Positions 1 to 64,000 of a DNA stretch of 64,000 nt are shown in pieces. Position numbers and translations under genes: made by a program. The notes beneath the pieces are model-generated. The model saw only the letters and a program-made list of their open reading frames with translations, was not told where the DNA came from and did not search any database. Source of the DNA: Combretum micranthum (Eukaryota; Streptophyta; Magnoliopsida; Myrtales; Combretaceae); assembly GCA_024138025.1 (NCBI GenBank), contig JAMXBD010000112.1:1736001-1800000 (forward strand), given 5' to 3'. Numbering within the stretch: the first letter of the stretch is position 1; the number at the start of each line of letters is the position of its first letter.

Positions 1-1253
1 AATCGATGTATAGAGGTTCCGCCTTGTGCGTCAATCCTCTCTTCCAGCTCCAAGCCAGGGTCCCGGTACTCCTCACCGGTGTGTTCCACTATCCAATCAA
101 TTCAATGAAGTTACAAGAGTATTTGCCAATTCTTTGGCTACAATTCACTTAGCTTGATTCTCACACACAATCAATCAACTAAGCCTACTTGTAACTCTCA
201 ACTCACAAAAAGTAAAAGCAAATCAAGAGGAATAAAAATTTGAATTTCCTTAATTTTTCGCACAGTGAACAGTAAACAACAAAAATGACAGATTTTGAGT
301 GCTTTTATCTTTCTGAAATTTTTCGTGTTGTTTCTGAGTTGTTCTCCAGTAGTGTTCTGTCCTTCTGCCTCGTTTCTTTCACTTTTTTATTTCGAATTGC
401 TGCAACAGTTAGAAGAAACAATTGGATTAATTCGTCCAGATTTTGTGCGCGTAGGAGTCGTTCTTTAATTCCGCAAAATCTGCTCCCAGTTATCCTTATT
501 TGACTCAATTTGAATTCGAATATTTGAATTCATCTTCATAATCTAGTTTCTGATAATATATTGCAACTGATAAGCTTATCTTCAAACTGAAAAATCGGAA
601 TCAATCTCGACTGTGTTGATCCACTGCTCATAATTTACTGTTCATGCTCATCCTCCACTTTACGTGATTTGATTTGGACATAAACCATAATTTTCTGTCC
701 TTATAAATTCTTCAAACAAACTTTTTCCTAAAATATATTTTACTTTAGATAAAATAAAAATCAGTTTGAGCTTGTCGAAATTAGCTTGATAACTTTTATA
801 AAAAAATTTCGTGTTCCTTGAAGCAAGTTAAAAAATCTAGAATGAACCCTGTGGATTTAATCCAACTTTGTGGAACACATTGAGTATAACACCCAATTTA
901 TACTCAACATTTGGAGCTAGGTCTTCAAAAAAATTGAATCGTGTTTGAAAACATTTGATTTTGTGTTATACATGTTCCTTCTGAGTTTCCCTCTGAGTAT
1001 TGAATTTCAACACTGCATGTCTTCTATACATCTTCTGAGTTACCTTCTGAAAAATTATTCTCTCTATGTTCAAGCTTCTAAGTTACCTTCTGATGTATGA
1101 TTTAGCTTAAAATAAAATTATTTATCCTTCTGATAAACTTTTTGAAATGATTCTTTATTACTAAAAACCATTGCTGCACATTTCAACAAATTATATTAGA
1201 AACATTTAACTCTTTTTGTTATCATCAAAATCATCTCTTGAGAGAAATCAACA
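1..1253 (-). mobile_element. Reversed Sirevirus-type LTR, cut by the window edge
   Basis: Read on the minus strand this starts TGTTGATTTC at 1253 and runs off the left edge. About 1-110 is clearly similar, in reverse, to the part of the Sirevirus 3' LTR near 13570-13670 (a shared stretch around TTGTGC...CCAGCTCCA). The minus-strand start also has the TTTTGATGAT stretch typical of Sirevirus LTR starts. It abuts plus-strand LTR sequence exactly at 1253/1254, so I read it as a separate minus-strand element, or its solo LTR, inserted in the 5' LTR of the element to the right. If so the TSD should be TTCTC (1254-1258), with the other copy outside the window. Confidence 0.7.
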
Positions 1254-1358
1254 TTCTCTTAACTTAAAATCAAAGGGGATATTATTTAAAGGCAAAAAAT
1301 TTTAATTTTCTGAAATAATCAATTCAACCCCCCTTCTTGATTATTTTCGAGACCAATA
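1254..1358 (+). repeat. 5' LTR remnant of the Sirevirus (last 105 bp)
   Basis: Nearly identical to the last 105 bp of the 3' LTR (13750-13854), including the run CAAAGGGGATATTATTTAAA. It ends CCAATA where the 3' copy ends CCAACA. The rest of this LTR lies beyond the reversed LTR at 1-1253. Confidence 0.85.
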
Positions 1359-1360
1359 AT

Positions 1361-1372
1361 TGGTATCAGAGC
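1361..1372 (+). other. Primer binding site, tRNA-Met (Sirevirus)
   Basis: TGGTATCAGAGC, complementary to the 3' end of plant initiator tRNA-Met, two bases after the 5' LTR. Confidence 0.9.
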
Positions 1373-1407
1373 AGGGCTCTCTTATTGATTTGAGTGATCC
1401 TATCAAA

Positions 1408-2563
1408 ATGGCTGAGAACAATGTAGCAATTAATCGTGCTCCTTTCTTTGATGGCACAAACTTTTCTTATTGGAAAATGCGTACGGAAACTTACATTAAG
1501 GCTAATGATTATGACTCTTGGCAGGTTATTTCTATTGGAGACAATGTGATTACCTTGAATGGGAACTCAGTGCTGACAGATAGTGAAAAGAAGATAATTG
1601 AAAAAAACAACAGAGCCAAGAACTTGCTGCTAACTACCATAGCTGCTTCAGAATTTTATCTGATTTCTTCATGTAGTACAGCAAAGGACATTTAGGAGAG
1701 GCTAAGTGTAACTTATGAAGGAACAAATACAATTAGAGAAACTAAGATAAATGCTTTACTTGAAAAGTATGAACTGTTTAAATTTAAATCTGACGAGTCT
1801 GTTAAAGATGCTTTCAACAGGTTCACAGCTATAACGAATGAGCTTGCATCACTTGGCAAAGTGATTGGTGATCCAGATCTAGTAAGGAAAATGTTGAGAA
1901 TCTTGCCACCATCGTGGGATGCAAAGAAAACTGCTATTGAAGAAGCACAAGATCTCAACCAGCTATCTCTTAGTCAATTGAGAGAAAAATTGTTAGCTTA
2001 TGAATCTCACAAGAAGTCCACTCAATTGAGAGAAAAATTGTAAGAAGCATGGCTTAGGTTATGACCATGGATCTACATCAAATGCATCTAAGAATACGAC
2101 ATTTGTGAAAGCTAAAAATGTTATAGATGATAAACAAATTGCGGAAAGAAATAATTTCAAAGTAAATAACGTAGAAAGAAAAGTTGAAAGACAAGTAATA
2201 GGGAGTACCAGAAAGTATTACAGAAGGTATCCTACATATGAAAACAATACCAGAAGGTATTCCAGAAGTTATCCTTTCTTCAGACATCATCAAAATAATA
2301 CCAGAAGGTATTCCAAAAGGTATCCTATATATGAAAACAATACCAGAAGGTATTCCAGAAGTTATCTAAATGAAAAACAGGTAAACAATAGGAATAATGA
2401 TAACTTATCATATGCATGTTTCTTTTGTAATAAACATGGACATATTGAGAAATATTGTTATTATAAAAGAAACAAGCTCAGTAATGATCAAGTCATACAA
2501 AGATACCAAACGAGCTTGTCTTATAAAGGACCCAAACTAGTTTGTGTTCCTAAAAAGGTATAA
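1408..2563 (+). pseudogene. gag: Sirevirus gag (broken)
   Basis: Structural protein of the virus-like particle. I start at ATG 1408 (MAENNVAINRAPFFDG), since it opens the usual copia Gag sequence APFFDGTNFSYWK; the frame open upstream is only leader. The UBN2-type gag core runs to about 2040. An in-frame TAG at 1693 stands where an aromatic residue, probably Trp, is expected. A frameshift near 2040 follows a short duplication of TCAATTGAGAGAAAAATTGT (copies near 1975 and 2022). Codons at about 2200-2370 give four Arg/Tyr-rich repeats of the form NTRRYSRSYP. A CCHC zinc knuckle (CFFCNKHGHIEKYC) lies near 2415-2460. TAA ends the frame at 2561, and pol continues in the same frame. Not functional. 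Confidence 0.85.
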
Positions 2564-2575
2564 TCTTATTGAATT

Positions 2576-2984
2576 TTGCAAGAACATGAAGCTAAAATAA
2601 GAGGAACGTGGTACCTAGATAGTGGATGTTCTAGACATATGACAGGAAATGCTTCATTGTTCAACAGTATAACTTGGGAAGAAAAGGGATATGTGAAATT
2701 TGGAAATGACAGTAGAGGTAAAATTATTGCAACAGGAAGCATTGGTATGTCTCCTTACATAATAGAAAATGTTTATCTTGTAAAAGGTTTGAAACATAAT
2801 CTCCTAAGCATTAGTCAATTATGTGACAAAGGTTATAAAATGATTTTTGAAAAGGATAAATGTTTTGCCTTTGATTAAAAAGGTATGAAATTGTTTGAAG
2901 GTTTTAGAAAGAAAAATATATATCTGATAAAATATATATCTGATAAAACCTAATGAAGTTGAAGATGCTTGTTATTTATTATCA
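2576..2984 (+). pseudogene. Sirevirus aspartic protease region (broken)
   Basis: Retroelement aspartic protease that would cut the Gag-Pol precursor. The copia signature WYLDSGCSRHMTG is at about 2608-2645, with catalytic Asp in DSG, followed by NVYLVKGLKHNLLSISQL, also typical of copia. The frame closes at TAA 2876. Just beyond, a 16-bp tandem duplication (ATATATATCTGATAAA, about 2914-2946) shifts the frame before the GAG-pre-integrase segment. Confidence 0.85.
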
Positions 2985-4130
2985 ATGAATGATAATATTT
3001 TTGCTTGGCATAAACGATTAGGACATGTGAATTTCAATCAATTAGAAAAATTATCTAAAAACAATATAATAAGAGGTTTACCTAAAATTAATATCAAACA
3101 TGATATGAAGTGTGATACTTGTTTAAAGAATAAGATGGTGTCTGTTTCTCACAAAGGTAAAAATGAGATTTCAACAAAACGTCCTCTTGAATTATTGCAT
3201 CTTGATTTATTTGGACCTACAAGAGTATTAAGCATGGGTGGAAGTAAATATGGTCTTGTGATTGTTGACGATTATTCAAGATATACTTGGGTTATTTTTT
3301 TGCAACATAAGAAAGATACTTTTGATTCTTTTCAAAAATTTGCAAAACAAATTCAAAATGAAAAGGGATTTTCCATAATTAGTCTTAGAATTGATCATGG
3401 ATCTGAATTTCAAAATTCAAAGTTTTTGAATTTTTGTGAAGAACAAGGTATATCTCATAATTTCTCAGCTCCATATACATCTCAACAAAATGGAGTAGTA
3501 GAACGCAAAAATAGAACTATACAAGAAATGACAAGATCTATGTTAAATGAAAGTGGTATTGCTGAGTATTTTTGGGCAGAAGCAGTATCTGCAGCATGCT
3601 ACGTAATCAATCGTGTTTATATTCTACCTATGACATCAAAAACAGCATATGAACTGTTTAAAGGTAAGAAACCCAATGTATCTTATTTCCATATTTTTGG
3701 TTCTAAATGTTTTGTGAAAAAGAATGCTTACAATCTAGGTAAGTTCGATGAAAGATCTGTTGAAGCTATATTTTTAGGATATTCTTTAAATAGTCGTGCT
3801 TATCGTGTTTTTAATAAATTATCAAAAATCGTTGAAGAATCTATAAATATTAAGTATGTTGAAGATTTAAAGGATGATGAATCTGATGATGAAAAGGAAT
3901 CCATTCCTAAAGAAAGAGCTAGTTCTGAACAAAAGTCTGAAGAACCATCTGATGAATCTCATGAATCTGAAAGAATAGAACTCTCTCCAGAAGATAACAC
4001 AAAAGGTAATACAGAAGGTACTTCAGAACCTGCAGCATCTGAACCAAAATATTCTATAGGTTGGAAATATAAATCTGCTCATCCTTCTAGTCAAATAATT
4101 GGTGATGTTCAATCTGGTGTTAAAACAAGA
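2985..4130 (+). pseudogene. Sirevirus GAG-pre-integrase and integrase region
   Basis: Integrase inserts the cDNA into the genome. The His/Cys zinc-binding segment is visible as WHKRLGHVNF, then CDTC about 40 residues on. The catalytic core follows: Asp in LLHLDLFGP, Asp in RIDHGSEF, Glu in NGVVERKNR, an intact DDE triad. A C-terminal Asp/Glu/Ser-rich spacer (about 3850-4050) links to RT. This is the longest open stretch of the pol remnant; its frame stays open until TAA 4395. The domain looks intact but belongs to a dead element. Confidence 0.88.
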
Positions 4131-5940
4131 GCTAATTTACAAGATTTTGAAAATCATTTTCCTTTATTATCTGAAATTGAACCTAGTAATGTTGATGAAG
4201 CTTTAAATGATCATAGCTGGATAGAAGCCATGCAAGGGGAACTAAGTCAATTTCAAAGAAACAATGTATGGAATTTAGTGCCAAGACCTAAAGGAAAATC
4301 TATAATTGGTACTAAATGGGTTTTCAAAAATAAACTAGATGAAAATGGAAAAGTTATTAGAAACAAAGCAAGGTTTGTAGCCAAAGTATATTCATAAGAA
4401 GAAGGAATAGATTATGATGAAACATATGCACCTGTAGCTAGATTAGAAGCAATTCGTTTAGTGTTTGCATATGCATGTTTTAAAGATTTTGAAGTTTATC
4501 AAATGGATGTAAAAAGTGCTTTTCTAAATGGTTTTATAAAAGAAAAAGTGTTTGTAGAACAACCCCCTGGTTTTGAAGATCCTTTTAAACCCGATTATGT
4601 TTTTAAATTAAATAAAGCTTTATATGGTTTAAAACAAGCCCCAAGGGCATGGTATGAAAGATTGACTTTATTTTTAATCTCTAAAGGTTTTCAAAGAGGA
4701 TCTGTTGATACAACTTTATTTCTAAAAACATATGATCAAGATACTTTAATAGTACAGATATATGTGGATGATATTATATTTGGTTCCACTAATGAAGTAT
4801 ATTGTCAAGAGTTTGCTAAGTCTATGCAGGTAGAATTTGAAATGTTTATGATAGGAGAGTTAACATTCTTCCTTAGACCACAAGTTAAACAAACTAAAGA
4901 AGGAATCTTTATACATCAAGAAAAATAAACTAAACAAATTCTTAAGAAATTTGGGTATGAAGGATGTAAAGGAGCTGCAACTCCTATGAGTACTTCAACA
5001 AGGTTAGATTCTGATTCAAATGAGAAAAAGGTAAATAAAAAATTATATAGAAGTTTCATTGGCTCCTTATTATATTTAACTGCATCTAGACCTGATATTC
5101 TTTTTAGTGTATGCTTGTGTGCAAGATTTCAAAGTACACCAACAGAAACACATTTGACAGTTGTTAAAAGAATTTTCAAGTACTTGATAAATACTTCAAA
5201 ATTAGGCATTTGGTATCCTAAAAATCAAAATTTCGATTTATTAGGATATTCTGATGCAGATTATGCTGGATGCAAAATTGATAGAAAAAGCACATCTGGT
5301 ACTTGTTAATTTTTAGGTGACAAATTAGTTTCTTGGTCATCTAAGAAACAAAATTCTATTGCTTTATCAACAGCTGAAGCAGAATATGGGTCTGTTTGGA
5401 TTGTCTGTTTTTCATCTGTATCTGTATTTTTTTTTAAAATGATATGTGTAAATATATCCGATTTACATCTAAATTTTATCTATATTTGTTCTATTTGATC
5501 TTTTGATGAGAACTGTCAAATTTTTTTTATCTATATTTATTTCTTGATAAATAATTTGTTAGCAAAAAGTTTGAAAAAGTGTCTGTATCTGCCGAAAAAA
5601 AGCCAAAACAAACAGACCCAATGTTTCTGTTGGTAATTGTTGTGCTCAATTACTTTGGATTAAACATCAATTGCATGATTATGGTTTGGTTTATAAAAAT
5701 ATTCCTATTAAATGTGATAACACAAGTGCAATAAATTTAACAAAAAATCCAGTACATCATTCAAAATCAAAACACATTGAAATACGACATCATTTTATTA
5801 GAGATCATGTAATTAATGGTAATATAAATATTGACTTTATATCATCTGATATGCAATTGGCAGATATTTTTACAAAACCTCTTGATAAAGTGAGACTTAA
5901 ATTTTTGAGGAATGAAATTGGCATGTTCTTTCCTTTTTAA
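4131..5940 (+). pseudogene. Sirevirus reverse transcriptase and RNase H (broken)
   Basis: Copia RT starts near 4200 with WIEAMQGELSQFQRN and continues through [26 protein letters not shown] and the active site [11 protein letters not shown] (about 4760-4795). RNase H has SDADYAGCK (about 5250) and the ADIFTKPL end motif (about 5860). In-frame stops lie at 4395 (probably Gln CAA to TAA), 4926 and 5307. A 232-bp MITE (5388-5619) splits RNase H, and the coding frame changes accordingly (frame of 4986 before it, frame of 5671 after). Not functional. Confidence 0.9.
5388..5619. mobile_element. Tourist-like MITE in RNase H
   Basis: 232 bp, starting GGGTCTGTTTG and ending CAAACAGACCC, so perfect 11-bp terminal inverted repeats with weaker similarity further in. 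The GGNCTGTTTGG-type end is typical of PIF/Harbinger (Tourist) MITEs. Flanks TAT on the left and AAT on the right fit a 3-bp TSD with one change. No coding capacity. hAT is less likely because no 8-bp TSD is present. Confidence 0.75.
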
Positions 5941-6173
5941 TTTAATTGCTAAATATCAAAATATAATTAATTATCTTGCTGCTTTTACTTAAAGAAAATT
6001 CTTTTATTTCTTTAAACAGAGCATTAATTACAGGTTGAAAATACAAAAAGTAATTCTTGGAAATTACATTTTACGCTCTTTTCAAAAACTGATTTCGTTT
6101 CTTTTTACAATCTCTTTTTGAAAATCAAACTCCTCCATCTTCCTCTTTTCGTTTCATCTTCCAAACTAGTAAT
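5941..6173 (+). other. Spacer between pol and the extra ORF of the Sirevirus
   Basis: AT-rich spacer with no recognisable feature. Confidence 0.5.
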
Positions 6174-7207
6174 ATGGCTTCCAAAATATCTGAAAGACTT
6201 AAACAAAAATCCTTTAAGTCAAATACCTCCAAATCTCCAGTCATTATCGAAGAAGACAGTATGGACAAGGCCCACATACCATCTCCCTCAAAAGGTTCTC
6301 AAGAACATTCTGTAGAACTCTCAACACCCAAATCCCCAAAACCTACTTCTTCGACACCAACTTCTGGTACTTCTTCGAAAAGGAAAAGAGTTGAGAAGTC
6401 AGAGGATAAATAAAAGTCGAACAAAGCTACCATCTTGAAAAAGAAAAGCAAGGCTGTTGTTTCTGAATCAACCCCTGGTCAGAGCTCTGCCGCAAGAGTT
6501 ATGGGAAAAAGAAAGAATAAGGTTTGCTCTTGCAGTTTTATAGATTTGAATTTCTTTTCAAATAATGGTTTTTACTGGGATGAAATTCTCAATCCTATTG
6601 GTTGCATGGGTTTATGTTCTATTTAAGTAACAATTTTTGGAGAATGTATCAAAGAATTTTATGCGAATCTTAAGATTACAGAAGACAATAGGTTAAAATC
6701 AAGAGTCTGTAATCAAAAAGTGATATTTGGAAGAAAAGACGTGATTCAATGTTTTGACATGATTGATGTAAATGATGATCCTGAGGTAGTAAATATGAAC
6801 AAGAATGCACTCTTTACAGCTATAAATGGAGGATTAGAAATGGATTATTGTCACGCCCCGAGGGTATTCTAGTAATAGTAATCAAGAAACACTTGGTTCC
6901 TATTACTGGTTACCTTCTAGGAATGACATGATTTTCAAAAACAGGATCTTTTAGTTGCTTGGATGGAATGAACAAACATATATAAGATGTAAATTAGTAA
7001 ACAATTATTACGAACTACAATATTACAGATCATATGCTTTATAAGTCCTTACAACCTTAGCTGATGATTCTAATGCACATTAAATGCATCAAAAGACTAA
7101 TACAGATATAGATATTCTAACCCTATACTAAACTTTAAACTTCTGGCTTCTAATCTCTTACCGGGACCATGCTCCTACTAGTAATGAGCCAGGGTCACAA
7201 AGTGAAC

Positions 7208-8603
7208 CTGAAAGGACTGTGGGAGTGTGAGCTAAAACACAAGCTCAGTGAATAACTAGAACTTATTACATATAACATACAAGTTATTTAATAATCATAT
7301 GAAATGCACCAATCAAACAAATGAACATTACAAGCTTAGATAACCCGGAATCCAAACAGGATGAAGATTTACGCCCTCTCATCGGGGTTGAAGGAACACA
7401 ATCTATGGTCCACCTACCCAGGAGAGACTTAAGCTTTCAAGAAATAATATTCAATTTAATTAGCTTATCATGTTTCATCATTTATTTCCTGTTTTAGCTT
7501 TAGAAACTCCACTAAGTGTTAGTTATTTCTAAGTAATGCCATAAGCGGCGTCCTTCGTTTACCATTTAGTTCCTATGGTATTAACAGAACAAGGGTAATC
7601 TTGCAAATAACTAATAGCTCCCTGGCCTAGATAATTCAAGCATTACCAGATATCCGAAAAACTAACACGTAGTAGGCTACCACTTACTCTAATGCTTTTT
7701 ATGCATAGCATGTAATGCATGATCATTTTCCATTATGGTACCAATAGTTTTTAGTCAATTTGGAGGTGATCAAGAATTAGAGACACTCAATCAGATGCTA
7801 TATACATTATCAAGATACGTGCATTTGTGTTATCACTTATTTTAGAGTGACATGGTAATCAATGTAATACAATACACAACTTTCATAATTCAAACAGTAC
7901 ACCAATTTTCATTATCTTTTTATTTAAGATTCACTACTAGTACAAGCACAACCAATGTAATAAGACTGAGTTACTCACCTGCCCATACTATTTAATTGTA
8001 GTAATCTTCAGGAAGGTCCTCCCCAATACCCGAGTCACCTATTGAGATAAATCATATAGTTATTAAAATTACCAGACTATACAACCTAGTTCCTATGAAT
8101 ATTTAAGTGTCCTAATGGTTTGCTAGGTTTCTGTTTTATTCTTAACTAGTTCTTTTGAAATAGCCCTAAGTTCTAAACCATTGAAATCACAGTTTTATTT
8201 TATTGATTCTGGTTGGATACTTGAATCTATTTATTGGGTATTTGGAAAGTTTAATAATTTAGTTAGTTCATTTTTATTGTTCAAAACTATTAGTTTTCTT
8301 TTTTAATTACTTAATAAATTTTCCTTATAGAGTATAGATATTCCTATACTCACAATTTTGGATTATCTAAATTTCTATTGTTATCTATTCATTTATATAT
8401 ACTTAGTATTTACTAAACTCATAAATTATATATAGATATATATATATATATTTTCTATAAATTAGTTAAATATCATCTTTATGAAAATATACTTACTAAT
8501 AAAAGGATTTATTAATTTAATTACAACTATTTTCGAAAATATCTCCTTTTACCGTAAATAATAAGATTATTAATAATAATAATAATAATAACATCAGTAA
8601 TAC

Positions 8604-8646
<43 letters not shown>

Positions 8647-9397
8647 TCCGAAATAGATAAGATAGAATAATTACTTTTCATTAGTAATTATAGTAATTGT
8701 CTTATACTTTAATTCATAATATTACTAAAATAATTTTACTCTTATTTTCACATTTAATATTATTTCAGAAATAATATTTTCGAAAATTCTAAAAATTCTT
8801 TTAATAATATTAAGAATATTAATAATTATAGTTAGAAAGCCTGTTATACGTAAATTACTTAATAAAAGTAATTTATATTTCTAAAAATTCTTTTTGGATT
8901 AATATTAATAAATTAAATATTTGAACAATATATATTTAATGAGGCTAGAAAATAATTTTATTTTTAAATTTAAATAATAATAAAAAATTCTGGTTTTATA
9001 TTAATATACTCTAATATTACAATTTACATTTCCAGAAAAATAAATAAATGCATAAATAATAATAATAATTCTAAAATTACTTTTATTAATTATTTTATAA
9101 TTAAATTTAATTAGTTTCGTTTTTTCTTTTTCTTTTTTTTTTTATATTTGGCCGAGAGGTACACAGGTGAAACACGCCCGTGTACCGTTCCGTGCTTATC
9201 GGGGAATCACTATTCACTTTCTTCCTCGATGAGCCGCGGTTGATTCCGGCCAATCCCGACGTCAAAACGTCGGGTTTTTGGATCCTATGGACTCCTAAGA
9301 CCTTAAGCTACTTGAATATCCAAGAAAAACAACATAATAACAACATGTTACCCACTATTTTGGATCATCAAGCTTGGTTAGGGTTTAGGAAGATCAC
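7208..9397 (-). other. Predicted intron inside solo LTR A
   Basis: In coding (minus) direction the donor is CGAAG|GTGATCTTCC (first intron base 9397) and the acceptor CAGTCCTTTCAG|GTTC (last intron base 7208). An imperfect palindrome GAGC...GCTC lies just upstream of the acceptor. 2190 bp. Inferred from splice-site fit and from matching positions in the other LTRs; not shown experimentally. Confidence 0.45.
8569..8646. repeat. (AAT)n microsatellite
   Basis: Almost unbroken AAT/TAA repeats with one short interruption near 8591-8605. Confidence 0.95.
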
Positions 9398-9695
9398 CTT
9401 CGTTGTGGCTTCTCGGTGAAATCCGAAGCTCCTAATGGACTTGGTTAGCTTCCTAAGATGTTTAGGAGTCAGTATCAATCCTTAGAATTGAAAGAAAACA
9501 CGCGGAATGGAATCAACTTATCTCAAGCTCGTTTTCACGCGTTTTTCCCGGTTTTTGTTCAAATTTTCGAACTGGGTTGATGTGTGTGTAAAAAAAAATG
9601 ATTTCCAGGTGGATTTAACTCCTAACAGGGTGTAGTTGTATTATGGAAAGTTTGAGAGGGATTGAAGTTCGTTTGCTTGTCTTTCCAAGTTCATT

Positions 9696-9712
9696 AATGT
9701 GTATATATATAT
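9696..9712 (-). promoter_or_regulatory. TATA box of solo LTR A
   Basis: Minus strand TTTATATATATATACAC, about 300 bp upstream of the predicted donor, as in the other LTRs. Confidence 0.5.
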
Positions 9713-11825
9713 AAACGAAGTGCAAAGCTTCGGCCGTGTTTCTTCCTTAAATTTGAAACGAATTGCTCTTATTTGTTGTTCATTCATTCATTTGTTGGAT
9801 TATCATTAATGTGTGGGTGATTTGGCCGGTTTGTATTGGCTTAGGTTAGATTTACATTGACTTTAATGTATATCATTGAGGAAGTTTCGGCTCACTTACT
9901 TTAAGAGAATCACAGCCCTTCAAAACAAGTATAACGTCTTCTGCAAGTTGTGTATATACTTATATATTAATTATATATTAGTTAGATTTTATTTAGTTGA
10001 ATTTTCGGGTAGTTTATTACACTATTAGGGTATATTTTAGCTTATATATGTAAATTTATATGTACAAATGTCTTTAATGGATCCTACAAGATGTTTAGTT
10101 TAACAAAAAGTACAAATTTAAGTTTTAATTGTACGTATTGATTTGTTTAAGAAAAGTTTATCCTCCGCGATTTAGGTTTTATAAGCTTTTCGGGTCAATT
10201 TTCGTTTCAGGCTCCCAGAGCTCTAGAAAACCCTAATTCGAATATTGGTATGATTTAAATCTGTGTTTGAGGTCTAGATCTCAAGTTATTTATCAGTTTA
10301 TATTTTTATTAGGTATTTATAATCCTAACAGTTCATCTTAAGATCACGATTTTCTAACTAAAACCATATTGAGTCGTTTACTTAATATTACTACTGATAT
10401 ATAGGCTAAATTAGTTATATGTATTAGATTTGGATACTCACTATGAAATCTTATAAATGTAGTTTATTACTGACTAGAAATCTCAAATTTTAGGGTTCCA
10501 ATCCAAATGTAGATTCATTACTATACCTTGTTTTAATTTCAGATCTCTATTGAATACCAAAATGGTTTCTTAATTTCTATATTTAGGTTTTCCTATATAA
10601 TCTGTCTGTTTGACAAGGATTCGAGTTTGGGATTTGAAGTTTCCTTTAATCACAACTTGAATTATCAACTCAGGATATGAAATCTTGTTTTTGGTATCAA
10701 TTGAGGTCAAAGAAGTTCTTTTATGAAGTTTATGGGTCCTAATCCGGCCACATTTAAGTTATCTATCTGACTTAGGGTTTCTGGTTAACCTCTAGGTTTA
10801 CTAGTCAGTTCATAAATTCTAATCTAAAGTTGTTTCATATTATGGGAGTTTTCAGGGTTTACAATTATGGTAAAGAGGCAATGATTATTGATTTTGAGCT
10901 GTATCCAAGAATTCTACACAAAATCATCATAGAATGTTTATGTCCTAGAAAAGGAAGTAGCACATCCATGTCTATAGAACATGCACAGATCATTTTTGCT
11001 ATGATGAATGACAAGAAATTGGATATGGCTACAAGGGTTATAGATCAAATATGGAGGAATAAGGACAGTTTGATTTTTGGAAGTGTTCTGATGAAAATGT
11101 TTGAATTCAAAAAGATTAAGTTGCCAGCTAGTTCTAGTGAACCTTTGAAGTTAAAACGGCTTGGCAAGGAAGTTTTTCATCACATGTCCATATATGTAAA
11201 AAATTTTCTTTGGTATGCCAATGATGGATCACATTTTGTGCATCCTCGGCACAAAACCAAAGCAGTTCCAAAGATGACTTCTCTTGATCAAGAAACAGAA
11301 CCTCCATCAGAATCTTCTGGATTCCAACCGTCTTCTGAGAAAACCTCTGAACACGCTGCTACAAGTAGGAGCAAAGTCATTTTAAGTGATTTAGATCTCG
11401 AATTTGTCAAAAGGTTGATCAAAGATACCATAAAGGAAGAAATGGTATCGGTTCAAAATTTGCAGAAAGAAAAATTAGATCAACACAGATACGAATTTAG
11501 AAAAACTATTCAAAATGTTGAAAGAGAACTAAATCTTCTCCGAACTCTATTTGGTGAGTTCAGTGGTAATGTGAAGGACGATCTAAATCGTAATGTCACA
11601 GCATTTGACAAACTGGTGGAGCAAATGAGGAAAGTTGGAGATTCGGTCACCAAATGGTTTGATCAATTAGATGTTAAATTTGCAAAATCAACTCAAGCGG
11701 TCAAGAATCTCCAAGGGGAAATTCAGATGTTCTTGAAAGATCAATTTCCACATTACATCCGACCAGGACCAGCTATCATTGACTTAGACTCTTCTCCTAC
11801 AAAAGCTGCCACCTCTTTAAAATAA

Positions 11826-12153
11826 TCAGTCCACAAATCCTTTTAATTTTTTTTAAGACATCTTTTCTGGTTGTTTTAAGACTTCTTCATTATGTGTTTT
11901 TACATTCTCTCTTTATATTTCTTTTATGCATTTTCTCAGGGGGAGAATTTTTTTGATGATAACAAAAAAGGGGAGAAAAGAATGTGCTATGTGTTGAATG
12001 AATGGTATATGTGCTATGTGTTGAATGAATGCTATGCTGTTTGTGTTGTGAACAGGATAAATGTTGTATGTGTGACAGGACAATTGAAAGTGTGCTAATG
12101 ATGATGCTTAATATTGATTAGTTTTGTTTTGTCATCATCAAAAAGGGGGAGAA
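11826..12153 (+). other. Sirevirus 3' region with repeated polypurine tracts
   Basis: Non-coding 3' end of the Sirevirus. One purine tract (CAGGGGGAGAATT) lies near 11938-11950, a second (ACAAAAAAGGGGAGAAAAG) near 11962-11980, and the one used next to the LTR (AAAAAGGGGGAGAA, 12140-12153) follows TTGTCATCATC. Tandem purine tracts in this sequence context are a known Sirevirus mark. A short duplication around GCTATGTGTTGAATGAATG lies near 11983-12030. Confidence 0.8.
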
Positions 12154-13854
12154 TGTTGGAATTATTCTAATATGATTTTGATGATGTCAAAAGATGAAAT
12201 TTAATTGATATATCTATCTTATTAATTTCGAATATGTTCAATATTGTTTGACATATTATTTAATTTTCCATAGTTCAAAATCTTCATTTTGATGATAATT
12301 ATATAGATAGAAGCAAGTTCAGAATCTTCATCTTACATGAAAATATAGTATGATCAAGTTTTATTAAAGTCAGAAGGAAAATCAGAAGTTATGCTTAAGC
12401 TTTGATGATGTTAGTCAGAAGTTTCTTCAGAACCTTAGGAAATAAAATATAAGTTTTCGGAGGTAAGAAATATGTTAGTCAGAAGTTTCTTCAGAACATT
12501 AGGAAATAAAAAATAAGTTCTCGGAAGTAAGAAATACGTTAGTCAGAAGATGTTTCAGAACCTTTAGCTTTGAAAAATAAGTCTGTCAGAAATTGTTAGG
12601 TTTAATACGAAATTTTCCAGATTTACCTATATTTTAAAAAATATGATATTTTTAATACCCAGCTCCACTTGTCAAGTATATTTGGGTAATATACTTGATG
12701 TGTTTCATTTAAGTTGGATTTGATATCATGGGATTTTTTTAACAAAGATTTATTGAAAGTTATTTACACATCAAAGTTATTTGTAGAGCCTTCGGAAATT
12801 AAAGATCGAGTATTAAGAATTGAATGAGACAAGTTTTGTTTAAGATATACACAAATATCTTGAAAGATAAGGTTGATATGATTTGGATAAGATATGATAT
12901 ATATATTATTTTGTTATTATCCTTATCGGATGAATAACATAATCCAGATTTTATGGGACTAAAATTCAGCAAATATCTTGGAGCTTATTCAAAGGAAGTT
13001 GACAAGAGAAGATCACGCATAAACAAGAAGAATATCAAGAAGAAGATTATGCTATATCTTGTTCAAATCAAAAGAGGAGATCACGGACTTCCAGTTTATT
13101 TCAACAAGATATTTTCAACAAATTGCAACAAACAAAATCTCAACAACACTTATCGTATGATTTGTTTTGCCGAAGAAGAAGCGGTTGGACTTTTTAGATA
13201 AGATGAAACAGATTCTTGCCGAGATACATGGGATATGATATCATCTTCTCAAACAAGTTTTATGGATGAGAAAGATAAGGAACATTAGATATAGAACCAT
13301 TAATATATGCAGTGAGCAAGAATTTTAGAGAGCAAGAAATTTTCTTGAAGAAAAACAACCGACTTTACTCTCTTACAATCTTAAAAAAAAAAAAAAAAAA
13401 TCGAATCAGTGCATATATCTTCTATTGTATCTTTCTACTTAGCTTATATAGAAAGAACGTGTTGTTACCTTTTTGAGTGATAGTACTTTTACAAGTTTAG
13501 ACTCTGTAGATCGATTGTAGCTAGAAGACAGCTGTGAGAATCGAGCAGAGAGATTTGTACAAGCTTGTAATTGAAATTGATTTGATATAGTGAAATACAC
13601 CCCGTAGGATAACGGGGATCCCAGCGTGGAGCTGGAAGAGTGGACTGATGCACAAGGTGGAACCACTATAAATATCTGCCTGATCTTCTTATCCCTTCTC
13701 TATTTATATTTCAGCAATTTATTTTATAGTAGTTTAATTGTTCATATTGTTCTCTTAACTTAAAATCAAAGGGGATATTATTTAAAGGCAAAAAATTTTA
13801 ATTTTCTGAAATAATCAATTCAACCCCCCTTCTTAATTATTTTCGGGACCAACA
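12154..13854 (+). repeat. Sirevirus 3' LTR, 1701 bp
   Basis: Starts TGTTGGAATTATTC and ends CGGGACCAACA, with perfect TGTTGG/CCAACA ends. The last 105 bp match the 5' LTR remnant. Contains repeated TCAGAAG motifs (about 12370-12590) and a poly-A run of about 19 bases at 13382-13400. Confidence 0.92.
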
Positions 13855-13892
13855 ATCTCGGAATTATTTATGGAAATTTTCCAAGGCTTACA
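13855..13892 (-). repeat. Tip of a long LTR interrupted by the Sirevirus
   Basis: The sequence GGAATTATTTATGGAAATTT...GGCTTACA matches, with few changes, the plus-strand end of the 4.5-kb LTR at 19950-19987. So the Sirevirus landed about 38 bp from the end of a member of this family; the rest lies left of the window. The LTR ends at 13892 and GGTCC (13893-13897) should be one copy of its TSD. Confidence 0.75.
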
Positions 13893-13959
13893 GGTCCAAT
13901 GTATCTTGGGCTCAACTTCCCCTACGTACGCACTTTTTGCATACTCTTAATCTGATTCA
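13893..13959 (-). pseudogene. Tekay-like gypsy pol fragment, part 1
   Basis: The minus strand translates, with one stop, to KLSPRYIGP and upstream residues. This is the conserved segment after the integrase core of Del/Tekay chromoviruses. Its other half is 35631-36088 on the far side of the chromovirus insertion, with the same orientation. It is the oldest visible layer of this nest. Confidence 0.7.
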
Positions 13960-13964
13960 CCTTT

Positions 13965-14480
13965 TGCAATAGGGTTAATCGGGGAAGAAGGAACCATTGA
14001 AATTAACCTAAAAGCTCCTGTCGGGTTAAAATAAAACCAAGCTTCTGTCGGGTTAGAGACCGGTTGCGGGTTGGAGCAAATGGTTCGGGTACTAACATAA
14101 GATGGGCTTAAGAAGTTAAGGGCCTCATCCTTGCAAGGCTCACATTTAATAAGTCCATGTTATGCAGTAGTTATTTTATATAGTCCACAATATTAGCTCA
14201 GTTAGTTATAATACTTCTAGAATATGCTGTGCAACCAACTTTGCTTAGTTGGCAGATTCTATCATACCTTTTTAGGAGTAATTTGTTACTGTAACTAACT
14301 AGCTATTACACTATATATTACCCTAAGTGTAATACAAAAGATATACAGAAATATTCTAATACAATATCCTGTAACAATTGTTTGCATTCGGACAATTATG
14401 TATTGGGTCATCCTTGAGCTGTATTCGGCTTACTGGTGGCAACTAGAGAATTTTATTCTGAATTTAGCTTCCGTACTGCA
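13965..14480 (+). repeat. Chromovirus 5' LTR
   Basis: 516 bp, TGCAATAGGG...CGTACTGCA, followed by the PBS. Confidence 0.93.
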
Positions 14481-14482
14481 AC

Positions 14483-14494
14483 TGGTATCAGAGC
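14483..14494 (+). other. Primer binding site, tRNA-Met (chromovirus)
   Basis: TGGTATCAGAGC, two bases after the 5' LTR. Confidence 0.9.
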
Positions 14495-14505
14495 TAGAAA
14501 CAGCC

Positions 14506-15452
14506 ATGGAAACTAGGGAATCCAAACGTGTGGAAGAATCGGTGAGAGGAATAGTTAAGGAACAAATTGAGAGGCAGGAGAAATTCATCCAGGAGCAGTC
14601 CGAGAAACAAGATACATTGATCAAATGGTTTTCGGAAACCCTGCAAAAACAGCAAGCCATCATTGAGAAACAAAATCAAGCAATTGACATACTCAAGCAA
14701 CATATCCAAGGAAAGTCTCCACAAATGGAACAACAGCCCATCCGAAGTGATACTACGGAATCATCATCGGTGGAAGTTAAAGGTAACAATACAAACACTC
14801 TTTGTAATTATCAAATGCCTACTAAGAGTATAAAGATAGAATTTCCAACGTTTAATGGGGATGGGTTTAGGAGCTGGGTTGCTAGGGCTGAACAATTTTT
14901 TACCTTAGACGAAACCCCTGAGGATTTCAAGGTAAAAATTGCATCAATGCATTTGAGTGACAAGCCTTTTGAGTGGTATAATGCTTATGTTAAGGCTAGG
15001 AAGGAAGTGAGTCCAGTGACTTGGGAAGAGCTAATCCAATCTTTAAAGGCACGATTCAATGAATGTGGGTTTGAGGATCTAATGTCAGAATTAAAAGATT
15101 TACAGCAGAATGGATCCTTACAAGACTATAATGACGAATTTATGCATCTATCAACTCAAGTTCAATTGTCGGAGTCAAACTTAATTAGCTGTTACTTGTG
15201 TGGTCTTAAACCAGAAATCCAATACCCTATCCGTATGTTCCAGCCAAAAACCCTCACTCAAGCTTATGCTCTAGCCAAGTTGCAAGAAGCCACTTTAATT
15301 TCGTCCAAACAAAACCTTAAAACATATAAATCTGCAAACACTTCAACTTACATCCCTAAATACTCCACTCCTTACCATAACCCATACACACCCCCTCAGA
15401 CACGACCAACTCCAAACTTAAACACTAAACCAACACCAAGCCTAAACACTGC
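14506..15452 (+). pseudogene. gag: Chromovirus gag, N-terminal part
   Basis: I choose ATG 14506 (METRESKRVEES) because it follows the PBS directly; the upstream open frame lies in the LTR. Residues 1-75 are a charged, Gln-rich coiled coil. The retrotransposon Gag core follows, with FPTFNGDGFRSWVARAEQFF near residue 110, and then a Thr/Pro-rich tail. The frame is open up to the insertion point, where the 16-kb element separates it from its zinc knuckle at 31487. The codon frame is the same on both sides (insertion at ACT GCC). Confidence 0.9.
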
Positions 15453-15851
15453 TGTCACGCCCCGAAGGGTACCCTACACGTGGCAGTCCGTCGTACACAA
15501 TATTAAAGCCTAAGAATGACCACCTCAGTCACGCGAAGGCTTCCATACTATGTACAAGGCGTCTAACACATAAAGGAGACACATCGGAAAGATACGTTTT
15601 ATGTTGATACAATTGAGTAACAATGTAAAGGAAATACAATCCACTATACTCCAAATACAAAACCCTATACTTCAAAATACAATTCATCAAACTTCAACTA
15701 CATTCATCCCAAGATTTCACTACATAAAGCTATTACAAAGCAAATCGTAAAGCTTAGCCAAAAACTTCAAGCATTCTTATATCTTGCCGGAATCCTGAAA
15801 TCATTCTCGGCTTCAACCATCTCGGTCCCCACTTAGCATTCTTGGAATAAC

Positions 15852-18082
15852 CTGCTCATTTAAACAACTATTGGGGTATAAGCTACACTAGCTTAGTGAG
15901 AATTCCCTTAATTCCGTACCATAACAAGCAAGTATTAGTCAAACATATGCTATGCATGAACAAACACGTGAGCAAGCAATATGCATGGGTATCCGGAACC
16001 CACACATAGAACGGATTTACACCCTCCGTATCTTGGGCTAGGGATGGTATTGAAGTCTACACGACTGCTGCTAGTCCCCAAGCCCCCGGCTCATAGCACT
16101 CGCCTCTGCTAGGCTCACACATGGAATGCATCCCCGATGCGCCTTAATTTCCTATGAATGAGCTCTGATCCCGGGTCTCATTATCCAAACGAGTCCTCGG
16201 ACCATACCGATCGACCTGCGTAGGAGTAGCATGCTACTAAATGCAATATGTCCTATGCGATGCATGATCAATTTACTTTTTGCTTAGGTCAAAATATTTA
16301 CATTCTTTAGAGTGACCAGCCAATATCATACACATAACAGAAATAATATGAACGGTGCAGTTATCCAATCAAATCATGGTTTCGATATGCTTTAGTATTC
16401 TTTGGCATACATTCATCACAGTCTCAACATATATCCCATCCCCATTCATATCGATTTTTATCTTGTTCCTATAATTCTAATGCGACTAACTACAAGCACA
16501 AACAAGGTAACAAAATAAGGAGAAGACTCACTCGGCCATTGGATCACCGGTCTTCTAGTAATAATAATCCGGTGGTAGGGAATCGTCGAACTCGGGATTA
16601 CCTAAAAAGGGAAGAAATACTCTAGTAAGTATTTCAACTCAAACTAATCCAACGACTTCATACGAACTATCAAATTCGTAATTCGCGTCTTAAGCGGGAA
16701 TTCCAACTTAAAACGGCCATAACTTGGTCATTTTAACTCGGAATCTCGCAAATTTTATATCGATTTCTATCTACTTCGGAAGAGCTTTATAAATATGAAG
16801 TTTAAATCAAGTTTTGAAAATATCTAAGCCTCAGAAATGAGGGATCAGATCTGTACAGCGATTATGTTGATTCCGAAAATGCAATATCCATGAATGCTAT
16901 TGAGATTCCTAAGTGCAAAATGAAGTTAAATGCCATGGTGATGAATTTCCCTATCATGAATGTCATGGTATGAACTCTTAAGTGTCTAAGGTCTTATAAA
17001 TTTTTAGACTTAAAGAAATTAAATAAACTTTTTCTAAGAAAATCATTTCATGCTATTGTTTAACAAGTAAGTTTACTACACTTGGTCACACTTACTTATT
17101 ATAAGGATTTTCTTTAGGAAAACTCCACTTTGTTTAAAGAAATTTTGACCTTTATATTAGTTATATCCTAAGGCCTTTATTTCTTTAATAAAATCTTCAT
17201 TTGTAAACTTTTAAGTGGGTCTTACACTAGGGTGGTTCCAAAAATCCGAATTTAGAAATTTTCATTTTCAAGTTGATTCTTTTAAGAAAAATGCATTTTA
17301 TACTTAGAACTTTAAGTATTTGTTTTACCTATACCCTAAGGACTTCATTTATTTAAGAAAATACCATTTTTGGAGTTGGAAAACTAGTGTTTTCTAACCA
17401 TCTATCCATTATTACGAATTTGGCTTTCAAGACTTTTCACTCAAAACTTCTTTTAGACTTCATCTCTTGTTTTAAACATTTCCTTTAGTAAAAACTCATT
17501 TAAACTCAAGAAAAACATCATCAAACATTATCTATCACCTATAGGCTTCATTTTTCTTGTAAAATACATGTTTAGAAGTTGGTAAAAGGGTTTTTAGGCT
17601 AGGGTTCCCAAGTCATCCGAATTTACACTAACTCATTTCTTGAAAAGTGTTTTCCTTTTTGGTTTTGTTAACTCATCTATCTATAGATCTATGTATTAGA
17701 AAGGTTATTTACTAAGGACAAAAACATTAAAGACCATTAATGCACATAAACTCAAAATAAAGATGAGATCTTAAATGTCTACATGAATATGAGTAGTAAA
17801 ATGATAGATCTACTATATCAAGTGCTTAAATAGGTTTTGAAAACATAAAAACTACATTTTTATAAAAGATCCTTTGTTCAAAACACCTTTTGATGAAAAA
17901 TCATAAAGCTTATGGCATGAAAGCTCCTTTAAATGCTAGATCCACTTTGTGATGGTTCGGTATTCTTGTTTTGATATTTCCTTGTCCCTAGCAAGAGCTC
18001 ATGGGGATATTTAGTTAGAAATATCCAAGAATATCCTTGCCATTACAAGGATCTAAGGATATATGAAGCAAGATTCATTTAC
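15852..18082 (-). other. Predicted intron in the 3' LTR of the gag-only element
   Basis: In coding direction the donor is TTACCTTAA|GTAAATG (18082) and the acceptor AAATGAGCAG|GTTATT (15852). The palindrome-like AAGCTAGTGTAGCTT lies about 40 bases upstream of the acceptor. 2231 bp. Inference from sequence only. Confidence 0.45.
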
Positions 18083-18250
18083 TTAAGGTAAAATAGGAGA
18101 CAAAAAGGAAAAGAAACAAGTTGTGTGTGTGTGTGTGTGGGGGCATCAAAACTCACGATAAAGGGAAAAAAAGAGAGAGGAATGAGAGTTTCCTTTACGT
18201 TTTAAAAAGTTTGAAAATGAAAGAATGAGGAAAGAGAGAGAAAATGTAGT

Positions 18251-18260
18251 TTATATATAA
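18251..18260 (-). promoter_or_regulatory. TATA box of the 3' LTR of the gag-only element
   Basis: Minus strand TTATATATAA, followed by a pyrimidine-rich leader (CTCTCTCTTTCCTC). The identical box in the 5' LTR lies near 29755-29763. Confidence 0.55.
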
Positions 18261-19987
18261 AATGAGATTAGGTTAAATGGGACTAAAATACTTTTAAAAA
18301 AATTGTACAATGGAGCTTCATGGGGGGGTTTCACGCCGGCCAATGCATGAGAAAAAGGGGGGATTTGATTTTTTATTAACTTGTTTTGATTGTTTTGTTT
18401 TGATGGATGTACATAAAGTCACATAACTTGTAATAATTATTTGGAAACAAAAGTCCTTGGAAAGGAAAATGGAATTGAGTGGTTGTAAGAATAAGGTGTA
18501 CAAATGAGTAGTCATAGGTTGTACTTGTGAATAGTAATGAATAGTAATCAAGACAACTTAATTACCGATAGTAAGAAAGATACGAATAAAAAGGTTATAA
18601 CTGTATTTTTCGTAAGCCGGAAAATTATGAAATTTATATTTTTGAAATCCTTATTTTATTTCTATTCAAATGAGTATTCACAAGTAGATTTTTGAAATTC
18701 TAGTTCCAGGGCACACTTTTTCTATAATGGGTCTCGGGATGACCCGAAATTGAAATTTTCTTAAAATCTGATCTTTTCTTGGTTTGAAATATAATCAAGA
18801 CCTATGTTCAAAATTAAATTTTCTTATAAAATTTTCCTAATTAGAAACCGAGGAAAAGCCGGATTTAGGGTTCCTATTTCTCACTCCAGTCTTAAACTAT
18901 TCCGGTTTAGGGTTTTGTTTTCCGTTTCTTGAGTTATCTTGGTTACTTGAAAAACCGGGGTTTACAATACTTTGAAACAATATTCCATATTAAATTATTT
19001 TATAAAATTTCTTTTGATATGAAACCGAGGAAAAGCCGAATATAGGGTTTCTAGGTCTTTCTCATGACGCTTTGAACTAAACCGGTTTAGGGTTTCATTT
19101 TCCGGTTTTCGAAGTTTACTCGATTACTAGGAAACCCGGGGTATACATTATAGGAATAACAAAATTATGTAACGAAATAAAAGTGAGTAGTGCAAAAAAA
19201 ACTAATTAATTACTGGTAGTAATGAAAATACGACAAAAAGGTTATAACTGTAACTTTTTATAACCCGAAAAATTATATAACTGATATATTTAGAAATCTT
19301 ATAAAATTACGAGTCTAACGGTACTAATGGTATATTTTTGATATCTCGAGCCCCGGGACACGCTTTTCGGAGTCTGATCCGAACGGGTTCGAAATAGGTC
19401 AAAATTTACCAATCTGATTTTTTTTTTTTTAAATAAACTTATATTACTACGAGCTATTCTACATATTTAAACTACCTCTCGGCCTCTAGAGTTAAGGGTG
19501 TTAGATTGCCGGACTTAAGCTATTGTATTCCACTTAGGGTTTCCAGGTGATTTTTCCGGTTTAGATTCTTGCCAAAATGAAAACTAATATTTTATGTTTA
19601 TACAACATATTTAATTTGAGAAATCTATTTTACATTTCATTTTTGTAAGTATTTAATATCTTTTAATGTTTTCGGAATTCTTGAATAGGGTTTCATTCTC
19701 GAAGTTAATTGTTATTTACTTTTTAATAATTTATTTTTGGGTTCTATATTACCCGATTTTATAAGTCGGAGTTACGTATAGAATTTGTCGTACGTAGTGG
19801 TTTTGGAATTGGACTTTGTTGAGTTCTTATTTTGTTTTTAAAGATTTTCATTTTCTCAAGATTAAGAATTTCTAGATTCGTTCGTGATTTAGGACATGTC
19901 GAAATTCGGTTTAATTTGGAGTGATTTTTAGGGTTTATTTTCGAAATTCATCTTGGAATTATTTATTGAAATTTTCCGGGGCTTACA

Positions 19988-20000
19988 TCCTCCCTACCTT
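19988..20000 (-). other. Polypurine tract of the gag-only element
   Basis: Minus strand AAGGTAGGGAGGA, directly next to the 3' LTR; primes plus-strand cDNA synthesis. Confidence 0.8.
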
Positions 20001-20794
20001 AAAGAAAGTTTTGTCTGCAAAACTTGTTACGTGTATATCGTTTATCGAGAAAAGATTGTGGATTTTTGAATTATATTTCTAGCACCGGTTTATGCTTTGG
20101 TTTGTATCATTTCTAAATTTTGCATGATAAATATTTTACGAAATATAGCACATACAAATTAATAAGATTTGGCTTAGCGATTCCAACCTTCACTTACACG
20201 ATTCTTTTGGAAAACGACACGGACTTGACTTGAGACCACAGACGACTCGACTCGACCGACACTAGACGACTCATGACAACACGACCTTTCATGACTCGAT
20301 TACTTGACCAACGAAGGTTGTGGATTCACTTCTCCATTCTAATGTAGATGTATATACAATATTGTGCTTTATGATTCATATTCCCTTAAACAATATGGTC
20401 ATCATCGTTTTAAATTCTTATCATCATGATCATCTTGATGGGATTGAAATCAAGAGATCTCATTGCTTTATTGTATAATCATTTACTTGTGAAGATCTTA
20501 TGGAGTTGGGTAATTGAGATTTGATCGCTGGAATTTTAACTTTTGTGTAACGATCGTCGTAGATTTCGATCTTTCAAAGTTCTTTGTTTACAAGAAGTTG
20601 TATGAGGATTGTCTTGGAATTCGTTAAATTAATCGAGTTTTGTTTTAGTTTCCATCATTGGCTCATTCTAGCTTTTAATGGTTTCGGGCTTTCCTACTTT
20701 TCAGTCTAGCCATTTAATCCGAAGGTATTTCTAACAACCTATTCCTTTGATTCTATTGACAGGAAAGAATATGCGGTAGTCTAAGGGTATAGCG
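20001..20794 (-). other. 3' untranslated region of the gag-only element
   Basis: No coding potential recognised. The part next to the purine tract (minus strand CAGACAAAACTTTCTTTAAG) resembles the end of Tekay pol. A GAC/CGA-rich low-complexity patch lies at about 20205-20310. Confidence 0.5.
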
Positions 20795-22039
20795 TTAACC
20801 TGATACCAAGTTACATATTTGATCCTCGCTTCCTTCCATGGAAAAGGACTCCAGCTCCTCATCACTAGCTTCTTCATACACCCCATATGTATGAGGGTTG
20901 TGGACTGGATTTCCGGATATAGTTGTTCCTGAAGAACTTTGATTCCTTTTTCCTTTGTTGCTTTTATTCCTATTATATCTCTTCCTCTTCTTCCTTGGTA
21001 GATCCAGCGAAGCGACATGCGGGTTATCCCGTTCAGGGCATGTTTTAGCCAAATGTCCCGTTTTTGTGCAAAGAAAGCATCTGGTGGTCATCTTTTTAGG
21101 ACACTTCTCAACTTTGTGACTAGGGTCCCCACAGAGATAGCACTTGAATAGGAGTTGTGGACACTGAATAGGGTAATGTTCTCTCTTACATTTCCAACAT
21201 TGTAGCTTATCCAAAATTATGTCTTCTTCCTTGTTTGGGTCATCATCCAAGGGAAGTGTTATGACATTTTGACTCGGGGTCATTGAAGCATAGAACTCCA
21301 TTTCCTTATTACTTCTTTCTTGACTCCTCCTTTGAGCATTTTCTATTATTCGTGCTCTTTCTAGCAATCCTTGGTAACTCCTAATATCAAATTCCTCCAA
21401 TCGAGTCCGAAGATCTTCTTTCAAACCATTCAGAAACACTTGTCTTTTGAGTTCCTCACTTTGTTTATATGATTCCGGAGCATATTGCAACAATCTACTG
21501 AACTCAGTTTCATATTGTTCCACACTACGATCTCCTTGTGAGATATTGAGGAAATCTGCACTGTACTGGACTCTTAAGCTCATGGGGAAATATTTGTCCA
21601 AAAACTCATATTCAAACATCTCCCATGTAACTGGACGCGTTAACTCTCTTTCCTTAGATTCCCACCATACTCGGGCATATAAGCGAAGCATATAGGTTCC
21701 ATAATGGATTCTCAGACGGTGTGGTACTTCCAAAGCATTAAAGGACCTCTCAATGTGTGCCAACCAATCCTCTACCTCATCTGGTTTTCCAAAAACTCCA
21801 TCGAAATACTGGTTACACTTTATGAAGCATGGTAAGAGGCTTTGGTGGTATTGAGGTGGTGGTGGCTCATCTTGCGTTGTTTCTTGCACATATCTTATAG
21901 GTGTAGACGTTGAACTGACTTGAGTCTGTTGCATGTAGCCTCTTATCTGACTAGTAAGCCGTTCAATCTCTATTGAGGCATTTCCCCCTTGGTTAGGTGG
22001 TTCGGGTATCGCTTGGTTCTCGGGTTCTAAAGGAGTCAT
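20795..22039 (-). CDS. gag: Intact Gag of the gag-only element, 414 aa
   Basis: Capsid/nucleocapsid precursor. Start ATG at 22039 (MTPLEPENQAIPEPP); no stop or frameshift. Residues 1-75 are Pro/Gln-rich with a short helix. Residues about 75-240 are a Ty3/gypsy retrotransposon Gag core (ARVWWESKE; EYEFLDKYFPMSLRVQ; SVEQYETEFSRLLQYAPES). Three zinc knuckles follow at about 280-340: CWKCKREHYPIQC (shortened, CX2CX3HX4C), CYLCGDPSHKVEKC and CFLCTKTGHLAKTC. A strongly basic stretch (RKKRKRYNRNKSNKGKR) is next, then an acidic tail. The Gag core resembles Del/Tekay Gags. The intact frame in an element without pol suggests recent activity with help from a partner. Confident as Gag; expression unknown. 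Confidence 0.93.
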   Translation of the reverse strand: MTPLEPENQAIPEPPNQGGNASIEIERLTSQIRGYMQQTQVSSTSTPIRYVQETTQDEPPPPQYHQSLLPCFIKCNQYFDGVFGKPDEVEDWLAHIERSFNALEVPHRLRIHYGTYMLRLYARVWWESKERELTRPVTWEMFEYEFLDKYFPMSLRVQYSADFLNISQGDRSVEQYETEFSRLLQYAPESYKQSEELKRQVFLNGLKEDLRTRLEEFDIRSYQGLLERARIIENAQRRSQERSNKEMEFYASMTPSQNVITLPLDDDPNKEEDIILDKLQCWKCKREHYPIQCPQLLFKCYLCGDPSHKVEKCPKKMTTRCFLCTKTGHLAKTCPERDNPHVASLDLPRKKRKRYNRNKSNKGKRNQSSSGTTISGNPVHNPHTYGVYEEASDEELESFSMEGSEDQICNLVSG

Positions 22040-22428
22040 GACGGGTTCTTGTTGTGGTTGGGTATATCTCCTACAATTTTATTAAGCTCAGGTGAAAATT
22101 CTAAATCTTTTATTACGTCTTAAGGCGGTAAAAGAAGCTTAAAGAAACTTATCGGAAATACAGAACACGGAAATGCGGAAATAAAAACATATGTAAGAAA
22201 TATTGAAATTCTACTGAAATCAAAATCGATAACAAAAACTTCATAATATTCAAAACGAAATACATGAAATCAAGAGAAGATGTAAATCTTTCATTACAAA
22301 AGTTCAAAGAAAGGATGCAAAACATACATTGGAATTACTTCATGAACTAGATGATAAACCACAACATCAGTTTACATTTTCAAAACATCTTTGTTCTCTT
22401 CATTCAAAAAGTTATTTGCTCCTAACGC
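22040..22428 (-). other. Spacer between the two gag-related ORFs
   Basis: AT-rich, no recognised coding sequence. Confidence 0.5.
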
Positions 22429-22962
22429 TCAACATGAGAGATCTATTGATATTTCTAGGAGACTAACTTCTTCCAAACAAGGGCAGCTGTCCAGCTGGTA
22501 ATTCTTGTGGGGGCATCTACTCGCTCGGTGTCCCAACTGTTTGCAAATGAAGCACTTTAGGGTTTTCTTTCCTGGACAGTCCATAATCTTATGCTCGAGA
22601 TCTCCACATAAGTAACACCTGTGCTTCAGTTGTGGACATTGTCTTGGATAATGACTTTCCTTGCACTTCCAACAATTGACCTTATGCCTCTTAAAAGGTT
22701 CATTCTTAACTGTTAGGCTAGTTGTCTCATACCTTCTGACTTTGGAGCTTGGACTAGCCATAACAGAAGGAGTCTCAATTCCTTGCATTGTCACTTGGTG
22801 GGGTCCTTCCACCTAAACCGACACATTCCTAATAAGCACTTGTTGTAAGAGGAGCTTTTGTGTATCCACCAAACACCCTAGAAGGTCTATGACTTGTTGC
22901 ATTGGATCTTGTGGTGGTAGAGTGTCTCTCACTTGTTGTTCATCAGGAAGGCTAGTCGACAT
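22429..22962 (-). pseudogene. Short zinc-knuckle ORF upstream of Gag, one stop
   Basis: The likely start is ATG 22962 (MSTSLPDEQQVRDTL), followed by a Gln/Leu-rich helix. An in-frame TAG at about 22814-22816 (one change from CAG) breaks it; the rest is open to 22429. Then come three zinc knuckles with the same spacing as in the downstream Gag: CWKCKESHYPRQC, CYLCGDLEHKIMDC, CFICKQLGHRASRC. There is no Gag core between helix and knuckles, so it looks like a Gag with its capsid part deleted, or a separate nucleocapsid-like protein. A solo LTR (22973-26449) lies 11 bp upstream of the ATG. Role unknown; RNA binding is likely by family. Confidence 0.7.
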
Positions 22963-23321
22963 TTGCACGTTCTGTAAACCCCGGTATTCTCAGTAGTTAA
23001 GAAACCCTGGAAGTTGGAAGCGAAACCATAATCCAGTCTAGTTTAAGTCCAGTGGAAGAAGCCTGGAAACCCTAAATCCGGCTTTTCTTCGGTTTCATAA
23101 TAAAAGAAATTTTATAAAGTAAATGAATTTGAATTATTGTTCTAAAGTACATTTTAAACCTTCAAAAGTTTTAAATTCGGGAATTTTTCATTTCCGGGCC
23201 TTCCCGAGCTCAATTACGGAAAAGCATGCCCCGGACCACGGATTCAGAAAAATGTTCCAGAATATTTATTAGAACCGTAATTTTATAAGGATTCCAAAAA
23301 TATCAATTTTATAATTTTTCG

Positions 23322-23346
23322 AGCTATAAAAATTACAGTTATAGCT
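23322..23346. repeat. Conserved short inverted repeat in U3 of LTR C
   Basis: AGCTATA-AAAATTACAGT-TATAGCT, able to form a 7-bp stem. Counterparts occur in the other LTRs (19240-19265, 53126-53148, 59108-59132). Confidence 0.6.
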
Positions 23347-23684
23347 TTTCTCGTGTTTTCGGTACAACCGGTAAAGTAGATGTCTTGTCTACTATTCACA
23401 AGTACAACCTACACTACACACTACCCATACTCTATTCTTATATCCTTACAACTACTCATTTCAATTTTCTTTTCCAAGAAATTTTGTCTCTTAAATAATT
23501 ATCACATTTATTACATTTTAATTTACTAAATTACAAATATCAAAAATTTCAAAACACACACACACACACACACACACATTGTGGCCGGCGCCCCCCAACC
23601 TCGCGCCCCCCCCCCCCCCCGGTATTTCCCTCTCCATTGATTTATTTTAACTCAATTTTATTAACTAAAACCCTAAGTCACTTC

Positions 23685-23693
23685 ATATATAAG
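23685..23693 (+). promoter_or_regulatory. TATA box of solo LTR C
   Basis: CATATATAAG followed about 12 bases later by a CT-rich stretch (CTCTCTCTCTC) where transcription would start. Confidence 0.55.
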
Positions 23694-23850
23694 CATATTT
23701 TTCTCTCTCTCTCTTCATTTCTTCTTGTTTCAATTTTTACAAGAGTAAAAACTCTCTCCTTTTACCCCCCCTTGTGCCGTGAGCCCCTCTCCCCCTTCCT
23801 CACACATTTTCAACTTGTTTCTTCTCTTTTCCTCCTTCAAGACTCCATTG

Positions 23851-26067
23851 GTATGTATATTTAAGCTTTGATCCTTCCTAATCTTGTAATGGCAAGATCA
23901 TTCTTGTGTGTTTTCTCATTTAAATCCCAATGAGCATGAGCAAGGGACATGAACACACTACTACAAGAATCTCAAGCCATCACAAGAAGTGGATCTAGTA
24001 TTTGGAAGAGTTTTGGTTGAAAAATCATCTTGTTCATGCATGTAAAGTAGAGATCTTGCATATATATTAATGTTCATGCCATGAGATCCATGATTCATGC
24101 ATTATATATAGTAGATCTAAAGTTTAGACATCCACAACTCCATGTACATGTATGATCATAGAGTTATTTTTATTTTCATGCATTGATGATCATAAAAATG
24201 TAGTCTTATATATGTATAGAGATGTTAGATAGTAGATATTCATATATAGAAGGCAAGAACATTGAAAAAGGAAGGACTTTGTCAAATATGAAATGTTGAA
24301 AATTCGGATGAAATGGAAATCCTACTTTAAAAACCACCAAAATCACTTTTGAACTCATATTTCATATGAAAAATGAAGGGTATGTGTAGTAGATATCTTG
24401 AAAGAATGATTTTCATGAGTTTGGATGAGTTTAGGCATGATAGGAATGTAAAACAAGTGGTGGAGTTAGAATGAAAAATATCGATATGTGGATCAATAGT
24501 TAAATTCGTAACTTAGGTTCATGCCTACAAGAACACTTAGTATCTAAGTCTAAATTGGACGTTTTATAAGTTAAATGAAGTCCTTAGATAATATATATAT
24601 ATATATATATATATATTGGAGCTTCAATTTTTAACTCATTAGACAAGTTTTTCCATAAGAAAAATGCAAGAAAATGAAATTTCAAAAATTCGGATTTTTA
24701 CAAAAAGCTTATTTAAAAACATGTTTACCAAATGAAAAATGGGAATTTTTATACATGAATGAAGGCCATGATTAATATAGACTTTGAGAACTTATTTTCA
24801 TTTAGATAACAAGTGGATTACAAGATTACAAGTCAAAGAAACCCTAAGAAGTGTAAAGTGGAAGAATAGCTTCTTAGAAATAACCTTTATGAAATTTTCT
24901 AACACTTAGGAGTTCATAAGAGTTTATTATCACAAAATCATCATGACCATGCATATATTGAGTCCATTACATGGCATTCATGTTAGTAATTCATTCCTAT
25001 ACCATTCATGCATGAATCATCAACTAGGAACATTTCTTATCAAAAGAAAAACAAATTTTTTGGAATTGAGAAATGGCAGAACAGAACTGATCCCACTGTT
25101 TCATGACTTTACTATTTTCAAAACTTGAATTTAATATTAGAAATAGATAGATCTTTCGAAGTAGATAGAGATCGATATAAAATTTGCAAAATTCCGAGTT
25201 AAAATGACCAAGTTTTGGTCGTTTTAAGTCGGAACTTCCGCAAATAGCGAGAATTCCGAATTCATCTAGTTTAGATGTATAGCTTGATCTAGTTACATAA
25301 TGAGAATCTCATTAGGATTATTCTTACTTGGTAGGTGATCCCGAGCAGGACGACACCCTACCTCCCGACTACTACTACTACTAGAAAGACCGGCGTCCAA
25401 TGGCCGAGTGAGTTTTACTTCCAATCTCAATTAATGATTGTGATTGTAATGTAGTGGCACTAGTGGTGTAGGCAAAGATAAAAATTCGAATATGCATGAT
25501 GGGGTATATGGGAATTATATGTGTATTTGTCTGCTGTTGATGTGTGGAATGAAACATAAGAAATATCGAAACCAGGTGTTAAGCTATTGACTGATTAGCT
25601 ATAATCTTATATTGAATGTCTGTGAATACTTGATGGTCACCTAAAAGAATTGAACTAATGTACATTCGACTTCAATTGTAAATTGGATTCATTCATATCA
25701 CGATGGGGTTGGAGCATTCGCATTTGTTGGTTTTTCGTGATCCATAAAACGAATATGTTGGTTAATCGTGATCCATAAAACGAATTTGTTGGTTAATCGT
25801 GATCCATAAAATGAAATATTGTTAGTTGACCGTGAGCTTAAACGGCGTCGTACCGCAAGATTCGTTAATCTGCTAACCCGGGATGGAGGGCGTAAGTCCA
25901 TCCACATATGATTTTCGGTTGGTCATATGTTTGTTGAACTCATTTGTTTGGTGCATACACTTGCTAGAATAATCACTTGTTTGAATGAATTGTACATAAT
26001 TGTGTTATGGAAGTTATTACTCACTAAGCTAGTTAACTTACGCCCCCATAGTTTTTATCTATTGCAG
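23851..26067 (+). other. Predicted intron inside solo LTR C
   Basis: Donor CCATTG|GTATGTATAT; acceptor ATCTATTGCAG|CACGAG. The AAGCTAGTTAACTT palindrome and possible branch sites lie 25-50 bases upstream of the acceptor. 2217 bp. LTR G has the same donor (ATTG|GTATGT) and acceptor at the same places. Inference. Confidence 0.5.
25726..25826. repeat. 31-bp tandem repeat in LTR C
   Basis: About three units built around CGTGATCCATAAAACGAAT and GTTGGTTAAT. The same array is found reversed in LTR F (50693-50790) and LTR G (56705-56790). Confidence 0.8.
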
Positions 26068-26454
26068 CACGAGTTTATATGGCTTAGACCGAGGCAAGCC
26101 ACAGCACAGGTATCGGAGATAGGAGTTTCCCATAGAAGTTTACTTCATTTCTTTTGTATAGACTTACGTTGGAAACTAAGGACTCTGGATGACTGTAACG
26201 GACTGGTTATTATTTTGCGGGAGAATGCCCCTTAGATTTTGTAAACTATAATTATGCGTTTTGATTTATTATCTATGGCTAATGAATGCCACGTTAAACT
26301 GTTTAACTCCATTTGTCGAAGTATTCTATCATCGTAAAGGAACGCTTTACATCTACTTAAGACTCCCGAAGGGCTCGGGTAGGGAACTCGAGAGTCTTAT
26401 TTAGTATGTGGCAGGCTGTTACGTTTAGGATACCCTACGGGGCGTGACACGTTC

Positions 26455-26964
26455 TCCTCAGGTAGTCTCCTAGAAATAGGACGAGACGGTCGTGTTAGTC
26501 TAATTATACTACTCACAAGCTGCTTATGTTTTAGAAAAAGAGTTATGACTTTTTATTTTCTTTAGACTTTTTTATTTAGAAAAACGGTGAAATCACGCAA
26601 TTAATCCTTCCTACCTAGTGGTCTCCTAGGTCAAAGGGGTAATCTAGCATCTCCATCATTGGCTTGAACTAAAAGTCGTGTAAGGACACTTACTCCTATA
26701 TTTTGCAGTTGCTAGTATAGATTCGATCATCCCATCAAATATTTTCAATCTTCCTTCCTCATATGTCTGTTTCTATGTTCTTCAAAAGTCTCCAAGATAG
26801 AATTCAAATCCTTAATGATCGAAAGTCATACCTTAAAGGTCATTAAGCTAAATCTAGTTCTTCTTTACCTAAGGGTCATCTAACACTTACCTATCCATTC
26901 CTAAGATTGTATCTTAATATTCTATCCTCTTAAAGTCTTCCCATCTAATTCCCAAAACCTTATC
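26455..26964 (-). other. Leader between the PBS and the solo LTR in the gag-only element
   Basis: Non-coding leader of the gag-only element (coding direction minus). No ORF, packaging signal or other motif that I can name. Confidence 0.5.
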
Positions 26965-26976
26965 GCTCTGATACCA
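26965..26976 (-). other. Primer binding site, tRNA-Met (gag-only element)
   Basis: The minus strand reads TGGTATCAGAGC, seven bases inside the right LTR. This fixes the element's orientation as minus. Confidence 0.9.
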
Positions 26977-26983
26977 ACTAAAC

Positions 26984-29900
26984 TATCACGCCCCGAAGGG
27001 TACCCTAAATATGGCAGTCCGCCGTACACAATATTAAAGCCTAAGAATGACCACCTCAGTCACGCGAAGGCTTCCATACTATGTACAAGGCGTCTAACAC
27101 ATAAAGGAGACACATCGGAAAGATACGTTTTATGTTGATACAATTGAGTAACAATGTAAAGGAAATACAATCCACTATACTCCAAATACAAAACCCTATA
27201 CTTCAAAATACAATTCATCAAACTTCAACTACATTCATCCCAAGACTTCACTACATAAAGCTATTACAAAGCAAATCGCAAAGCTTAGCCAAAAACTTCA
27301 AGCATTCTTATATCTTGCCGGAATCCCGAAATCATTCTCGGCTTCAACCATCTCGGTCCCCACTTAGCATTCTTGGAATAACCTGCTCATTTAAACAACT
27401 ATTGGGGTATAAGCTACACTAGCTTAGTGAGAATTCCCTTAATTCCGTACCATAACAAGCAAGTATTAGTCAAGCATATGCTATGCATGGGTATCCAGAA
27501 CCCACACATAGAACGGATTTACACCCTCTGTATCTTGGGCTAGGGATGGTATTGAAGTCTACACGACTGCTACTAGTCCCCAAGCCCCCGGCTCATAGCA
27601 CTCGCCTCTGCTAGGCTCACACATGGAATGCATCCCTGATGCGCCGTAATTTCCTATGAATGAGCTCTGATCCCGGGTCTCATTATCCAAACGAGTCCTC
27701 GGACCATACCGATCGACCTGCGTAGGAGTAGCACGCTACCAAATGCAATATGTCCGATGCGATGCATGATCAATTTACTTTTTGCTTAGGTCAAAATATT
27801 TATACATTCTTTAGAGTGACCAGCCAATATCATACACATAACAGAAATAATATGAACGGTGCAGTTATCCAATCAAATCATGGTTTCGATATGCTTTAGT
27901 ATTCTTTGGCATACATTCATCACAATCTCAACATATATCCCATCCCCATTCATATTGATTTTTATCTTGTTCCTATAATTCTAATGCGACTAACTACAAG
28001 CACAAACAAGGTAACAAAATAAGGAGAAGACTCGCTTGGCCATTGGATCACCGGTCTTCTAGTAATAATAATCTGGTGGTAGAGAATCGTCGAACTCGGG
28101 ATTACCTAAAAGGGGAAGAAATGCTCTAGTAAGTATTTCAACTCAAACTAATCCAACGACTTCATACGAACTATCAAATTCGTAATTCGCATCCTGAGCG
28201 GGAATTCCAACTTAAAACGGCCATAACTTGGTCATTTTAACTCGGAATCTCGTAAATTTTATATCGATTTCTCTCTACTTCGGAAGAGCTTTATAAATAT
28301 GAAGTTTAAATCAAGTTTTGAAAATATCTAAGCCTCAGAAATGAGGGATCAGATCTGTACAGCGGTTATGTTGATTCCGAAAATGCAATATCCATGAATG
28401 CTATTGAGATTCCTAAGTGCAAAATGAAGTTAAATGCCATGGTGATGAATTTCCCTATCATGAATGTCATGGTATGAACTCTTAAGTGTCTAAGGTCTTA
28501 TAAATTTTTAGACTTAAAGAAATTAAATAAACTTTTTCCTAGAAAATTATTTCATGCTATTGTTTAACAAGTAAGTTTACTACACTTGGTCACACTTACT
28601 TATTATAAGGATTTTCTTTAGGAAAACTCCACTTTGTTTAAAGAAATTTTGACCCTTATATTAGTTATATCCTAAGGCCTTTATTTCTTTAATAAAATCT
28701 TCCTTTGTAAACTTTTAAGTGGGTCTTACACTAGGGTGGTTCCAAAAATCCGAATTTAGAAAATTTCATTTTCAAGTTGATTCTTTTAAGAAAAATGCAT
28801 TTTATACTTAGAACTTTAAGTATTTGTTTTACCTATACCCTAAGGACTTCATTTATTTAAGAAAATACCATTTTTGGAGTTGGAAAACTAGTGTTTTCTA
28901 ACCATCTATCCATTATTACGAATTTGGCTTTCAAGACTTTTCACTCAAAACTTCTTTTAGACTTCATCTCTTGTTTTAAACATTTTCTTTAGTAAAAACT
29001 CATTTAAACTCAAGAAAAACATCATCAAACATTATCTATCACCTACAGGCTTCATTTTTCTTGTAAAATATATGTTTAGAAGTTGGTAAAAGGGTTTTTA
29101 GGCTAGGGTTCCCAAGTCATCCGAATTTACACTAACTCATTTCTTGAAAAGTGTTTTCCTTTTTGGTTTTGTTAACTCATCTATCTATAGATCTATGTAT
29201 TAGAAAGGTTATTTACTAAGGACAAAAACATTAAAGACCATTAATGCACATAAACTCAAAATAAAGATGAGATCTTAAATGTCTACATGAATATGAGTAG
29301 TAAAATGATAGATCTACTATATCAAGTGCTTAAATAGGTTTTGAAAACATAAAAACTACATTTTTATAAAAGATCTTTTGTTCAAAACACCTTTTGATGA
29401 AAAATCATAAAGCTTATGGCATGAAAGCTCCTTTAAATGCTAGATCCACTTTGTGATGGTTCGGTATTCTTGTTTTGATATTTCCTTGTCCCTAGCAAGA
29501 GCTCATGGGGATATTTAGTTGGAAATATCCAAGAATATCCTTGCCATTACAAGGATCTGAGGATATATGAAGCAAGATTCATTTACTTAAGGTAAAATAA
29601 GAGACAAAAAGGAAAAGAAACAAGTTGTGTGTGTGTGTGTGTGGGCATCAAAGCTCACGGCAAAAGGAAAAAAAGAGAGAGGAATGAGAGTTTCTTTTAC
29701 CTTTTAGAAAGTTTGAAAATGAAAGAATGAGGAAAGAGAGAGAAAATGTAGTTTATATATAAAATGAGATTAGGTTAAATGGGACTAAAATACTTTTAAA
29801 AAAATTGTACAATGGAGCTTCAGGGGGCGGTTTCATGCCGGCCAATGCATGAGAAAAAGGGGGGATTTGATTTTTGATTAACTTGTTTTGATTGATTTGT

Positions 29901-31486
29901 TTTGATGGATGTACATAAAGTGACATAACTTGTAATAATTATTTGGAAACAAAAGTCCTTGGAAAGGAAAATAGAATTGAGTGGTTGTAAGAATAGGGTG
30001 TACAAATGAGTAGTCATAGGTTGTACTTGTGAATAGTAATGAATAGTAATCAAGACAACTTAATTACCGATAGTAAGAAAGATACGAATAAAAAGGTTAT
30101 AACTGTATTTTTCGTAAGCCGGAAAATTATGAAATTTATATTTTTGAAATCCTTATTTTATTTCGATTCGAATGAGTATTCACAAGTAGATTTTTGAAAT
30201 TCTAGTTCGGGGGCACGCTTTTCTATAATGGGTCTTGGGATGATCCGAAATTGAAATTTTCTTAAAATCTGATCTTTTCTTGGTTTGAAATATAATCAAG
30301 AACTATGTTCAAAATTAAATTTTCTTATAAAAGTTTCTTAATTGGAAACCGAGGAAAAGCCGGATTTAGGGTTCCTATTTCTCACTCTAGTCTTAAACTA
30401 TTCCGGTTTAGGGTTTTGGTTTCCGTTTCTTGAGTTATCTTGGTTACTTGAGAAACCGGGGTTTACAATACTTTGAAACAATATTCCATATTAAATTATT
30501 TTATAAAATTTCTTTTGATATGAAACCGAAGAAAAGCCGGATATAGGGTTTCTAGGTCTTTCTCATGACACTTTGAACTAAACCGGTTTAAGGTTTCATT
30601 TTCCGATTTTTGAAGTTTACTCGATTACTAGGAAACCCGAGGTATACATTATAAGAATAACAAAATTGTGTAACGAAATAAAATTGAATAGTGCAAAAAA
30701 AACTAATTAATTACTGGTAGTAATGAAAATACGACAAAAAGGTTATAACTGTAACTTTTATAACCCGAAAAATTATATAGCTGATATATTTACAAATATT
30801 ATAAAATTACGAGTCTAACGGTACTAATGGTATATTTTTGATATCTCGAGCCCCAGGACATGCTTTTCGGAGTCTGATCCGAACGGGTTCGAAATAGGTC
30901 AAAATTTACCAATCTGATTTTTTTTTTTAAATAAACTTATATTACTACGAGCTATTCTACATATTTAAACTACCTCTCGGCCTCTAGAGTTAAGGGTGTT
31001 AGATTGCCGGACTTAAGCTATTGTATTCCACTTAGGGTTTCCAGGTGATTTTTCCGGTTTAGATAATTGCCAAAATGGAAACTAATATTTTATGTTTATA
31101 TAACATATTTAATTTGAGAAATCTATTTTACATTTCATTTTTGTAAGTATTTAATATCTTTTAATGTTTTCGGAATTCTTGAATTGGGTTTCATTCCCGA
31201 AGTTAATTGTTATTTACTTTTTAATAATTTATTTTTGGGTTCTATATTACCCGATTTTATAAGTCGGAGTTACGTATAGAATTTGTCGTACGTAGTGGTT
31301 TTGGAATTGGACTTTGTTGAGTTCTTATTTTATTTTTAAGGATTTTCATTTTCTCAAGATTAAGAATTTCTAGATTCGTTCGTGATTTAGGACTTGTCGA
31401 AATTCGGTTTTATTTTAGAGTGATTTTTAGGGTTTATTTTCGAAATTCATCTTGGAATTATTTACTGAAATTTTTCGGGGCTGACA
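26984..31486 (-). repeat. 5' LTR of the gag-only element, 4503 bp
   Basis: The plus strand starts TATCACG (one change from TGTCACG) and ends GGGGCTGACA. Very similar over its length to 15453-19987. Predicted intron 27383-29586. Confidence 0.93.
27383..29586 (-). other. Predicted intron in the 5' LTR of the gag-only element
   Basis: Same splice sites as in the other LTR of this element: donor TTAA|GTAAATG and acceptor GAGCAG|GTTATT. In the 5' LTR this intron would lie in the transcribed leader ahead of gag. Confidence 0.45.
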
Positions 31487-32128
31487 ACTGCCCTTCCAAA
31501 CACTAACCAGAATAATTTCCACCAAGGATACCGAAACACTAGAAGGTTAACTCCTGAGGAACTTGAGGAAAAAAGATGCAAAAAACTTTGTTTTTGGTGT
31601 GACGAACCATTTGGTCCGGGCCATCGCTGTAAGAGTAAAAGATTGAATATGCTGGTGATGCATCCTGAGGTTGGAGAGAATATAGAGGAGGAGGTGAATG
31701 AAGTTGAAGAGTTGGAAACAGAGTTAGCACAACTGACCCTATGTGCAGTAAATGGAGCAGGGGGAACGCATGAGCATAGTATGCGGATCAAAGGATATTA
31801 CAAGAATAGAATTTTGAATGTCTTGGTAGATACGGGCAGTTCCTCCAATTTCATTGATGAACGATTGGCATTGGGAATCAATTGTACTCTAACGAAGGTT
31901 GATCCAATTGCTGTGATTTTAGCAGATGGATCCAAGCTATTTAGTAAGAGTACAGTTCAGAAATTTAGTTGGAAAATGAATGAAATGGAATTTGAGTCGG
32001 ATTTCTATACCTTAAGTCTGAGTTCTTGTGATTTGATACTAGGGATGCCCTGGTTATCTAGACTGGGAACCGTCCAATGGAATTTCCAACAACAACGAAT
32101 GGAGTTTGAGTGGCAAAACCAGTAGTAT
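31487..32128 (+). pseudogene. Chromovirus gag zinc knuckle and protease
   Basis: Continues the gag frame after the 16-kb insert. The zinc knuckle CFWCDEPFGPGHRC is at about 31587-31630. A Glu-rich linker leads to the aspartic protease (VLVDTGSSSNFIDERL at about 31820-31870, with catalytic Asp in DTG, and LILGMPWL near 32035). TAG at 32123 ends the open stretch; the next codons remain in frame. The short ORFs on the opposite strand here are shadows. Confidence 0.9.
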
Positions 32129-33511
32129 GTGCTAATGGGAGAACGTGAGAAAATAAGCAATATAACAGGGCACAACTTGGCCCAATTGCTGAATAACACC
32201 ACAAGTCCAGTTGAGATCCAGTGCTGGATGGTTGTGGAAACCAAGACTTCCCAGCAGAATTCTGAAGAAAAATTACCATCATCAGTTCTGGACCTATTAG
32301 AAGAATTCCATTTCCTGTTTGATGACCCACATGGGTTACCACCCAACAGGAATTGTAACAACCACATTTACCTTCAAGAAGGAGCAGCACCTGTAAATCT
32401 AAGACCCTATCGATACTCAGCTTTACAGAAATCCGTGTTAGAGGAAATGGTGAAGGAGATGCTAAGCAGTGGAATAATCAGACCTAGTCACAGCCCTTTT
32501 GCTTCACCAGTGGTATTGGTGAAGAAAAAGGATGACACGTGGCGCATGTGTGTGGATTATAGGGATTTAAACAAACTCACAGTTAAAGATCGCTTCCCTA
32601 TACCTATAATAGATGATCTATTTGATGAATTGTATGGTGCAACACATTTTAGCAAACTGGATCTTCGTTCTGGTTACCATCAGATATCGATGCAACCAAA
32701 CGATGTTTACAAAACTGCATTTCGCACCCATAAAGGCCATTACGAATTTTTAGTCATGCCATTTGGTTTGACTAATGCACCCTCCACCTTTCAAGGCCTT
32801 ATGAATGAGATTTTTAGGCCTTACATGAGGAATTTTGTACTGGTATTTTTTTACGACATTCTAGTGTACAGCACTAATGCAGAGTCCCATGTTAAGCACT
32901 TGAGAATGGTTTTTGAAGTATTGAGAAAAGAGTGCCTATTCCTTAAAAGATCCAAATGCGTTTTTTGTGTCTAACAGATTGATTATCTCGGACATATTAT
33001 AACTGCTAATGGAGTTGCTAAGGATCCTAAGAAGGTGGAAGTTGTAACACAGTGGCCCATTCCCAAGAATTTGCGACAGCTACGTGGGTTTATGGGGCTA
33101 GCCGGTTATTACCCAAGATTTATCCAAGGTTTTGGTCAGATAGCTCAACCATTGACTCAGCTTCTTAAAAAAGACCAATTCAAATGGTCTCTCGAGGCTC
33201 AATTTGCTTTAGATCACCTTAAAAAGGCTTTAATCGAAGCTCCTGTTCTTAGTCTACTTGACTACTCTAAGGTCTTTGTAATAGAGACTGATGCAAGTGG
33301 AGAAGGCATAGGTGCAGTCCTAATGCAAGATCATCATCCTATTGCATTCATCAGTAAAGCCTTGGCCCCTAAACATAGAGGATTATCAGTCTATGAGAGA
33401 GAACTTATGGCAGTGGTTCATGCCATAGAGAAATGGAGGCACTACCTCCTTGGAAGACATTTTGTGATCAGAACGGATCACCAAAGTCTCAAGTATCTAG
33501 TTGAGCAATGA
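32129..33511 (+). pseudogene. Chromovirus reverse transcriptase and RNase H
   Basis: RT motifs are [29 protein letters not shown] and [13 protein letters not shown]. The active site reads [10 protein letters not shown], where the family has VFFDDILVYS: the first Asp of the catalytic pair is Tyr (TAC at 32852-32854), which should abolish polymerase activity. RNase H has ETDASGEGIGAVLMQ, YERELMAVVHAIEKW and RTDHQSLKYL. Stops are at 32972 (TAA) and 33509 (TGA), each one G:C to A:T change from a sense codon common at that place. Confidence 0.92.
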
Positions 33512-34786
33512 TTGTTGACTTCCAGTCAACAGAAATGGTTGACCAAATTGTTAGGAATGGACTATGAGATTGAATATAAATCAAGTGCTACTAACATTGC
33601 TGCTGACTCTCTTTCTCGCAGGGAAACCCATTCCCTAACTCAATTGGTAGTACAAATTTTTGTGCCCGAATTGTTGGAAGACATTAAGGCCAGTTGGAAC
33701 CTAGATGCTGATTACAAAAAGAAGATCCAACAACTCCAGAATGGGACCACAATAGGACATTTCACTTATGAGAATGCAATGTTGAGGCGCAAGAATAGGG
33801 TGGTGGTGGGTCCTTCTGCTGCTCTTAGGACCAAACTACTACAACTATATCATGGGGGTTCACTTGGAGGACACTCAGGTGCCCAAGCAACCTACAAAAG
33901 GATCTCTACTGTTTTCTATTGGTCAGGACTTGAAAGGGATGTTCGACAATTTGTGTGTGAATGCACTGTTTGTCAACGTTTCAAATACGAAAACGTTGCT
34001 TCACCAGGATTACTAAGTCTACTAAAGATTCCTAATGAATGCTGGCAAGACATAAGTATGGACTTCATTGAAGGATTGCCCAAATCAAATGGAAAAGAGG
34101 TAATCATGGTCGTTGTAGATAGATTGAGCAAATTTGGCCATTTCATAGCACTTGCTCATCCCTATACAGCATCTACAGTTGCACAAGTCTTTTTGAATCA
34201 GATTTACCGATTACATGGTTGCCTAGAGACCATCACTTCTGATCGTGATCCTATTTTTATCAGTACCTTTTAGCAAGAGTTCTTTAAACTCCAAGGTGTA
34301 GCCTTAAACATATCTACCGCCTACCACCCTCAAACGGATGGGCAGACAGAGGTGGTCAACAAGTGTGTGGAAACATATCTTCGATGTGTTACAGGGGAGA
34401 CTCCTAACCGATGGACACAATTTCTCTCATTAGCTGAGTGGTGGTACAACACCAATTTCCACTCAAGCTCTAAGATGACTCCATTTGAAAGCCTCTATAG
34501 GTACTCCCCTCCACTCAATATTCCCTTTATCCCTGGCGATTCTAGAGTTGAGGCTGTAGACCGAATGCTATCTAACCGAGAGGACCAAATGAAGTTACTC
34601 AAATTCCATCTTCGACGAGCACAACAACGCATGCAACAAATCGAAGATAGGAATCGCAGTGACAGAGTCTTTCAGGTGGGGGATTTAGTGTGGTTAAAAT
34701 TACAACCATACAGGCACAGTACAATCCGAGCTAAGTACAACAAATTGCATGCTAAATACTATGGACCATACAAGGTATTAGCATGA
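33512..34786 (+). pseudogene. Chromovirus integrase
   Basis: The H-H-C-C zinc-binding domain is seen as GGSLGGHSGAQATYKR followed by CTVCQRF. The catalytic core follows: Asp in ISMDFIEGLP, Asp in TSDRDPIF, Glu in TDGQTEVVNK. The C-terminal part contains GDLVWLKLQPY. Stops lie at 34271 (TAG, where Trp is usual) and 34784 (TGA, where Arg is usual). The frame is constant throughout. Confidence 0.92.
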
Positions 34787-35109
34787 ATTGGGGAAGTTGC
34801 GTACTGTTTAGGGTTACCACCCGAAGCGAAGATGCACCCTACATTCCATGTCTCCCAGCTCAAGCGCTTCCATGGCCCATGCACAGATGCCTCCTTTGAT
34901 ATACCTGTCATGGAACAAACAGAAGAATTAGAGCCCTGCGCTATATTACAAAAGAAGATGGCCAAAAGGAGAAATCAAGCAACCATGATGGTACTCATCT
35001 TATGGAAAGGGAAAGGAGTTGATGAAGCTACGTAGGAGGTTTATTCAGACATGGTGCTGCGATTTCCTACAAATCCCTTGTGGGCAAGGGATTTCGATCG
35101 GGACGGTAC
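34787..35109 (+). pseudogene. Chromovirus C-terminal tail with chromodomain-like end
   Basis: HPTFHVSQLKRFHGP, the usual segment ahead of the chromodomain, then LILWKGKGVDEAT and EVYSDM, matching the end of chromodomains (WKG...ATWE). The expected Trp codon is TAG at 35033. In chromoviruses this domain steers integration to marked chromatin. The frame runs to about the LTR border. Confidence 0.8.
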
Positions 35110-35625
35110 TACAATAGGGTTAATCGGGGAAGAAGGAACCATTGAAATTAACCCAAAAGCTCCTGTCGGGTTACAATAAAACCAAGCTTCTGTCGGGTTA
35201 GAGACCGGTTGCGGGTTGGAGCAAATGGTTTGGGTACTAACATAAGATGGGCTTAAGAAGTTAAGGGCCTCATCCTTGCAAGGCTCACATTTAATAAGTC
35301 CATGTTATGCAGTAGTTATTTTATATAGTCCACAATATTAGCTCAGTTAGTTATAATACTTCTAGAATATGTTGTGTAACCAACTTTGCTTAGTTGGCAG
35401 ATTCTATCATACCTTTTTAGGAGTAATTTGTTACTGTAACTAACTAGCTATTACACTATATATTACCCTGAGTGTAATACAAAAGATATACAGAAATATT
35501 CTAATACAATATCCTGTAACAATTGTTTGCATTCGGACAATTGTGTATTGGGTCATCCTTGAGCTGTATTCAGCTTACTGGTGGCAACTAGAGAATTTTA
35601 TTCCGAATTTAGCTTCCGTACTGCA
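35110..35625 (+). repeat. Chromovirus 3' LTR
   Basis: 516 bp, about ten differences from the 5' LTR; ends CGTACTGCA, then TSD CCTTT. Confidence 0.93.
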
Positions 35626-35630
35626 CCTTT

Positions 35631-36088
35631 AAGTACACATGATCACCCACTTAAAACTCGAGAATTCGTCCCTTCAAATTTGCCCAACTCTTTTGTCTAT
35701 CTTAAGCTCCTTTCATCTTCTGCTGTGTGATTTTTACTTTATCAGCCACCTCTTGTACTAAGTCTGTTCCAATAGCAAGCTTCTCTATGTTATCATAAAA
35801 CAGAGGTGACCTACAATACCGTTCAAATAAGGCTTCGTAGGGTGACATCTGAATGGTCGAGTGATAGCTGTTATTGTAAGTAAACTCAATTGGCAGTACA
35901 TGATTATCTCAATTACCCTTGAATTCTAAAACATATACCCTCAACATGTCTTCTAGGGTTTGGATTATCCGCTCAAACTATCCATCTGTCTGAGGGTGAT
36001 AAGAGATACTAAAATGTAGCTTTATACACAAACTCTCTTGTAGACTTGTCCAGAACTTAGATACGAACCTTGGGTTTCAATCTGAACT
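35631..36088 (-). pseudogene. Tekay-like gypsy integrase fragment, part 2
   Basis: The minus strand translates, with several stops, to integrase motifs of Del/Tekay chromoviruses: FVSKFWTSLQES, YHPQTDG, EFTYNNSYHSTIQMSPYEAL and FKGNWD. The Asp of the usual SDRDPRF is lost. It continues part 1 (13893-13959) across the chromovirus. An autonomous Tekay of this kind is the plausible helper of the gag-only family, but this copy is dead. Confidence 0.85.
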
Positions 36089-36252
36089 ATTATAAGCCAT
36101 TAACTTAATTCCATTGTCTAGGGTTTGAGAGTGCAGGATTGCCAAATCTAAACTCTAGGGTTTTGGCATAGGTTTTTGTTGACTAGGGTTTCCGTTGACT
36201 TCCAGTTCTAAGGTTTGAACTTAGAAATCATCTTAAAATCTAGGGGTTTATA
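36089..36252 (-). repeat. LTR fragment, 5' end of a long LTR
   Basis: The plus strand resembles 43655-43800 and 46700-46869 and ends AAATCTAGGGGTTTATA, a decayed TTTACA end. Confidence 0.65.
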
Positions 36253-36796
36253 TTTACTGCATATCATATGCTTGTTTAATTATAACTTCTTTGATATTTT
36301 CCTTCAAGTATAGTAACCCGGGAATATTCTTACTAAGCTAGTTAAGCTTATACTCCTATAGATTTTTGCTTTCATAGGATCATTTGCTACTTTATCTGAA
36401 GTCTCCCTACATCTGAGTAAGATTTCTTTTGGGAAGCTTTTAGGGGAAATGTAATCATAGACCTTAAATCAGAATTCATTTAAAATCTTTTGGTGATAGT
36501 TATTTAAGTATATGTAAGACTAAGTTGTATTTCGATCTTTGGAGAATTTAGCAGGGGAATGCCCCTAAGTTGATGTAAAGAATTGATATCTTTATATTTC
36601 GTGGGTAAATGTTTATTCAGATTCTTGTATGCTTTATATTACTTTCTCAAACTACACATCCCACACGTGTCTCCTATTGCTGTATTGTACGTCTTATATA
36701 TGATATCAAGACTTTCGCGTGACTAAAGTTGTCATTGTTAAGTCTTAATATTATATGTGGTGAACTACCATGTTTATGGTATCCTTTGGGGTATGA
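36253..36796 (+). repeat. LTR fragment, 3' end of a long LTR in plus orientation
   Basis: Has the AAGCTAGTTAAGCTT palindrome (36336-36350), the GCAGGGGAATGCCCCTAAG hairpin (36551-36569) and the end GGGGTATGACA (36796). It represents the last 540 bp of a long LTR; the left border is uncertain. Confidence 0.7.
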
Positions 36797-38560
36797 CATA
36801 CTCACCTGTGCATTTTTCCTTAGCTATTGTAATAGTCTATGGGAAAATCTTGATCTTAATATATTATTCCTATAAAATAATAAACATACTATATTAAGCA
36901 TATAACTAAATAATAATGCCTATTAATGCCTAAATATTCTAGACTCATGTCGTAATTTTCTTAGTTTATTTGTCTTTAAGAAATTATAGGGCTATGTGTA
37001 AGTAGCCACGACGGTTTCACTAATTGATTAATAAACAGTGGTCAAGGGGACAATATCCCTTATGGGGTTTTAGGAGTAGCGCCTCAAAAAGCAAAACAAA
37101 TTTGAAAATCTGGGTTGAAGAAATCCTTGAAAAAAATTACAGTTTTATTCACAGGATCAAACACGGGCATTATTGTGACATTAATTAGACAAGGCAATTG
37201 ATCATAGTTGTTCATATATATCACATTTTAAACTGCGAGGTCAATCGTAGGCCGATCCCATGCTACGGTTAAAGCTGTAAGAAAACTTCACCTTCCTTCA
37301 ATTTTAATCACAGGCACTCAGTGTCAACCATAGCTTAGAATCATGGGTGTGACTTTGGCCATGATTGGTTTCGCAAGCAAAACAACAAACTCATTTTACT
37401 TCACTTAACAAACTAACTTCTCCCTAAATTGATCTGCGAGTTAAAATGCAACTAAAGATTAATTTAGTATAAATACTTCAAGCGTAACTATTTCTTTGAA
37501 CTTAAATCTTTCTTTCATATAACCAAAGTTCAAATGTGAGTATTTAGTGTAGTTTTTCTATGTTCTAATACATAAACTATCATGTTTGTTTTTGTTAAGT
37601 AAAGTTGTACTTGTTCATAAGTTTTTAGCAAATAAACTACATCTCTAGATGTAGACAAATTCATAAAGTTATTAAACAAACATTTTTAGTTTCAGTTTTT
37701 ACTCATTACATCTATTAAACTTAGTGTTTTACTTTTAAACAGTAAAATAATAAGTGTACTAGCGTATTTGATAAAGATAACTTATTGTAACTTTAAAAAT
37801 AAAATTACCTTAGTTTGATTGATTTGTTCTATGTAATTGCTTTCCTACTTCTTCAAATATATTGAGAGTAGTGTTTGTATGTGATTTCTTAGAGATTTTC
37901 TGATGTTGATGGTGGTGATTTGGAGAAGTGGTTTGTGTTTAATTGTCAATGTATATAAAATGAGAAAAAGAGCTTCACTATAAAAATGGTATCAAAAGGA
38001 GTTTGTGTTTATCTAGTTTTGTGTTTGATAAACGATATATTGTACTAATTATATTAGTATAGTAGATTTTTTTTTTAAATTGTGTTTATCTTTTGGTGAT
38101 GATGATGTTCAGCTAGAGTAAATTTTCAAATTCTAGCTACTTCTCTTACAAGCAAGAGAGAGTAAAATATACTTAGTTTGAAAATGTTATTTACACCAAT
38201 TAATGAAGAAAACTTTATAAAAAGTGAGCAAGTTACCCTCTTCATTTTAACTTACATAAAAACATATACCATCAAACATTTTTGGCAGTTTTAAAGGAAA
38301 TTTAACTGTAGATTATGAGAATTAAAGTTTATAATGTATATAAGATGAACAATTTATGATATCAAGTAAATATTATTTAATGTACAAACAAATCATTAAT
38401 TATTTAAAGACAATAATATTAAAGATAGAGTTTAAGTTTCAACTCTCATAAAAAAGTAGATTTTAAATTAATATTTAATGTTTTATATTTACACAATTTA
38501 TTTCTAAACTATCATTAACTACCCAAAAAATACTAAAGATTTAATGGTGCACACTATACT
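36797..38560 (-). repeat. Probable old, truncated long LTR
   Basis: Little similarity to the others, but the minus strand shows a TATA box (CATTTTATATACATTG near 37960), a 5' UTR-like stretch, and a donor ACTAAG|GTAATTTT near 37808. The left end (ACTCACCTGTGCATTTTT) resembles the middle part of LTR A. Otherwise AT-rich with no gene seen. Confidence 0.35.
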
Positions 38561-39956
38561 TGTCACGCCCCAAAGGGTACCCCAAACGTGACAGTCCGCC
38601 ACACTCAATATTAAAGATTAAGTATGACAACCTTAGTCATCCCATAAACTTTGATATCGGGTGTAAGTCGTACCTTCATGATCATAGAGGACCAACTTTG
38701 AAACAAGTTGTTTAAGAATACATTCATATAGTATTTTAAAAATGGAAATCATAATATAATATCTGAAATAGGGAAATATATAAAGGTCTTACAAATAACA
38801 AAGGGGCATTCCCCTGTAAAAAGATATAGCCCATCAAGATCTATCGAAGCCTAATCAAAATAATTACGTGGAGATTTACTTAGAAATCTAAGTCTACATC
38901 TAGTCTTTAACTTCTTCCAAAAACTCCTTAAGCAAAAAAGGTAATACCTATGAGAAATAACGTCAAGGCTTCAACCATAAATAGGAAAACTGCAAAAGGT
39001 ATCTATAAAGGGGTAAGCTTCTTACTTAGTCAATATTGAATCCACAAGTAAAGTACTCACAAATCAATAATCAATCAAGTTGTTTAGCAAACATATGAGA
39101 TGCAATCAAACACGTGAGCAAACAATACATACGATTTTTCGAAAATCATATGTTTGAATGGATTTATCCCTTCATTCGGTGGTTAGGTGTTCCGAGCAAC
39201 AAGGCCATAGTTCGCAAATGATAATTTTGTAGTTTTATACAGATTCCTATTAATCGCTAAAATAAAGTTGATTTAGGTGTGCACTCACCATTTAATTACA
39301 GGTAATCAAAGCCATAGAGTAGAATTTCAGGTTCTTCAACCTCATTACTATGCCTTTGTCCCACCAAGGGTATAGTAATTAATGTAATGTGACTCACTAC
39401 GTGTCATGCATGAATCATTTTAATTAATTTATCATGGCGTAATATTTAAACATTTTATAAGTGACTATAGAATTTGTAGACAAAACATTCATATACTAAA
39501 TCATACTAGGATGAGTTAACAATTTCTGCCTCGATATACTTATCATAATTTCAATCATATAAGTAAAGTTCATGTATTATCATATTTTATCTTTTCCTAA
39601 AGTTTAATGCTACTAAACTACAAGCAAATACATAAGTACAAAATGCGAAAATTTAAACTCACTCGGCCATAGTACCAGAAGCTCCTTAGTCGAAGTAATC
39701 CTTCAAGTAAGGCAGTTCGAACTCCACCTTAACTATACAAAAGAATACTCGAAATGAGTATTTCCTGGAAGTTCTACTTAAACTTAAAACTCTATTCTAC
39801 TAAGTTCGTCAAAATTCGCATAGAGTGAAACTCCAACTCAAAATGGCCATAACTTGCTCATTTTAACTCAGAATTTCGCATATTATATACTGATTTCTAC
39901 CTAATCGAAATAATCTATCCATTTTTTAAGTTATTTCCTACACACAAGGTTATTTG

Positions 39957-42900
39957 TGTCACGCCCCGAGGGGTACCCTAAACGTGGCAGTCCGTCGTAC
40001 ACAATACTAAAGCCTAGGAATGACTACCTCAGTCATGCAAAGGCTTCCATATTATGTACAAGGCGTACATCACAACCAAGGGAACGCATCGGAGTAGCGC
40101 AATTTACATTGATAGTAAATAAGTAACAAGGCAAAGAGAATACTTAATATAAAACATAAGCAAATCACATTCCAATTCTTAAGGGCATATTCTTCTATTC
40201 TCTTTAAATAAATATACGTCCCTAATCATATAGGTTAGCACATATAAAGAACCTTACAAATTTCTTCATCGTATGATTCCATATCCTTAATCATCCGTCT
40301 ATGACTTCCTTAATGTCATGATCCTCAAGTTTAATCCACGAATATACCTGTTTCAACAAAATCTATAGGGGTATAAGCTACAACTAGCTTAGTGGGATAT
40401 TCCTTTTCATTCGCACCATATTTTCAAACAAGTTTATTTATTTAATCACACATATGCTAGGCATACAATGCAACAATCACATGATTACGCGAATATATAT
40501 AGTCATCCGGAAACCATATATAGAACGGATTTACCCTTCTGTATCAAAGGTTAGGGAATCGGGGTTGAAGGTCTCTACTGCTAGTCCCAGGTCCTCACCC
40601 ACAGCGTTTGGTTGGCTCGGCTCCGAACCTAGAGTCGCTTTCCCTGAGCGATTTGGATTCTCCAGGAAGGAACATGGCTCGTGGCACCGCACGATCACAG
40701 CCAATCCAACTCTACGCGTAGGAGTAGCAGCCTTCCGAAACAGATGTGACTCGATGGATGCTATGCATGAGCGTTTTAGTTTTCTTAAGCCAAACCTTAT
40801 TAAGGTTTATTAGGGGCAATCAATCAATTTAGCAACAATAAGCAATCATACAAGTAAGTAAACAAAATTACAAGCAGTTCGAGGTTGCGATATTCTTATT
40901 TTTCATTTCACGCATAACATAGAATCATATATGTATTCATAATCCCGAAATCCCCAAACATATTCGTTTTTATCTTTTCTTAATATACTAATGCTACTAC
41001 ATTACAAGCACAAGCAAGTTAACGAAATTAGAAGGAATAACTCACTCGTCCATTTCGCTATCTTTTTAGTCGTAGTAATCCTCGGGTAGGGTATTCTCGT
41101 ATCCTTCGTGACCTAGACAAAAGAAATACCCGGAATAAGTCTTTCATGAATTTCTATTCTTGGAGATTCTAAACTTTACTTAAAATTGCGGTAAAATCGT
41201 ATAAGAAGAAATTCCAACTTAAAATAGCCATAACTTGCTCATTTTAACTCGGAATTTTGCATATGATATACCGTTTTCTACCTATTCGAAAAGTTCTATC
41301 CATTTCTAAACTTATCTTAGTCATAAAAGGTCATTTGGGTTCCGCAAACGTTAGGTACAGATTTAAAACGAATTTTCTAAACTTTAGCAAAAATCCATTT
41401 TCTAACCCAACTTTATTTAAGGAAAACTCTTTTGTAACAATATACATATATATATATATATATGAACATATATATTTGATAAATACTTTGGATATATAGG
41501 TAAGCTCACTTTATATGCAAAATTTCTAATGGTAGTGTCTCAACAATTTATTTCATAAAACAATTCTTTTTTTTTTTTTTGAAGTGTTAAAACTTATTTT
41601 GATAAATTCCTTTTCAAGTATTTGGAAGAAACTTTATATTTTTATTATAAATGAGTACATCCTTATTTTATTTCCTTCATTCCTTTTTCCAAAACAAGCA
41701 AATTTTCCTTTAACCCTAGTCTTTCATATATTTCATTTCTATTGATAAAAGATTAATTTATCAAAAGTACATTAAGTTGTCGAAAACCTTTTTATAATTT
41801 GTTTAATTAAGATGGTCTTAAAAAAATGAGTCTTGCTTTTCTTATATTCCTTTCTAAAATATAAGCTTTTACTTTTCAAAACTTGATCTTTCATCTCTTT
41901 TGAAAAGAATCATCTTTTATTGATAAAACTCATTTTAATCTATTTATATTCTTTTGAAAACGAGTTCTTTCTTTTTAGAAATTTGAAAATCATTATTTTT
42001 CCTAAGTGGGTTCATCACCTTATGAATTTATCTTAACTTTGAAAATTAGTTTGTTTTCTTAGTTTTATTTTGAAGTTTTAAAAGAGTTTAAATCTTGAGC
42101 TTTTTGTAAAAACTTTTAATATTAACAAATTATTATTAAAAGCTTAGGTTAACATAATATACAAAGAAAATATTTATTTCTTATGATTCCTTGGAAATCT
42201 ATCTTTGTTATTTATGAAAACGTTGAGAAAACTCCATTTCTATGTTGTTGATAATAACTTTATGATTTTGTGATAAATCACTTAATCGAAATTCTAGCTT
42301 TGAGTTTATTTAGTAAAGTAAAATTCTATTTTTAGATTAGTTGAGACATTAGCATTATGTAATTGCAAGTATTATGAGCATATAAATTAATAAGAACATA
42401 AGAAAATACTAAAAATAATTAATGAGCAAGAAAAATAAAATATCAAGCATTGGGAACCTTAGCTTTATCAAGGAACCCCGATCAAGTATTGGAGCCTTAG
42501 CTTTATCAAGGCATCCCGGGACTAAGAATGGACTAGTCCCGAAAGATTAAAGAAAATAAATAAATAAAAGATTGTTTTGACTTGATGTGGACAAGTCTAA
42601 GACTAGAAAGACTAGTCTTAATATCAACATAAAATAAATAAATTGCATAACTTAAAAATAAATAAATAACAAATGAGCTTATATGCTCTAAATAAATATA
42701 TATACATAATATACATAATACTATAAGCAAATAATCACAATATTAATAACAACATAATAAAATAGGAAGTTTATGTACAAGAACAAAACATGAACATGTT
42801 GTTGCTTTTACTACTCATATGAGTTTCAAAACAACACCATAGTCATGTTAAGTTACATGACATGGATGAATAATAGATGGAAGAAATATTTACCTAAGGT

Positions 42901-44323
42901 ATGTAAGAGGTATGAAGATGGTAGTGAATGTATGGTTATGTGGTTATGGAGAGATGGTAGTTGTATTACATAAAGAGAGTTTTGGTAGGAGAGATTTTCT
43001 TCTTACAAGAAGAGAGTTCTTGTAAGAGTATGGAGAGAGTGTTTAGAGCGAATTTTTGCATAAATTCTTTACTTGAGAAATGTGTGAAGAAATGAGAAGA
43101 GGAGAGGTGGTATTTATAGAATTTTTGGAGTGGAATTTAGATGTAATAAAATAAATTGAAAAAGAAAAATAATTAGATGCATGGGAGGGAGATAGGCGCC
43201 GGTTTTGGGCATGTGAGGAGAGAGAAATTTATTTGTTTTATTTGTTTGTGTAATAAAGAAGTAATGTGTAAAGTTTGATGCATTAAAATTGTATTGGAAA
43301 TGAAAAAAAGTAAGAAAATAGATATGTAGGTGTAGAAATAGGTGTAAGAAAAAGTAGAGATAGGTGAATAGTAATGAATAGTAGAAAAGTACTATGAATA
43401 GTAAACTAGACAATTAAAGTACCGTTAGTAATAAAAATACGCGTAATAATGCGATATCTGTAATTTTTAGCTACCGAAAAAATTCCAAAACTGATATTTT
43501 TGGAATCCTTGTATTTTTACGAGTCTATTGGTATAAACGGAATATTTTTAATATTCCGAGCTCCGGGACACGCTTTTCCAGAACCGGTCTTGTTTGGGTC
43601 CGAAGGTCACTCGAAATTCGCGAATCTGATATTTTTATGTTACCCTACGTTATTACGAACTATTCTAGGCCATTAACTTAATTTCGTTTTCTAAGGTTTG
43701 AAAACGCGGGATTACCGGATCTTAAACACTAGAGTTCGTTGTAGGCTTGTTGACTTTTAGGGTTCCGTTATGATTTCCGATTTTTGTCGAGACATTCGTA
43801 ATATCGTATAATTTTCTAGTTTTGATCATTTTAAAATTTTAGCTTGAAATTTATGTTTTATTTTATTTTATTTTATTTGTGATTATTTAATAGTTTTTAG
43901 TTCTCGGAATCGTTTAACCGAGTCTAGGGTTATGAGTTGACTCAGTTTGACTTTTGGTGAGAATTTGAAATTTGTGATTTCTGAATTTTATCGAAGGTTT
44001 TAAGATTTTGCTGTTGATCGTTATTTGTCTTGATTTGCGTGTTAGAAAATGGTTAGGTGATTTAATTGATGTACGGATGTTGATTAAATTGGTAGTTGGA
44101 CTTTATATTTTGTTTCAAGGGTTCTCATTTTCTCAAGATTGAGAAAACTCGTTTTTGATCTTTATTTGGAATTAAGTTTTAACTTGGTTTGATTTTTAGG
44201 GTTTCGTTTCTGGCACTTGTCTTGATTTAGAATTTGGTTTTAACTTAAGTCGATTTTTGGGATTTAAATTCTAAACTTTTAGAATTATTTTCTATGAATT
44301 ATGAAAATTTTTGGGGGTTTACA
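39957..44323 (-). mobile_element. Solo LTR D, 4367 bp, nested in LTR E
   Basis: Plus strand TGTCACGCCCCGAGGGG...GGGGGTTTACA with perfect TSD ATTTG (39952-39956 and 44324-44328). TATA-like CTATAAATA on the minus strand near 43112-43120, CCGGCGCC patch at about 43195. It is related to its host LTR E, so a family member inserted into a relative. Confidence 0.92.
40348..42893 (-). other. Predicted intron inside solo LTR D
   Basis: Donor TACCTTAG|GTAAATATTT (42893); acceptor TTGTTGAAACAG|GTATAT (40348). AAGCTAGTTGTAGCTT lies about 30-45 bases upstream of the acceptor. 2546 bp. Confidence 0.48.
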
Positions 44324-46869
44324 ATTTGGCTTTCTAAAAGCCATGGTCCAAATTCAAAACGAAAAATCCCAGCCTTTGCAAAACAATTTTCCAAACTTAA
44401 CTTTATTCAAAAATCCTTTAGCAAAAATATAGATATATATATGTGATTGAAAAATCCTATGAGTATATATATAGACTTATATTATATGCAAAAATTCTAA
44501 TGGTATTGTCTCAATGATTATTCTTCGTAAAATAATTTATTTTAAGGTGTCGAAATTTGAAACTTATCAAATTTTTTTCAAAGTGTTTTAGAGAAACTTT
44601 ATAACTTCTTAGGTTATTGTAAATAAGTATGTTCTTCTTTTGTTTTTCCCAATTTCTTTTTTTTTAAAAAAATAAATTTTCTTTTAACTTTAATCTTCTA
44701 CAAATTTTGCTCCTTGTGATAAAAATAAAGTTTTCTAAAATTTTCATTAAATTGTTGATAACCTATAGTGATTTTGAGTTATATATATATTTTTTTTTCT
44801 TGAAATGGTTTTGTTAGATAAGTTTCTATACTCTTATATTTTTATTTATTAACTCCTTTAAAAATAAATTTTATTTCTAAAACTTGGTCTTTTAATTTCC
44901 TTTACCGATTTTATTTGAAAAGAAATCATCTTTTTGAGTTGTTGATAAAATTCATTGTTTTTGAACTCATCGTATTTATATTCGTTTTATCTTTTTGAAA
45001 ATAGTTTTATCATTTAGAAACTTGAAAATCATTATTTTTCTAAGTGGATTTATAGATTAGTGATTTTATTTTATCTTAACCCTGAAAACTAGTTTGTTTC
45101 TTGGTTTTTATTATGAAGTTAGAAAGATTTTAATCTCAAGCTTTTTATGAAAAATTTGTATATCAACAAATTATTTTTACCAAGCCATACGTTATCTTAT
45201 TATGAAAAGAAGGTACTTATTTTTCTTTATTTCCTTGGTAAAACTATCCTTATTGTTACTTAATAAAACTTTGGGAAAGTTTGAGAAGAGGTTGCGAAAA
45301 TCCATTTTCTAAGGTGCTGATGACAAACTCTTTTATTTGGTGACTAGTTACATAACAAAAGAGTTTTAGCTTCAAGTTCCTCTGTTAAAGAAAAAAAAAA
45401 TTCCACTTTAAATGTTATCGAGACAATATCATTATGATGATGCATGTATATGAGCATGTAATATGAAAATGATGAAAATATAAGAAAAGATAAGAAGCAA
45501 GTTAATGATAAGCAAGATACTATGGTCAAGTATTGGAAACTTTAGCTTCATCAAGGTAATCCCGGTCAAGTATTGAGAGCATTAGTTTATCAAGGCAACC
45601 TAGGACTAAGAATAGACTAGTCCCAAAAGAAAAAGAAAAAGAAAAGCAATAATAAGAGCAATAATAGTAATAAGCTCGTTAGTGAGTTAGTGAGCATTTA
45701 GACTCTAATATATATATAGATATACATATAGATAGTAACATATATATATATACGGTTAAGTTAGAAGCATAATAACAACAATAATAATATAACATCATAA
45801 TAATAACAAGATAATAAAAATCAGAATTCTTGGCATGTGCAAGAATAAAACATAAATATGTTGTTACTTCTACAACTCATTTGAGTTTTTTAGAAACAAC
45901 ACCATAGTCATGCTAAATTACATGACATGGAAAACAAATGGTAAAAAGGTAAAAATATTTACCTAAAGGGAAAATATAGAAGTGGTAGTGTAGGAAAAGT
46001 TTGGATAGTGTATGTGTGTAGAAAAAGTGTAGGAAAAATGGGTAGTAGAGGAAAAGAAAAGAGAGATTTTTCAGAGAGAATTTGGAGAGTGAATTTTAGA
46101 GAGTTTTGGTATGGTAAATGAATGTGTGAAAGAAATGGGGGGAGATGGGGTATTATAAAAATTTTTGGAGTGAAAATTGTGTGAATTAAATAAATTGAAA
46201 AAGAAAAAAATAAATTTGTATGTGTATGAGGGAGGGCCAGCATGATTGAGAGGGAAGAGAGAGAGTGTGTGTTTTGATTTGTTTTGTATTTTTGTTAATT
46301 AAAAGTAATAAGTTATAAGGTTTGATGTGAATAAAGATATATTAGAAATATAAAAAGCAAATAATATGTATGTAGAGTGTAAGAATAGGTGTAGAAAAGT
46401 AGAGATAGGTGAATAGTAGTGAATAGTGTAGAATGGTACTATGAATAGCAGATAAAACAATTTAATATCGGTAGTAAAGAAAATACGAGTAATTAGGCTA
46501 TATATGTACTTTTAGATATAAAAAATTTATAAAAGTAATATCTTTGAAATCATTGTATTTTTACGAGTTTATTAGTATTATCAGAATATTTTTGCCATCG
46601 GGTGTACTATGGCACGGTTTTTAAAAACTGATCCCGTTCGGATCCAAAAGATACTGAAAATTATCGAATCTAATATTTTTATGCTTTCTTATATTATTAC
46701 GAACTATTATCCACTACTATTTCAATTTCGTTGTTTTAGAGTTAAGGGCACGGGATTACCAAATCTAAATCTACTAGGTTTCATATTTATTTGTTGACTT
46801 TAAGGTTTTTGGTTGACTTCCGATTTATAGTTTAAGCATAAACTAGATCATAAAATCTAGGGGATTACA

Positions 46870-47339
46870 ATACTTTAGGATTATACAACCATATTAATAA
46901 ATTTTTCCCTATGTCATGTAATACTATCTTTAGTATCTTTTATTTCTATGGGGATTTAACTTTCTAATTTTTAAATGTACATTAAGAAGAAACTCGAGGA
47001 TTACAAGCGATTCGGCTTTTAAAAGTTCATCTAAATATAAGAATGGCAATGGAACTTGGAATCATAATTCCATTATGGGTTCAATCCTGCATACCATACT
47101 TGACATTGCTTTTGGATGCTCTAAGTGGGTAATACTTGTAATGTGTAATATGCACATGGTTAGTAAGTATTGATTATTGTTTGACATGTAACCATTATTT
47201 CTAAATCACCGATGGCAGTTATTTTAAAAACTACCCATTATCTCTTCCATATACCAAAGTATGGTTGGTAGTTACCAATAGCGTGTTCATATTTGTGTTG
47301 TCTATTACTTTTTGCATAGTTTTTCTACTCTTTATACAA
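46870..47339. other. Unassigned AT-rich DNA
   Basis: The flank beyond LTR E. No ORF, repeat or RNA recognised. Confidence 0.5.
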
Positions 47340-47348
47340 TTTATGTTA

Positions 47349-47620
47349 GGGTAAATCATACCAAAAGATCACAACGTTTAGAGTAAGTTTATTTGAGATC
47401 ACAACATTTTGAATGATTAAAAATATGCCATAATATTTAGAGAAGTTGGTCAATTGAGATCATTATTAGCACGTGTCAATAGGAGAAATTTTAATTAAAA
47501 CTCAAAAGGTCTTACACATGTCAATAGAGGTCTCAATTAACCCACTTTTTCCAAACATTGTGATCTCTTTTTAATCACTTAAAACATTATATATTATGAC
47601 CTTCTACTATAATTTACCCG
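47349..47620. mobile_element. Mutator-like foldback MITE, 272 bp
   Basis: Perfect 9-bp TSD TTTATGTTA (47340-47348 and 47621-47629), the length used by Mutator-like elements. The two halves are imperfect inverted repeats of about 130 bp, beginning GGGTAAAT on both strands. Non-coding. Confidence 0.82.
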
Positions 47621-47629
47621 TTTATGTTA

Positions 47630-48111
47630 CCATAAGCTAAAATTTAACAACAATGCACCATCTTAAAATGGGTCATAGTGCCTGTAATATTTTCAATGGA
47701 CTTGAATAAGTTAAACTTCCATAAATTCCTTAAACAATAATCAAGAGTGTCTTAATTAAATCTAATAATATATGAAATGCTCTTTCGTTAACAATATACA
47801 TAGGTTATGCACAGATGCATGTAAAAGAATATCATATATGTATTCTTCTGCCAATAACTATATATCTCTCTTGCTTAGTTTTGTCCTTAACTTATCTAGA
47901 AACCTTTGAATGTCTAGTAAGTCGGGCAAAAACTGGCAGATCATTTATGCCACAAAATTGAACAATAAAAAAGAGCATAGATTTATTGCTATCCTTCAAT
48001 GGAAAAGAAGGTTGTCTTTGTCAAGTTCATTAATGCATTGTCTTCATTGGTCATCCATGCATTTAACAAGGTGAAATATGCATATACCCATCCTATCAAA
48101 AATAATTATTA
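47630..48111. other. Unassigned AT-rich DNA
   Basis: No feature recognised. Confidence 0.5.
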
Positions 48112-48960
48112 ATAAGGTCAATTGTGCAGACTTCCTTGAAAACCTTAAAAATTGCATGGAACTCCAGGTTTTTCCAAAGTCAATACTTATACCCCCTAAA
48201 AATAAATAAATTGCACGAACCTCTCCTGAAAACTTTGAAAACTGTATGGACCTCCAGCTTTTTCAAAAGTCAATACTTATACCTTTAAAAACTGACATGA
48301 TGATAATATATAAATTTTGTTTATTTTGTTCTAATGTGTCATTACATATACTATATTTAATTAATAAATGTTTTAAAAAATATTTTAAAATTTAAATATT
48401 AAAAAATGAAAACTTTTTTTTTTTAATTCCTTGTCTGTCCCTAGAACCTAGCATGTAAAGTGCAATTCTAATCTAAAAACCTTTTTTAGCAAAAAATAAC
48501 ATGGTGTGTTTTAACATAATAAAGATGTTTTCTAATATAATTATTTCTTTTTGAAATACAATTTTAGAAGGAAAAAAAAAAACAACAATCAACTTTTTTT
48601 TCTTTTCCTAAAAAAATTAATTATGTAAAAACTATACTAAAAAATTTTAAATATTTTTTAAAAATATTATTTATTAAACATATTATATATGTAATGACAC
48701 GTTAGCACCAACTAAAAGAAATTTATATATTATTATCATGTCATCTTTTAGAGATTTAAATGTTGGTTTTCTATATAGAAAAAAAAAGGGGGGGGGGGGG
48801 GTTGGGTTCATCCAATTTTTAAAGTGATTACGAGGTTTGTATAATTTATCTTTTTTTTTTAGGGATATAAATACTAACTTACGAAAAACCTTGGAGTCCA
48901 TACAATTCCTAAAATTTTTTTGGTCAGGTTTGTGTAATTTATCCTTATCAATATATATAA
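48112..48960. mobile_element. Long foldback DNA element
   Basis: Imperfect inverted repeats: the left arm from about 48112 (AATTGTGCAGACTTCC) pairs with the right arm ending about 48950. The inner part is clearest, 48297-48350 against 48685-48750 (GTGTCATTACATATA against TATATGTAATGACAC). The left arm also holds a direct duplication (48125-48200 and 48215-48285). No ORF; TSD not found. Probably a non-autonomous DNA transposon. Confidence 0.6.
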
Positions 48961-49835
48961 ACAAAATTACCAAATTACATTTTAAAATCGCGTTTTTAAG
49001 TTATGATATACAAATTTTACATGTAAATCTCATCTCTAAAACGCGATTTAATGTTTTAGTACGGTAATATCGCATTTTACAATCAAGATACAGTATTTTA
49101 CATGTAAATTGCAATTAATTTTTGTGATACTGCAACAACCCAGTTTTCAAACCGCATCTCACTCTCTCTTTTGTTACCTCTCTCTTTCTCTTTTTCTCTC
49201 TCTGACTGGGCATTAATGCATCATATGTTCCCTCTACCTCTATCTTGTCTCTATTTTCATTACTTTTTCTTCTCTCTTGTCGCATCAATGCATTAGTTAT
49301 CAAACTCACTCCTCTCTTTTGTTTTTTGCCATATTTTTTCTTCGTTATTATCTTCTTGTTTGCTTTGTAGATTACATATTCATTGCAAATATGAATGAAG
49401 ATATATTGTCACTATATAAAGCTATATATATATATATATATATATATGAGAAAAAGATATAAAATGTTTAGTTAACACAATATGGCATATGTATTTTTCT
49501 ATATCACATTTCTCAGTTGTGATTTAAAAGCTATATTTTGGTAATGATTTTCGTTTTGACCTTAAATAAGTAATCATTTTTAATATTAGCCATGAAAAGA
49601 AGAAAATTATTTTCGGTGAAAACCATGTGTACTCCAGTTATTAAAAATAATTACCAATATAAAGTTGATTTGAAAAACAATTACTAAATTATGTTTTGAA
49701 ATCGCATTTTTGAGTTAGCATGTGCAAATTTTACACATAAACCGTGTCTCTAAAATACGATATAATATTTTCATAGCTTTATTAAATTAAATCACATATC
49801 TTAATCAAGATATATATATTTATATGTAAATTGCA
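48961..49835. repeat. Pair of about 150-bp direct repeats with AT/CT-rich DNA between
   Basis: 48961-49115 and 49676-49835 resemble each other (ATTTTACATGTAAAT and ATTTTACACATAAAC, ending TTTACATGTAAATTGCAAT and TTTATATGTAAATTGCAAT). Between them lie a CT-rich stretch (49155-49205) and a (TA)n run (49421-49446). No gene seen. Confidence 0.5.
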
Positions 49836-49877
49836 ATATAAATAATCGTTATATCATGATGCAGAATCAAAGAAAAA

Positions 49878-50060
49878 TTTGGGTTAATATCGAATTTGGC
49901 ACCTCAACTTTGCTCGAAAATTCAATTAGGCATTTAAATTTTCAAAAGTTCAATTTCATTACCTGAATAAACTTTTCGTGGTCATTTTTTGTATTTCCGT
50001 TAATGGTGTTAACTCTTTTACTAACGTAGACGTACGAACCAATCATATTGTGACACATGT
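49878..50060. mobile_element. Left part of a probable MITE, split by LTR F
   Basis: Starts TTGGGTTAATATCGAATTTG, a start seen in many plant MITEs, and seems to resume at 53502. The right border is not clear. Confidence 0.35.
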
Positions 50061-53000
50061 TGTCACGCCCCAAAGGGGTATCCTAAACGTAACAGTCCGT
50101 CACATGCTATATAAGACTCTCGAATTTCTATTCAAGCCCTTCGGGAGTCTTATATAGATGTAAAGCGTCCATTTACGACAATAGAATACTCTATTCAATG
50201 GAGTTAAGAAGTTTAATGTGGCATCTGATAGCCATAGATAATAAATCAAAACACATATATATAAAATTACACAGTCTAAGGGGCATTTCCCCGCAAAAGA
50301 ATATTAAGGTCCATTACACTCATCCAGAGTCTTTTGGTTTCCTGTGGAAGTCTAAAGAAAACCGAAATAACTTCTAAGAGAAGCTCCTAACTCCGATACC
50401 TGAGCTGTAGCCTGCCTTGGCCTAAGCCAAATGAACTCATGCTGCAACAAGTAAAAACTATAAGGGTGTAAGCTAACTAGCTTAGTGAGTGAAAACTTCC
50501 ATATCGCAATTAAGACATAACATTCAAGCAAGTGATTATTCAATCAAGTGAAATGCATCAAACACGTGAATTCAACAAACATATGACCAGCTGGAAATCA
50601 TATGTGGATGGACTTGCGCCCTCCATCCCGGGTTAGCAGATTATCGAATCCTACAGTACGACGCCGTTTAAGCTCACGGTCAACTGAATAATAATTCGTT
50701 TTATGGATCACGATTAACCAACATATTTGTTTTATGGATCACAATTAACCAACATATTCGTTTTATGGATCACAAAAAACCAACAAATGCTAATGCTCCA
50801 TCCCCATCGTGATATGAATGAGTTTGAATTTATATTGAATGTATAATAGTCGATTAATCCAATTCTTTTAGGTGGCCAAGCAATATTAGCAGACAATCAA
50901 TTCTAGCTCCTCTATATACAAGCAATGAATTATCACCCGGCTTCGATATTCTTTAAATTCAACTTCACATATCAGCAGCAGACAATTATAATTCCCACTA
51001 ACCCCATCATGCATAATCATTCTTTTTATCTTTGCTTAGCAACTAGTGCAACTATCATTACAATCACAAACAATAATTGAAATCGGAAGTGATACTCACT
51101 TGGCTATGGTACGCCGGTCTCTTAGTAATAGTAGTCGGGTGGTGGGGTATCGTCGTTCTCAGGATCACCTACCAAATAAGAATAACCTAATGAGAATTTC
51201 ATCACTTAACTAATCCAAACTATGCATCTAAACTAAACAAAATCGTGATTCTCGCTTTTTGTGGAAGTTCCAAATTAAAATGGCCATAACTTGGTCATTT
51301 TAACTCAGAATTTCGCAAATTTTATATTGATTTCTATCTACTTCGAAAAATCTATCTATTTCTATTATTAATTCCAAGTTTTGAAAACATTTAGGTCACG
51401 GAACAGAGGGATCAGATATGTTCTGTAACTTTTCCTTTTCCGAAAAATTGTTTTGCACTTAATCAAAATGTTTCTAGTTGATGATTCATGCATAGATAAA
51501 ATATGAATGAATTCCTAATATGAATAACATGTAATGAGTTCAATATATGCATGATCTTGATGATTTTTGATAATGAAACTTTAAGAACTCCTAATTCTTA
51601 CAAGACTCCAACAATACTTATTTCTTAAAAATCCACTTTTTCCAATTTTGCATCTCCTTAGTGTTTTGCGATTTTATTCTTAGAATTTACGTGTTATCTA
51701 AATAAAAATGAGTCTTCATCATCTATACTATCCAAGACCTTCATTTCCACATAAAAATTTACATTTTTTCACCTTGCAAGTATATTTTCAAATAAGCTTT
51801 TCACAAAAATCCAAATTTTGAAAAAATTCATTTCTTGCATGTTTCCTTTGAGAAAACTTGTTTAATGCATCAAAATTTAAATTACTATATCCACTACCTA
51901 AGGACTTCATGTAACACATGAAACATGCAATTTGAGCTTGAATACTAGGTGATTACATATGCATCATCTCAAATTACGAATTTGACAACTTAAACACTAA
52001 CTCAAAATTTTCCATCTTAATTTTACTACTTGTTTTACACATTACTCATGCCTAAACTTATTTCAACTTGTAAAAATCATTACTTAGAGATACCTATTAC
52101 CTATACCTTTCATTTTTCATGTAAAATATGAGTTTCGAAGTCGTTTGAAGGGTTTTTAAAATAGGTCTTGAAGTTCATCCGAATTTTCCATTAAGCATTT
52201 CTAACAAAAACCTTTTCTTTTCAAGTTCCTTGTCTTATATTCATAAAGATCTACCATCTAACACATTTATATATATGCAAGACTAAGCTTTTATGATCAT
52301 TAATGCATGAAAACCCAAAATACTCACATGAACATAATGTCAAGAAAAACATGAGTATCTAAACACTAGATCTACAATTTATAGTGTATGAAAATGAGTT
52401 TAAAGACATGAACATAAATTTTTCATGCAAGATCTCTACTTTTATATACATGAATATAATATTACTTCAACAAAAACTCATTAAACACAAGATCTACTTC
52501 TTGTGATGGCTTGATATTCTTGTATTAGTGTTTTCTTATCCCTAGCATTTGCTCATTGGGATTTAAGTTGGAAAACACACAAGAATGGTCTTGCCATTAC
52601 AAGATTATGTAATAGAAAGGCTAGAAATCATCACCTAAAAGAAGATTTGGAGAAGAAAAGAAGAGGAAATGAACTTGTGAGTGAGTGTGTGTGTGTGTGT
52701 GTCACGACAAGAATGAGGAGAAGAAGAGAGGGTTTTGCTTCTTGTAAAATTTTTGAATGAGTAAAAATGAGGAGAGAGAGTGAAAATAGGTTTATATATT
52801 AAGTGAATTAGGGTTTAGTTGTAATAAAAGAAATAAAAATAAAACAAATAGAGGGAAATGGGGGAGGGGGTGCACTTGCCACACTAGAGGGAAGAGAGAG
52901 GGAGTGAATTAATTTGATATATTTTGTAATTTAAGTAATAAAATGTAATAAATGTAATAATTAAGTAGGAAACAAAATTTTCTTGGAAAGAAAAATAAAA

Positions 53001-53501
53001 TGAGTAGTTGTAAGGATATAAGAATAGGGTATGGGTAGTGTGTAGTGTAGGTTGTACTTGTGAATAGTGGTAAATAGTAGACAAGACATCTACTTTACCG
53101 GTAGTAAAGAAAATAAGGGAAAAATGCTATAACTATAATTTTTATAGCCCGAAAAATTATAAAATTTATATTTTTGAAATCCTTATAAAATTTCGGTTCT
53201 AATGAATATTCCGGAATATTTTTCTGAGTTTCTAGTCCCGGGGCTCGTTTTTCCATAATTGTGCTCGGGAAGGCCCGGAATAGAAATTTTTCCAAAATTA
53301 AAACTTTCTAAGGTTTGAAATATACTTTAAAACAATAATTCGCATTAATTTATTTTATAAAACTTCTTTTGTTATGAAACCGAAGGAAAGCCGGATTTAG
53401 GGTTTCTAAGCTTCTCTCATTAAGCTTGAACTAGACCGATTTAGGGTTTTGCTTTTCGATTCCCGGAGTTTACTTGACTACTAAGAATACCGAGGTTTAC
53501 A
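50061..53501 (-). mobile_element. Solo LTR F, 3441 bp
   Basis: Plus strand TGTCACGCCCCAAAGGGG...CGAGGTTTACA; perfect TSD CATGT (50056-50060 and 53502-53506). TATA box AATATATAAA on the minus strand at 52791-52800, a (GT)n run at 52686-52702, a 31-bp tandem array at 50693-50790, and a GGGGCATTTCCCC hairpin at 50279. Confidence 0.93.
50452..52634 (-). other. Predicted intron inside solo LTR F
   Basis: Donor TTCTTTTAG|GTGATGATT (52634); acceptor TTACTTGTTGCAG|CATGAG (50452). AAGCTAGTTAGCTT is upstream of the acceptor. 2183 bp. Confidence 0.48.
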
Positions 53502-53506
53502 CATGT

Positions 53507-53906
53507 CATCTGATGTGGCATATTTTTATTTTTCCATCTTATTTCCATTCTAATGTGGAATTTTTTTTATATTTATATTTTCGTTATTATTGGTTTATTT
53601 TAGGGATAATTAATATCTATTTAAATTTTAAAAGAAATTTTTACTTACATTCACAATCCCAAGCCCATCAACTTAAGCCTAACCTTATCCCTAAGCCTTC
53701 TACCAATTCAGATTTTGTCAAACACTACTTCTAGGCTTGATAATATATAGAAGGCTTGATCCTAACACCTCACCAATGTGGGACATTAGTTTCATACAAC
53801 CTCCATCATCCGCCCACTAAACATAACATGTTTTATGACATACCTTTCTAGAAAAGAAAGAAGACCCATATCCTTGATGGAGCAAGCAGATAGCATATCC
53901 AAGCAA
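53507..53906. other. Unassigned DNA with a promoter-like motif pair
   Basis: The first part may be the right half of the MITE at 49878. On the minus strand GTCCCACATTGG (about 53782-53793) resembles the plant snRNA upstream element RTCCCACATCG, and a TATA box (TATATATTAT, about 53744-53753) follows about 30 bases on. No known snRNA follows. Confidence 0.35.
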
Positions 53907-54919
53907 TGTAATCCCTAGATTTTCAAAAATAGAATTAGAAAATAAAGATTTAATGTATTTTTGAATGAATATGTTATATTATATGAAATTCAAGTATATT
54001 TAAGTATAATAGTTTTTATAAAATCAATTTAGTAAGAATAGAAGTTTAAAATCATCAATTGAATTGATTTAAGGAATTGTTAATTATGTATTATATATAT
54101 TCTTATAGAAAATTGAGTTTTGTAAACTTAATTTCTAAATAGCCTACGATATTGATATAAATTCTTATAAGGAATTATTTTATTAAATAAGATTTATAAA
54201 CTAAATTGTTTCTAAATTATGTTTTGAGTTTGAATAATTGATAATACTAATATTATAGAAATATAATGGTCTAATCTGTGTTTGTTTTGAACTTATTTGG
54301 CTGTAAAATTAATCTTGATGACCCACCACAACTCTCATGCACGCACACACACATAATCCCTTTTAAATTTCCCTAAAAGTTAATGTAAAATTTTGTATAT
54401 GTGCACATAATTATGTTTTAATGGCAGAATTTGTTTCCCTTTCCTTACTCTTTCTCTTTCAAAAACCAATATTTCTTGCACACAAATAGTCCACTTTACA
54501 ACTTCAGATTTCTTCTCTTAAATCTTTCAGAAAAGCAAGACAAGCCTTCATCTTCAAGTTAAAGCAAGTATAGGTAAGTTAACTCATGCTTTATCTTTGT
54601 TGTTTTTGTGTTTAAGTGGTTGTAAAATTAGTGTTGTTATTGGTTAATGGCTGATATTAGATTATTATGAGTTTAGTTGTTTGATATAAGAAGTATAGTG
54701 ATAGAGAAGTGGTTTTAAAGTTTTAAAGCTTGAAGTTAATGGTTAGTTTATTGGTTGGTTGTTTGATGTGGAAAATAGAGATGGGTTGGAGGAGTTGAAG
54801 TAGTGGATGATAAATTTAAGACTTGTATGATGTTGTATAAGTGTATTGGATGGATGCAAGACAATTGGATTTGGTTAAAGCATGTAAAAATTGTAAAGTG
54901 TAAAAGTGTGTTTGTTATA

Positions 54920-55220
54920 GAAGGACCATGGCCTATGGCAGAGGGCAGGGTCATCTCTGTTCATAGGATCTAGGTCACCACGGGGCATGGTAGAGCCTAT
55001 GGTAGATTTTGTAGTTGGATTGCCTTCCACCACAAGGCATGGTAAGGGGCGTGGTGGCTTCTGGTCATCAAGTGATCCTCCATATGGGACATGGCAACGG
55101 GTACGGTAGCCTCTAATCATCAAGTGATCCACTATATGGGGCGTGGTGAAGGGTGTGGTGTAGCTTGTATGTTACCCTACCTCTTATGGCCCTTGGTACA
55201 AGGTAGGGTAAGGGGCGTAG
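54920..55220. repeat. GC-rich degenerate tandem repeat in LTR H
   Basis: Repeats of GGCATGGTAAGGGGCGTGG-like sequence with spacer ATCAAGTGATCC (two clear copies at about 55067 and 55119); period roughly 50 bases. Confidence 0.65.
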
Positions 55221-56073
55221 CAACCTTAAAGTGTTTTTTTGTCTCATTTAGTTTTAGAATCATGTTTAAACCTTCTTGTCTTTGTTAAGTAGATAGTAAT
55301 AAAAGCTTTTCTATCATATAGGAATCCTAGATCACGATTCGAACTTCCCGGTAGACTATTACAACAATTAAGAAAAATGCACGGGTGAGTAACATAAATC
55401 CTATTACTTTGTTTATGATTGTACAATAGTTAAATATAGTCTAATCACAATTATAGGGAATCAAATGCATGGGGTTGGGAAATATTGTATGCTATATGTT
55501 GTATGTTTGAGTTGTAAATCTTCATAATCAAAGTGACAACTACTTGCTTGACATTAAATTATAGTTTTCATTATTGAGTGTTTGAAACTGATATGACAAC
55601 ATGATAATATGGAATTAACTTCACTGGACTTTTAAAGTTAATATGTCATGCATTTCATAACATCATACTGCATTAGCATAGTACTCATGTCACTTGTTCA
55701 TATTTCGATTCTATGGTAATGCTTGTTGGGACCAGTGGGTCTGCTTGTAGGTTGCTATAGGGTTGTCAGCTTCACAGGAACTAAGTAGGCTTCGAAGGAG
55801 GTCGCCTGTGTTGGAGTTGGCTTTAAAGTGTTAATACTTAGTGAGATTGCTCAAGTTCTAAAAGAAAGGGAGGATGTTTATGTGAAAATTATTTTGGAAA
55901 TGATAAAAGAGAATGGAATAGTTCCTTTCCCCCTTCCCTCCTCTTAATTTTGAGATTCTCATGCGTATGAACTACTAAACTTATCCTTCAATCCCTAGGA
56001 TGGCGTAATCCCCATAGGTTTAAATTTCGGTTATTCAAACCATGTTTGCTTTATATGTTTGATGAGTGCATTG

Positions 56074-59000
56074 TGTCACGCCCCGTAGGGTATCCTAAAC
56101 GTAACAGCCCTCCACATACTAAGTAAGACTCTCGAGTTCCCTACCCGGGGCCTTCGGGAGTCTTAAGTAGATGTAAAGCGTTCATTTACGACAATAGAAT
56201 ACTTCAGCAAATGGAGTTAAACAGTTTAACGAGGCATTCGTTAGCCATAGATAATAAATCAAAACGCATAATTTAAAGTTTACAAGATCTAAGGGGCATT
56301 CCCCCGCAAAAGAATAACAGTCTATTACAGTCATCTAGAGTCTTTAGTTTCCAATGGAAGTCTATACAAAAAGGAATGGATTAAACTTCTATGGGAAACT
56401 CCTATCTCCAGTACCTGTGCTGTGGCTTGTCTTGGCCTAAGCCATATAAAATCATGCTGCAAAAGATAGAAACTATAGGGGCGTAAGCTAACTAGCTTAG
56501 TGAGTAAGAACTTCCATAACACAATTAAGTACAATTCATTCCAAACAAGTGATTATTCAAGCAAGTGTATGCATCAAACAAATGAGTTCAACAAACATAT
56601 GACCAACCGAAAATCATATGTGGATGGACTTGCGCCCTCCATCCCAGGTTAGCAGATTAACGAATCCTGCGGTACGACGCCATTTAAGCTCACGGTCAAC
56701 TGAACAATAACTCGTTTTATGGATCACGATTAACCAACATATTCGTTTTATGGATCACGAAAAACCAACCAATGCAAATGCTCCAACCCCATCGTGATAT
56801 GAATGGATTCAATTTACGTTTGGAACCGAATATTCATTAATTCAATTCTTCCAAGTGACCAACAAGTATTCACAGACATTCATCATAAGGTACTAGCTAA
56901 TCAGTCAATAGTTTAACACCCGGTTCCGATATTCCTTAAACTCCATTTCACATATCAACAGTAGACAACATATATAACTCCCAAATACCCCATCATGCAT
57001 ATACAATTTCTTTTATCTTTGCCTATATCACTAGTGCCACTACATTACAATCACATTCATTAATTGAGATTGGAAGTAAAACTCACTCGGCCATTGGACG
57101 CCAACTTCCTAATAGTAGTAGTCGGGAGGTAGAGTGTCGTCCTGCTCGGGATCACCTACCAAGCAAGAATAATCCTAATGAGATTCTCATTATGTAACTA
57201 AATCAAACTATACATCTAGACTAGTTGAATTCGGATTTCTCGCTATTTACGGAAGTTCCGACTTAAAACGGCCATAACTTGGTCATTTTAACTCGGAATT
57301 TCACAAATTTTATATCGATCTCTATCTACTTCGAAAGATCTATCTATTTCTAATATTAAATCCAAGTTTTGAAAATAATAAGGTCACGGAACAGTGGGAT
57401 CAGATCTGTTCCGCAATTGATCCAATCTCGAAAATTTGCTTTGCTTTTGATAAAAAGTGTTCCTAGATGATGATTCATGCATGAATGATATGGGAATGAA
57501 TTTCTAATATAAATTCCATGTGATGGAATTAATATATACATGGTCATAATAACTTTTGTGATAATAACTCATATGAACTCTTAAGTGTTGGGGAAATTCT
57601 CATAAAGACTAATTCTAGGAAGCTATTTTTCCACATTACATTCCTTAGGGTTTCTTTGGCTTTTAATCTTGTAATCCACTTATTATTTAACTAAAAATAA
57701 GTTCTCAAAGTTTATATTAACCATGGCCTCCATTCATGCATAAAAATTCCTATTTTTCATTTGGTAGACATGTTTTTGAACTAGCTTTTTGTAAAAATCC
57801 GAATTTTCTAAATTTCATTTTCTTGTATTTTCCTCAAGGGAAAACTCCTCTAATACATTAAAAATTGAAGCTCCAATGTGTATATTATCTAAGGACTTCA
57901 TTTAGCTTATAAAACATCCAATTTAGATTTAAATACTAAGTGTTTATATGGGCATTACCCAAAATTACGAATTTTGACTACACATCCAAAGTCAATATTT
58001 TTCCTTCTAACTTCACTTCTTGTTTTCTTATTTTTATTATGCCTAAACTCATCTAAACTCATGAAAATAATTCCTTCAACATGTCTATTACACATACCCT
58101 TCATTTTCCTTATGAAATACAAGTTTAAAAATGATTTTGGTGGTTTTCAAGGTAGGGTTTCCATTTCATCCGAATTTTCAACCTTCCATATTTGACAAAG
58201 TCCTTCCTTTTTCAATGTTCTTGCCTTCTATATATGATTATCCACTATCTAACATCTCTATAGATATACAAGACTACATTTTTTTGATCATCAATGCATG
58301 AAAATAAAAATAACTCTATGATCATACATGTAAATGACAATGTGGGTGTCTAAACTTTAGATCTACTAAGTATGATGCATAAATCATGGATCTCATGGCA
58401 TGAACAACAATATATATGCAAGATCACTACTTTACATGCATGAACAAGATGAGATCTTAATAAAAACACATCTAAACATTAGATCCATGTCTTGTGATGG
58501 CTTGATATTCTTGTTCATGTGTTTTCATGTCCCTAGTATAAGCTCATTGGGATTAAATGAGAAAACACACAAGATATAGCTTTGCCATTACAAGATTAGG
58601 AAGAAACAAAGCTTAAATCAACATACCAATGGAGTCTTGAAGTGAAAAAGAGAAGAAACAAAGTTGGAAAGTGAGGATGGGGAGGGGGAGCAAGCTCACG
58701 GCACAATGGGGTAAAAAGGAGAGAGTTTTTCTCTTTTCAAAAGTTAAAACAAGAAGAAAATGAAGAGAGAGAGAGAACATTTAGTATATATACTAAGGGA
58801 ATTAGGGTTTAGATAAATAAAAAGGAGTAAAAATAACTCAATTGAGGGGGAAATAAGAGGGAGGGGCGCCGGCCACATCCTTGTGGGTGTGTGTGTGTGT
58901 TTTAAAATTTGATTTTTTTTGTAATTTAGTAAATTAAATGTAATAAATGTGATAATTATTTAAGAGACAAAATTTCTTGGAAAAGAAAATTGAAATGAGT

Positions 59001-59480
59001 AGTTGTAAGGATATAAGAATAGGGTATGGGTAGTGTGTAGTGTAGGTTGTACTTGTGAATAGTAGACAAGACATCTACTTTACCGGTTGTTCCGAAAACA
59101 TGGGAAAAGCTATAACTGTAATTTTTATAGCTCGGAAAATTATGAAATTGATATTTTTGGAATCCTTATAAAATTACGGTTCTAATGAATATTCCGGAAT
59201 ATTTTTCTAAATCCGTGGTCCGGGGCACGCTTTTCCGTAATTGGGCTCGGGAAGGCCCGGAATGGAAAAATTCCCGAATTTAAAACTTTCAAAGGTTTGA
59301 AATATACTTTGGAACAATAATTTAAATTCATTTACTTTATAATATTTATTTTACTATGAAACCGAAGGAAAGCCGGATTTAGGGTTCCTAGGCTTCACTC
59401 ACAAGACTCAACCTGATCGGATTAGGGTTTCAATTCCAACTCCTGGGGTTTCCTAGCTACTGAGAATACCGGGGTTTACA
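56074..59480 (-). mobile_element. Solo LTR G, 3407 bp, nested in LTR H
   Basis: Plus strand TGTCACGCCCCGTAGGG...CGGGGTTTACA; perfect TSD CATTG (56069-56073 and 59481-59485). Closest to LTR C. TATA box near 58784-58792, GCGCCGGCCAC patch at 58866, (GT)n at 58886-58899, 31-bp array at 56705-56790, GGGGCATTCCCC hairpin at 56293. Confidence 0.93.
56457..58626 (-). other. Predicted intron inside solo LTR G
   Basis: Donor CTCCATTG|GTATGTTGAT (58626); acceptor CTATCTTTTGCAG|CATGAT (56457). AAGCTAGTTAGCTTACG is upstream of the acceptor. 2170 bp. Confidence 0.5.
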
Positions 59481-60030
59481 CATTGCATATGCTTGCTAAC
59501 AAAACTTGTTTGATACTAGTGATATGTGTTAAGATTATGTTATTCATTGAGCTTTATATGCTCACAATCTCTTAGACTATTGATTTGAAGGGTTGTAAGC
59601 AAGAAGATTGGAACCAAGTCCAAGTGTGGGAGTTAGTGTAGGGTGGACTTATGAACTCTTTTGGAAAGAAGAATATTGTGTAATAGAGACTTTTTTTTTT
59701 TAAGACATTAATAGAGACTTAGTTATTGTTTTGTAATAGTAAAAGTTAAGTTATGTATTTCCTGTAATCTTTTTTGTAAAAAGGTTTTGATAAAGCCCTA
59801 AACACCATAGTCGTAACATTTTGTGATGGCCTAGATTTGTATGTTATGTTCTTTTATGGTTAATATATATATACAATCTCTTTCTCACTTAAAACAACTA
59901 TCGATCATATCTTAATTGTCCACTTCAAATGGAGAACGTTAGTTGTGTAGTACTTGTGTAACTTTCTAGAGGCCTTAGTTAGTTACATGGTATATTATTA
60001 CAACTAGGGTACTCTTGTAGGAGTGTGACA

Positions 60031-61218
60031 AACAAGATAGCATCTACAACTATAAGGATATATGCAGCATGTAACTAGAGCTCCATCGCAATGGAACACC
60101 AACTCAATCAAGCTCCCCTGCTTCTTAAGTGTCAGTAGCTTTCCAATCGTTACAATCTCTGTTTCTATGAGGAGCTAAGAATTGTTGCAAGCAATAAAAC
60201 AACGGTGGCGAAGGAGGAGGAGTCAAGAAGGAAATGGAACTGAAGCTGTTTCAATGAATGAGCAAATAATGGTTGAAATATCAATTTTCAGTCTATGGTA
60301 GCGTTTAATTCCTTAACTAACTTTTCGCATCATTTAAAATTTTTTTCAATGAATAATCCAAACTTCTTCAGATACATCTTTTATATACAATAAATAATAG
60401 TGTACTAATATATATGTCCATATACACATACATCTTTGCATACAAATAATATATAGTGTAACTTTATACATAAGGGCAATGGTTTCTTCATATATGAAAT
60501 CAATGTAACATTGAAAGTAGCCCAACATAGTTTGTATATGATTGTAAATATCATGCTCATCCTTGAGCTCATTTAAGAAAATTTGCATTTTCCTTCCATC
60601 TATAACTACACAATGTTGAGCTCATTAATCCTCTATTTCTTTATGTAAAAACAGAGCACCATATTAGATTTTAATTGTTTTTTATTTTTATAAGACTAAA
60701 AGGAACAGATAAAACTTGAAGGTCATGATGGTTTTGTTCCATCAAAATTCATTTGCATGCTGGATCAAACTATGCTACTAAACCAATGAAGACATGGCTT
60801 AGAAGCGGGAGAAAAAGGGGTTGAAGAATGGGGAGGATCACTGAAGACATGGTTTAGTTCCATCAAGGGTTTACTTGGCAGTGCTTTTTTTGGGTTTGTA
60901 ATTTGTCTCACATGGAAAAAATTTTGAAAAATGGATTTATATATAAGATAATATTCGAGCAAACAAGAACTAGAGAAGAAAAATTGGTAAAGGCGCCATG
61001 GGCTTGCTATAATCAATGTTGTCAGAACCGGACTGGAGTTTGACCTGGATATGCTAGGGAGTCAAGAGTTGAACCGGGGTCACGAAAAAGTAAAAATATA
61101 AGAGATAATTTAATTATAATAGAAAAATATATATAACATCCCTCAAATATAATTGGATCAAAATTACTAATTAATTATTAAATAAGTAATATATAATGAT
61201 TATATTTTATAAATTCAT
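60031..61218. other. Unassigned flank DNA
   Basis: On the minus strand about 60030-60195 is open for some 50 codons (contains KLLTLKKQGSLIELVFHC), perhaps a worn gene fragment that I cannot name. 61020-61090 (GTCAGAACCGGACTGGAG, GAACCGGGGTCACGAAAAAG) looks like the end of a dispersed element. The rest is AT-rich with nothing seen. Confidence 0.35.
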
Positions 61219-61751
61219 TGTAACGCCCTAACCTAAAGGCGTTATCAGCCCGCCACGTGTCATTACCAAAGATTGACACACAAAAGCTATATTTTCAAAT
61301 CCACCAATATATATAACTCAAATATCACCAATAACTCTCAAACAAAGGATACTTGAAACAAAATGTCCTTAATTCATCTAAATCATAAAACTAAACAATT
61401 TAACTTGAAAGAAATAACATAATCTCCAATACATATTATAAACTAATCATAAAAATATTATTTTTTTTCCTACAATCACTAGATGCAAGATCACTAATCT
61501 TAGCTATCGACAGAAGGATCAAATCCACTATCACTTTCCCTATAGTCCACGAATACGTCGTATCCCGTCAAATCATAGATAATAGAATCCTCACCTGTAC
61601 CTGTGGGAAAAATAAGGATTGAGCAAAAAACACCCATAACGCCAAACCGAAAACACATGCACATGATCAAGCAATAAGCAATATTACATACGACTTAGAA
61701 ACTAATGCAACAAACACTAATTATTATCTTCAAATTAGCCAAGCAACCAAC
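61219..61751 (-). repeat. Diverged long-LTR start, interrupted by LTR I
   Basis: Plus strand TGTAACGCCCTAACC...GCCCGCCACGTGTC, the same plan as TGTCACGCCCC...GTCCGCCAC in the others. The minus strand has an acceptor TTTTTCCCACAG|GTACAGG (intron end about 61601). It must continue beyond the right window edge. Confidence 0.5.
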
Positions 61752-64000
61752 TGTCACGCCCCAAGGGGTACCCAAAACGTGACAGTCCACCATACTTAAT
61801 ATTAAAGCTTAAGTAGACAACCTTAGCCATTCCCAAAAGCTTTGATATTAAGTGTAAGGCGTGCTCTCACAAGTTTAGAGGACCATACCCGGGATTATGA
61901 AGTTTAACAAGATATAATAACATGTTTAAGAAAAGAGAACTCATAATATTCATTTGCTTATAATAATATTCTTACAAAACTCAGGGACATTTTCCCTTAA
62001 TCTCTAGTCTATTACAAGAAGATTACATATCTTATCCAAGCTAAACTTTATCTAGAATTTCTTTGCTCCAAAAAGAAATTACCTAGTCGCAGGGTCCTCG
62101 TGGCCTCAACCACAGGTAGGGAAACTGCAAAATATATCAATTGGGGTATAAGCTAACAGGCTTAGTGAGAACTATTTCCATAAATAACTTCTTGTAACAA
62201 GATTTCAAACAAGTTGTTTAAGCAATCAAATGGAATGCAACATTCACGTGGGAAAACAATCATATAGCTTTCTAGGAACTATATGTTGAATGGATTTACG
62301 CCCTCCATTCGGAGTTTGGCGATACTTAACCTCAATTTAAGTAGTTTTAGTTAAAAAGTTTTATGCTCACGAGCACTCATCGCCAAGCATTCCGTGTCTA
62401 CTTGAATTGACCTTGCTTTCGGATTTTCCGCCAAGCACTTCCTTAAAGCCGCCAAGCAATCGCTTTCGGATACTCTGCCAAGTGTTGCTTTCAACATGAG
62501 CCTACTATCCTTCTCACCCAAGGATAATAACCCATATGCAATGTGACTCACTTCGTGGTATGTATGAATCCATTTATTTATGATATCATAACATAATTAT
62601 TAATGAATTTAAGGTGATCAAGGATTTTCACACAAATCAATTGTTATACTAAACAAGCATTTAAATCAATTTCGGCCTCGGTATTCTTAGGATTCTTTCA
62701 AAGAATTATTTTACATACATATCCATTTGTCTTTTTCCTAATTCTAATGCAACTATTTTACAAGCACAACAAGTATAGCATTTTAAGGAAATAAACTCAC
62801 GATGCCATGTCGACTATTCCTCTATGCGGGTGAGTCGCTCACACACTCCTGTTAATCGAAATAATCTTTGGTATATAAATATCCTTCCTCGGAGTCACCT
62901 AGCCAAATAAAATACCCATAATGAGTATTTCTTGATGATTTTCTTGAATTGTGACAAAACAATATCAAAAGAATGTTAAAGTTCGTATAAAGGAATGTTC
63001 CAAGAAATCAAAATTTATTTGATAAATACTTAGTTATCTATATAGTTGAAAAATTCTCTTTTTATACCTATATAACTCATATTTAAGCATGCTCAAGTGT
63101 TTTGTTTGTCCAATTATATTTCTTGAGTAAAACAATGTTGGTTTGAAGTTTTAGAAAACATAGTTTACAAGAATTTATTTTTGTAACTTTCTTGGAATGA
63201 ATATTTGTTTCCCTTTGTTTTCCCGAAATTGCTTTATGTTGGTTTTATTATTTTTCCCAATTAACTTTTTGAAAATAAAATTTTCTATTTTCTAAGTTCT
63301 CTTATATTAGTACCATTTTTCCTATTTATTTTTCCTATACAATTTTCTTTGCCTATTTGTTTGTAAAGGTCTTTATTTGAAAATTCCTTAGCCTTTCATC
63401 TTGTTTATCTTTTTCATAACAATCATTATTGTATCAACAATTATTTTCTTTTGAAAAACAAAGTGAAATAATAAAGGATTTAAGTAGCTTTTCAAAGTAA
63501 AAGTAGTTTCAAAAATTATAGTGAGTTCTTTTTGTAACTTGAAAAGAAATGATCTTATTTTAGAATATAGATTTTATTCTTTACATAAACTTATTTCCAA
63601 GTGACAAAATCTTCTTTTTTTATTTTTTATTTTTTGAAATTTTTGGACAACAATCTAAATGAACATGATTTATGAGAATAAAAGCAAGTAAAATAATATA
63701 AGTAATAAAGTCAAGTATTAGAGTCTTAGCTTTTTTTTTTTTTCAAGGCTCCCGGGACTAAGAAGTAGACTAGTCCCAAAATAAAATGAAAGAAAGAAAA
63801 AAAAATTGTTTTGACTTGATGAGGACAAGTCTAAGACTAGAGACTAGTCTTATTTTAGCAAGGAATAAATAAATTGCATTTGCATAAAAATAAATAAGTT
63901 GCAAGTGAGCTTATATGCTATAAAGAATATGTATATATATATAGATAGATAATAATACTTAGATATAGTAACAATAATATGAACAAAAATAAGGACATGA
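61752..64000 (-). mobile_element. LTR I, cut by the right window edge
   Basis: Plus strand TGTCACGCCCCAAGGGG, preceded by CCAAC (probable TSD). Acceptor ATATATTTTGCAG|TTTCCC (intron end 62125), with AAGCCTGTTAGCTT upstream; the donor would be beyond the window. 62360-62500 holds four CGCCAAGCA-type motifs with CTTTCGGAT spacers. The end part resembles LTR D/E (GACTAGTCCC, AAGACTAGTCTT near 42530-42620). Confidence 0.85.

What the first reader, a model, noticed from the sequence alone, without database searches (positions are those of the whole stretch)
6849..64000. A conserved intron-like layout inside the long LTRs
Seen in sequence: in coding orientation, LTRs A (6849), B (15453 and 26984), C (22973), D (39957), E (38561), F (50061), G (56074) and probably H (53907) each have TATA box, leader, good donor (AG|GTAAAT, TTG|GTATGT, AG|GTGATG, TAG|GTAAGT) and, 1.6-2.6 kb later, a pyrimidine/T-rich acceptor ending CAG; LTR I and the 61219 LTR show the acceptor. 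Several of these LTRs hardly align otherwise. Known: plant LTRs are seldom described with their own spliced intron. Inference: the LTR mimics a host gene with a leader intron, which could raise expression, export the RNA, or make the full-length packaged RNA differ from the spliced mRNA. If retrotransposed RNA were spliced the intron would be lost, so its retention in every copy suggests unspliced genomic RNA and regulated splicing.
Basis: partly seen in the sequence, partly recalled or inferred. Interest (0 to 1): 0.85.

Follow-up and report, generated by a model that had tools for sequence, protein, structure and literature searches.

The report
Retrotransposon repeats carrying spliced coding exons
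The long end repeats of a plant retrotransposon family look like small split genes, and one short exon in them appears to give the element's capsid gene both its first codons and its last ones, so that only the unspliced RNA could be copied back into DNA.

Summary
The LTR layout is real, but it differs from what was described. Donors after a TATA/leader were located in 7 LTR copies (B twice, C, D, E, F, G). A has none that aligns, and H matched no family acceptor. The conserved acceptor block lies in 10 window LTRs. The stated CAG acceptor is probably wrong: in C, F and G it sits inside a reading frame starting 16 nt upstream, after a conserved YAG (variable sites 1/0/13 by codon phase, best of 1046 overlapping windows). 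Phases fit this model: in the 5' LTR, E2 supplies the start codon, spliced over the PBS into gag; in the 3' LTR the same exon supplies gag's C-terminus and stop. Spliced gag mRNA would lack the PBS and could not be reverse transcribed, which would explain why copies keep their introns. Splicing itself is inferred: no RNA was available, and the genome search for processed copies did not complete. Rows listed by my literature searches showed no intron lying wholly within a plant LTR and no LTR exon used at both ends.

The parts
15453..31486 (-). Element B, gag-only, TSD ACTGC; 3' LTR 15453-19986, 5' LTR 26984-31486; host of solo LTR C
26965..26977 (-). PBS TTGGTATCAGAGC next to the 5' LTR (iMet type, recalled)
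20798..22078 (-). gag ORF; acceptor TTGTAG| before 22070, donor TCAG|GTTAAC at 20799
   Evidence: (Retrotrans_gag 2.7e-15)
22973..26449 (+). solo LTR C, TSD CGTTC
6849..10863 (-). solo LTR A, TSD ATTAT
39957..44323 (-). solo LTR D, TSD ATTTG, inside LTR E
50061..53501 (-). solo LTR F, TSD CATGT
56074..59480 (-). solo LTR G, TSD CATTG, inside LTR H
38561..47370 (-). LTR E, interrupted by D; right end approximate (extrapolated)
61752..64000 (-). LTR J (3' part; runs off the window)
23851..23856 (+). exon 1 donor in C, TTG|GTATGT
58621..58626 (-). exon 1 donor in G, TTG|GTATGT
52629..52634 (-). exon 1 donor in F, TAG|GTGATG
42888..42893 (-). exon 1 donor in D, TAG|GTAAAT
45957..45962 (-). exon 1 donor in E, TAG|GTAAAT
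29581..29586 (-). exon 1 donor in B 5' LTR, TAA|GTAAAT (weak)
18077..18082 (-). exon 1 donor in B 3' LTR, TAA|GTAAAT (weak)
25335..25407 (+). exon 2 (E2) in C
28036..28105 (-). E2 in B 5' LTR (donor here GCGAGT)
16532..16601 (-). E2 in B 3' LTR
57087..57155 (-). E2 in G
51100..51168 (-). E2 in F (ATA in place of ATG)
41046..41112 (-). E2 in D
39663..39732 (-). E2 in E
62801..62898 (-). E2 in J
7979..8038 (-). E2 in A
26052..26109 (+). exon 3 (E3) in C, ..ATAG| to CAG|GTATCG
56415..56472 (-). E3 in G
   Evidence: end by arithmetic
50400..50457 (-). E3 in F
   Evidence: end by arithmetic

Best explanation
The LTRs of this Ty3-type family carry a TATA/leader exon (E1), a middle exon (E2) and, in several lineages, a third exon (E3), with introns lying wholly inside the LTR. 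E2 is read in two ways. In the 5' LTR its ATG-NNN-NN| gives the start codon of a spliced gag mRNA (directly to gag in the B type, probably through E3 in the C/F/G/J/E types). In the 3' LTR its upstream half gives gag's C-terminal tail and stop codon, replacing the stop of the unspliced gag frame (TCA G|GT TAG to G|GT GAT CCC..). The 5' splice into gag removes the PBS, so spliced RNA makes Gag but cannot prime reverse transcription; unspliced RNA keeps LTR, PBS and introns and is the genome. Shown from sequence: conserved splice signals, coding pattern of E3, conserved E2 peptide and ATG, matching phases. Inferred: that splicing happens, which isoforms form, and how they are balanced.
For: Three different leader types all end in a GT donor (T1 13 of 13 rows, T2 5 of 5 sense rows, T3 20 of 20 rows keep GT at the aligned site, read by eye). 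E2: 52 profile hits, 50 parsed; ATG exactly 8 nt before the donor in 47 of 50, a position not used in the parsing; all 50 have a donor of the searched form G[TC][GA]AGT, 48 of them GTGAGT; TAG acceptor in frame with the peptide in 43 of 50, tract 85% pyrimidine in those. E3: of 1046 overlapping ungapped 57-nt windows with at least 8 variable sites in the C/F/G LTR alignment, the best is E3 (variable sites 1/0/13 by phase, p 1.8e-5 uncorrected), the second best place is E2 (1/2/8, p 0.026). E3 differences by codon position: C-G 0/0/7, C-F 1/0/7, G-F 1/0/7, J-L018 2/0/4, E-L018 3/1/7; peptide [LI]LQ..[YF][LI]WL[RKA]P shared by C, F, G, J, L018, L031 and E (stop right after it in E). The bias is 2/0/25 in the first 49 nt and 13/18/14 in the next 60. 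gag: AG kept at the acceptor in 26 of 27 copies (by eye), GT at the donor in 27 of 27, and both phases fit E2.
Against: No transcript seen. Processed, intron-lacking copies could not be searched (genome search did not complete). Exon 1 donors score poorly in 6 of 38 sense rows, B1, B2 and F among them. E2 shows no significant codon periodicity by variable site within the B type (33 rows) or across the other types (17 rows); over all types the bias is modest (variability .244/.169/.324), and the in-frame stop and the donor form were part of the parsing rule. Seven of 50 E2 copies lack an in-frame TAG acceptor. B and D leaders contain ATGs that were not excluded as starts. Two gag copies (C580, C3698) have a stop in the predicted N-terminal extension (both have other stops), and gag also has its own ATG. 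B-type E3 shows no coding bias. D-type E3 is open only in another frame. Cross-type E3 pairs compared without realignment (C/F/G against J, E, L018, L031) show no bias (they differ in length by a codon). The gag copies are too alike for splice-site conservation there to be telling.
Confidence: 0.57

Rival explanations
1. One non-coding leader intron from the exon 1 donor straight to the acceptor near the LTR end.
For: Donor and late acceptor block are both conserved; nothing excludes skipping of E2.
Against: Ignores E2 with its own pyrimidine tract, TAG, ATG and GTGAGT; the named CAG lies in a codon-constrained frame in C/F/G and is CATG in L030 and L033.
Confidence: 0.15
2. E2 and E3 encode a separate small LTR protein, or are exons captured from a host gene, not parts of gag.
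For: E2 ATG plus E3 form a frame in C, J and E; E2 lies in nine window LTRs, seven of them not attached to a gag that I found.
Against: E2's peptide has no ATG before it in the C and L014 leaders (read by eye), so there it needs an upstream coding exon; gag has a phase-1 donor at its end and a phase-2 acceptor at its start.
Confidence: 0.2
3. No splicing: the blocks are DNA or RNA cis-signals (promoter, packaging, polyadenylation) and the splice-like motifs are by-products.
For: Hairpin-like elements flank donor and acceptor; no RNA evidence.
Against: Third-position bias in E3 and the fixed ATG-to-donor spacing are not expected of cis-signals.
Confidence: 0.08

Closest known systems
TR-GAG elements (terminal repeats with a GAG domain only)
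   Same: Element B: two LTRs, PBS, polypurine tract, gag as the only recognised ORF (passages on TR-GAG seen in PMC9784723)
   Different: Very long LTRs with internal exons; LTR-coded gag ends are not described in the passages seen
BARE1, copia and EVADE spliced Gag RNAs
   Same: A spliced RNA dedicated to Gag; in BARE distinct from the packaged RNA (passages in PMC3735527, PMC12786077)
   Different: Those introns lie in the internal region; here they lie in the LTR, and further ones would span the PBS and, towards the 3' LTR, its U3
CRM group A centromeric retrotransposons
   Same: Protein coding runs into the 3' LTR (passage in PMC3059260)
   Different: [quoted passage not shown] here the LTR part is a separate exon, also used at the 5' end
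Avian sarcoma/leukosis env mRNA and HTLV/foamy donors in R (recalled, not tested)
   Same: Start codon or donor supplied by a 5' leader exon; packaging signals in the intron
   Different: No complete introns inside the LTR, and the exon is not reused in the 3' LTR (recalled)

Membership tests
TR-GAG (element B) | Paired LTRs with target duplication | tested here: met
   96.8% LTR pair, TSD ACTGC
TR-GAG (element B) | PBS and polypurine tract | tested here: met
   TTGGTATCAGAGC; AAGGTRGGGAGGA before the 3' LTR in B and relatives
TR-GAG (element B) | gag present, pol absent | tested here: met
   gag is the only ORF of 150 aa or more in the interior; shorter broken pol pieces were not looked for
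Ty3/Gypsy superfamily | Retrotrans_gag / Ty3_capsid domain | tested here: met
Ty3/Gypsy superfamily | pol order PR-RT-RH-INT in an autonomous partner | not tested
   partner not looked for; genome search unanswered
Spliced plant LTR retrotransposon | Experimentally spliced RNA | not testable with these tools
   no RNA data
CRM group A | integrase CR motif encoded in the 3' LTR | not tested
   E2 tail was not compared with the CR motif

The most novel reading that the evidence does not exclude
A single exon inside the LTR, present twice because the LTR is present twice, supplies the start codon of gag from the 5' copy and its C-terminus and stop codon from the 3' copy; splicing removes the PBS, so the protein-coding RNA is structurally barred from replication.
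Probability: 0.45. Interest if true: 0.9.

Novelty: new variant of a known kind. Interest (0 to 1): 0.75.

Why it matters
If true, it gives a simple structural answer to how an LTR retrotransposon keeps its translated and its packaged RNA apart. It makes LTRs protein-coding in a way that, to my knowledge, annotation pipelines do not look for, may help explain why some plant LTRs are 3-5 kb long, and means solo LTRs can scatter ready-made exons with splice sites over the genome. It is directly testable with long cDNA reads.

Tried and rejected
Single-intron model: kept as a rival after E2 was found. CAG as acceptor: dropped for C/F/G because of the codon pattern, and because two B-type relatives lack it.

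Hairpin after the donor as a packaging signal: T1, T2 and T3 leaders each have a palindrome 25-60 nt after the donor, but several T1 rows do not fold there, so it is only noted. Hairpin TAAGC..GCTTA before the acceptor: 94.8% of cells paired, against a shuffled mean of 94.4%; 2 cells with a change on both sides (26 of 500 shuffles as high).

U-richness: the introns measured are not consistently richer in T than exon 1 and are lower in G+C than the stretch after the CAG. Random genome samples: 1 acceptor hit in 3 x 10 kb. Codon periodicity of E2 within groups: not significant. Rfam: no match in the window at gathering thresholds. Public proteins: 3 relatives of gag. Literature: ten searches; I saw titles and abstract starts of the listed rows, and passages of four papers (PMC9784723, PMC12786077, PMC3735527, PMC3059260); no paper was read whole. 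An automatic tally of the gag acceptor was mis-set and is not used; the count given is by eye.
Full report
Setting. The window is part of a 1.86-Gb genome held without a name (G000:C112:1736001-1800000). A search with the B gag gave 33,440 unscored first-look candidates and 99 listed matches (98 candidates scored), so the family is probably abundant. Seven LTR copies of 3.4-4.5 kb were measured in the window (A, B twice, C, D, F, G), with parts of E, I and J besides; A, C, D, F and G are solo, with TG..CA ends and 5-bp duplications. Element B (15453-31486, minus strand) is the only one for which I found an interior: PBS TTGGTATCAGAGC beside the 5' LTR, and a gag (22078-20798; Retrotrans_gag 2.7e-15) with no other ORF of 150 aa or more. 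It sits inside an older Ty3 element whose LTRs are 13967-14483 and 35112-35628, and it is itself interrupted by solo LTR C.

Exon 1 donors. In C/F/G and in D/E the donor survives where the leader in front of it aligns poorly. Forty 5.1-kb stretches upstream of gag copies elsewhere in the genome (40 of the 99 places listed) gave a third leader type. Profiles of the three types matched 13, 7 and 20 places (two of the seven are antisense matches to a palindrome). Read by eye, every sense row keeps GT at the aligned site while the bases before and after change (TTG|GTATGT, TAG|GTGATG, CAA|GTAAGT, TAG|GTAAAT, ACG|GTAAGC, TAG|GTAAAG, TAG|GTTGAG). Scores with a matrix recalled from Arabidopsis are mixed: taking the best GT in a 47-nt span (in L030, L033, L034 and L043 not the aligned one), 32 of 38 sense rows rank 1-9 among 44-97 GTs nearby, and six are poor (B1 31 of 84, B2 28 of 81, F 14 of 93, L015, L042, L039). 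LTR A matched none of the profiles, and H has a donor but no family acceptor.

The late acceptor. A profile from ten window LTRs found 48 places, ten of them in the window. The block CTCACTAAGCTAG-TGTAGCTTAYACCCC-ATAG is better conserved than its surroundings. In 42 distinct rows (six duplicates dropped) the final G is in 42, the A in 41, and the base before is T in 39 and C in 3: a YAG. In C, F and G the sequence from that YAG on is a reading frame: 13 of 14 variable sites in a 57-nt window fall in one phase, the best of 1046 overlapping windows with enough variable sites. Pairwise differences over the first 43 nt are 0/0/7, 1/0/7 and 1/0/7 by codon position. The bias is 2/0/25 in the first 49 nt and 13/18/14 in the next 60; a donor-like CAG|GT follows nt 58. 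J, L018, E and L031 encode the same motif, [LI]LQ..YLWL[RKA]P, with J-L018 2/0/4 and E-L018 3/1/7. B-type LTRs show no such bias there, and D-type ones are open only in another frame.

The middle exon. Aligning the conserved centre of the LTR showed an exon between the two sites: a pyrimidine tract and TAG|GT, about 15 codons ending LPPDYYY, LPEDYYD, TKDYFD and the like, a stop, then CCA ATG GCC GA|GTGAGT. A profile of it hit 52 places, nine in the window. Of 52, 50 could be parsed with a rule that asks for a stop after a DY-like motif and for a donor of the form G[TC][GA]AGT after it, so the stop (TAG 29, TAA 20, TGA 1) and the donor (GTGAGT 48, GCGAGT 1, GTAAGT 1) are partly by construction; the ATG exactly 8 nt before the donor (47 of 50) is not. 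The in-frame TAG acceptor is present in 43 of 50, its tract 85% pyrimidine in those; of the other seven, two keep TAG with a shifted peptide frame and five lack it. Codon periodicity of E2 is modest overall (.244/.169/.324) and not significant by variable site within groups; in the C/F/G scan it is the second-best place (8 of 11).

Where the exons lead. E2's peptide has no ATG before it in the C and L014 leaders (by eye), so there it needs a coding exon upstream that ends one base into a codon; the B and D leaders do contain ATGs and were not excluded. The B-type gag mostly ends as TCA or CCA, then GGT TAG, i.e. G|GTTAG: GT in 27 of 27 copies, G before it in 26 (7 of the 8 loci, L006 left out, plus 20 fetched). 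Joined to E2 this keeps the glycine (G|GT) and swaps the stop for the LTR tail. At the other end, the gag frame is open upstream of its ATG to TTGTAG|G AGA TAT ACC in 25 of 27 copies, with AG in 26 (counted by eye). It needs two bases, which is what ATG GCC GA| leaves. Both fits are exact; each would occur by chance about one time in three. The gag copies are close relatives, so conservation there says little by itself.

Consequence. The 5' splice removes the LTR end and the PBS. Spliced RNA could make Gag but could not be primed, so retrotransposition would have to use unspliced RNA, and new copies would keep their introns. It is inference until junction reads are seen.

Comparison. A December 2025 review states that plant LTR retrotransposons generally lack introns, with Ogre and EVADE as exceptions (passages, PMC12786077). 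BARE1 splices near the end of gag, Ogre between ORFs, and CRR removes rt (passages, PMC3735527). CRM group A frames run into the 3' LTR (passage, PMC3059260). In the passages seen, none has introns inside the LTR or an LTR exon used at both ends. The rows listed by searches (20 of 73; none; 4; 5; 14; 3; 12 of 44) show no such title or abstract start; the library is open-access only.

Noticed in passing
L009-L048, oriented 5' LTRs: LTRs look like mosaics: shared outer parts with different promoter/leader segments, as if promoters were swapped between subfamilies.
   Followed up: partly
window 15453-31486 interior; L001-L008: A second, decayed zinc-knuckle stretch lies a few hundred bases upstream of gag, like a duplicated gag end (read by eye).
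   Followed up: no
L052 (C1298 copy): LTR-like sequence is fused directly to the gag acceptor, with the leader between missing (by eye).
   Followed up: no
G000:C1669:46846-56671: Two very similar gag copies 8.5 kb apart with similar upstream LTRs, suggesting LTR-gag-LTR-gag-LTR.
   Followed up: no
and rows: Palindromic hairpins 25-60 nt after the exon 1 donors of all three leader types; row L034 may show a compensating pair change.
   Followed up: partly
window 2030-4928: Pieces of a Copia element: gag-pre-integrase, integrase core and RVT_2.
   Followed up: no
window 10776-11825: ORF of 349 aa with a weak match to Transposase_32, below the curated cut-off.
   Followed up: no
window 13967-35628: Older Ty3 element with 517-bp repeats 98% alike, split by element B; its pol frame is in several pieces.
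   Followed up: no
P0001, P0002: Related public gag proteins have LV[AT]G near their end followed by different residues, about where the B gag has its candidate donor (by eye).
   Followed up: no
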